The position numbers were made by a program, and so were the translations under genes. From contig CM044961.1 of assembly GCA_024516035.1 (NCBI GenBank), forward strand, positions 29,869,123 through 29,933,122: a stretch of DNA of 64,000 nucleotides, in the 5' to 3' direction. Source of the stretch: Bactericera cockerelli (taxonomy: Eukaryota > Arthropoda > Insecta > Hemiptera > Triozidae). Numbering within the stretch: the first letter of the stretch is position 1; the number at the start of each line of letters is the position of its first letter. Below the pieces are notes generated by a model. That model saw only the letters and a list, made by a program, of their open reading frames with translations. It did no database searches and was not told the DNA's origin. This document shows, one piece after another, positions 1 through 64,000 of this stretch.

Positions 1-742
1 AAAATTGCTCAATAGCTGGAAATCGTTTTAAACCCTTAAAGGGGTCCTGAATAATGGGTATATGAGTTTGCGACGGATTTTAGGTTGTGCTTCCGAGTTT
101 AGGGCCTAAATAGTGCAAATTTTTTGCACTTTTTTTAAAATTGCGCTTATAACTCAAAATGTATTTATTCTGCAGAAAATTTTACTCAGTTCTTATCTAA
201 GGAGCATAAAATTATGCGTCTAATGACGTTTGAATCATTAAAATAAGTTAAGCCGTTCAGGCACAATCGCTCCTCAAAGATGGGTGGTTTTTTCAAACAT
301 AGCTCAAATTTTGAAAATTCTCAACTTTTAACGCCTGTAAGTCAAAAAGGACTGCACCAATTGAAAAATTTAATAGAATTGAACTTGTAGAAAATGTAAT
401 TTTAAGTAAAATACTGTTTGAATTTTGAAATTTGCTCACTCCAGTGCTGAGATATGAATTTTAAACCGAAAGAATTCCTAGCGCCAAATTTTCGCTAAGG
501 CAGTGCAACGCAAAAAACTTCGTCTGAACTCTAAAATTATCACATTCTTACAACTTTTCGAGCAAAACTGAAAGTTATCTACTGAATTCAGTCGAATAGG
601 TAGTTTAAAATTTTGAGAAACTTGCACTGAATTTTACTAAGATCTGTTTACTGAACATGTGATTTCAAGACAGCAGGCACACTATGGAGGATGTACATAA
701 CTTGTTTTATATGCGGGAACATTGCGCAAAAAGGAATATTAA
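1..742 (+). repeat. Left long terminal inverted repeat (outer part)
   Basis: Begins at the window edge with the same sequence that, inverted, ends the right arm near 5814. Only scattered substitutions and a few small indels separate the two arms, so the element is fairly young or gene-converted. Confidence 0.9.
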
Positions 743-747
743 TAATA

Positions 748-1049
748 TAATAATAAAAATGCATTTTCTTTGTGCTGTTATGTCACAATTTTAGTGGGTA
801 GCGCAGAATCATAGAACTTTGCCAGTTTAATTTACAATGTCTTGTATTATTTGTGTGCCTATGATTCAGCCACTGGTCGCTGCTTCATTTCAAAGCAGCT
901 ACTCTTTTTTCCTCACGACTCACGAAGTATGAGTGGACCCCGAACATCCAAGTACAGAGCAGAAAAGATCCCATCCCGCTGGAAATTGAACCCAGGTCAC
1001 CATGCGTGCAATGCCTAGCGCGCTAACTCACTCAGCTACAGTGACTACA
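748..1049 (-). mobile_element. tRNA-headed SINE, family A
   Basis: The tRNA-like head is at the right end on the minus strand, with an A-box-like GGCAGAGTGAGTTAGCGCG motif in sister copies and a B box GGTTCAATTCC-type motif. The body contains the conserved 'GGTCCACTCATAC..CGTGAGGAAAAA' segment, and an AT-rich tail lies at the left. Related copies lie at 6031, 30290, 35263, 49389, 52428 and 53103. It abuts the reverse transcriptase fragment. Confidence 0.8.
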
Positions 1050-1065
1050 ACCTTTTAATAAACTG

Positions 1066-3056
1066 TTGGTAGATAAATACAAAAAGTACAGAAATAAATT
1101 AATCACCTTAATAGAAAAAGCTAAGAACAATTTTTTGAAAGAGGAAATACACAAAGCTAATATACAGGGAGATAAAAAAAAAGTATGGAATATACTGGGT
1201 GATGTCATGCAACGTAAAAATAAAAAAAATAGTGGCCCAAACAGGATTTGTATAGAAGGTCAGATGATTGATTCAAAATTAGAGACACAGAAAGTGGCCA
1301 ACTATTTTAATGATTTCTTCTAGTGAAAAAAGAAACGTCCAATAATAGTCAAAACAATTCCACGCCCAACTTTTACCAGATGAATTCGAACTTTTCTCCC
1401 GAAAGTAACTTTTACCTGAACACTATAAAACCGTTAGAAATAGAGAACATTATTGGTAATTTCAAAGGAGGATCAGCTCCCGGTATAGATGGCATTAGCG
1501 TCGACCTAATTAAAAAAATTAAACAATATGTCTCCCTACCATTATCGCATGTATACAATTTGTGTATCAAACAGGGTGTCTTCCCGGATCTGTACAAAGA
1601 TTCCCTTATTAGTCCAATTCATAAAAAAGGGAGTCCTACCGATGTCACTAATTATCGTCCAATTTCCCTTCTCGCAACTTTTTCAAAAATTTTAGAACGC
1701 TGTATAAAGAAGCGCTTAGTAAACTTTCTTGACGAAAATAATATCCTAAGTAAAAACCAATTTGGTTTCCGTAAAAATAAGAGTACCAATGATGCTATTC
1801 TTGAAGTTGTGGATGAAATTTACCCAGTGTTAGATAAGGGACAAAAATGTGCAACAGTTCTAATGGACTTATCACGAGCTTTCGAGACCGTTGACCACGA
1901 AAAGCTAATTCATATTCTATCAAAAACAGGAATCGCAGGGACCCCACTTAAATTATTTGAAAGCTACCTCCAGAATAGGACACAGCGAGTAAAATTACTA
2001 GGGTATACCGATACACAAATAAATAATAATCAAAATCACAATTCAAAAAATACTAATCAAAGTAAAAGTTATAACAAGCCAAAATTAGAACCCAAAATAA
2101 GCGGAGTGCTCCAAAATAACCCCTTCTCAGTACCCCAAGGGACTGTCCTGTCCCCTATCCTTTACAATATATATGTTTGTGAGATATACAGATTAGCTTT
2201 GAAAGGAAAATTAGTATCATTTGCTGATGACACTGCATTATTAGTCAAAGGAAACTCCTGGGATGAAGTTTTTCAAACAGTTCAAGAAGACATGCTAATT
2301 GTTAAAAAATGGTTCTCTGAGCACAATTTATTCCTGAATGTCGAAAAAACGAAAATACTCCCATTTTGTTTAAATAAAACCACCCTTCCCATAGATACTA
2401 GTCTTAAAATTCACGAGTCTCCAAACTGCCCTATTACGTGTTCATGTAGCTCCTTTCAAATTGTTTACAGTGCAAAATACCTGGGACTGGAAATTGACAG
2501 TCATCTAAGGTGGGAAAACCACATAACTTGTTTAATTAAACGCTTAAGAAGGCTCATCTACCCTTTCCTCTCACTACGAAAATTCTTAGGCCTACCTACT
2601 CTTAAAGAAGTTTATTATGCGCTCGTACAATCCGCACTAGAGTACGGCATTTGTGCATATGGCAGGGCAGATGAAACTATTATAATAAAACTCAAAACCG
2701 TACAAAATTTACTTTTAAAATTAATTTACAAAAAAGAAAGACGGTTTCCAACTAAAGACCTTTACCATAATTTAAAAATACTAGATTTTAAAAAATTATA
2801 TACAAAAAATATCTGTTCCCACATTCACACTTATAAAAATGAAATAATCACATATAAAGAAGTCCCATACTCTCTAAGAAAAAAAGACATTATTGAAAAA
2901 CCTAAGTGTAATACATCTAAGGGGCAAAATACCATCAAGTTCAAGGGGGTCGGGATTTATGACAAAATTCCTCAAGAAATCAGAAGAGAAAAAAAAGTCA
3001 AACTATTTAAGTTAAAGCTCAAGGATTGGTTATGCAAAAATGACTTTCCAGACTAA
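1066..3056 (+). pseudogene. Non-LTR retrotransposon reverse transcriptase, 5'-truncated
   Basis: Two open stretches in one frame (1066-1320 and 1323-3056) are separated by a single TAG at 1321-1323. The second stretch has reverse transcriptase blocks: NYRPISLL, NQFGFRKNKST, LMDLSRAFETVDH, VPQGTVLSPILYNIY, the catalytic SFADDTALL, and a downstream KYLGLEID motif. The usual second Asp of AFDTVDH is Glu here, but the catalytic Asp residues (MDL and FADD) are retained. No apurinic endonuclease domain precedes it, so the copy is 5'-truncated, and the stop makes it inactive in this form. The overall motif set resembles jockey/CR1-type LINEs. It sits inside the left arm of the large inverted-repeat element, so it arrived later. 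Confidence 0.9.
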
Positions 3057-3669
3057 TAATTTTAAGAACATTTCCTTTTTCCTTTAAAACGCTAAATCAA
3101 ATGTAAAGTGATCAATTATATCTCTCAGAAAATACATAAAGAACGATGTTTATCAATATCTATTTAATTTCAAGATTACTTTTTTATTTATTTTTTTTTC
3201 TGAAATATAATGTAACTTCAACACAAAATCACATAAGTACATCGAAAATAAGTATTAAGAGAAAAAAAAATGTAGAACAATATTATAAGAGAATTTGAAT
3301 TCTATCATATTTAGTAAATCTCAATAAAATGGTTAATTTTTTGTTAAATTGTTAGTTTTTATTATTACTTTTATTTTTTCAATTGTAATTATTCTTTTTA
3401 CACCTTTCTAGACTGATAACACAACCCTTACTCACAAAACAAGAGATTCTAATCTCTTAGTGTGAGTAGAAGGCAATTCCATTATTATACATTATAGGCA
3501 CATAATAATAATTTTCATATCTGTTCAATCTTTTATTGTATATTATTTACTATAAGTTAGAACTTAGAACCTATACTGTCTATATTTCTATGTGTCTACT
3601 TGTATGCTGTATATGTATTATTTAATAAAGATGCCAAATATTTACAAATTACAAAATATTAAAGGAAAA
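3057..3669. other. AT-rich 3' flank of the retrotransposon; no gene seen
   Basis: About 600 bp of AT-rich sequence, possibly the LINE 3' UTR. A short inverted repeat (about 3427-3466, CTTACTCACA..TGTGAGTAG) resembles the hairpin at 51151-51193. No open frame or exon is evident. Confidence 0.5.
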
Positions 3670-3702
3670 GATAGAGGAATATTAAAGGAAAAGTCACTTT
3701 GA

Positions 3703-3925
3703 ATGTTCATTGAGGACAGCAGGAGGAGAAATGATGGGCATCACACGTGGTTACAGACTCAGAAATCTGTTATACTTCACGAGAAGTGTTGCAAAGGTGT
3801 CTACACGAAGGAGTCAAACACTGTAAAGGCCGAAAAAGAAGCAAAAAACGGAAGCCGTGTGACAAGAGGCCGTGAGGAAATACCAAAATTCAACTTCAAG
3901 GAGCTCTGCTTCTACTGTGGAAAAT
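3703..3925 (+). pseudogene. Inner left arm: copy of the Cys-rich ORF start
   Basis: Mirror image of part of the minus-strand ORF at 4553-4888 and its upstream sequence. Both arms read TRGREEIPKFNFKELCFYCGK. The plus-strand copy is cut off at the central hairpin and cannot encode the rest of the domain. Confidence 0.7.
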
Positions 3926-3926
3926 A

Positions 3927-4030
3927 TATGGAGGTTCTGAGTACTAACGACTTCTTAGGAGTGAACCACTTTTTAGTCGTATTCAGTGCTTCACTCCTAA
4001 GAAGTCGTTAGTACCTAGAACCTCCATACG
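3927..4030. repeat. Short hairpin at the element centre
   Basis: About 40 bp at 3927-3966 (TATGGAGGTTCT..) is the inverted copy of 3991-4030 (..AGAACCTCCATA), with a loop of about 24 bp. It is either a small foldback insertion or the collapsed core of the larger element. Confidence 0.85.
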
Positions 4031-4552
4031 GAAGGTGAAATCAATCCCACTAGTGACCAGTTTGAGCGAACTCTCCCTATTCACGCCATGTGACTCCAGT
4101 TTGAATTGCCTCCAAACTTACCCCGCGCATATCACTCGATCTCTACGCCCCTAACTGTTAGAGATAACACTTAGATATCAGATGATAGGCATATCATATG
4201 ATCTTACAAAGAAAGCCAGAGATTCGGTACGATAGATTGGGAACAACGATGCCTCGTTCAGATTGTAACAACCAGTGGTCAGGGTACGTCTTCTCTCCTT
4301 CCTCGATCTACCACCTTTGATCCCCTTCTAAAGGCGTAAGTACTTGGTACAAGTACTCCAGGTAAGACCATCCAATCTCATTTCATAGTAGTAGTTTATT
4401 TCTTCCTTTTATCTTTCCGTGTAAATTTAATACTCTTTAATAGCTACACCTTTCTTAGTATCGTTATTGAACCAGCGGCCTTTTCTTCGTTAAACCCCAG
4501 TAAATGGGAAACTTAGGTCTTTCGGCTTCAAAGCCCAAGTTACTACATTAAT

Positions 4553-4888
4553 TCACTCCCCTCGTCCAGATATACCATGAGCTGCATCAGGATCTATAGA
4601 TGGGCGTGAATTAAAGAACATACCACGACAAGAATCGTACTTGCCTTCAGCGGCTACGAGGTCTGATTCAGTTGCCATCCTACGCAATACCACCGCCCCT
4701 CCTCTGGCAATTGCAGAACCTTTAATTTTTTGCATTATTTCTTGTGTCTGAATTTCACGCACTGTTTCACGTCTATGAAGAGGAAGCTTTTTCTGTCTAG
4801 CCTTGAAGCTTTCAGAGGCATCTTTTCCACAGTAGAAGCAGAGCTCCTTAAAGTTGAATTTTGGTATTTCCTCACGGCCTCTTGTCAC
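4553..4888 (-). CDS. Cys-rich domain ORF fragment in the large inverted-repeat element
   Basis: A 111-codon minus-strand ORF with CFYCGK near its start and, about 50 residues later, LVAAEGKYDSCRGMFFN. This arrangement (CxxCG, then ExKYxxxC followed by F/N) recalls a Cys-rich domain common at the start of uncharacterised repeat-associated invertebrate proteins. That family link is from memory and unproven. Upstream the reading frame runs into the right arm. There is no catalytic domain, so this is probably a remnant of the element's own gene. Confidence 0.45.
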   Translation of the reverse strand: MTRGREEIPKFNFKELCFYCGKDASESFKARQKKLPLHRRETVREIQTQEIMQKIKGSAIARGGAVVLRRMATESDLVAAEGKYDSCRGMFFNSRPSIDPDAAHGISGRGE

Positions 4889-5814
4889 ACGGCTTCCGTT
4901 TCCTGCTTCTTTTTCGGCCTTTACAATGTTTGACTCCTTCGTGTAGACACCTTTGCGACACTTCTCGTGAAGTATAACAGATTTCTGAGTCTGTAACCAC
5001 GTGTGATGCCCATCATTCCTCCTCCTGCTGGCCTCAAAGAACGTTTTAAAGTGACTTTTCCTTTAATATTCCTCTATCCGCTCCTTCTTGCACAATGTTC
5101 CCGCATATAAAACAAGTTACATCCTCCATAGTGTGCCTGCTGTCTTGAAATCACATGTTCAGTAAACAGATCTTAGTAAAATTCAGTGCAAGTTTCTCAA
5201 AATTTTAAACTACCTATTCGACTGAATTCAGTAGATAACTTTCAGTTTTGCTTGAAAAGTTGTAAGAATGTGATAATTTTAGAGTTCAGACGAAGTTTTT
5301 TGCGTTGCACTGCCTTAGCGAAAATTTGGCGCTAGGAATTCTTTCGGTTTAAAATTCATATCTCAGCACTGGAGTGAGCAAATTTCAAAATTCAAACAGT
5401 ATTTTACTTAAAATTACATTTTCTACAAGTTCAATTCTATTAAATTTTTCAATTGGTGCAGTCCTTTTTGACTTACAGGCGTTAAAAGTTGAGAATTTTC
5501 AAAATTTGAGCTATGTTTGAAAAAACCACCCATCTTTGAGGAGCGATTGTGCCTGAACGGCTTAACTTATTTTAATGATTCAAACGTCATTAGACGCATA
5601 ATTTTATGCTCCTTAGATAAGAACTGAGTAAAATTTTCTGCAGAATAAATACATTTTGAGTTATAAGCGCAATTTTAAAAAAAGTGCAAAAAATTTGCAC
5701 TATTTAGGCCCTAAACTCGGAAGCACAACCTAAAATCCGTCGCAAACTCATATACCCATTATTCAGGACCCCTTTAAGGGTTTAAAACGATTTTCAGCTA
5801 TTGAGCAATTTTTT
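4825..5814 (-). repeat. Right long terminal inverted repeat (complete arm)
   Basis: Uninterrupted arm, which shows what the left arm looked like before insertion. The stretch 5060-5110 bridges the two parts that are now separated by about 2.9 kb on the left. Confidence 0.88.
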
Positions 5815-5854
5815 CCGCTAGACCCCATTTTAGCACTAATTTGCCTGGGCTATA

Positions 5855-5995
5855 TCGAGAGTTTCCAGTTATCGAGAGTTTTGAGTTATCGAGAGGTTCC
5901 AGATATCGAGAGTTTTGAGTTATCGGAAGTTTCGAGTTATCGAGAGTTTTGAGTTATCGAGAGGTTCGAGTTATCAAAATTTCGAATACGAAGCG
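5855..5995. repeat. Short tandem repeat, ~18 bp unit
   Basis: Degenerate repeats of TTATCGAGAGTTTTGAG-type units, immediately outside the right arm of the large element. Confidence 0.85.
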
Positions 5996-6030
5996 AAGTT
6001 CGCCAACGGGTAAGTTCCGAAGAATTTCAC

Positions 6031-6262
6031 GCACGGTGACCTGGGTTCGAATCAAGGCGGAGTCAGAACTTTTCGTCTCCTATACTTTGGATGTTGGGGG
6101 TCCACTCATACCTCGTGAGGAAAAATGAGTTCCTGCTTTGATCTGAGCAGCGACCAGTGGCTGTATTATGGGCAAATGATTCACGAAATTTTAAAATAAT
6201 AGGAGAGGTCTTGTAAATCTACGCTACCCACTAGAATTGTGATGTAATAACATAAACATGCG
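6031..6262 (+). mobile_element. tRNA-headed SINE, family A
   Basis: Opposite orientation to the 748-1049 copy. A B box (GGGTTCGAATC) is followed by the family body with TCCACTCATACCTCGTGAGG and the tail TTGTGATGTAATAACATAA. Confidence 0.8.
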
Positions 6263-6300
6263 TTTATTTGGTTTCCCCTCCTCAGCTATCCTCTAATGCA

Positions 6301-6375
6301 GCGGTGCTCAACCTAGGGGTAGCGACCCCCAGGGGGATCGCGAGAAAGCTTCAACCACTGAACTGGGGTCGCGGA
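6301..6375 (+). mobile_element. hAT-like terminal fragment
   Basis: Begins CAGCGGTGCTCAACCTAGGGG and continues with a GTCGCG/CGCGA inverted motif. This is the general look of hAT-superfamily MITE ends. Only one end is visible. Confidence 0.45.
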
Positions 6376-6466
6376 AAAAACCGCAAAAAAAAATACTTTT
6401 TTTTATGGGTAAAATTTATTGGTAGATAAGTAACGAAACTTTTAAACTTCCAATAAAAAAACTTCT

Positions 6467-6548
6467 ACTTCGTGGGATTCGAACCAACGGATCCCTACGC
6501 TACCTTAATTACCAGACTAGCACGGTAACCACTTGACTACCAGTGCAC
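6467..6548 (-). mobile_element. tRNA-headed SINE family C, head only
   Basis: Minus strand reads CACTGGTAGTCAAGTGGTTACCG, then a B box GGTTCGAATCC. Fuller copies lie at 15158, 22620, 25945, 30734 and 55378. Confidence 0.75.
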
Positions 6549-6564
6549 AAATAATAATAGTTTT

Positions 6565-6690
6565 TGAAGTAATGATATTTTTCGGTTCCAAATGCGGTTA
6601 GCTTCTAGAGAAGGTGAGTCTTTAGTGGGTGGAAATCCCAGGATGGATCTGGGTGTCTTTAAAAGATTTTTTCCTTCCTTCCATTAAAAA
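6565..6690 (+). repeat. Dispersed repeat G ('TTTAAAAGATTTTTTCC' family)
   Basis: Shared with 6905-6990, 8575-8715 (opposite strand) and 60260-60420 (opposite strand). Common parts are a GGTTCCAAATGCGGTTAGC segment, a GTGGGTGGAAAT segment and a GTCTTTAAAAGATTTTTTCC end. Probably a SINE tail or small SINE. Confidence 0.65.
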
Positions 6691-6708
6691 AAATATAAAT
6701 AAATAATA

Positions 6709-6907
6709 ATAATATCGCCTTATTTATACTGCCCGATTAGGACTATTAAGTCCCATTATTCCAGCAGTAAGCCCAAGACGTGTTATTATGTGGTAAAAAT
6801 CCCAAATGGGAGGATAACTTGTCATGTCCCAGCTGGGTTTCGAACCCGCGACCTCTGGAATCTCTGGATTCAGAGAGTGCCGCCTTTATCACTGAGCTAC
6901 CGGGACA
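6709..6907 (-). mobile_element. tRNA-headed SINE, family B
   Basis: Minus strand begins TCCCGGTAGCTCAGTG (A box), has B box GGGTTCGAAACC, then a body with TTACTGCTGGAATAATGGGA, and ends in an ATT-rich tail. Several copies occur in the window. Confidence 0.85.
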
Positions 6908-7031
6908 GAAAGTGGGTTATTATTGGGTGAAAATCACACACCCCACGTTAGGATGGTCTTTGAAAGATTTTTTCCTGCCTTCCATAAAAAAAATAATAAT
7001 AGTTTTCATTTGGTTTCTCCTCCTCAGCTAG

Positions 7032-7215
7032 TCTCACAATGCAGAGGCATGGATCATGAGCCGGGCTGATGGGGACACTACCGGCGTTGACATAGTAGAA
7101 GAAGAAGTCGAGGACTACGAGAATCGAACCCGGGACTACCGGAATGCCATCTACACCATCCAGTACAACGATGTGCTCTACGATAACCACACAGACGAAG
7201 CCGGCGATAAGCAAG
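7032..7215 (+). CDS. Penultimate exon of an unidentified plus-strand gene
   Basis: A pyrimidine tract (TTTGGTTTCTCCTCCTCAGCTAG) precedes the exon and CAAG|GTAAAG closes it. It reads SHNAEAWIMSRADGD, then an acidic VDIVEEEVEDYENR stretch and a Tyr/Asn-rich AIYTIQYNDVLYDNHTDE stretch. It ends in phase 1 (one base), which joins exactly to the exon at 8113. An alternative acceptor (GCAG at 7041-7044) would start it 13 bp later. I do not recognise the protein. Earlier exons are not visible in this window, or are lost among the repeats between 1 and 7 kb. It is convergent with the FASN-like gene. Confidence 0.7.
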
Positions 7216-7269
7216 GTAAAGTTAAACTTATCATAATTGTACATTGGTTTACCTAAATCACACCCTAAA

Positions 7270-7440
7270 TATCATACAGAGTGTAAGCAAAAGTTAAACT
7301 TATCATACAGAGTGTAAGCAAGGTGAAGTTAAACTTATCATACAGAGTGTAAGCAAAAGTTAAACTTATCATACAGAGTGTAAGCAAGGTGAAGTTAAAC
7401 TTATCATAGAGAGTATAAGCAAGGTAAAGTTAAACTTAAC
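7270..7440. repeat. Tandem repeat, ~31 bp unit
   Basis: Five or so copies of a GTAAGCAAAGTTAAACTTATCAT-type unit lie directly downstream of the donor of the 7032-7215 exon. The unit carries the AAGCAAGGTAAAGTTAAACTT sequence that spans that donor (7208-7228), so it is another exon-end/donor echo. Confidence 0.8.
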
Positions 7441-7499
7441 TTTACTTTGGCATTGTTTATACCTAATTGGAATTTGCCATACAGCCAGCGTAGTATTCC

Positions 7500-8060
7500 T
7501 TCAGAAGCAAAAGAAAAAACACTGCCAATTATGGACACAATACTTCCTCGGGATTGTTTCACATTGTATACACGTGCCAATTTTGATATTTTATAATAAA
7601 TTACTTGTATCTCCAAAACAACTGAACCGATTTTCTTCAAATTTGTTTAATAGAGTAAAATACCTACATTAGAGTTTTTTCTACATTCTAGATTCTACAA
7701 AAAATTCTGTATCGGCAAGACGTGGTCCTAATTTTTTGACTTTTTTGTCAAAAATTTCGGATTTTCTTAAATATCAGAGTTAAATTATAATTAATAAAAA
7801 ATAAAGAACCGCTAGTACGAATTTGATGAATTTAAAATGGGACCATCTACAGAACGTTTCCTATATGTGTACAGTAGTTTCCGAGAATTGCGCTTTACAA
7901 GGAATATTTTTAACAGACCGACAGACGGACACAAAACCAAAGTTGCTCAGGAGGTTATGAAACGTCCAGAAATATGAAAAAATCGGAGCAAAAAAATGTT
8001 TTTTTTTACAAAAACGAACACAATACTTCCGATTTCTAATATTAGAAATTTCTCGGAAGT
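7500..8060 (+). repeat. Dispersed repeat, copy 1 (second copy at 11935)
   Basis: Shares long segments with 11935-12430: ACACTGCCAATTATGGACAC, an AACCGATTTTCTTCAAATTTG segment, and TACGAATTTGATGAATTTAA. It ends in an imperfect palindrome, ACTTCCGATTTC..GAAATTTCTCGGAAGT. It looks like a non-autonomous element (LINE tail or Helitron-like); there is no coding capacity. Confidence 0.6.
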
Positions 8061-8112
8061 AACACACACTAATTATGTACATTCAAACAATCTGCCCCCC
8101 CCCCCCCCCCAG

Positions 8113-8303
8113 ATGGCACATCCCGGGCGTCCTCCCACTCTGAGGGGCCCGAGGTAGAGGGACGCCGACGAGTCCGGTTCTCCGACGCCGGTGTGTCTGT
8201 GCATGAGGTGCCCGGGCGGCCCCGGCCCAACAAGTGCTGGCGGAACACCAAGCGATGTCTGGACTACTTCTGCTGCTGTGGCTGCCTCTTCCCCAGGATA
8301 TGA
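8113..8303 (+). CDS. Last exon of the unidentified plus-strand gene (Cys-rich tail)
   Basis: The acceptor AG at 8111-8112 follows a run of 16 C. Joining with the single G from 7215 gives an open frame to TGA at 8301-8303, adding 63 codons including the stop. Visible parts are a Ser/Arg-rich linker, RRRVRFSDAGVSVHEVPG, then NKCWRNTKRCLDYF and the Cys cluster CCCGCLFPRI at the extreme C-terminus. Five cysteines with nearby basic residues suggest a palmitoylated cytoplasmic tail; that is inference. The final ~17 codons and stop are the seed of the downstream tandem array. Gene identity is unknown. Confidence 0.7.
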
Positions 8304-9160
8304 ATCTCCGTCCCTGTAGCTCCAAGCGGTGTCTGGACTACTTCTGCTGCTGTGGCTGCCTCTTCCCCAGGATATGAATCTCCGTCCCTGTAGCTCCAAG
8401 CGGTGTCTGGACTACTTCTGCTGCTGTGGCTGCCTCTTCCCCAGGATATGAAGTCCGCGTCCCTGTAGCTCAGTGGAGTGCTAGCGGGACACCAAGCGGT
8501 GTCTGGACTACTTCTGCTGCTGTGGCTGCCTCTTCCCCAGGATATGAAGTCCGTCCCGGTAGCTCCAAGCGGTGTCTTTTTTTTAAGAGGGAGATATGGG
8601 AAAAATCTTTTAAAGACACCCGGTTAACATGGGGAGTAGGATTTTCACCCACTAAAAAACCTATCTCTCTCATCTATAGACAGTGCATCCGGAACCGTTA
8701 CTTGAACATTACTTAAGCGGTGTCTGGACTACTTCTGCTGCTGTGACTGCCTCTTCCCCAGGATATAAAGTGCGTCCCTGTAGCTCCAAGCGGTGTCTGG
8801 ACTACTTCTGCTGCTGTGGCTGCCTCTTCCCCAGGATATGAATCTCCGTCCCTGTAACTCCAAGCGGTGTCTGGACTACTTCTGCTGCTGTGGCTGCCTC
8901 TTCCCCAGGATATGAATCTCCGTCCCTGTAACTCAAAGCGGTGTCTGGACTACTTCTGCTGCTGTGGCTGCCTCTTCCCCAGGATATGAATCTCCGTCCC
9001 TGTAACTCAAAGCGGTGTCTGGACTACTTCTGCTGCTGTGGCTGCCTCTTCCCCAGGATACGAATCTCCGTCCCGCTAGCTCCAAGCGGTGTCTGGACTA
9101 CTTCTGCTGCTGTGGCTGCCTCTTCCCCAGGATGTGAAGTCCGTCCCGCTACCTCAGTGG
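8246..9160 (+). repeat. Chimeric tandem array: exon tail plus SINE head, ~74 bp unit
   Basis: About 11 copies of a unit beginning AAGCGGTGTCTGGACTACTT (the last coding codons of the 8113-8303 exon) and running through its stop. It then continues with GTCCCTGTAGCTC, the first bases of a family B SINE tRNA head. The last unit reads directly into a full SINE head (9141). The array is broken at 8575-8715 by repeat G. Confidence 0.9.
8575..8715 (-). repeat. Dispersed repeat G inside the chimeric array
   Basis: T-run, then AATCTTTTAAAGACACCC, and a TTTCACCCACTAAAAAACC segment, matching the reverse of 6565-6690 and 60260-60420. Confidence 0.6.
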
Positions 9161-9300
9161 TCGAGGCGTTGCTCTGGTAATCCAGAGGTCGCGCGTTCGA
9201 AACACAGGCGGGGCACAACAAATTATCCTTCCGTTTTGGAAATTTGATTACATAATAATGTCTTGAGCTTACTGCTGGAATAATGGGACTCATTAGTCCT
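9141..9300 (+). mobile_element. tRNA-headed SINE, family B (array-founding copy)
   Basis: GTCCCGCTACCTCAGTGG head, B box GCGTTCGAAAC, then body with TTACTGCTGGAATAATGGGA. The exon-tail array ends in this copy. Confidence 0.8.
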
Positions 9301-9497
9301 AATTATATATTTCCCTTGCCATTTTCCCTTATCAGTGGTAACTGGTGGGGTCGGCCCTTCTAGTACGCAGATGGTATACTCTTTTATCTGGAATATCGGC
9401 TTCAGTTAAAGAAAGAGAGTCCTAATTGAGCAGTATAAATATATAAATAAGGCGATATTATAATTATTATTATTCATTATGAATCAGCCAGTTGTCA

Positions 9498-9600
9498 GTC
9501 CCGGTAGCTCAGTGGTCGGTCTGGTAATACAGAGGTTGTGGGTTCGAAACCCAGCCGGGACATGACATCTTATCATTTGGATTTCTTGACCACATAATAA
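9498..9600 (+). mobile_element. tRNA-headed SINE, family B (truncated)
   Basis: GTCCCGGTAGCTCAGTGGTC head and GGGTTCGAAACCCAGCCGGGAC. The body is cut short. Confidence 0.8.
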
Positions 9601-9934
9601 GTAAAAAAACAAAACAAAATTTGGAGCAAAATATCCGCTGTACTTTATTAAAAATACTATTTCATTTACAAAACTAGAACACTGAGGTTATCATACGGCA
9701 AGTTAAAAAGGTGAAACCAAGCTGGTTTGTTTGTAATTTTGGAAAGCACCGCGTTGCTGTTGAAGCTATAAGAATTTTGCGTCACACATTTCTTCTCCGA
9801 AATCAAATCAAATTAATCAAGCTCGCCTGGAGGCGAGCGGTCGTCAAATAGCACTCGCCACGGGCCTATATTAACACGAAACAGAGTTTATATGTTTTCT
9901 AAACACCAAACAAAAAGCCATCATACTAGGGTGA
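9601..9934. other. Intergenic stretch with no recognised feature
   Basis: I see no exon, repeat family or hairpin here. A GC-richer patch (about 9825-9870, CTCGCCTGGAGGCGAGCGG) forms a short inverted repeat. Confidence 0.4.
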
Positions 9935-10088
9935 ATCACAGTCGTGATATCACAATTAATCAAACTCGCTTTATTTTAGACTTTTTTATCCTGCTTTTTT
10001 AATATACACTAAATTTTATCTTGGGATTCGAACCCCCGACCTCCGGGTTACGAAACCACCGCCTTGTAAATCGAGCTACTGGAGGTCG
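9935..10088 (-). mobile_element. tRNA-headed SINE, family E
   Basis: The minus-strand head includes GTAGCTCGATTTACAAGGCGG and a GGGGTTCGAATCCC B box. The body has TCACGACTGTGATT and AAAGCGAGTTTGATT. Copies also lie at 25200, 25545, 35755, 58105 and 61255, and in plus orientation at 60463. Confidence 0.75.
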
Positions 10089-10103
10089 TCAGTCTAAACA
10101 CTA

Positions 10104-10291
10104 AAGGCCGAATTATGAAACAGGATTAAATATCTAAGTTTTGTTAATCCAAGCCACCATCACTTAACAGGTGATATAAATGTGCTGTGATTGGTTGAAA
10201 TTCCCACTAGAGGGCGTGTTAAGGGCAACACAGATTAGATTAATCCTGTTTTGGATTAGATAAACTAATCCTGCTTCATAATTCGGACCTA
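10104..10291. mobile_element. MITE with TIR GGCCGAATTATGAAACAGGAT
   Basis: Ends are inverted copies: GGCCGAATTATGAAACAGGATTA at the left and TAATCCTGCTTCATAATTCGGACC at the right. A related copy in opposite orientation is at 15911-16094 and a shorter relative at 15766-15907. Confidence 0.85.
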
Positions 10292-10344
10292 ATGATTATC
10301 TGACCTGGTTGCAGGGTTTTCGGTGAAACCCTTACAGTTAACAC

Positions 10345-10632
10345 TGCGACCTAATTCCATTGTCTAGGCTCCTTTCATGTTCATTCATACTGTTTGTTTC
10401 TCACGTCCTGACTGAGATATATAGTCAGAACGGGGATTTTACCCTCCATTCGCTGGGAACCGCACCAGCGACTCACATTAACCTCACCGAGCCTGGGAAG
10501 AGCCAGAAATGCCACAGTCACGTGTTTGGAGGGAACAGAATTTTCTTCGAAAAGTCTGCCCCAACCGGGGGTCGAACTCGGGATTTCCGGACTACAGGCG
10601 GTGGTCTCAACCGTAACACCACGGAGGCTGGC
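10345..10632 (-). mobile_element. tRNA-headed SINE, family D
   Basis: The minus-strand head has CCTCCGTGGTGTTACGGTTG and a GAGTTCGACCCCC B box. The body contains GTGAGGTTAATGTGAGTCGC and the 3' part reads AGGAGCCTAGACAATGGAAT. The body is shared with the 5S-headed SINEs. Confidence 0.8.
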
Positions 10633-10639
10633 TATTTTT

Positions 10640-11569
10640 GAAGCAAGAAATTAAGCCGATAGGAGAACCCACCGAATTTCAAGTGTATATCTCAAAAACA
10701 TGATTGACAGGTATTGACAGGTATTGACAGGTACAATAGTACATAATTATTAAGTAAATGTATCTAATCTAACCAACCGCCCAGGACTAGATATCTTGTT
10801 TTTTTTTACGTTTAAGAAAATGACCTAGGCTCTGTCTGAATCTATAAAAAAAATGTATTCAAATTATTTCATAGGTCTAGACATCGGATCTGGGCGTCCA
10901 TATAATCCTCTCACCACCGCGATATCGGTGCCTGTGTCAAAGACACGGAAGTCTTATCATAGCGCATTTTTGACATACAAAAAATTATGACCCTCAGACC
11001 CATGGATAATTTAAGGTCTTTTTTTTGCTGAAACCTTATTTAAGGTTTCTTATGTAGGTCATTGTCTTGGAGGCGTTAAAAAAGTTATAATTCAGGTTGT
11101 GTCTTTTTGCTGAGGTCCTCCCATCGCTTTCAATTCAGGTGATTTTAATTTATCCACACGATATTTTCATCTGAAAAAAAAAAAAAAAAAAAAAAATTAT
11201 ACATATTGTACAGAAGTAGATTTTTAGATCCTTATCTTATGATCTGAAGATTGTTTAATATTTAAAGAATTCGTACTTTAAAAGTGGACGTACATTGTAA
11301 TAATTATAATACTCGTTCATTATTCTCAAACATTATTCTTGAACATAATTATAAAATAGTCATTATTAGTTAGGATGTTCAAAAATTGTTATAATATCAA
11401 TAAAAATTAGACAATATACTGAAATTACGTAAATATTATGATTGTGTTTTAAATTTAGAGTCATCTTAGAACGATCTAGTGTTATACGTATACCTATATC
11501 TAATTTGTATATCCTCTCAGTTCTATCTATACTCCACATCCTTTGTACTGGTTAAACGTCCTTTTCAAC
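10640..11569. other. Intergenic, mostly unassigned AT-rich DNA
   Basis: Contains three copies of ATTGACAGGT (about 10704-10733), a fragment shared with the family D 3' part (10866-10960, GACATCGGATCTGGGCGTCC), and a 20+ bp A-run near 11176. No gene seen. Confidence 0.5.
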
Positions 11570-11710
11570 GATTTGCTCATATCAGGACGGGGGTTTTACC
11601 CTCCATTCGTTGGAAACTCACAAAACAGGTACTCAAATTTACGTCACCCAGCCTGAGTGGGGGCGGAAATAGCCAGCATCACGAGGATTCAAATTTGAAT
11701 GGGCACCCAT
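11570..11710 (-). mobile_element. SINE body fragment (family D/5S type)
   Basis: Carries GACGGGGGTTTTACCCTCCATTCGTTGG and a CACCCAGCCTGAGTGG segment, both typical of the shared SINE body. The head has been lost or replaced. Confidence 0.7.
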
Positions 11711-11934
11711 TCAGTCCTAGAGAGAAATAGCCGTGGCTCCGTGGTTAAGAGCATTGCTGATGCCCTCTTTGCCCAGCAAATCATAAAATTAAGGAGCGCG
11801 GCAGCGCTGCGACCCGCCAAGTCAATCAAAATAGTTCGCGCGTTACCAAGTAATATTATACGCCACAGCACAAGTAGCACATTTCGTGTAGCTGTAGGAG
11901 ATTATAACTACGTGGTCACTTACTCAAATAAATG

Positions 11935-12430
11935 AGAAAAAACACTGCCAGTTATGGACACGATACTTCCTCGTGATTGTTTCACATAGTATACACGTAC
12001 ACGTGCCAATTTTGAGATTTTATACTAAATCACTTGTATCTCCAAAACCGCTTAACCGATTTTCTTCAAATTTGTTTTCTATGGTAGAATTCTTCTGTAT
12101 CGGCAAGTAGTGGACCTTATTTTTTTGACTCTTTTGTCCAAATTTTGGTTATAATTAATTAAAAAATAAATATAAATAGCATATGTAAAACAATAAGATG
12201 CATGTACATACAAAATTTCATCAAAATCGGGTGTACCGTTTACGAAATATAAGCGTTTAAGTAAAAAGTTAGTTGTCAGGCGCATGGTCTCTTTCACCCA
12301 GAACCACTAGTACGAATTTGATGAATTTAAAATGGGACCATCTACAGAACGTCTCCTATGTGTGCAAAATTTCATCAAAATCCGTTGAGCAGTTTCTATA
12401 ATATTAGAAATATCTCGCAAGTAATAAATT
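11935..12430 (+). repeat. Dispersed repeat, copy 2 (see 7500)
   Basis: Matches 7500-8060 in several blocks, including ACACTGCCAGTTATGGACAC and TACGAATTTGATGAATTTAA. It ends in a palindrome-related AATATTAGAAATATCTCGCAAGT. Confidence 0.65.
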
Positions 12431-12471
12431 CAAGCATTGGGGTGGGATCTGAACCGCAGATCACACACTCA

Positions 12472-12985
12472 CTGATACTTACAGAGTGGTTCAGATGCGA
12501 TAGTTGGCGTAGTCATTGATCACCTCGTGATACTTACAGAGTGGTTCAGATGCGATAGTTGGCGTAGTCGTTGATCACCTCGTGATACTTACAGAGTGGT
12601 TCAGATGCGATAGTTGGCGTAGTCGTTGATCACCTCGTGATACTTACAGAGTGGTTCAGATGCGATAGTTGGCGTAGTCGTTGATCACCTCGTGATACTT
12701 ACAGAGTGGTTCAGATGCGATAGTTGGCGTAGTCGTTGATCACCTCGTGATACTTACAGAGTGGTTCAGATGCGATAGTTGGCGTAGTCGTTGATCACCT
12801 CGTGATACTTACAGAGTGGTTCAGATGCGATAGTTGGCGTAGTCGTTGATCACCTCGTGATACTTACAGAGTGGTTCAGATGCGATAGTTGGCGTAGTCG
12901 TTGATCACCTCGTGATACTTACAGAGTGGTTCAGATGCGATAGTTGGCGTAGTCGTTGATCACCTCGTGATACTTACAGAGTGGT
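12472..12985 (-). repeat. 55-bp tandem array carrying the last FASN-like codons, stop and a GTAAGT
   Basis: Nine further copies of the end of the terminal exon follow it on the minus strand. Each unit holds GTGATCAACGACTACGCCAA, ACTATCGCATC, the TGA, then ACCACTCTGTAAGTATCACGAG. The copies are almost identical apart from single changes in the outermost ones. The GTAAGT inside each unit looks like a 5' splice site placed just after the stop. Confidence 0.95.
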
Positions 12986-13099
12986 TCAGATGCGATAGTT
13001 GGCGTAGTCGTTGATCACCTCTGCCGTAGTCTTGTGCTCCAGAAGCTGGAAGTAGGAAGATGTTTCTGACACTTTCAGTATGAGCTCGCCACTGTGGTA
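12986..13099 (-). CDS. FASN-like exon 27: TE C-terminus and stop
   Basis: Acceptor TTCTCCCCACAG, then YHSGELILKVSE, which aligns with the YHGNVMLLRAK strand of the FASN thioesterase, continuing to LLEHKTTAEVINDYANYRI and TGA at 12986-12988. The His in LLEHKT falls about where the TE catalytic His (GDHRTLL) sits. The exon starts in phase 0 and matches exon 26 (..NAFEK). The tail after the His is much shorter than in human FASN. Confidence 0.85.
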   Translation of the reverse strand, partial: YHSGELILKVSETSSYFQLLEHKTTAEVINDYANYRI

Positions 13100-16000
13100 C
13101 TGTGGGGAGAAGTGGAGATAGACCCATTAGCATTCATTCAGAGATAGATAGACCCTAGATACGTAATTTGGAGATAGACTCATTAGACATAATTCAGATA
13201 TAGATCCTGAGAATGCCATTGGCATTAGCACCGCCCGTTGATCAAGTTTTGTTTTATTAATGTCAATTTTCTTGTATCTATATATTCTATGTAAATAAAA
13301 CTTGATCTAATATGTTTAATAATAGATCCTTGAGAATTAATTCAGACATATGCCGCCAAGAAAAAGAATGCTCTAAATACACATTTATAAAAGCTCCTGG
13401 GTGCCATTTTATTGTATTTGCCACTCAGACCTGTGGTGTTTGGGCCCAGGAAGATAAAGAAAGATGTTAAAATTTCAATTTGGTCAGGACTTTGAGTTTT
13501 GAGCCTCGTAAGCGATATTTCTGGTCCACATTCCTGTTTGACACAATTAAATTTCTTGGTAGATAAACTTAGGGCGCCATTAATTTAGCTGTCAGAAAGC
13601 TTGGCATTAAATTAAGGACTCTTGTTCTACGGAACAAGGGGTCTAAAGAAACATTTTCTTTTTGGTTTAACGTCACTTTCAACTGCATGGTCATATCTAG
13701 AGGGGGGTTTTAGCCTCCATTTGCTGGAAACTAGCAAACCACTTTAAACCACATATTATTTCAGGCGGAACAACATATCTAGATTACCTCGTAAGCAATA
13801 ATAAGATCTCAACAACACAGACTGCCTATTAATTTTTGTAAGATATTATTTTAGAATATTCTTAAAATACCATTTGTCAAAATTAAAATTTTACTGTAAC
13901 TACTTATATCAATATTTATGTAGCGATTGTAGTGTCTATGTGCTAAAGTAATTTGTCAACAAGCATGTAAACTGAATCTGTTTTTCTACCATGTCTATAA
14001 TAGGCTGTGTATAGGATGTGTATGTGTATATATGTATGAGAAATTTTGTGTATATACTGTCATATGCAATATAAATAGGCTGTGTATACATAATTATGTA
14101 TGAGTAATTTTGTGTATATACTGTTATATGCAATATAAATAGGCTGTGTATGGGACATTGTGTTCCAATTGTTTAGACTGGAGACAGGTCAAGTTAGCCG
14201 GAGCTAGCTTGCATAAATAGTAGGGCTTCCCTTATACAGGGTGGCTCTTTCGCATTTCTGTACTGTCGTATACTCTCTGTATTTCTTGGAAAAAATCACG
14301 AGTTGTAAAGAAAAGTTACGTAGTTCATATGAAAAAATAATAGATTAACTTATAATGGTCGTCCAAAATGAAATAAGTGTTTGGTTTTACTTCCTACAAC
14401 CTGAAAGGTAGATTATTGTTCTTGCTTAACGTGCTATAAAATCTAGGTAAATGTTTAGCTGGGGATGTTAAACAGGGAGAAGACCAGTGTCTCGCTAGAG
14501 GACTATAAACAGAGAACGGACTAGCAGTCCCTAACAAGCCAGGCTAGCTTGCAGTTTCCCAAGGGTTTAATGGCTTATAAAGAAAAATCCCAAGTTCTCA
14601 CGATGGTTGATCGCACATGGAAATATGTGGTTCAGAACAAGCCAACTTGTTTCTTGAGTTGACTGAAGACCAACATTCTCCCATACAGCCAAGCTGGCTA
14701 CAATAACAACTTCTGAGTTAATCGAGACGGAAAATTTCCACCCCACTCGCTGGAAACTCACAAACCAGCTATCTATATTCACCTCGTCCTGCCTAAGTTG
14801 GGCTGGAAATGAAAACCTCACCTTTTTTTTATATAAAAATGAACCTCACATTTTTTTACGACGATTTTTTTGTTTGTTATAACATTCTAAACTATCTGAT
14901 TCGCACAGTAAATACAGTGTGACGTGGCAATACGTAGCGAAACTTTAGTGAAATGTGTAAATTGTAGCCACAAATGTGTTTCATTGATCAACGACATTGG
15001 TGCAAAGTATTGTATTTCACAAAGAACAGAATGTTTACTCGTTCAACGGATACTGATGACACAGTTTACATACACCAATGTAAACTTTACAAACATAGAG
15101 GTAAGGTTTCTTATGCAAATAATTTGTATCTATCTAGTAGATAATACCTAATAATTATACTCTTTAGTGGAAGGTAACCACCAGGCGAGGTTAAAGCTCA
15201 AAGCATTTTCTACCGCCTAACCCTCAGAGTCTTATTATTATAAGGTCACAAACTCAAATTAATGAGGAAAAATTTGTGTACTGCGTGGGATTCGAACCAA
15301 CGGATCTCTACGCTACCTGGATTACCAGACTAGATCGTTAACTACTTGACTACCAGTACATCAGTTTCTTACAATTACAAAGTTTTTTTTTAATTTGGGT
15401 TTAACGCCGTTATCAATTGCATTCACAGGAAACTCACTGCTATCCACATTAACCTCACCAGCCTGGGTTGGGCCGGAATGCCAGCATCACGAAGTTTTCA
15501 CCACGCTGGACGTTGCTTAATTTTGGTGATCCTACGAGAACCAGTGCATTCAACGCGCCATCGAATTAGCTCTAGCCAGGAGCTATTTTTATGCCTTGTA
15601 CCTACTAAATTTGTATGATAAACGACCAGTGGCGACAAGAGGAGAGTATAAAGAAAATAATAAAATTGGTTGAGAAAGGAGACACTCTTAGTAAGTAAGG
15701 CTGCGCTACCCACAAAAATCGTGAAAAGGCCTTGAACTACACTATATAGAAATCATACTTTAACTTAGGGCCAAATTATACGGGATTAAAGTTATGATAA
15801 GCTAGACATACGCTCAAGTCGGAGTTTCAACCAATCACAGCGCACTATAGCCCGAATTGAGGGACAGTCTGGCTTATCTTAACTTTAATCCTGTTTTATA
15901 ATTCGGAATTTAGGTCCGACTTATGAAACAGGATTAGATTATCCCATAACACGCCCTCTGGTGGGAATTTCAACCTATCACAGCGCATTTATATCAGCTG

Positions 16001-19000
16001 TTATGTGATAGTGGTTTGGTTTAACGAATCCTAGATATTTGAATCCTATAATTATGAAACAGGATATTTAATCCTATTTCACAATTCGGCCCTGGGTCTC
16101 TTTTTTATAGGTAAAACAGAGTATTAGTAATATGAGATTTGGTATCTGACGTGAATATTAAGGATGTTTAATAGTTATACGCCACTGCATGAGATAAACA
16201 AAAATTCAAATAAATTGGACCAATCACAGGCCGGGATTTGTTGAAAGAGGGATCAACTGTGCAAAAGTTGGACGCACAATTTTGTTCTATTCGAGATAGG
16301 TAAGGTTCCCTCTATGTTATAATGATCTCAGGGATTGTATTGTATCGTATTTTATTTTATTGTAATGTATTTTGTATTGTATCCCAGACAGCACAGTCAA
16401 CTGGATGTATACCATACTGTTAGGTGGAAAAAGTCTACTTGCCCACCTGGAAATCAGCTGGAGATTTCCACCTTCCACCTGACCTCCACCTGTAAATCAA
16501 CTGGAAATGAACTGGAAAGTAACCCAACTTTTAACTGGAAGTCAGTTGCCCAAAGTCAACTGGATTTGTTCCACTTATTTCCAGCTACTTGTAGCGCTCT
16601 CTAGTGGATGGGTAGTAACTCACTACCACAATGTTGACATACCTATTTACCTATACTGTACATTATACTACATAATAATCAAATGCTACGCTCTTGGTTT
16701 TGAGGTCGTGGGTTCGAATCCCATTATATGCATTTTTTTTTTTTTTCAAAAAAAAAATAATAATAATAGTAATAAAAATACTAGAAACAAATGTATATTA
16801 GGCATAAATTCAATTTAAGTTATTTTATTTAGAGGCCATACCTACATTCAAATCTCATGAAGAATATTTTTTTGTATAAAAATAAAGTAATAAATTTTAA
16901 ATAGGTTTTTTTAACACATACACACACACAATTTTGGGTATAATTTTTTTACATAGAAATTTGGAAAGAAAAAGAAAATAACTAATCTGTTTTAAACAAC
17001 ACAATTCAAATAAGACTCTTTACCATTATTATATTTTACAATAAGAGTGTTTATTATTTAAAAAAATGTCACAAAAGTGTAAAATGCACTATCAAATTTC
17101 CACCATGTCACAAGACCTTGTACCAATGTATCACACGTATTTCCTAAGTAGGTATAATCTCTATATATAAAACTCAAAGTTGTGCATGTCTGGCTGACTA
17201 TGTCCTCTTGGGGTTACAATACCAAACGGTACTCTCACTGAGAGTTCACCCCCCCCTGAGACACCTTCAACATACTAGAAAATTATCAAAATTAAAATAT
17301 CTAGGGTCAAGGGGGGTAATTACGAACGATTTTGAGCTACATTTTATAAACATATCTGTAACCCTGAGTTGCTTTTGTAAAATCCATGTCTTGTGATTTT
17401 TTTGGTATATAGACTTATTTAGCATTCTAATGGTGCATTATAAATAGTTTTGTGCATACTGTAGTATCTGTTTAGTGGTGTTCTTATTTACCCCCGCCTG
17501 TTCGCATTTACCCCCGCCTGACGGGGGTAAATGCGAACACATTATACAATATTAAAAACGAACTTTTTAATGGCAATATGTGCTTTTTATGTACAAATAA
17601 TACACCAAAATTGTACTTTGTGTCTTTAGCTACCTGTATGACAATATGCAAAGTTTATGGACACACAGCCCCTTAAACAAAAAGGTGTCTCTGATCTACT
17701 AACTCCGATATAGTAGTCTCGGAGATTGATACGAGAGAGTAAAAACAGCGTGCTCGGAAACATCTTTCTCTGGGAGTACTACGAGAGAGTAAAAAAAGCG
17801 TGCTCGGAAACATCTTTCTCTGGGAGTACTGCGGGAATGGATAGAAACTCTCCCGGAGAATGTTTAACCAACTTACTCGGAACCTATCCCGGATCTATGC
17901 CCGAGCTAACTCGGGACAAGATCCAAGCTAACTCCAAGCTAACGTCCCGAGTACATGGTCTCGGAACGGTCTCCGAACGAGATCCAATACCCTGTGGCAA
18001 CACCGCAATGCGCCTGGCTCCATATCTTAAGAGCGTGCACGCATTTTGTTTTTAATTTTTAAAGTTCTTTGTTTTATGCGACGTTAAACATAAATTAAAA
18101 AAAAATCTCCTGTAGGTAAATGTTGTAATCTTTTTAAAAGTCGTAAGTTGTTTTATCATATCATAATAGGTGTAATGTGTAATCTTTTTAGAGTTTCTTC
18201 TTTTGCAAAAGTGTTTGGTTTTCACAGACATACCCTTGTGTTAGTATCTATTGATTGCAATCAATAGATACTACTACTAAAATAATTATGATCTATGGAG
18301 GAAATCCACATGATATTTTCCACCTGTTTACATGTATTGTGCATCCAATCCAACATAGCTTCAACCTGGAAGAAACCTATTGAAGCTGCCTCCCTCCTCA
18401 AACATATTGAACCTGACATGGGATAAGTGAAAGTGACTACAAATTGATGATTTAATTATAAAAAATAATTATATCTAACAATTTCTGATAAAAGTCCAAC
18501 AAGTTGACTCTTCTAAAGTTCCTACATCATAGTTTTAGGGTGTAACTAAAAAGAAATTTTTCTCTACTTTAAAAAGTTTACTGTTCTAAAGTGTACCAAT
18601 TTCCATGCATTAATCATAAGTGAGTTTTACACTCCAATTAGTGGGGTAAGCAATATCTAAACAATATCTTACATTTTACATTTTTTTATAGTCAAACGAG
18701 GATATGTATGTGGAAATGCTGGAGATTAACCTGTTCCAGATATTCCACTTAATCAGAATCACACTCTTAACAGGTGTCTGACTGGGGGATTTTAAACAGG
18801 GAAAAGACCAGTGTTTTGCTAGACAACTATGAACAGAGAACTGACTAGCTAAAGGCTTTTTAATAGGTTCACATTATTGAAGATTTGACTATACTGTTCC
18901 ATAATCAATAGATCCTGTGTTCAATTCACAGTTTTTTTTTCTTTCAAACAGCAATTCTGTTCCCTTTAAAAATGAGGCATTCCTAGCCCTTATCAGGCTA

Positions 19001-22000
19001 AGTGAGGTTAATGTGGGTAGCTGGGACTATTCCCAGTAAATTCAGTATACAACCCCCATTTTTATTTTAAATAAATAAATCTGTTCTCCGAAAATGTGAG
19101 GCTGGTATATCTAGCCCTACTCAGGCTGAGTGAGGTGAATGTGGGTATCTGGTACTGTTCCCATTAAATTCAGAATGAAATTCCCATCCTCACTATCTCA
19201 AATCAGGACAGGGGTTTTTCATGAACCAGTTATAACATATAAAAAAATATTGTAAGTTTAGAAGAAGTATTAAGTGTTGCAAATTTAGACAGTTTTTTTA
19301 CTTGTAATAAGTACATTTTTTACTATAATGTGTTCATTAATTTTAATTTTTAAAACAGTAGCTTGTATTATTCAAGATTTGACTACTCCCCGTAATCTAA
19401 AGATTTTGGTTCATTTTTGTTGTTGTGAAACAGATAATTCTCCTTCTTTAGAAAATATGAGGCTGACATGTGTATACACAGCCTTTATCAGGCTGGGTGA
19501 GGTTAATGTGGCTACCTGGTACTATTCCCAGTAAATTCAGAATAAAATGGCCCAACCCAGGCTCGGTGAGCTTAATGTGGGTAACAGGTTTGTGAGTTTC
19601 CTGCAAATGAGGGTAAAACCTCGGTCATGATATGACTATGCAATTGAGGTTAAACCCACTTTAATCAAACAAAAAAAAAATCTGGAAGACTGTTCTTTTT
19701 TTTATGAATGCCATATTATAGTCAAAATTCTCTCTGGGTTCTATTTCCTAATTTCATCTCTAATAATCTCAACTTCTGTTCTGGTAGTCTTTGTCTTCGG
19801 GCAGCCTGCTGCTGGGCAGGAAGATGGCATTTCAGCACATCTCTCTCTTAATTACCTATATGTATAATAGATTTAGATTAATTAAGTCCACTTGGCTTAA
19901 TTTATCTGCTGATTCTATGTATTATATTCTGTTTGTTTCATGTTTTTGTTTGTTACATATTTTTGCTTTTAATTCTTTTACCATGAAAATGGAAAAATAT
20001 AAAACTGAAAAACACAAATTGTCTTCTTATTTATTAATGTTAGCATTTCATCAACAGCTTTTCATCATTGTAGAACCAAATTGCCTTGAAATAGTATATT
20101 TTTCATCAAATCCAAATTAATTTTAAAAATTTCCTGTGAAATCACAATTTTCAATTTTTTCCGGGCAATGGCGGTGGTATGAAATTCAATATGGAGCCCC
20201 TTAATTATTAAGTAGGTATTCAATTTCCAAAACCTTGTAAAAATAAGCTTAATAAAATGCTCAGGGGGAGGAAATAGTAAGCTTATAAAAGTGTTTCTAA
20301 AATGTTAAGCCTTGTCAAAATAAGCTTTATAAAATGTTTGAATCTTGTCAAAATAAGTGTTTTTAAAATCTTTTTAAACACTTTCTGTGCCGTCTGGGTA
20401 GTCTGCTGTGACTAAAGATAGAGATACTTTTAAGATGTGAACTTATGTGATACTTTTATTTTCATGTCAATTTTTTTTCTAATGTTTCTAAATTGATTGC
20501 ATAAATATATTGATACCTTAGATTCCTTGGGTCAAATAAGCATGGATTATCTCTATCAACTAGGGGTCAGAAATGGACCCTAACTGAGTTAGAACTGACT
20601 TAAACTCGAAAAATTAATATTAAAAATTGAATTCGTATCCTATGTCCTATACATATGTCCTAACTAAAGGGCGGGGTTATTGGTTATTGCCTATGGCAAT
20701 CTCTTTATTCCAATTGTTTCTAGTCTCTTATTGGGATTTTTCATTTTTTAAGGTGTATTCTTCTTTTATTTTTGTTTTGTTCTTAATTATTTTATTTTAA
20801 ATTTCACAATAAAAAAAATGTTCTATTATAAAAATGTATCGTATTATTTTTAGGTGGTTTTACAGCTAAAATTCCCAGGGTATTTAAAACGGTCTGTGGT
20901 CTAGAAGAGACAGTCCCCGAGAATGTTCTCGGAGACGGTTCCGAGAAGGCTCGGAGACAGTCCCCGAGAATGTTCTCGGAGACGGTTCCGAGAAGGCTCG
21001 GAGACGGTCCCCGAGAATGATCTCGGAGACAGTTCCCGAGACCGATCTTGGAGCAATCTCGAGCACCAGCAATCGACGCTACGGTGCGGACGTAGACTGT
21101 CCCGGAGCAGTCTCCGAATGGTCTCCTAGGTGTCTCCGATATCATTTTTTGGGATCCGAGACAGGACGATACAATCTCGTTCCTAGATCTCGGAGATGGT
21201 TCCGAGACTGTTTTTTGTTTAAGGGGAGGATAGTGGTTTGAATCCTAACCACGAAGGTAGTCAGCTCTTATCAAATAGGGTATCTCTATCTTGCAAATAA
21301 TAGTAATAATAATAATTTCGTGTCCGTGAGATAGGTATAGATACCTAAATCACGGTGGTGAGAGGATTATATGGACGCCCAGATCCAATGTCTAGGCTCC
21401 TTTCATGTCCATTGATTCTATTTGGTTTTAACATCCTGACTTGAGGTAGACAGGACGGGGGTTTCACCCTCCATTCGCTGGGAATCGTACCAGCTACCCA
21501 CATTAACCTCACCCAGCCTGGGTGGGGCCGGAATCGCCAGTCTCACATGTTCGGAGGGGACAGAATTTTCTTTGCGAAAAGTCTGCTCCAACCGGGAATC
21601 GAACTAAGGATCTCTGGACTACGGGCAGTAGTCACAACTGTTACGCCACGGAGGCTGGTAATAAAAGCATAATAATAGTAATAGTTAATTATGTGAGCTT
21701 TTCAAAGGTGTTTTATATATTTTTTTTTTTTTTTTTTTACAGATTTTGGTCTTATCAATAGTTTCTAGGTCATTGTCAATCTCAGATTTGTCTTCCTCTA
21801 CCTTCATTTTTTTCTTCTTTTTTGAAACTGTTCCCCCTATATTTCTTTTCGTTTTCTACACTTTCATTTTTCTTCCTTTCTTTTGCTATGTTCAAGTACA
21901 CAAATACCTTCATTGGGTCCAATACATTAGGGTACTAATATCTTGGTACTTCTTATAACCTCCCAGTATTTCAGGATTTTGAGCCTTACGTTTGGAAAAT

Positions 22001-25000
22001 TCTACTTTGGTTTGCGGAATCTCAAAACACTGCCGTTGCTCTTCTGACAGCCAGTTTGCCATTAAAAACATCTACGATAGCAGATATCATTTGTGCTTCT
22101 GTATACAAAGGAGGTGGTTTCTTCATCTTGTAGTTCCGGGGCATTCTGAGTGTTTTGATAAATACAAAAAAAGTTATAGGGTAAAACAAACACCCAAAAT
22201 ATGCGTTCGTAATCACCCCATAGCAAAAAAATGCGGGGGTAATTAAGAACACCCAAAAACTATAACTTAAAAAATGGTTAAAACAATTATTTTTGTAAAA
22301 TAATAACCAAAAACATGCCTATCAATAATTAAAAGTAAAATAATGATAAAAATTCAAGTAACACTTACCTAAAAAATTGTTTTAAAGAAATCAAAAACTT
22401 CAAAAATCAAACTTTTTGATAGATCTATTTTCACTAGCTTACTAACTACAACTGAAAATAAATACTATCGAAAACTCGTGCTCAACCTGTAAAAACAATT
22501 CAAAATAATAGTATTCAACCACCAGATTCGAAATATCTTATCCTGTTTAGGTACAATGACCACTGTTCGTAATTACCCCCTGTTCGTAAATACCCCCCTT
22601 GACCCTAATACAATTTTCAAGTGCACTGGTAATCAAGTGGTTAACGCGCTAGTCAGATAATCCACTTAGCGTAGGGTTCCATTGTTTCAAATTTTTCCTC
22701 ATTATGGTTGTGACCACATAATAATAAGACTCTGAGGGTTAGGTGGTAGAAAATGCTTTGAGCATAACCTTACCTGGTGGTTACCTTCCAATTAAAAGTG
22801 TTATTATTATTTTTATTAGGACACCGGCCATGAGAAAAAACCTTAATGGTGACAAAATGCCAGGTTTTAGCTAGTATAGAAATAAAATAATGATATCCAA
22901 TTATAAAATATGCTCATACCATGTACATAATCACAATAAAATAATAATACTATGTAAATGAAAATATATTTCTTTAGTGAAACCAAAAATAACAAAGAAA
23001 TAAACTAATAGCCAGCAGAAAATGATGATGAGGCTTTCATGAAATAGCCAAAGTCAAGCAATGTCTAACGTGGTGGAACATGGATTAGTGAATGTTATTA
23101 TGTATTTGTAATCCTTCATGACAATTTACATACTTCTGTGGCTAATTAGAATTGCTGGGTTGTTTGCTTTGAGAATTATTACCAAAAAAGCATTGTTATA
23201 CTTAAATTAAAACAAAATTGATTTAATTGTTAAGACTAGTGAAATTATAAAACACAATAGTGTGGAACACTTTTTTTTTAATAGATATAAAATGAACACA
23301 AAATTTGAGGGGCTTCATAGTAATAAGGTGGTTTAGAAAGCTGAATAGTTAATATTATTATTAGAGACAGTGCACAGAAGATTGGCTAATTAATTTTGAG
23401 TCAAATAATCAGGAAGCATGTAAAAAAGTATACACTACATCATCTTTTTAGTGTGGCAGAAGCACGTACGAGTGAAAAATTCATTTTATAATAATATATT
23501 ATGTATTGCATATCTAAATAAAATCCACAGAATGAAAATTTTCATTATCTAGCACCATACATCAGATAATTCAGCTGTTTCCTTGCTTGACCCAGGACCT
23601 TTTTTAAGGTACAATTCCAAGTGAATTGATGGTGTTAAACCCTGTGCTGGTTTGACTGTCCAGTGTCCAGGAACAGTAGAGTGCAGAAAGTTCATTATTG
23701 TCCAAGTGCATGGAGTATTGTCCAATGAAGAATGTTATCCATTATGAACTGTTTGTTGTCCTCTCTTTTCTTCTGTCACGATTCACGATTTAGAATTTTA
23801 GACAAACCAAAGAACTCCTTCTGTGACATCTCAAAATCAAATATGGAGTTCAGTAAGAATTAACACTTTCTCGAAATCAAATTTGAAGTTCAGTAAGAAT
23901 TAACACTTGCAGTAGTTATAAAAATGTTCAAAAACTAATTGAAATAGGTACCAATTATAAAAAGAATTAAAACAACTCACAATAATCGAGAATCACAAAA
24001 AAGAAATTTCTCTAAAAAATTATTCAAAGATTAAAGATGGCGAATTCAACAAGAACACTCTCGGTAAAGTTCGTGTGAAACCCGAATCTATCCGAGAGCG
24101 CGTTTTAACTGAACTGGAAAAATGTGGAGCATTTCCAGCTGACTGGTCAACTGACTAAATTCTAGTTATGTCCTAGCTGGAGAGAGTCGTTATATTTCCA
24201 GCTGACTGCCCAGGTGACTGAGTCTAGATGGATTTTTGTTGGAAATATCCAGGTGGCTGGTCAACTGATTTAATCCATGATGGAAAAATCCAGCTGTCGG
24301 GACAGTTGGAGGTCCAGTTGACTTTATACACCTGGATATTTCCACCTTAAATCCAGACTGGAAGTCAACTGCCGTGCTGTCTGGGATTGTTTTATTTAGT
24401 TTTATTAAATATAGAAAACTTGTCTCAGGGACCGTCCTTCCGGAAGGGAACCGAGGATGCAAGAAGCATTTCCTCTTTGAATGGCCAGACCAATTTTTTG
24501 GTAAAGAAAATGATTGGAACGGGGATCACCCGTAATTCCAATCAATTTCTTTAACAAATGGTCTAACCTTTTGGGAAAGAAATTGTATTGTAAATGTCAT
24601 TGTATAATATTGTATTGTATAACCATTGTATTGTATATTTTACCTTCTCAAAAGCGTTGTAGGTGAACAGGATAGGCGTGTGGGAGAAGCAGATGTAGAC
24701 GATGGGAGATTTCACCTTCTCCTGCAGCGCTTGTGGCGAGCGGCAGTACTGGGAGCTCAGCAGGATGAGGCTGGTGAGGGAGTCTAGCGTGGTTCTACAA
24801 GCCGTGATGGACGGCTCGGGGAGAGAGCTGAGGATCTGAGAGATGTTCTCGTCCAGAGATTTGTTGAAACACACCTAGGGATTATATTATTATTATACAT
24901 AGTAAGTTTTATTAGGTAGAACAAAAATATATACAGTAAAATACAATGACATTATAAAGAAAAAACAAAAAGATTGAGCAAAGATACCCAGCCTGGGTTG

Positions 25001-28000
25001 GGCCGGAAACTTCTGAACCACACAAGCACTTACATTGTTCTCCACCTGCACAAGGTCTGTCAGTAGTTCCAGCTCCAGGGTCGGACTCTTGAGGTTCACA
25101 ATATCTTGCATGGATGATTCCACGGTGTCTGGAAGACCTTCCAGTAGAATGACCGTCACCGTGTCTCCTCCTGAGAATTAAGAAATAGTAGTTAGTTAGT
25201 TATCATACTTGTGTTAATCACTTTCGTGATATCACAAGAAATCAAACTCGCTTTATTAAATCTACGCTGAAACCGAGACTTGAACCACCGACCTCCAAGT
25301 TACAAGTCCGGCACCTTATCGATCAAGCTACTGAGGTCAATTAAGAAATAGTCATTATTATTAAACTATTTACTAGAAGGACATGTGTACAAACAAATAA
25401 TGGTGAAAATTAAAATACAAAATTCACAATATAAATATTAACAGGGGAAAAAAATAAACAACGATAAATTATTTATAGATGTCTTAACTAAAGGGCGGGG
25501 TTATTGTCTATGGCAATCCCTTGCACCCAACCTTTAGTCATTATATTTGTGTTAATCACAATAACACAAACTCACCTTACTAAAGTTTTGACGTGCTTGG
25601 GACTCGAACGACCGACCTCCAGGTCACGAGTCCATCCCCTTATCGATCGAACTATTGAGGAGAGTTCATTAAATTATTGAGGAGAGCTCATAAGTTAAAC
25701 TTGTTATGTCTCAAACCTGTCACCATAAGAAACTATCCAATATGGCTACCGTTATTACCTTCAAATGCATGTACCTACCTAATAATTTGTTATTGTTGTG
25801 ATTTCCTCTGTATTGAAACTATTCAAAATGGCCGATTTTATGAGACGGGTTCATTACCCATAAGATAGAGATATAAGTTATGACTTCTCCATTACTCTCC
25901 ACCCATTGGTAGAGCCTTTTAATTTGTAAAAATAATAATAACACTATTTAGTGGAAGGTAACCACAAGGCGAGGTTAATGCTCAAAGCATTTTCTACCAC
26001 CTAACCCTCAGAGTCTTATTTTTATGTGGTCACAAACTCAAATTAATAAAGAAAAATTCGTGCACTGGGTGGGATTCGAACCAACGGATCCTGAAGCTAC
26101 CTGGATTACTATGCTAGCGCGTTGACCACTTGACTATACTCTCTCTATAAAAAAAATACTTTCACCATGTTATTGTAAAGGATAGTAATAATAATGAACG
26201 CAAACTAGAACAAGGCTGCATCCCACGACACAAGGACCATACTTTATAGTTGTGGCCCTTAGTGTGAGATGACGAGAGCCAAAAGAAACTAGCATAAGTT
26301 TAGTTAAAAATATTATGAATTATGTAAACTGTCATTGTTATACAGGGTGGGGCAAAAGTCTGGAAACCCCTGAATAACTTTCGAATGGCTTCTTCGGTAA
26401 AATTAAAATTTTGTACGGTAAACCGGACTAATAAGACCTTCTTTTAGAGTGGGGTCAATTTTTGTTACCGGCCCCCATGTCGGGGCCAGGGGGGCCAACT
26501 TCATTTTTTTAAATACGAACCCCCACCTTGCGATACATTTTTGGAAAGGTCTTTAAATAAGAAATACATTGGTGCAAATTCTATTTTTCTTTAATATTAA
26601 CTGTTTGCAAATGGCGTCCAACTTTGTGTATGCAGTAAAGTCTGGAAACCCCTGAATATTTTTTGAAAGGGCCTTCTCAGTAAATTTAAAATTGTGCACG
26701 GTAAGTTGGGGTAATTAGACCTTTCCAAAAATGTATCGCAAGGTGGGGTTTCGTATTTAAAAAAATGAAGTTGGCCTCCCTGGCCCCGACATGGGGGCCG
26801 GTAAAAAAAAGCGGTCCCATTCTAATATAAGGTCTAATTACCAAAGATTACCGTACAAAATTTTAAATTTACTGAGAAAGCCCTTTCGAAAGATATTCAG
26901 GGGTTTCCAGACTTTACTGCATACACAAAGTTGGACGCCATTTGAAAACAGTTAATATTTAAAAAATAAATTTTTCACCAATGTATTTTTTATTTAAAGA
27001 CCTTTTCAAAAATGTATCGCAAGGTGGGGGTTCGTATTTAAAAAAATGAAGTTGGCCCCCCTGGCCCCGACATGGGGGCCGGTAACAAAAATCTACCCCA
27101 CTCTAAAAGAAGGTCTTATTAGCCCGGTTTACCATACAAAATTTTAATTTTACCGAAGAAGCCATTCGAAAGTTATTCAGTGGTTTCCAGACTTTTACCC
27201 CACCCTGTATATATTTGAACCATTTACTTGTCATGTATTAAACATATAAATAAAAATAAATTACCTTTCTCAAGTAGCTTCGTCATCTCGAGCACAACAC
27301 AGCTCGCCCATATCTCGCCCACCAGAGTGTAGGGCCCCTCTTTCTGCACCCCCTTCAAGCTACGGGCCAGGCCCCGAGCAAAGTCCGCTATGGATCCTAT
27401 CTGCGCGGGCAGGCTCGACACTATAATAATAATGTTTTTTTTTATTGTTGAATGATACCTTTCGGTGTTAACAATGTTGTGCTTAAAACTAAATTAAAAC
27501 TAAATTCTTAAGACTATAAAGATAATGATGTTAAGGAAAGAGTTATATGTATAGGTAAGTAAATAATAAGAATAACAAATTAACTAAAACTAATCTCTGT
27601 ATCATAGTAAAGTATGTGAAGAGGGAGAGAATTATTTAAACAAGGTAAGAAACTGATAATGTAGTAGAGTTGTAGAGAGAAGGAGAGAAAATAGGAGCGA
27701 ATTGAGAAGAAGAGAAAATAGGAGCGAGAGAATATTAAAGGGCTCACCAGGTCAGCTGGTCATCAAATGAGTAAGGAACCAAGTCCAGCAGTCGTTCTTT
27801 AAGTCTGTCCTTAAAAGTCGTAGACTCAAGTAGCCTTACTTCCTCAGGGACTTTATTATATGTTTGAATACCCAATTTCAAAAATGACTTCTCCATGATT
27901 TTGTTCTTGCTTATTATTATTTTATTTTTATTTCGCGTATTGTGCTCATGGACTTTACTATGCTTAGTCAGGTTGGGAGAAAGCTTATATTAGGATACAT

Positions 28001-31000
28001 GAATCTAGGCGCGGCCGGTGCTAAGGAGCTGAGGAACTGCAGCACCCCCAGACGAAAAAAAAAAAGAGAGGATTTTCTCAAGTCCTAGCTCGAACACAAT
28101 GAAAATCATCACACATTTCTAGAATAATATTAATGTATAATTATTATGATGGGCATGGTAAACAAACTCAAACTCTTTAGATACTGAAAGAGCGACTCTA
28201 TAAATATCATTTTAGTCCGGTTTATGTGGCAGCACCCCCAAAATATTTTCTCACTGGCCGCGCCTGCATGAATCTAGTATTACCTAAGGCGGGGTAGAGG
28301 AGGTGCGACAGCAGAGGCCCGAGGTAGGCCGCGCCCAGGCAGGACACGAAGAAGAGAGGCAAGGTCTCGGCCGAGTGGCCGCACCCCGGGGATCGGGTGA
28401 GCACCGGCCGGAAGGCCGGCGAGTCGGGGGGAGTGAGATGGGAGATGTGCACCAGCTCGTCCAGAGAGAGAGGGAAGATGTCTTGGAACACGTTCGGCCG
28501 AATGTAGGATTCTGTGGAGGGAGCAAGAAAGATTTCTTATTTTCTGTGGAGGGACAAGAAAGAATTCTTATTCTGTGGAGTGACAAGAAAGTCGGGATGG
28601 TAATTTATTTTTATAAATAAATTATCTGGCGTGGAGGCTACCTTGATCAAGAAGGAGGTTCCTCCAGGGTGAGGCCCTTCCATTGCACTTCGGTTGGGTT
28701 GACCCCTGCGAGTATTCCAAATGTGAATACCATGAATTATTTCATTTCTTATTAGGCATATGTGTATGTATATATTCAGTGGCGTAGCCAGGGGGGGGGG
28801 GGGGGTGGGGTTTTTGTGTACATGTAGTTCAGGACGAGCCAACTTTGAAATAAAGTTGGCTGGAGACCATGACCCCATGCTGTAGACAAGCTGGCTACAA
28901 CAACAGGTCTCTAAATTAGGAGTTTATCATCTCGTACCCTGAAGTAATGTTATGCAACAGTTCCAGGGTACTGAGATTAGAAAGAGAGGAGGATGTTTAG
29001 TGGGTATGGCACATCGTTTTCAGTGCCTAAACCTCACACTGTCCACCAGAGCCAGAGATGGTCCTGGTGTCCGTCTTGAATTGCAAGAAGATTGACCTCC
29101 TCTCTAGAAGAAGAAGAAAAAAAAAAATACCTTGTTGCTCCTTGGTGTGTACAATCACCAGAGGGGAGGTAGACTATACCTTGTTGCTCCTTGGTGTGTA
29201 CAATCACTAGAGGGGAGGTAGACTATACCTTGTTGCTCCTTGGTGTGTACAATCACTAGAGGGGAGGTAGACTATACCTTGTTGCTCCTTGGTGTGTACA
29301 ATCACTAGAGGGGAGGTAGACTATACCTTGTTGCTCCTTGGTGTGTACAATCACCAGGGGGGAGGTAGACTATACCTTGTTGCTCCTTGGTGTGTACAAT
29401 CACCAGGGGGGAGGTAGACATGGCGTTGCACTCCAGGCTGAGGGTATCCAGATGGGTGATGAGGTCGCGGGTGGACGCACACTGGACGCAGAGAGAGGGC
29501 ATGTGGGCGGCGCGTCTAACTAAAGGCTATGTCCTAACTAAAGGGCGGGGTTATTTGCCTTTGGCAATCTTTTCCACCCATGAAAAAAAAAATTATGAAA
29601 ATTTTTTTGAAAAAAAAAAATTATGAAACAAATTTTATGAAAAAAGAAAAAAAAAAAATCTTTTCCACCCAACCCTTATCAACACCAACCTCACCCAGCC
29701 TGGATTGGGTCCAACTATCATACCTTGTTGCTCCTTGGTGTGTACAATCACCAGGGGGGAGGTAGACATGGCGTTGCACTCCAGGCTGAGGGTGTCGAGA
29801 TGGGTGATGAGGTCGCGGGTGGACGCACACTGGACGCAGAGAGAGGGCATGTGGGCGGCCCGCCTGGCTTCACACAGGACCTCGGCGGAGGACTGCAGAC
29901 AGAGGAGCACGGGGAGGGAGGGGGCCAGGACTCTCAGGGCGAGGTCCAGGTTGTGGAGTCTCTTCTCGTCCTGGCAAGGGGGAAATAATGATAATAATAT
30001 TAATATCGCCTTATTTATACTGCCCCATTAAGACAATTAAAGTCCCATTATTCCAGCAGTAAGCTCAAGACATATTATTATGTGGTAAAAATCCCAATTG
30101 GGAGGATAACATGTCATGTCCCGGCTGGGTTTCGAACCCACGACCTCTGGAGTCTTTGGATTCACAGAGTGCCGCCTTTACCACTGAGCTACCGGGACAG
30201 ACTTGTTTTGTCTGTCCCGGTAGCTATAATTATGTATGTATTGTAATTATGTATGTATTATTTTATTTGTGGTGAAGCACAAGGCCTCTTCACAATTTTT
30301 CTGGGTAGCGCAGCATTACTAAAAGCCTCCTTCACATTTCGAATTATTCTATTACATTAATGTCTTTTTACTCTGGTAGGTAATGCCGCCACTGGTCGTA
30401 ACTCATACAAGTAACTACTCATTTTTCCTCACGAGGTATGAGTGGACCCCGAACATCCAAGTAGAGAGCAGAAAAATTCCTACCCCGCTGGGGATCGAAC
30501 CCAGGTCACCGTGTGTGCAATGCCTAGCGCGCTAACTCACTCTGCCACGGTGACTACTATAATGATTGTAATTATATTGTCTTATTTATACAGTCCAGCC
30601 TGGATATAAGAGAACTCAAGGAACCGTAATAATATCGTCTTAATAATAATAATAATAAGTATATCACTCTTTTTTTTAATGATATTTATTTACAGAGGAG
30701 ACTTAACAATCAGAGTCCTTGCTCCTAAATATCACTCTTTAATGGAAGATAACCACCAGGCGAGGTTAATGCTTAACGCATTTTCTACCACCTAAGCCTA
30801 AGAGTCTTATTATAATGTCGTCACAAACTTAAATTAATGAGGAACACTTCACGCACTGAGTGGGATTTGAACCAACGGATTCCTACAAGGTAGCGCGTTA
30901 ACCACTTGACTACCAGTGCATAATATTAGTAATTATATCATGTTATTTATACACTCGAACCTAGATATAAGAGAAATCAAAGGTTATTACTTCCGAGAAT

Positions 31001-34000
31001 ATCTGATATTAGCTATCGGAAGTTTTGTGTTTTTCCTTAGAGATGTAAAATGGACTTGGAAATTGTTCTCTTATATGTATACAGGTTGTTGTTGTAGACA
31101 ACAACAACAACAGCCAACAAAGTTGTCTCGTTCTGAATCACATACTTCTATGTGCAATCAAACATCGTGACAGCTTGGACTTTTTCTTCATAAGCCATTA
31201 GAACCTATGGAAATTGCAAGACAGCCTGGTTTGTTAGGATTGACTGCTTGTAGTCCTCTAACGAGACACTGGTCTTTTCCCTGTTCAACGTCCACCAGCT
31301 AGACACTCTTATATCCAGGTAACGAATATATATCGGCTTATTTATATTGGCCGACAACCCGTACACTAACCAGCATGCACCTTGTTGTGCACGCAATGGT
31401 GCATGACAACTCACCAGCTTCACAGTGAACACAGCGTCCAATTCATGCACCTTGTTGTGAACACAATGGTGCATGACAACTCACCAGCTTCACAGTGAAC
31501 ACAGCGTCCAATGCATGCACCTTGTTATGCACAACTTCGCTCCGGCTGGTGTAAAGACCTGCAAAGCTACAAGTCCAGAATAGATCCAGCAATACAAGAC
31601 CTTTGCCCGCTATGCAGGAACCAACACATGATGTGCCTCACCTCTTTGAATGTACGGCAAATCCAACAAGCCTGGACCCCACCTCCTTATGGACAGACCC
31701 AAGAGCAGCAGCGACATAGAAACTGATAGAATGAAGTTGAATAGCGTTAACAACAACACCAACAACAACAACTTACCAGCTTCACAGTGAACACAGCGTC
31801 CAACGCATGCACCTTGTTGTGCACGCAATGGTGCATGACAACTTACCAGCTTCACAGTGAACACAGCGTCCAACGCATGCACCTTGTTGTGCACGCAATG
31901 GTGCATGACAACTTACCAGCTTCACAGTGAACACAGCGTCCAATGCATGCACCTTGTTGTAACTTACCAGCTTCACAGTGAACACAGCGTCCAATGCATG
32001 CACCTTGTTGTAACTTACCAGCTTCACAGTGAACACAGCGTCCAACGCATGCACCTTGTTGTGCACGCAATGGTGCATGACAACTTACCAGCTTCACAGT
32101 GAACACAGCGTCCAATGCATGCACCTTGTTGTAACTTACCAGCTTCACAGTGAACACAGCGTCCAACGCATGCACCTTGTTGTAACTTACCAGCTTCACA
32201 GTGAACACAGCGTCCAACACATGCACCTTGTTGTGCACGCAATGGTGCATGACAACTTACCAGCTTCACAGTGAACACAGCGTCCAATGCATGCACCTTG
32301 TTGTAACTTACCAGCTTCACAGTGAACACAGCGTCCAACGCATGCACCTTGTTGTAACTTACCAGCTTCACAGTGAACACAGCGTCCAATGCATGCACTT
32401 TGTTCTGCACGTAGTGGTGCATGACAACTCATCAGCTGGTGCATGACAACTTATCAGCTGGTGCATGACAACTTATCAGCTGGTGCATGACAACTTACCA
32501 GCTTCACAGTGAACACAGCGTCCAATGCATGCACCTTGTTGTAACTTACCAGCTTCACAGTGAACACAGCGTCCAACGCATGCACCTTGTTGTAACTTAC
32601 CAGCTTCACAGTGAACACAGCGTCCAATGCATGCACTTTGTTCTGCACGTAGTGGTGCATGACAACTCATCAGCTGGTGCATGACAACTTATCAGCTGGT
32701 GCATGACAACTTATCAGCTGGTGCATGACAACTTACCAGCTTCACAGTAAACACAGCGTCCAGTGCATGCACCTTGTTGTGCACGCAATGGTGCATGGCC
32801 TGCCGAATCCCCTGCTCGGAGTTGAAGCTGCTCAGCGGCAGGAAGATAAACAGGCTGTCGCTGTAGCGGGCCAGGAGAGAGTTGATTCGCCGGTCCACAT
32901 AGTCGTTGTGGGCGGATGCTTCGAAAGCGAGAATGATGCGGCGGGCAGACCGCTTCAGCAGCCACTTGACGATGTTGAGCCACTTGTGAGACCGGACGGT
33001 GGAGTTCACTGGAAGTCGAACAGAGAGTCAAATATAGAAACCCTATTCCCAAATACTATCTTGGTTGAAAGCACAAGGACAAATGTCAATAAAAAGAGCA
33101 ATTACCTAGGTAGAGAATAAGAGGAGCAAGGAGGCTCATAAGAAGCTTACCCTACGAAGATGGAGCGGGGATGCCTCAGTTTTATATATAATTATTATTT
33201 TTATTTTACAATGAATGAGTGTGTTTAATATTAATAAAAAATTATTATTGTTCAAAAGCAAAAAAAGGAAAAAAAAATGTCTATCTATTACTAGTGTCTG
33301 GCTGGGGGACTATAAACTGGGAGTAGACCAGTAGTCTGGCTGGGGTACTATAAACAGGGAGTAGACCAGCAGTCTGGCTGGGGGACTATAAACTGGGAGT
33401 AGACCAGCAGTCTGGCTGGAGGACTATAAACAGGGAGTAGATCAGCAGTCTGGCTGGGGGACTATAAACAGAAAGTAGACCAGCAGTCTGGCTGAGGGAC
33501 TATAAACAGGGAGTAGACCAGCAGTCTGGCTGGGGGACTATAAACAGAAAGTAGACCAGCAGTCTGGCTGGGGGACTATAAACAGGGAGTATACCAGCAG
33601 TCTGGCTGGGGGACTATAAACAGGGAGTAGACCAGCAGAGTGGGTGGTGGACTATAAACAGGGAGTAGACCAGCAGTCTCGCTGGGGGACTATAAACAGG
33701 GAGTAGACCAGCAGTCTGGCTGGAAGACTATAAACAAGGAGTAGACCAGCAGTCTGGCTGGGGGACTATAAACAGGGAGTAGACCAGCAGAGTGGGTGGT
33801 GGACTATAAACAGGGAGTAGACCAGCAGTCTCGCTGGGGGACTATAAACAGGGAGTAGACCAGCAGTCTGGCTGGAAGACTATAAACAGGGAGTAGACCA
33901 GCAGTCTGGCTGGGGGACTATAAACAGAAAGTAGACCAGCAATCTGGCTGGGGGACTCTACAAAGGGAGTAGACCAGCATTGGGTTGGTTTTGGGGGCCC

Positions 34001-37000
34001 TTGTAACTTAAACTCACCCAGCCTGAGTAGGGCCGCAAACAAAACTTACCCACTACCAGATAGGTTCTGTTGGAGAGACAGGTGAAGATGGAGTCACAGT
34101 GAGGGTTGCGGGTGAGGGAGAGGACCACCTTGGTCTCCTGGGACTCCGTCTTCAGAGCTCTGAAACAATGAGAGAAACGAAAGTTATTTAGTTTTTATTC
34201 ACAAAATATGGATCTGCTCGTTAATAAATGAACTGGTACACCAGGGGCCTATTACATAAAGCACTTTACACTTCATACTTGACGAGTGCACACTTCATGA
34301 TTCAAATGCTGTTCCATAAAGAAACTTTGCGAATTTATTTTTAAAGTCATTTGTCAAGTGAACTGCCACACGTTTTTACTAGTATGAAGTGTAAAGTTTT
34401 TAATGAAACGAGCCCCTGGTATTATTATTATTATAATTCGGATCCCTACCTGGATTACCACACTAGCGCGCGTTAACCACTTGACTAACAGTGCACAATA
34501 GAGGTTGTTGGTGTGATAATTGGTGCTTCTCTTCTAAAACTCGAACTAGTCTATAAAAATAATTAAAAATGCATTGATACACGACCCCTAAGAAACTTAC
34601 TTAAGTGCAACTTACGCTCCCTAAGAAACTTACTTAAGTGCAACTTACGCTCCCTAAGAAACTTACTTAAGTGCAACTTACGCTGCCTAAGAAACTTACT
34701 TGAGTGCATCGTGTGTCTCCGTAGTGTCGAAGATACACCTCTTGAGTGGCTGAATGATCCCACTCTCCACATCTCTCTCTATCAGTTTCTTGATGTGTCT
34801 CTTGGTCTCCGGACTACTTGAGTAGACATTCATGTCGGCCACACACGACAGCTGAGTAGACCGGATGAATAGATTGAGACCTGTAGTAGAATAGAATGAA
34901 ATAATAATAATAATATCGCCTTATTTATACTGCCCGATTAGGACTATCAAGTCCCATTATTCCAGCAGTAAGCCCGAGACATATTACTTGTCATGTCCTT
35001 CGTCCCTCGAAATAGAACAGAATTGTCTCAGGACTACTCGAGTAGACATTCATGTGGGCCACACACGAGAGCTGAGTAGACCGGATGAATAGATTGAGAC
35101 CTCTAGTAGAATAGAATAAAATAGAGTGGAATGGTCTCAGGACTACTCGAGTAGACATTCATGTCGGCCAAACACGTGAGCTGAGTAGACCGGATGAATA
35201 GATTCAGACCTGTAGTAGAATAGAATAACACGACTCAGAACAGCCCGCTCAGAAAAAAAAAGAAAAATCCTCCCCCGCTGGGAATCGAACCCAGGTCACC
35301 ATGTGTGCAATGCCTAGCGCGCTAACTCACTCTGCCACAGTGACTACTACGCAAAAACGCTTGCATACGAGTCTGCAACCATTGGGACATTTTCATCTTT
35401 ACTATTCAAGGTCTAAAACTTAACTGACCAAATTTCGTATTGTGCGCATGACACATACTTTTTCTCTTCTCTCTTTTTATAATTTAATATTTCGTTACAT
35501 AATTTCGTTACATAATTTCGTTACATAATTTCGTTACATAATTTCGTTACATAATTTCGTTACATAATTTTGGTTATGTGCCAGAGCAAAGACATGAAAA
35601 TGTCAAAATTCAGGATCTTGGCAACATTATCGACAGTGCAGGGATCGATATCTTCAATTGCACTATGCAGGAGATAATAGACATGTGTCTTTCATTAGAA
35701 TAGACATGCTTAGTTTGAAGACTTTTATTTTTTACACATTTACTGAAACAAGCCTTACTAAAATTTAAGCTTAACTTGGGACTTGAACCACCAACCTCCA
35801 GGTTACAAGTACGCCGGCTTATCGAAGCTACTGAGAGTACTGAGGTCGGTGGACTACCTAGTGAATTATACGGTAGATTTACAGATCAAAGGTTTACATA
35901 TTTTTACTTTACTTATCATGTAATAAGGAAAGTATTTTTTTTATTGATAATTTTGAGTTCTCCTGCAGGTTCATCCAGACAAGTAAACCGCTTTATTGAT
36001 CAAGCTACTGACGTCAGTCTCGGACGCAATTTAGATATTATCATATTGAACTGTCCCTGGGTTTCATATGTATTTTTTTTATTTCCTTCATTTTATAAGA
36101 AAAGCCCGTTCACTCATAAGAAAAGTCCGTTCACTCATGAGAAAAGTCCGATCACTCATAAGGAAAGTCCGTTCACTCATAAGAAAAGTCCGTTCACTCA
36201 TAAGAAAAGTCCGTTCACTCATGAGAAAAGTCCGTTCACTCATAAGAAAAGTCCGTTCATTCATAAGAAAAGCCCGTTCACTCATAAGCAAAAGTCCGTT
36301 CACTCATAAGAAAAGTCCGTTCACTCATAAGGGTTGGGTGGAAGAGATTGCCATAAGCAATAATCCCGCCCTTTAGGTAGGACATCAGCTTTATTCTCTT
36401 TTTTTTTCTTCTTATTTCTTTATTCGATCTATTTTTTTCCCTTATAATTTCATTGTATTGTTCTGTCAATATTGTACTTTGTCCTTACCTAATAAAGCGT
36501 AATATAATAATGATAAGAAAAGTCCGTTCACTCATGAGAAAAGTCCGTCACTCATAAGAAAAGTCCGTTCACTCATAAGAACAGTCCGTTCACTCATAAG
36601 AAAAGTCCGTTCACTCATTAGAAAAGTCCGTTCACTCATAAGAACAGTCCGTTCACTCATAATTCATCCCACTCATTATGATAATAAGAAAACGAAACCA
36701 GCTCATTCATAATACAAGAGAATCAATATCTCTCTATTATGAGCTGTGTAGCAGTATTATAACTGATCAATCTATTATTATAAGCAAAAGTCCGTTCACT
36801 CATAAGCAAAAGTCCGTTCACTCATAAGCAAAAGTCCGTTCACTCATAAGCAAAAGTCCGTTCGCTTACCCAGCTGTCGATTCTTCCGCATGTCCTCGGC
36901 GCCTATCTGCACGAACGTGCCGAACTGGGAGAGACACCGTACGGCGGAGTCAAAGTGGTCGCCACACAGGGCGCCAAACACCAGACTTACGCCCCTCCCC

Positions 37001-40000
37001 TGGGTGGCGAGCAGGATCTCCACGTCGAAGTGGGAGGAGCTGTCCGAGAAGATCTGGGACGATTTCAGCTGAAATTGGTAAAAGTCAAATGGGTTGTTGT
37101 TGTTGTATTATTATTGGGAGTGTTTGTCATTTATTTAAATGGTACAAAGTACTTATCCATGGGCTTAACAGAAAACATAGATAAATTTCAGGTTGAGGTT
37201 GGAGGAGGAGGAGTGAATCTTCAGAAGCTTAGGACTTTCCTCGCAATTCTGCAAGTTTCATTTTATTATATTATTGTTATTATTATAAGATTTATTTCTA
37301 CATTTCTTAAATCGTCTCTTTTAGTGATGAAAATCCCTTTAAGTACTGTTGTACTTTTAGGGACATATGTAGCCAGCTTGGCTACTGCTGGAGTGATGGT
37401 CTCCAGACAACTTTATTTCAGAGTTGGCTCGTCCTGAACCACATTTTTTTATGTGCGATCAACCATCATGAGGACTTGGACTTTTCTTTATAAGCCATTA
37501 AACCCTTAGGAAACTGCAAGCTAGCCTGGCTTGTAAGGATTGGCTAGTCTGTTTATAGTCCTCTAGCGAGACACTCGTCTTCTCCTTGTTGTCAAATAAG
37601 TCAGCGTCGAAGGTGCGTTGAATGCATCGGTTCTCATAGTATAATAATAATAAATAAATCATTTATTTTATACTTCATTCCTCCTTTCTGTCTTGTGCAA
37701 TAATCAATAATAAATAGCATTTAAATACATTTCTCGACATACCTGAGGGAAATGCTGCTTCAGGAGTGGCGTGTACTTGCGCAGGTCAGGCACCGTGGTG
37801 AAGACCTGGAGACTACGGGACAGGGCGAAGGTGATGGCGGCCTGGCCTATGAGGGTGTGGCCCGACTCGATCAGGATGGAACCCTTCTTGCCCTCTTCGA
37901 TAAGTAGGTTCCCCAGCTTGGGAGCCAGGGCATGGTACACCTGGAGATGTGGAACACATTCAACATGAAGATAAATATAATAATAAAAAAAGTTATAAAC
38001 ATAAACTCAACATGATGTAAGCATAAGCTCATCCTGGCATAAGCATAAACTCACCATGGTATAAGCATAAGCTCATCATGGTATAAGCATAAACTCACCA
38101 TGGTATAAGTATAAACTCACCATGCTATAAGCATAGACTTATCAAGGTACAATCATAAAATCATCAAGGTACAATCATAAACTCATCAAGGTACAAGCAT
38201 AAACTCACCATGGCATTAGCATAAACTTACCATGGTATAAGCATAAACTCACCGTGGTACAAGCATAAACTCACCGTGATACAAGCATAAACTCACCGTG
38301 GTATAAGCATAAGGCACGGTCACAGCATCCTGTAGGTTCCACTCCTGGGGCACATGCCAGGTTAGCTCAGGGTCAGGATGGATGGTACAAAATTGAAGTT
38401 GTGTAAGCATAAACTCACCGTGGTATAAGCATAAACTCACCATGGCATAAGCATAAACTAACCGTGGTATAAGCATAAGGCACGGTCACAGCGTCCTGTA
38501 GCTTCCACTCCTGGGGCACATGCCAGGTTAGCTCCGGGTCAGGATGGATGGTACAAAATTGAAGTTGTGTAAGCATAAACTCATAATGGCATAAGCATAA
38601 ACTCACCGTGGTATAAGCATAAACTCACCTTGGTATAAGCATAAACTCATGAAGGTACAAGCATAAACTCATAATGGCATAAGCATAAACTCACCGTGGT
38701 ATAAGCATAAACTCACCTTGGTATAAGCATAAACTCATGAAGGTACAAGCATAAACTCATCAAGGTACAAGCATAAACTCATCAAGGTATAAGCATAAAC
38801 TCACCGTGGTATAAGCATAAGGCACGGTCACAGCATCCTGTAGGTTCCACTCCTGGGGCACATGCCAGGTTAGCTCAGGGTCAGGATGGATGGTACAAAA
38901 TTGAAGTTGTGTAAGCATAAACTCATAATGGTATAAGCATAAACTCATCAAGGTACAAGCATAAACTCACCGTGGTATAAGCATAAACTCACCGTGGTAT
39001 AAGCATAAACTCATCAAGGTACAAGCATAAACTCATCAAGGTATAAGCATAAACTCACCGTGGTATAAGCATAAGGCACGGTCACAGCATCCTGTAGGTT
39101 CCACTCCTGGGGCACATGCCAGGTTAGCTCAGGGTCAGGATGGATGGTACAAAATTGAAGTTGTGTAAGCATAAGATCATCATGGTATAAGCATAAACTC
39201 ACCATGGTATAAGCATAAACTCACCGTGGTATAAGCATAAACTCACCGTGGTATAAGCATAAACTCACCGTGGTATAAGCATAAACTCACCTTGACATAA
39301 GCATAAACTCACCATGATATAAGCATAAACTCACCATGGTATAAGAATAAACTCACCGTGGTTTAAGCATAAACTCATCGTGGTATAAGCATAAGGCACG
39401 GTCACAGCGTCCTGTAGGTTCCACTCCTGGGGCACATGCCAGGTTAGCTCCGGGTCAGGATGGATGGTAAAAAATTGAGGTTGTGTAAGCATAAACTCAC
39501 CATGGTACAAGCATAAACTCACCGTGGTATAAGCATAAACTCATCTTTATGAGGGAGACCCGTGGTAGGGGCTCTCCTCTGGTATTTCCCCGTCCTCTAA
39601 GGGGTTCATTGATGATAAATAGAACGGCTTTTGCCAATAGAACAACACAGAATAAGAGTTTAAAAGATTTATTTTATTTACAAAGATTTGATAAGAGATA
39701 ATATTATGGTGATGATATGATTAATAGCTAATTCACAAACACGTAACTCCCCGAGCGGAATGAGATCGATTTCTTTTCTACGACGAATCAACTGAGAACT
39801 TCAGGACTACGCTCAATACTCAGTACTACTGAACTAAAAATCAAAGGTTCTCTGATTCTTGTAATTCGGGAGATCCCTTCCCCCACCACTCGATCTTCGC
39901 TCTCGAAAGGGTGTAACGTTGAAGACCGAAACTGGTAGTTTGTGAATTCTGCAAATGTTCGGAGGCGGAGTTGTCCATACAACTCCGCCTCCGAACATTT

Positions 40001-43000
40001 GCAGAATTCACAAACTACCAGTTTCGGTCTTCAACGTTACACCCTTTCGAGAGCGAAGATCGAGTAGTGGGGGAAGGGATCTCCCGAATTACAAGAATCA
40101 GCAGTTTGTGAATTCTGCAAATGTTCGGAGGTGGAGTTGTCCATATATTTTATCATCAATGAACCCCTTAGAGGACGGGGAAATACCAGAGGAGAGCCCC
40201 TACCACGGGTCTCCCTCATATATATAAGCATTAACTCAACATGACATAAGCATAAACTCACCATGGCATAAGCATAAACTCACCATGGCATAAGCATAAA
40301 CTCACCGTGGTATAAGCATAAACCCACCGTGGTATAAGCATAAACTCATCAAGGTAGAAGCATAAACTCATCAAGGTACAAGCATAAACTCACCGTGGTA
40401 TAAGCATAAACTCACCGTGGTATAAGCATAAACTCACCGTGGTATAAGCATAAACTCATCAAGGTACAAGCATAAACTCATCAAGGTATAAGCATAAACT
40501 CACCGTGGTATAAGCATAAGGCACGGTCACAGCGTCCTGTAGGTTCCACTCCTGGGGCACATGCCAGGTTAGCTCCGGGTCAGGATGGATGGTGCAGGAC
40601 TGACTGTCGTACTGGGCAAGGCCCATAATTCGGCCCCCTCCTTCTATCATGCCTGAGAACTCTATGTGGCCCAGCTCTTGCTGAAATAATAATAATATCG
40701 TATTATTTATTTTAGCCTACTATGTTTCAGTATTTTGTCATACTTGTACAATTTTATTTTAACTGTTATTTTATTTGAAAATGTAAATCCGCCAATAAAC
40801 ACCCGTCTACCGGGCATTATTATATTATTATTATTATCAAACATGTCTTATACTGCCCGATAAGACTAAAGAGTCACATTAAGTTATCATATTTATGTTA
40901 ATCACAATTATTGTGATATCACAATAATATCTGAAACACGCTTTACTAAATTACTTCCGATAAATTTCTATAATTAGAAATCGGAAGTGTTGTGGTCATT
41001 TTTGTAAAAATAATAATTTACTTTTTGCTCCGATTTCAATTTTTTTGCTTGACATGGCATTTCCTGCTGATTTTTTAAAAAAAATATTATATATCCTTAT
41101 TTTTACTGCCCCATAAGACTAAAAAAGTCACATTAAGTTATCATATTCGCGTGTTAAACACAATTTTGTCATTCCGGCTGGGTTTTGAACCCACGACCTC
41201 TGGATTACACAGACCGACGCGCAACGCCCGTGACTACTGAGCTGCTGGGACGGACACAACTACTTGTGTTGCACTATCGTGTGTGCTCCAATGGTTTCAT
41301 TGATTAATTTACAAATTAATTAATTCAATTTAAAAGTGTTTCTTTTTCACATTCTGGAGGAAAAAAATTATAGAATATACCTTGTTTATACAGCCGAGGT
41401 AAGACTGAAAAGTCCCTTTACTCCAGCAGTCATTACAAAATTACATCTATTTTATAATAAAAGGTTCTTTACCCATGTTTTTCCTTGGGCAACTTACTTT
41501 CCGCTCATCACTCGAAATGTTGGAAGTATTGTCTTTGAGGTTCAGTCCTAGGTACTTGGCGGATCCGAAAAATCTGAAATTTTCAGTAGAAAAGCATCAG
41601 TATTAGAGTAAATGATTAAGAATATTTTGTACCCCTTAAATTTCTAAATTTTTGTCCACTTTTGTACAATATTTCCTGACCTACAAGGAAATTGGTAAAC
41701 TTTTTTTCACTTGAGTCTCCAGACCAATACATGTTAGATGAAATTAATCTGAAGACTTGATGGTGTCACAGATCCTCTATTACCCAACTTTTATACATGC
41801 TTTTTCTGCCACGAAAATACTTACTAGGGTATTATAGTGGGGTACTTTATCTCAAAAACGGGCCCTAGATTCTCATATTAGAAGCTACCCCATTCACCAT
41901 AATTGAAGTTGTTCCCTACCACCCAATCCGACTCTTTAAGTCTGTCCCGGTAGCTCAGTGGTGAAGGTGACACTCGGTGAATCCAGAGGTCGCGGGTTCG
42001 AAACCCAGCCGGGACATGACAAGTTATCCTCCCATTTGAGATTTTTACCACATAATAATACGTCTTGGGCTTACTGCTGGAATAATGGGATTTAATAGTC
42101 TTAATCGGGCAGTATAAATAAGGCGATATTATTATTATTATTACACTTCATCATAGGGTGGCGTCATCGTGAACGATGGTAGCCAGACAGTGAAGGAATG
42201 ACTCAGAACCAAGCCAATGCTGGTCTACTCCCTGTTTATAGTCCCCCAGCCAGACTGCTGGTCTACTCCCTGTTTATAGTCCCCCAGCCAGACTTTATTA
42301 TAGGCGATATTATTATTATTATTATACTTACTCGGGCATAATAATGGGGTATTTCATCTCAGGAACGGGCACAATATTCTCGTAGTAGAAACTGCCCCAC
42401 TCCCCATTCTTGAAGACGTTCACCTTGAGTTGCCTGCTGAGCTGGAGCTGATAAAAGGGCTCGTCCAGAGAGAAGCGCGGAGCTTTGGGATCCATCACGA
42501 AGATGCAGCTGAAAATGTGACGGAGACACACAAAAAGTTAGAGGACTCAGGCTGGGTGAGGTTAAATTGAGTAGCAGGATTGTATACTCAATGGTGTGTA
42601 AAACGCCACTCGTGATTTAATTTAATTGTTTATTTATGTCATATTTTACAATACATTATACATAAAATTACATAATAAAACCTATAGCTACAAAATAACA
42701 ATTATTTGAATAATATAGTACAAAAAGAAATGGGGGAAAATGGTAATTATTTAATTTTCAATTTCAGAGAGGGAGCAGAGAAATGAGTTGAAGGTTGTGG
42801 AGAGTGACAGGCTATTCTGGTGATATAACCATGTAGTTGATAGCCACTTTAAAACCAAATAAACAAAAACCACAGATTTTTTTTAAATTAATCTAATTAT
42901 TTGGGCTTCTCCTGCATATGATTTGAACCTTTTAAGGGCTTCAACTGTTGATTAACACAAGAGACTTACACAAAAAGTTGTATCATGGCGCTGATTTGCT

Positions 43001-46000
43001 TGACTTACACAAAAGGTTCCATTAGAAAGTATCATGGTGCTGATTTGCTTGACTTACACAAAAGGTTGTATCATGGCGCTGATCTGCTTGACTTACACAA
43101 AAGGTTGTATCATGGCGCTGATCTGCTTGACTTACACAAAAGGTTGTATCATGGCGCTGATTTGCTTGACCTACACAAAAGGTTGTATCATGGCGCTGAT
43201 CTGCTTGACTTACACAAAAGGTTGTATCATGGCGCTGATTTGCTTGACTTACACAAAAGGTTGTATCATGGCGCTGATTGCTTGACCGTATTCTGGACGT
43301 CTACATAGCCCTCCCACACCAGCAGGGGGGTGTCTTTGGTTTTCAGACATTTCGTCCATTGAGGGGTGGTCTGGGGCCGAATGACAGAGTACTTCTGAGG
43401 CTTGCTCTGAAAAAGTAATCACGATTAACTCAGAGAAAAGATACTCGCTTGCTATAGGAAAGGTTCCGGATTCGCGCCTCGAACCGACAAAATATTTTTT
43501 TTTACCCTGCTACCCTTCCAACAGAAATAGGTGTTCTGAAGGAAGCAACCCTGTCAAGTAGGATATTTCTGTTATTTATTGAATGAGACTAAGAAAGATC
43601 AGGTTTGTCATTCATATTGTTGTATGTGTGCATGGTATTAATTAATGGGGACTTTAATAAGAGGTTGAAAGTTGGTGTGTTGGGGATGTGGAACAACAGC
43701 TTATCAGAAGATCTAGATGTAGGTATTAATAAAAGTTTCACCAGTTGTGTGTGAGGGATAACTTCCGGTGCGCTCGTATTTTATATTGACTCAGCACCTA
43801 AATGGGATGTATTTTGTCACTTTTGGCAAATCAGAGAGGAGCCATACTACGGGGTGAGCAACTTTAAGGAATTATGAGTTCTTCATTACAGTCGAACCTG
43901 GATATAAGAGAAACCTATGTATGTAAGAGAAAAAAATTCGGTCCCTTGATACATCCAGGTTTGACTATCCTAGAAATGGAGATTTCTCCGTGAATTTTTT
44001 AAAAATAAAATAAAATAAAAATTCCTCCATGGTTCTATTATTATTAAATGCTTTATTAGTTAAAAAGACATATATAATATGTACAATACAAATAATTATT
44101 ATAAAAAAATACTTCCGATTTCTAATATTAGAAATTTCTCAGAAGTAATAGAAAAATGGAAACAATAAATGGAAATAAATAGATAAATACATATGTCCTA
44201 ACAAAAAGGCGGGGTAATTGCCTATGGCAATCCCACGACACAAGGACCATACTTCATAGATGTGGCCCTTAGTGTGGGATGACGACAGCCAAAAGAAACT
44301 AGCATAAGTTCAGTTAAAAATATTAAGGGCGGAATTAATAGACGTTTTTGTAATACCTCTGTGGCGCTAAGTCACGGATTGCGTACTGTGTAAGATAGGG
44401 AAAACCTCCACTTACCAACGACTTAAGTTATTGATGTTGTCTATTAATTCCGCCCTAAGAATTATGTAAACTCTCATTGTTATGTAAATTTGAACCATTT
44501 ACTTGTCATGTATAAAATAAATAAAATAAAATAAAATCTCTTCCACCCAACCCTTGTTGGGTGGCAGAGATTTGTAGGTTCTATCTACCACCTACCTACC
44601 TTGTTCTTGATGAGTAGGAGTCCCTCTTCTTGAACTGATAGAGTACACATGTCCTAATTATGTCCTAACATACATATGTCCTAACTAAAGGGCGGGGTTA
44701 TTGCCTATGGCAATCTCTTCCACCCAACCCTTGTTGGGTGGCAGAGATTTGTAGGTTCTATCTACCACCTACCTTGTTCTTTCAAGTAGTCAGGACGTTA
44801 AAACCAAATAGAATCAATGGACATGAAAGGAGCCTAGACATTGGATCTGGGCGTCGATATAATCTTCTCACCACCGTGATTTAGGTATCAATACCTATCT
44901 CATTTAGGTATTTTATATAGGTATTTCTAGTTATAAGATTTTTTTTCTCACAAATAATTTATCTATTACTTTAGTTTTAGTTTTATATTTATACAAAAAA
45001 CATCATGTAAATAGACCTTATAATAAGGCTTTATCTTTTCAATAAATAAATAAAAAAATCACATGGACACGGAATTATTATTATTACCTTGTTCTTGATG
45101 AGTAGAAGTCCCTCTTCTTTGAACTGATAGTGGGCCACCACGTTCTGGCTCTGATCAATGACGTCACCAGGCGACACGCTCACAAGCAGGAAGGTCGCGT
45201 TCAACTGGCGAGCCGCACTCAGCGCCTCGTACGAACACAGCAGCAGATCGCATGTCGCTTTGGCACTTTGAGAGTGCACCACGTCTACCTGTGAATGGGA
45301 TAGAAATAAAATGTCTCAAATTTGAAGCCAGAACCCGTTCGCGGTGAAAAGCGGATCGAAACACTATCATTTATTTATTACTATTTTGTTAAGTTTACGG
45401 AGATATTACTCTATTTTTATAAATATTATTAGGTATTGAAAAAATAAAAAATACATCGTACATAAGATGCTTATTTAATTTTATAATTAAATATGTCAAT
45501 CACATCACCCTCTGTGCAGATGAAAAAAATGTATTGCCACTAGAGCAAGCGGAAAAAAACCGCCTGCTAGGCGCTGCTAGTGGGAACTTAGATAACAACT
45601 TTCTTCAAAATGAAATATCTAATGGCAAATTAAGTTCACGATTAAGTAAGTCAGAAATCAGGTTGATCAACCATTTGACTCAGTAACTAGAAGATTACCT
45701 GAGGTTCGGCGGATAGTTTGTTCTGGATATGCTTGACTATGTCTCCTGGAAAGCAGTTGTTGACAGTGACCATGGTAAGATGGGCAATGGGCATCCCTCT
45801 TCTTGCCAGAGAACTTATCAAATGTCCTAGCTAATGGGCGGGGTTATTGTCTAAGGTAATGCTTTCTTACCTGAGCGACGGCGGATAGTTTGTTCTGGAT
45901 ATGCTTGACTATGTCTCCTGGAAAGCAGTTGTTGACAAGATGGGTATGCTTCTTCTTGCCAGAGAAGTTATCAAATGTCCTAGCTAATGGGCGGGGTTAT

Positions 46001-49000
46001 TGTCTAAGGCAATGCTTTCTTACCTGAGCGACGGCGGATAGTTTGTTCTGGATATGCTTGACTATGTCTCCTGGAAAGCAGTTGTTGACAGTGACCATAG
46101 TTAGGTGGGCGTCCCTTTTCTTTCCGAGAAGTTATCGATGATGAGCTGGATGAGGCAGTACAGGAACTTCTTGGTGGCGATATTCTGGATCAAACAAGTT
46201 TTTTTTTTAAAGTTTTTTCTCCCCTCCTTCAAGATTTTTATCCCCCCCCGCACAAGATTTTTATCTTTTGAAGGTGGGTATACGGGGTATGCCCTCATTA
46301 TTTGTTGAAGATGTTTATTTGTAAAATTAAATACATGGAAACTGAAAAAAAATCGACATCTTTGACATCTTATGAAAAATTATGAATATGTTATTTGAGA
46401 AATGTTATTTTTTAAAGTAATAATAATGATGTTTTTCCTTTCTGGCTGGGGCTTGAACAGGGAGGAGACCAGTGTCTTGCTAGAGGACTATTAAACAGTG
46501 AACAGACTTGCCAACCCACAAGCAAGGCTAGCTTGCAGTTTCCCAAGGATTTGATGACTAACAAAAAGCACAAGTTCTCAGTAGTAGTGCCTCCGTGGGG
46601 TGAGAGTGTTTTCCATCAAAGGGGAGGTAATCTCTGACGAGAAGTGACACATTTAGGTGGTAGGTCAACAGGGTCAAGTAGGTAATTACCTTGGAAAGGG
46701 AAGTAAAGTGGGGCACAAAGTGAATGTTATTCAGTTTGGCCTCGTCTTGTATCTGGTAGTGGTTACCACTTTGAAGAAGTGGCTCAATAGTTTTTACAAA
46801 GAAGTTTTTTTAATGAATATTTCTAGGACTTTTTTATTTCGTAGCCGTGAAACAGCAGCTACCGTAGACGCTTGTGTCTGTATTTTAGTTTGACCGTCCT
46901 GTAGTATGCCTCCCTTCTGATGGCCGAGAACTGTTACAATACATTCCATTTAGGTGCTGGGTCAACAGGGTGAACCTCGCCCCTTGGTTCACTACATATT
47001 CTATTTTTTATTATTTTTTTATTTTAGCATGTCCTATTTTGTTGAATGTACCTATGTAGTTGACCAGTAAAGAGTTAAATAATAATAATAATAATAGTGA
47101 AGTAGCTACTTACTTTGGAAAGGGAAGTAAAGTGGGGCACAAAGTGAATGTTATTCAGTTTGGCCTCGTCTTGTATCTGGTAGTGGTAGCTAGAGGTCAC
47201 CACTTTGTACATGTGAACGCCGGGAGCCGAGGTTTCGCCTGTGTGGAAGTCTAGGAATACGTCGACTATGCTGCCTGTGGAGGATAGGGATGAAAAAATA
47301 AAAAAAATTGCAATTTAGAAATATTTTTTTTTAACTTTTTTTATTTATTTATTAAATTGATTAATTTTAAAATCACAGGAGATAGACTTGATCCATCCCA
47401 CTTGCATGAGACAATGTACCTAACATGCAGGTAGCATTACCTCGTTGGATCGCCAAAGAAATCCTCTGAAAGACGAAAGCCTTTGCGGCCCTATTGCCAG
47501 TGAGACGAACCAAGCCATCTCCAACAGTTTTAAAAAAGATCTTCATCCCCTTGCTCCAAGGGCCCATTGTCTCACATGCCAGGGGAACAAAGATGTAATT
47601 TGCCTCGGTGATGAAACTGTGAGAGGCATTTTTTCTCATAAATTAAAATAAATTCTAAGGAAAGAAAAAAGATGAGTGTTTCACAGGATTTTTATTTCGT
47701 AGCCATGAAACTCCAGCTACTGTAGACGTAGCTTGCCCAGCCAGTAGTATGAAGATAGGGATAAAAAAAAAAAAAATGTTGCAATTTACAAATAAAATAA
47801 ATTCTGAGGAAAAAAACGAGATGAGTGTTTCACAGTATTTTTATTTCGTAGCCATGAAACACCAGGTAGTGTAGACGTAGCTTGCCCATCCCGTAGTATG
47901 CCTCCCCTCTGATGGGCGAGAAGTGACACAATACTTTCCATTTAGGTGCTGGATCAACACGAGCACACCCGAAGTTATCTTGTTGTTCACGATTGCGCAA
48001 TTATGAATACAAAAGGCTAACAGATAATAATAATATATCGCCTCATTTATACTGCTCGATTAGTACTATTAAGCCCAATTATTCCTGCAATAAGCACAAG
48101 ACTCATTATTATGTGGTGAAAATCCCAAATGGGAAGATAATAATAATAATAATAATAATAATAGAAAATCTTATAAGGGCAAAGTTTTTTTTTTTAAGTG
48201 GGGTTTAACGTTGCTTTCAACTGCCATGGTCATATCACGACGGGGGTTTTACCCTCCATTCGCAGGAAAACTCACAAACCTGCTACTCACATTGACCTCA
48301 CCCAGCCTGAGTGGGGCCGGGAAAAGCCAGCGTCACGAGAATTAGAATTTGAATGGTCACCCATCCAAGTCTTAACCTCGCTGGATGTCGCTTAACTTCG
48401 GTGTTCTGAAGGGAACCGGTGTATTCAACATGCCATCGACGCTGGCTAGGGCAAAGTTTTACAAGTAAAACTATTAAGCCCAGAACAGATAACTTGTCAT
48501 GTTCCGGCTGGGTTTCGAATCCGCGAACTCTGGAATCTCTGGATTCACAGAGTGCCGCCTCTAGGACAGAGAGGTTAACTTACCGGGAGCGAGGTTAGCA
48601 ATGAGCTTGGGTGAGAGGGTGAGCTGTCGGATGAGCGAAGGAAACACAGGGATGCCATCCTCGTTGAGATCCAGGAAGACTTTCACCTTGAGAATGGTGT
48701 CCAGATAGACCATCAGATCTCCGTTGTACACAATCTGGGCGTGGCAGCCTGGAATAATTGGGGTTTGCTGGTTATTATTATTATTATTATTATTATAGAA
48801 AGCTTTATTAGGTAGAACAAAAAATATATACAGTAGAATACAATGAAATATAAAGAAAAACAAAAAGATTAAGCAAATATACAAGAAAAAAAAAGAGAAT
48901 GAAGTTGAAGTATGCCTTTGGCAATAACCCAGCCCTTTAGTTAGGACATATATTATGTATATATTTATTTATTTTTTCTTTATTTTTTTCTTCTATTATA

Positions 49001-52000
49001 TTGTATTTTAATTTGTAATTATTTGTGTTGTATTAATATGTCCTATTAATAAAGTGTAAATAATTAAATGAATAAAGGTTAGTTATAGTACAGAAGAGTA
49101 CAGAAGGCAGTACTCAAACACGGTTTGAGTGCTGGCTGGGGGACGTTAAACAGGGAGAAGACCAGTGTCCCGCTAGGGGACTATAAACAGAGAACAGACT
49201 AGCCAACCCTTACAAGCCAGGCTAGCTTGCAGTTTCCTAAGGGTTTAATGGCTTATAAAGAAATGTCCAAGTCCTCATGATGGTTGATTGCACATAGAAA
49301 TATGTGGATCAGGACGACCCAACTTTGAAATAAAGTTGTCTGGAGTCCATCACTCACCCCTCCAGCTATTAAAAAATAATAGTAATAATAATAATAATGC
49401 TTTTTCTTTGTGTTATTATGTCACAATTTTAGTGGGTAGCACAGAATCATAGGACTTTACCACTTTAATTTACAATATCTTGTATTTTTTTTGCCTATGA
49501 TTCTGCCACTGGTCGCTGCTTCACATCAAAGCAGCTACTCATTTTTCCTCACGAGGTATGAGTGAACCCCGAACATCCAAGTACAGAGCATAAAAAAATC
49601 CTCCCCCGCTGGGAATCGAACCCAGGTCACTATGTGTGCAATGCCTAGCGCCCTAACTCACTCTGCCACAGTGACTACTTCAGCTATTAATATCGATGAA
49701 AAGCTCAGAACCTACCCTCCTCGTAAATGTAGAACCTACCCTCCTCGTAAATGTAGAACCTACCCTCCTCGTAAATGTAGAACCTACCCTCCTCGTAAAT
49801 GTAGAACCTACCCTCCTCGTAAATGTAGAACCTACCCTCCTCGTAAATGTAGAACCTACCCTCCTCGTAAATGTAGAACCTACCCTCCTCGTAAATGTAG
49901 AACCTACCCTCCTCGTAAATGTAGAACCTACCCTCCTCGTAAATGTAGAACCTACCCTCCTCGTAAATGTAGAACCTACCCTCCTCGTAAATGTAGAACC
50001 TACCCTCCTCGTAAATGTAGAACCTACCCTCCTCGTAAAATGTAGAACCTACCCTCCTCGTAAATGTAGAACCTACCCTCCCCAGAACCTACCCTCCTCG
50101 TAAATGTAGAACCTACCCTCCTCATAAATGTAGAACTACCCTCCTCAGAACCTACCCTCCTCAGAACCTACCCTCCTCGTAAATGTAGAACCTACCCTCC
50201 TCAGAACCTACCCTCCTCGTAAATGTAGAACCTACCTTCCTCGTAAATGTAGAACCTACCCTCCTCAGAACCTACCCTCCTCAAAAACCTACCCTCCTCA
50301 GAAACTACCCTCCTCGTAAATGTAGAACCTAGCCTCCTCGTAAATGTAGAACCTACCCTCCTCGTAAATGTAGAACCTACCCTCCTCAGAACCTACCCTC
50401 CTCAGAACCTACCCTCCTCAGAACCTACCCTCCTCGTAAATGTAGTACCTATCCTCCTCGTAAATGTAGAACCTACCCTCCTCAGAACCTACCCTCCTCA
50501 GAACCTACCCTCCTCAGAACCTACCCTCCTCAGAATCTACCCTCCTCAGAACCTACCCTCCTCAGAACCTACCCTCCTCAGAACCTACCCTCCTCAGAAC
50601 CTACCCTCCTCAGAACCTACCCTCCTCAGAACCTACCCTCCTAAGACTCCTCAAAGAAAAAGCCCAAGTTCTCATGATGGAAATTTGTTAAAATTTGTTC
50701 TTCAGAACGAGCCAACATATCAACTAAAGTTGGATAGAGACCATCATTTCCCCAGCTGTAGCCCAGCTGGCTTCGACAACAACATTTCAGCTAATGTCAC
50801 CACTACCCTCCTCAGAACCTACCCTCCTCGTAAATGTACAGATGCTGCACCAGACAGAAGGGCGCGCTGAGCTCGTACTGGTGGTCCCTGAACATCTGGT
50901 AGAAGACCCCGGCGTCTATGCTTTTAGCTGCACTGGTCCAGGGCCAGGCTCAGGGAGGGGACCGAGGGGTTGTAGGTCTCGAAGTAGACCCGGCCCGTGG
51001 AGAGAGAGGCCTGCCCCGCCAGCTGCTCGAACGTGCCTGTGCCCTGCGTGATCTCCGAGCTCAGGTCGATCACGTCTGGGAAGACAGAAGTTGCGAAGTA
51101 GGTAATCAATTTAAAGACAGAACCTACCCTCCCTCGTAAATGTACAATGACTACCCCACAAAACAAGAGGACTGCATCCTCTTAGTGTGGGGTAGTCGCA
51201 TTAAATATACTCGTATGTTACCTATTATACCTATTATGTACAATTATTAATGCAAATAAATTACAAATTACAAAGATATAAATAAGCCAGCGTCGATGGC
51301 ATGTTGAATACACCGGTTCCCTTCAGAACACCGAAGTTAAGCGACATCCAGCGAGGTTAAGATTTGGATGGGTGACCATTCAAATTCTAATTCTCGTGAC
51401 GCTGGCTTTTCCCGGCCCCACTCAGGCTGGGTGAGGTCAATGTGAGTAGCAGGTTTGTGAGTTTCCTGCGAAATGGAGGGTAAAACCCCCGTCGTGATAT
51501 GACCATGGCAGTTGAAAGCGACGTTTAAACCCCACTTAAAAAAAATAAAAATAAAAAAAAAGACATAAATTATTTTGGTTAGAATTGTGCAAACAGGACT
51601 ATGCAGAAATATTTCCAAAACCGTTTTCTTACGTGTATGCAAGGCCGTATCCTGGATTTTTTTCCGGGGTGGGTTCCAAAAATTAAAGTTGTATGCTCAT
51701 GAAATAACGAAGTTTTCGCGGGTTTTTTTTCACCTTTTTTAAAAAGGTAACTGTGCCCGAAAGGCCCGAACCACTTTCGTATTAATCCGTTTTACGAGAT
51801 ATGAACTGGTTGCCTTAAGTAGCCAGTGGGCAGTTACGTAGTAAAAAAAAAGGCATCAGGTAAATGGTTTTTTTAACTTTTTTTTTTTCAACAAATGCTT
51901 GAAATATATTTATTTACATATAATCATCTTCTTCCTTTTTAATCACAAAGTTTCAGTAGGGTCCTGAGTGCGTTAGCATGTGTTGGACCCTACCGTACAA

Positions 52001-55000
52001 GTAAGGCATTTTTGTATATAAAATTCTGCAAATTTAAATGTTTTTAATTTAAATTTCTATACCTGATGAGGTCATTTCCACTAGATTGTGCAGGCTGAAC
52101 TCCTCACACACGAATATCTTGTCTTCCGACGAGGGTTTCTTCTGCTGAGCGGACAGTTTGGCGTACAGTTCCACCTGAAATTAGTAAATAAACAACACTG
52201 TAAATAAATAAATAAACCATAAACAACACTGTAAATAAACAAAGTAAATAATTAACCACCTTAAACCGTTTACAAAAAGAGCAACACTGAAAATTTGCTT
52301 TTGTTAATCACATTTTTAGACATTTCGTACATTGAGGGGTGGTCTAGGGCCGAATGACAGAGTACTTCTGTCATTCGGCTTGCTCTGGAACGGAAGTAAA
52401 CACGATTAGCTCACTGGTATAATAATAATAATAATGCTTTTTCTTTGCGTTATTATGTCACAATTTTAGTGGGTAGCACAGAATCATAGGACTTTACCAC
52501 TTTAATTTACAATATCTTGTATTTTTTTGCCTATGATTCTGCCACTGGTCGCTGCTTCACATCAAAGCAGCTACTCATTTTTGCTCACGAGGTATGAGTG
52601 AACCTCGAACATCCAAGTACAGAGCAGAAAAATACCTACACCGCTGGGGATCAAACCCAGGTCACCATGTGTGCAATGCCACTGGTATAAGATACTCGCT
52701 TGCCACGAGGAAGATCCCGGGTTCGCTCCTCGAACCGACAAAAATTTGTATTAAAATATTGGTTGCAACAGTTGTGTGTAAGGGATACGAGCGTTCCGGA
52801 GCGCTATAGCGTTAAGTAACGCGTACTTTACTTTTCCAAAATATTTACACATTAATATTATTTATACTCTGGTATAAACAGAGAATAGACTAGACAACCA
52901 TAAAAAGCCAGAGTAGAAATGCAGATCCTCAAGGGTCTAATCTTAGCTTATAAAGAAAAAGATTAAGTTCTTCTCATGATGGTTGATCGCACATCAGTAC
53001 AATAGAAATATGTTCTTCAGAACGAGCCAACATAACAACTAAAGTTGGAGAGAGACCATCACTCTTCTAGTTGTAGCTAAGCTGGCTTGCACAAAAACAT
53101 ACTCTGGTAATGCCGCCACTAGTGTTTACTCATCAAGTAAATACTCATTTTTCCTCATGAAGTATGATTGGACCCCGGACATCTAAGGAAAGAGAAGAAA
53201 AATATCCTACCCTACTGGAGATCAAACCCAGGTCACCGTACTCACTGTGTAAGCAAAACTAGTGCGCTAAATTACTCGGCCATGGTGACTACCTTATTGA
53301 GATTTAATATAAGATTCTAAATAAAGAAATGTCAAATGAAACAAAAACAAAGTCCTTCCTTTCTAATATTTAATCCTAAAATGATAATATGAAATCGTGA
53401 AATAAAACTGATTAATTCACTGATCGCTGTAAGTATGTCTAGAACGGCCACACCTTCAAAATTGCCAAAAAAATTAAAAGTCATTTGAAAATATTATATT
53501 TAAAAAAATAAATCACAAATAAAAAACCTTATCCATATTGGTGCTTGATGGCAACGAGTCCAATATATCTACTCGCTGCATTAAATCCTTTGCGACCATG
53601 AAGTACCTACTGGGTCTGAGCTGGTGGTTTAATTAAGTTTTACTTACCAGGAAGAATGACAGGGGAGGGACAATGAACCCATTCACTTGGTGGCTGAAGA
53701 GGGGGCGACACTCCTTGTTCAGAAGATCGATCTGAATCACTGGATCTTTTGGCTGAAAATGAAGCGACATACATAAGTGAAAATCTGGGGCAAGGACTCT
53801 GAGTGTTAAATATCTCTCATTACATATACATATAAATGTTCATTAAAAAAAGAGGAAATCATTATTTATATCAATTTTATCGCAATATAGTCACTGGTTC
53901 ATAGAAAATCATAATGAATATCAATTTTATCGCGAAATCATCAATGATTGTTTCAAAAATGGCAGATATTCTTCAAAATATCTTGTAGGTGAAATTAAAT
54001 GATGTTGTTTAATATTGCTAAAAGCTAGAAATATTGATAAAGTAACAAGTTCCAAAATTCATCAAGAAATTTGAAGTTAAACAACAGAAAGTAAGGAGAG
54101 GACTCGAGGTAGCAACAATGGTAGAATTGTCTACGTTCGAGTTGTCCTCATGGTTTGACACAAATAAGGAAGAGAACAATAGAACAAATACAAAACAATG
54201 ATAAGAAATACAACAAATAGAGAACAATTGACTTACAACGCAGGAAGAGAACAACAAAACAAAATACAAAACAATTAACTTACAATAAAGGAAAAAGAAC
54301 AATATAACAAATACAAAACAATTGACTTACAATGAAGGAAGAGAACAATATAACAAATACAAAACAATTGACTTACAATAGTAGAATTGTCAACATTCCA
54401 CTAGTCGGTCCTCATGGTTTCACACAATGAAGGAAGAGAACAATATAAACAAGTGCAAAACAATTAACTTACAATGAAGGAAGAGAACAATATAACAAAT
54501 GCAAAACAATTAATTTACAATGAAGGAAGAGAACAACATAACAAATGCAAAACAATTAACTTACAATGAAGGAAGAGAACAATATAACAAATGCAAAACA
54601 ATTGACTTACAATGAAGGAAGAGAACAATATAACAAATGCAAAACAATTAACTTACAATGAAGGAAGAGAACAATATAACAAATGCAAAACAATTAATTT
54701 ACAATGAAGGAAGAGAACAACATAACAAATGCAAAACAATTAACTTACAATGAAGGAAGAGAACAATATAACAAATGCAAAACAATTGACTTACAATGAA
54801 GGAAGAGAACAATATAACAAATGCAAAACAATTGACTTATAATGAAGGAAGAGAACAATATAATAAATGCAAAACAATTGACTTACAATGAAGGAAGAGA
54901 ACAATATAACAAATACAAAACAATTCACTTACAATGAAGGAAGAGAACAATATAATAAATGCAAAACAATTGACTTACAATGAAGGAAGAGAACAATATA

Positions 55001-58000
55001 ACAAATACAAAACAATTCACTTACAATGAAGGAAGAGAACAATATAACAAATGCAAAACAATTGACTTACAATGAAGGAAGAGAACAATATAACAAAATG
55101 CAAAACAATTGACTTACAATGGTGGAATTGTCCACATTCCACTAGTCCTCATGTTTCCACACAATGAAGGAAGAGAACAATATAACAAATGCAAAACAAT
55201 TGACTTACAATGGTGGAATTGTCCACATTCCAGTGGTCCTCATGGTTCCACACAATGAAGGGGGAGAGACTGGGAGTGCCTCTAGGGACCGGGAAACTCT
55301 CAGCCTCGTACAGGGCTTCTATGTTGGGCCGCACTCCGTTGATGTGGAGTCTGGAACCAATATTAGAGTCAAATTAGGGTTATTGGTGGTTAAGGCGCTA
55401 GTCTGGTATCCAGGTATAAGTATAAGAAGTAGTGCTTTATTTAGACTGTCAGCGCAAGACAGGTAGTCCCATTATGCCAACAGGTAGTGTAGGAGGGATC
55501 CGCTGGTTCGAATCCCACTCAGTCCTCATTTATTTGAATTTGTGACCACATAATAATATCACTCGGGAAGATGGTAGAATATGCTTTGACCTTTAACCTC
55601 GCCCAGAGGTTACCATCCACTAAAGAGTGTTATTATTATCGAAACAATTTGAAGATAGAAAACACTAAACTTGGCTTTTTTTGTTTTACTTAATTATTTA
55701 TTTTCAGATGGCCATTTCAATAAATTAAAATAAATAATTAAGTAAAACAGAAAAAGCCAAGTATTTTCTATCTTCAAATTATTTCGATGTTTATTTGTTT
55801 TACCAAGAGTTGTGTATGATTATAAGTTTTCTCTAAGAACTTTTAAATTTCATTGTTATTATTATATTTTAATTAAATTCTGATGGTCATTTGAAGGTAA
55901 TTCTTTATCTAGCTGGATGGACCATATACTCACTGTCCAAGAGCTGCCAGGAGGAAATTGGCGGGAGATTCCGATTGCCTTCGACAGAGAGGAATATTGA
56001 CGGAGGAAGCGCTCGTGTTTCTCTTCAGCAGAGCTTGCAATAGTCCATGGGGCGCTATCTGTAATAGGGAATGTATCTCGAATTGTGAATTTTTTAATGC
56101 ATTTTTTTGCAAGGCTGGGGGACTATAAACAGGGAGTAGACCAGCAGTCTGGCTGGGGTACATAAACATAGAGTAGACCAGCAGTCTGGCTGGGGGACTA
56201 TAAACAGGGAGTAGACCAGCAGTCTGGCTGGGGTACATAAACAGGGAGAAGACCAGCAGTCTGGCTGGGGTACATAAACAGGGAGTAGACTAGCATTGGC
56301 TTGGTTCTGGGGGCCCTTGTCAATTATTAGCCTCCTTGTAAAGACAGTGGTAGAAGTGCTAAGTCATTCCTCCAATGCCTGGCTACCATCATTCACGATA
56401 ACACCACCCTATGATATGATTGATTTTTTTGAATTTATTATTATTGATATTCTTCAATAATGTCACCTATTATCTACAAAATAATATGTATTCAATATTA
56501 TCTACCTATGCATATATTTTTTCTTTTTTAAAAAATGAAGAAAACAGGAAAAAAGGCATAATAATAGTAGTAGTTATTATAACTTTGTGAAAAATGAAAT
56601 TGTGAGAAATTGTGAAAAAATTAAAAATTAAAAAAAAAATAACTTCCGAGAAATTTCTAATACTAGAAATCGGAAGTATCTACAATATCTACATAATACT
56701 CCGTGGCGTAACGGTTGTGACTACTGCCCGTAGTCCACAGATCCTGAGTTCGATCCCCGGTCGGAGCAGACTTTTCGCACAGAAAATTCTGTTCCCTCCG
56801 AACACGTGAGGCTGGTTATTCCGGCCCTACCCAGTCTGGGTGAGGTTCATGTGGGTAGCTGGTACGATTCCCAGCGAATGGAGGGTAAAACCCCCGTCCT
56901 AATCCAGGACGTTAATTAAGTAGAATCGTTGACGTTAGGAAGGGCATCCAGCCGTAAAAATGTGCCAAAACCAACCAACCTCAACCATGAGGTTGAACAA
57001 CGTCGACTCTGCTTAATAATCTAGTCGACAGAGTAAAAGAAGAAGAAGAATACTCGTACCTAGAATACAAGAAGAATACCAAAAAGCTAAAATACACAAA
57101 AGAAAGAATACAAACAGAAGATAATGAAAGAGAGAGAGAGAGAGAAAAAGATATAGTATGTATGAAACCTAGTTCTATTCTCAATACAAGATCTTCGTTA
57201 TGGAAGATCTTAGTGAGAATAGAATAGACTTTTGATGTATGAATTACCATACCCATACATTTTTTTTTTTTTTTTTTTTCATTTAATAATTCTGACTAAA
57301 TATAATTGTCTGTTATTATATTAGCATTAAGGAAAAATTTTACAAACCTGAAAAAATAAATAAAGTCAAAATTATAAATTACCTCTATGACTAGCGCGTT
57401 CTCAGGGATGTGAGCGCAGGGCCTCCGTAAAGAGGACGGGATTCAAGAAGTTGTTGACGTGATACTCTGCGGAACTGGTCTGAGCGAGCGGAGAGTCCCA
57501 TTCGGACTCGGGGATGGAAGAGGATATCCATTTTGAGGACCTCTTCTTGGGGCTCTTGACTTCCTGGAGAACCGAAGAGGTAATATTTGAGGGAAACCAA
57601 CTTTAGTACTTTAGTTTTTTGAACTCGTTCAGCACCCAGCAGAGATTAGGGTTTTAATTTTTACCTGTAACTAGTATAATTATTATTTATTGATTTCAGA
57701 ACTTCATTATTTATTTATTTATTGCAAACTCTATTTGTAAAATTAATTTTATACAAATAAAAATTCTATTCTATTATATTCTATATTTGAGGGAAAAACT
57801 AAAATCATTGTAATTTCTAATTGGTTTACGAGTAAGTTATTGGTGAAGTTTAAACGGTTTTACAGAGAAAACACAATGTTTTCGAACTTCTTACCTACAA
57901 ATTTTGGTCTCTGACGAATATTCACAAAAACAACGGATTGGATTTGGCGCGCCGGCCTTACAACATTTACAACTAGGCACCTGGATTTAAAAACTATGCA

Positions 58001-61000
58001 TCAAGCTGGAAAAATCCAAGATGTAGCTTATGAAATAATGAATTATAATTTGGACATAGTAGCTCTATAAGAAATCAGATGGCATGGTCAAGGTATGGTA
58101 CAATCGTAATGTCACAACTACTCAAACTCTCTTTACCAAATATGTGTTTGAGACCTGGTTGCAGGGTTTCAGATGAATCACCATACGATTAACACTGCGA
58201 CCTAGTAAGATCTATTGTGACAAAAAAATATATAAAATATATCTGCTTAACTTGGGGGACTTCAACCACCAACCTCCAATTACGAGTCAATCGCCTTGTC
58301 GATCTAGCGACTGAGGTCTGTAGATAAAGAGACAACCTGCTGAATTCTACTGTGGATTTCACAAATCAAGGGTTTATTTTGTTGTGGTTGTTGTTGGTAT
58401 TTTTTTTATTATTTTATTTGATAATCAAGCTACTGAGGTCGGTTGATAAAGAGACAACCTGCTGAATTCTACAGTGGAATTTACAAATCAAGGGTTTATT
58501 TTGTTGTGATTTTTTGTTGGTATTTTTTTTTTTTTTTTTGATAGTCAAGCTACAGAGGTCGGTTGTCCGAAAACACATACATACCTTGTTGAATATTTTC
58601 AGCACGTTGGGTGCCAGAGGCTTCACCTGGCGTGAGTGGTAGGCTATGTAGGAGGACGGGACCACCCTGTGGAACACCTTCCTCGCCTTCAGGATCTCCA
58701 GGTAGGGTTTTATTTATTTAACATTTTAATTGTTTGTAATACTAATGTATGTTAACTAATGTATGTTAATGGTTAATTTGTAATACTAATGTATGTTAAT
58801 GTAACTAATACTAATGTATGTTAAGGGTTCTAATGTATGTTAATGGTTTAATTTGTAATACTAATGTTATGTTAATGTAACTAATACTAATGTATATTAA
58901 GGGTTCTAATGTATGTTAATGTAACTAATACTAATGTATGTTAAGGGTTCTAATGTATGTTAATGTAACTAATACTAATGTATGTTAAGGGTTCTAATGT
59001 ATGTTAATGTAACTAATACTAATGTATGTTAAGGGTTCTAATGTATGTTAATGGTTAATTTGTAATACTAATGTATGTTAACTAATGTATGTTAATGTAA
59101 CTAATACTAATGTATGTTAAGGGTTCTAATGTATGTTAATGTAACTAATACTAATGTATGTTAAGGGTTCTAATGTATGTTAATGTAACTAATACTAATG
59201 TATGTTAAGGGTTCTAATGTATGTTAATGTAACTAATACTAATGTATGTTAAGGGTTCTAATGTATTGTTAATGTAACTAATACTAATGTATGTTAAGGG
59301 TTCTAATGTATGTTAATGTAACTAATACTAATGTATGTTAAGGGTTCTAATGTATGTTAATGTAACTAATACTAATGTATGTTAAGGGTTCTACCTGTTC
59401 TACCTATACATACCTTGTTGAATATTTTCAGCACGTTGGGTGCCAGAGGCTTGACCTGGCGGGAGTGGTAGGCTATGTAGGACGAGGGGACCACCCTGTG
59501 GAACACCTTCCTCGCCTTCAGGATCTCCAGGTAGGGTTCTACCTGGTTCTACCTATACATAACTTCTTGATCTCCCGGTAGGGTTCTACCTGTTCTACCT
59601 ATACATACCTTCTTGATCTCCCGGTAGGGTTCTACCTGTTCTACCTATACATACCTTCTTGATCTCCCGGTAGGGTTCTACCTGTTCTACCTATACATAC
59701 CTTCTTGATCTCCCGGTAGGGTTCTACCTGTTCTACCTATACATACCTTCTTGATCTCCCGGTAGGGTTCTACCTGTTCTAAATATACATACCTTCTTGA
59801 TCTCCCGGTAGGGTTCTACCTGTTCTACCTATACATACCTTCTTGATCTCCCGGTAGGGTTCTACCTGTTCTACCTATACATACCTTCTTGATCTCCCGG
59901 TAGGGTTCTACCTGTTCTACCTATACATACCTTCTTGAATATTTTCAGCACGTTGGGTGCCAGAGGCTTCACCTGGCGGGAGTGGTAGGCTATGTAGGAG
60001 GAGGGGACCACCCTGTGGAACACCTTCCTCGCCTTCAGGACCTCCAGGTAGGGTTCAACGTCCTCGCGGGCGCCCGATATGGTGGTGTTGTCCTCCGAGT
60101 TGTGACACGCGATGTCCACGGCGGGCGGCAGATCGGCGAGGTCCTTGTAGTTCAGCCCTGGGGGGAGGGGAGGGAGGGGCGGGGGGGGGCATTAGGGGGA
60201 CATGAGAATAAAAAACTTGGAAAAAGAGAATGCCGAAGGAATTATTATCACCACCCTTGATTTTTTTTTTTTTTTTTTTTTGAAGGCAGGAAAAAATCTT
60301 TTAAAGACACCCAGGTCATCCTGACTTGGGGTGTGGGATTTCCACCCAATTAAATGCCACCTTCTCAAAGAGCTAACCGCACCTGGAACCGAAAGATATC
60401 ATTACTTCAAGTGCGGCGCTGTAGGACCCTACTGGCTTTGTTTACTATTATTATGCCTTTTCAACCGACATCGGTAATTCAGTAGCTTGATTGATAAGGT
60501 AGCGGACTTGTAACCTGGAGGTCGTTGATTTGAGTTCTAATTAAAGCAGATATTTGAATTATAATTGTATTTGAATTTGAGTAATTTTGAAATCACCATT
60601 GTGGCTCATACAAAATTTGTAACTTGTATTAATATTTAATTAAGTTAAATTTAATAACAAATTTAATCTGTTCAATTAAAAAAATTGACCTTTCCTAATT
60701 AAGTGGGGTTTTTATTTTGTTTAACCCGGGATTTAGTACGGTTCGGTTTTGTAACGTATCCAGTACAGGGTAACGTATACGGTTGTGAGAGAAATCCCTC
60801 AAAACCGTACTAATTCCCGGTTTAATTTTATCGGGGATTTATTCTTCTAGCACTTATGGGTCCATAAAGGGACATTCGTTCGAAATCAGGGACTTCCCTA
60901 CGGACCCATACCGGGTTTCAGTTTCTGCCCCTTGGACACGACCCCTGCATACCCCCCCAACGGGGCCTCTTCGTAAAGAACCGAAGGGGGCCACCCCTTT

Positions 61001-62512: not shown

Positions 62513-64000
62513 GGGGGGAAAGGGGGATAAATCGGGGAAATTTAAAGGTTTGGGGGGTGGAAAATTTTCAAAACCCCACTTCCAGCCACTACAAGTTATC
62601 TTCTTTTTGGGATTTTTCACCACTTGAATACGTTTTGGGGGTTACTGCTAAATAAAAGGACTCATTAGAAAAAGGGGAGTGTGGTCGTGTTTCCTACCCC
62701 CCCTATATGCCCCCCTCCGATGGCGAAAAAGGTCCTTTTCCCCCATTAGGGCGGGTCAACACAGCGCCCCAAGGTTCCTTTACAAACTTTGTAACCAAAA
62801 AAATTTTTAAAGGGTTTTTACTGGGAAAAACCCTTTGTAAATGTTATTGTTTTAAAAATAAATTAAAAAAAAAAAAACACAATTTTTTTGTAAACCGGGT
62901 CGAACCCGGGGACCTTCCGCGGGCTAGCGATGTTTAAACCAAAGAGCTAATCGCGCGCCAGGTTATTATTTTTAAGTAAATGACCTGAAGGGTTTTCGGG
63001 GGGGGGCAGCCTGTTATCCGTTGAGAAGAACCGTTCACATTTCCTTAAAGGCCGGTTCACAAGGGGCAAAAGTCTTTTTTGAACGGCTTTTTCTGGGGCT
63101 GGGAAAAATTGATGGGGGCATTGAAAAATTTTTTTTTTTTTTAGTTTTTTTTCAAAAGGGGGTTTAAATTCGGGAAGAAAGTGGCAGAGAACCCAAAGGC
63201 ATTAACTTCGCCCCGGTTTTACAATACACTGAAAATTTAAATTTAAATATTTTTTTTCTTCAAAATTTTTTTTGAAATATTTTTTTTTTTTTTATTTTTG
63301 TTAATAATTTTTGTTTTTGATTGTTTAAAAAAAAGGTTAAAAATAAAATAAAAATAAGAAAATGGGGGGTTTTAATATAAATTTATGACCTTTTTACAAT
63401 TCATAATATCCCCCGCCATAGCTTGAAAAGCTGACTTGAATAGGGAGGTGGGTGTTCATCCGAATAAAGGGGGCATAAATTTTTGAAGCGGTTTTGAGAT
63501 TGTGATTCCACACGAATAAACAAAAATTAAAATTTACTTTATTTAAAATTAAATTTGTTTTATAGAAAAGTTCCATCTTTTAAAATCCTTCAAAAAAAAA
63601 TTTGACTCTTTCTGCCAAATATTTTTTTTGGCCTCCCCCTTGGGGAACCGTAAGGCCGCTTGTTGGGCCCATGCCTTTGAAACCAAAAAAATAGTTTGGC
63701 TCGGGGGCCCCGATGCCTTAATAAAGATCACCTTTTTGGGTTGACAAAATCTTTAAATTCCGCGAAGGCCAAACTTTTTAAACGGCAAACCCCTAAAAGA
63801 CGGGGATAGACAACGGTTTTTTCCTTTTTTCTTCCTAGGCATTTTCTGGGCTAAACTCTTTCCAAATTTAACACAACTACGTCAGACCATTTAAAATTAA
63901 AATTTTGACATTCCTAACTTTGTTTTTGGTACTGATTATTAAACCTACAAAACTTTTTTTTAATGGAGGCTAGTTTTTCCCTTATATTTTTTGTTTTGTT

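Follow-up and report, generated by a model that had tools for sequence, protein, structure and literature searches.

The window analysed here, a stretch of 64,000 nucleotides of the psyllid Bactericera cockerelli (C7:29869123-29933122), belongs to an assembly of 565 Mb in 1032 contigs. Spliced alignment to the fatty acid synthase (FASN) of Cacopsylla melanoneura (P0001) showed that the window holds, on the minus strand, the 3' part of a psyllid FASN gene, whose AT-domain exon shows a 76% match to the Cacopsylla melanoneura protein. The model of this gene copy (copy B) comprises 26 exons on the minus strand from 60157 to 12989. Exons 1-7 occupy 60157-59931, 57563-57383, 56058-55934, 55350-55209, 53752-53648, 52174-52063, and 51075-50823; exons 8-14 occupy 48748-48584, 47274-47114, 46184-46024, 45288-45088, 43406-~43254, 42508-42332, and 41573-41498. 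Exons 15-21 follow at 40680-40504, 37940-37743, 37068-36870, 34880-34700, 34159-34050, 33008-32737, and 29970-29724, and exons 22-26 at 28511-28284, 27420-27265, 25170-25034, 24874-24644, and 13099-12989. Two rows of the alignment were left out of the model: row 1 (60969-60906) overlaps the complete gene's exon 10 in degraded form, and row 14 is a repeat copy within the array of exon 12. On the plus strand, an open frame at 1314-3053 encodes the reverse transcriptase of a retroelement (PF00078, 1.6e-32).

The complete gene (copy A) lies about 90 kb from the window copy, at C7:29717916-29789533, and consists of 36 exons without a frame break, its frame being open across all of them despite the repeats described below. 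Window exon k corresponds to exon k+10 of copy A. For a third copy (copy C), exons 8-36 were modelled at C7:37648282-37704226 with one frame break, about which the 16 in-frame stops counted begin; exons 2-7 were not found within the stretch examined. All window exons have matching exons in copies A and C, the exon positions are identical in the three copies over exons 11-36, and the exonic identity among them is 97.4-97.9% (exons 11-35). Two of the three copies reside within about 0.25 Mb of each other. Judging from the sequences, the three may represent either recent paralogs or uncollapsed haplotypes, the latter being described as fairly common in assemblies of Diaphorina citri (PMC9933525).

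The exons of the window copy contain four one-base frame breaks, three found by alignment and one by eye against the exon's own repeat copy. The end of the window (60660-64000) shows 68-78% gapped identity to copy A and carries 56 homopolymer runs of at least four bases per kb, with 75 in locus L025, 42 in locus L026, and 18 in the window from 30 to 60 kb. Both loci and the window from 60.66 to 64.0 kb look like sequence of raw-read quality. The four frame breaks and the missing N-terminal exons had suggested pseudogene decay of the window copy. We dropped this reading because exons 1, 4, 6, 9, and 10 are present in degraded form upstream of the gene model, in stretches that resemble raw reads.

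Copies of exon ends in the FASN introns

Many introns of the window gene contain repeats composed of the tail of an exon, its GT donor, and a few intron bases, which we call echoes. The copies run from exon to intron, since homology defines the FASN exons to which these ends belong. With at least 4 nt matched on each side of the junction, local copies were found at 11 of the 25 internal donors in the window, namely those of exons 1, 4, 7, 9, 10, 12, 13, 15, 18, 20, and 21. Other signs revealed further echoed ends at exons 11 and 17, at the terminal coding exon, and at exon 9 of the complete gene. The initial annotation had counted 14 exon ends, in addition to the terminal coding exon, followed by copies of their tails and donors. 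This count stands, with its "exon 1" (~62.34 kb) corresponding to exon 9 of copy A in the apparently raw-read-quality part. The same tests at acceptors gave two of 26 in the window (exons 18 and 22), one by copies and the other by a Tandem Repeats Finder (TRF) array across the acceptor. Acceptor-side duplications are thus rare, as had been noted, although the case reported at window exon 12 was not found. Copy A shows echoes at 14/35 donors and at 3/35 acceptors (exons 3, 28, and 32; p 0.0044).

The echoes, all on the minus strand, differ from exon to exon. The array of exon 9 of the complete gene (62020-62190), recognized by eye in sequence of apparently raw-read quality, has a ragged unit of ~37 bp. 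Window exon 1 is followed by 9.2 copies of a 46-bp unit made of 8 nt of exon and 38 nt of intron (59515-59938), and exon 4 by 21.7 copies of another 46-bp unit (54207-55212), starting with a copy spaced by 91 bp that contains 53 exon nt. The array of exon 7 (49704-50840) has 16/24-bp units and 44 downstream copies spanning the junction, with its main part about 170 bp past the donor. Exon 9 has a single echo of 91 bp (46673-46763; 96% across the 74 bp of the query), exon 10 a series with a 153-bp period of exon tail, donor, and intron (45695-46136), and exon 11 a single 46-bp echo with 43 exon nt and only 3 intron nt (44187-44232). At exon 12, about 33 exon nt and GTAAGT form a 39-bp unit present 8.1 times (42963-43286). 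The echo of exon 13 is single and decayed, with 83% identity at 507 bp downstream (approximately 41817-41913).

The largest array belongs to exon 15, which ends in ttatgcttataccacg followed by the donor GTGAGT and then by many units of the form TTATGCTTATACCACGGTGAGT. Its first block (40223-40519) has a 22-bp unit of 16 exon nt and GTGAGT, and its second block (37994-39543) includes longer copies of exon 15. Among the 59 copies scored in both blocks, the GT is intact in 36 and lost in 23. The units of the 21/22-bp arrays of exon 17 (36087-36866) begin at the donor or a few nt after it. Exon 18 is followed by 3.7 copies of 33 bp (34586-34708), not found in copies A and C, and exon 20 by mixed units of 22, 51, and 70 bp (31373-32797). 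The array of exon 21, with six copies of 49 bp (29127-29517), is parted from its exon by other sequence, about 200 bp of T-rich sequence at 29520-29720, apparently an insertion that postdates the array. At the terminal coding exon, ten copies of a 55-bp unit (12473-13021), each including the stop codon and a CTCT/GTAAGTATC that resembles a donor, are likewise not found in copies A and C. The two acceptor-side cases are an array of 2.8 copies of 29 bp at exon 22 (28509-28591) and an echo with a 109-bp unit at exon 18 (34803-35228).

Unit sizes in the window range from 16 to 153 bp, and both unit size and copy number differ between exons. The units are unrelated, in agreement with the proposal that each array arose independently. 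Between copies A, B, and C, arrays with matching units differ in copy number and some are missing from one copy, which agrees with the suggested ongoing process. Exact repeat-unit scans over the genome-contig and viral-contig collections gave no match.

Two other kinds of repeat were observed in the window. An open frame on the plus strand (8073-9177) ends in KRCLDYFCCCGCLFPRI, and its last part, including the stop codon, recurs in 74-bp arrays (8248-8471 and 8715-9147). The frame has no Pfam match at E 0.1 and is possibly the terminal exon of another gene, with an echo of the type seen at the FASN terminal exon. A dispersed 38-bp minisatellite family (GTCTGGCTGGGGGACTATAAACAGGGAGTAGACCAGCA) occurs on both strands at 33296-33979, 42218-42294, and 56113-56295, and also in another gene (L041:8293-8419), and echoes no exon. 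We rejected a transposable-element origin of the echoes: they have no sequence in common, and the dispersed family is separate from them.

We compared the TRF loci with a score of at least 100, leaving out the terminal-exon array, with 20,000 random placements that allowed at most 60 nt of exon overlap. In the window gene, 8 of 29 loci touch a donor, where 1.25 are expected and the maximum over all placements was 7, and there are 2 contacts with acceptors (1.27 expected). Recomputed TRF lists gave 9 donor (1.30 expected) and 4 acceptor contacts (1.30, p 0.038) among 31 loci in copy A, 8 (1.20) and 1 (1.20) among 27 in copy B, and 8 (0.97) and 2 (0.94) among 23 in copy C. When only strict minisatellites (period 10-100, at least three copies) are counted, donors are contacted by 8/18 in copy A, 7/23 in copy B, and 5/19 in copy C, with 0.74-1.02 expected (1.02 for B), and acceptors by 1, 0, and 1, respectively. 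These are not three independent tests, since the copies are related. The echo pattern is true and strongly non-random, and the donor surplus is real in FASN, the gene for which it is demonstrated.

Dynein genes and the age of the arrays

The dynein heavy-chain genes served as a second family. A Pfam search with AAA_6 gave 64 matches to exons, spread over about 15 dynein heavy-chain loci, and one dynein exon matches Diaphorina citri at 94%. Exon models for 15 stretches from 13 loci were based on the D. citri protein P0007; L031-L034 and L039, whose exons are those of L040 or L038 or of a second copy, and L049, which overlaps L030, were left out of the tally. Echoes were found at 4/46 donors, including that of the L029 exon 37-209, which was absent from the first exon modelling, and at 4/43 acceptors, including the doubtful case of L035r, where a 258-bp segmental array covers a short exon that is itself uncertain. 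The donor share is significantly lower than the 14/35 of FASN copy A (p 0.001). L029 carries 22-bp donor arrays; those of L029 and L038, the latter at a GC donor, may share an origin, as the two loci lie 0.26 Mb apart. The acceptor arrays include 19 copies of 34 bp (L040) and 6.6 copies of 49 bp (L043). A placement test on eight stretches (28 exons, 11 arrays) gave 3 acceptor contacts (0.92 expected, p 0.052) and 3 donor contacts (0.92 expected, p 0.054), one of the latter being the L041 array at +8, which belongs to the dispersed 38-bp family and is no echo. One dynein heavy-chain locus is present twice on C4, at 19.857 Mb and 20.504 Mb, 0.65 Mb apart, with equal scores of the AAA_6 exons but acceptor arrays of 19 and 24 copies. 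Boundary arrays are therefore not limited to FASN, though the donor preference is seen only there.

The three FASN copies also allow old and young arrays to be distinguished over exons 11-36 (copy A numbering). The comparison by script gave 54 shared rows, which we collapsed by hand to 17 arrays, and 21 arrays private to one copy. Ten of the shared arrays are donor-derived (exons 11, 14, 17, 20, 22, 25, 27, 30, 31, and 33, that of exon 27 contacting the donor only in copy B), two are acceptor-derived, and five are interior. Among the private arrays, two touch exon 3' ends (exon 28 and the terminal exon of copy B), one lies near an acceptor, and one, in intron 19 of copy A, carries copies of the exon 19 end, so that it too counts as donor-derived; a copy C array in intron 23 has a weak 24-base match inside exon 23. 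The donor-derived share is thus 10/17 for shared and 3/21 for private arrays (p 0.006), or 4/22 for the latter (p 0.017) when the exon-9 array of copy B, outside the compared span, is counted. Survival at boundaries is favoured by this difference because old arrays are more often donor arrays than young ones. The short private arrays (period of at most 100, at least three copies), however, are themselves rich in donors, with 2/8 at exon 3' ends (p 0.044), or 3/9 with the exon-9 array of copy B (p 0.005), where 0.043 per array is expected, which points to births at donors. Within this short class, the donor share is 9/11 for shared arrays against 2/8 (p 0.024) or 3/9 (p 0.065) for private ones. 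The comparison is mixed overall and leans to longer survival at donors; birth at donors and longer survival may act together, the numbers being small.

Origin of the boundary arrays

We favour, with a probability of roughly 0.6, the reading that the echoes are boundary minisatellites of the type called "mirages" in lancelets, in which duplications of the junction expand, splicing still relies on the first donor, and selection anchors one of the copies. An array would begin with a tandem duplication or slippage across the 3' end of an exon and the first bases of the intron. The unit would then expand and contract, presumably by slippage or unequal exchange, a turnover visible in the structure of the arrays and their differences in copy number. 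The upstream donor would stay in use, so that the copies would be intronic and near-neutral. As expected for unused sites, the GT is not specially kept in the largest array. Boundary arrays would outlast those inside introns, and hence accumulate, because selection retains the copy attached to the exon, which in turn keeps the neighbouring copies homologous, a step that the shared and private arrays partly support. Such anchoring should act at acceptors too, yet FASN has few acceptor echoes, which counts against this explanation. Past the branch point, the first AG is chosen, which could explain why FASN acceptor echoes are few. This account cannot be general, because dynein genes carry acceptor arrays. 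In seven arrays, identity showed no clear polarity outward from the exon, exons 17 (p 0.03) and 4 (p 0.05) each giving a weak trend. We rejected outward decay from a master copy for this lack of polarity.

A share of donor-biased births alongside the anchored minisatellites is compatible with these data. As the whole explanation, a mutational hotspot for tandem duplication at splice donors, whether through R-loops, pausing of the polymerase, template switching, or the change in GC where exons end, seems to us a possible but doubtful alternative. Donor contacts far exceed those of the intron interior, exons and introns differ in GC (0.56 vs 0.37-0.38), and one edge of many units, judged by eye, falls no more than ~10 nt from the donor. 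A hotspot would also fit the arrays unique to copy B, located at the 3' ends of exons 28, 36, and probably 9, and the private array of copy A that repeats the end of exon 19. However, 18 of the 21 private arrays are not donor-derived, and the dynein genes, with their long acceptor arrays, do not favour donors over acceptors, which speaks against the general donor hotspot that had been put forward. We consider unlikely the more specific idea that the psyllid 5' splice site is a preferred germline breakpoint of tandem duplication coupled to transcription or splicing, by which actively spliced genes would gather arrays of spare donors, strongly in some genes (FASN) and weakly in others (dyneins).

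Simple tolerance, by which duplications arise uniformly and those leaving the coding sequence intact survive, had been offered as a possible cause and appears very unlikely on its own. It would account for the echoes sitting downstream of the copy that the gene model takes as the exon and for the lack of any TRF locus with a score of at least 50 wholly within an exon of the compared span (loci counted: 33 in copy A, 38 in B, and 29 in C). Yet it gives no excess over the intron interior, the placement control that allowed the limited exon overlap fell far below the observed donor contacts (1.25 vs 8), and acceptors are not depleted in the window or in copy A (4 vs 1.30 in the latter). Tolerance can only be a part of the explanation. 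Selection of the echoes themselves, as arrays of U1-binding sites acting as splicing enhancers, as spare donors, or as guards against premature polyadenylation, is highly improbable. GTRAG is kept in 16/19 copies at exon 4, 9/9 at the terminal exon, and 8/8 at exon 20, but the well-preserved arrays at exons 20 and 26 are uniform in all their parts, and particular arrays are missing from some gene copies. Selection keeping the donors in the arrays was rejected, as the columns of the largest array, with its many lost GTs, vary no less at the donor than elsewhere in the unit. An artefact of the assembly or the gene model could draw on the frame breaks and the poor end of the window; we give it hardly any credence, since copy C and copy A, whose frame is intact, have echoes with related units, and other genes have boundary arrays as well.

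Relation to known boundary minisatellites

The bias had been regarded as undescribed, but its kind is known. "Mirages" are reported in lancelets (Branchiostoma) as minisatellite-like duplications of exon/intron boundaries in the Adh, globin, TnC, and PGBD5 genes (PMC3087553; PMC3902484), including the globins BflGb6/BflGb9 (PMC3087553) and PGBD5 and TnC (PMC3902484). The founding description, of Adh3 (Canestro et al., 2002), is known to us through citing papers, and somatic instability is reported for that gene. According to these accounts, mirages have units of 10 to about 160 bp and an unstable copy number, occur at both 5' and 3' boundaries, and leave splicing undisturbed. The FASN echoes resemble them in units that span the boundary (11/25 internal window donors), in minisatellite size, in copy number and presence varying among three copies, be they alleles or paralogs, and in affecting both types of boundary, as the acceptors of copy A and the dynein acceptor arrays illustrate. 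Unlike the lancelet genes, for which one or few boundaries per gene are reported, about 40% of the donors of one gene are affected here. The host is an insect, and the echoes are known from genomic sequence alone, whereas splicing is reported for lancelets.

In human segmentally duplicated genes, internal tandem repeats at exon-intron boundaries are described (PMC2812944), likewise as minisatellites of ~30 bp that vary between paralogs; those reportedly alter exons or create introns, whereas the repeats here seem intronic, with constant exon positions. Intron gain through tandem duplication of AGGT or boundary segments (PMC4974935) is described as starting from the same event, a duplication across the exon/intron boundary, but no new intron or exon made from the duplicates is evident here, the exon positions of exons 11-36 being the same in copies A, B, and C. 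Other accounts of minisatellites or repeats in introns (PMC12783039; PMC3045353; PMC4039745) do not state an anatomy of exon end and donor in their accessible text. A literature search of titles and abstract openings of papers outside subscription returned no insect case of boundary minisatellites. What appears new here is their occurrence in an insect and their unusual concentration in one gene, the kind itself having been described in lancelets.

Our results suggest that boundary minisatellites also occur in an insect, where they can affect 40% of a single gene's donors; within the literature searched, they are otherwise described only in lancelets and, in another form, in duplicated human genes. 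For annotation, they are a warning, as the arrays present gene predictors with many equally good donors and acceptors. The many independent arrays and the three near-identical gene copies provide a system for separating birth from survival at donors, which also suits tests of the use of spare donors and of intron gain from duplicates. If the donor were indeed the breakpoint, the arrays would record RNA processing in the DNA as a mutational signature.
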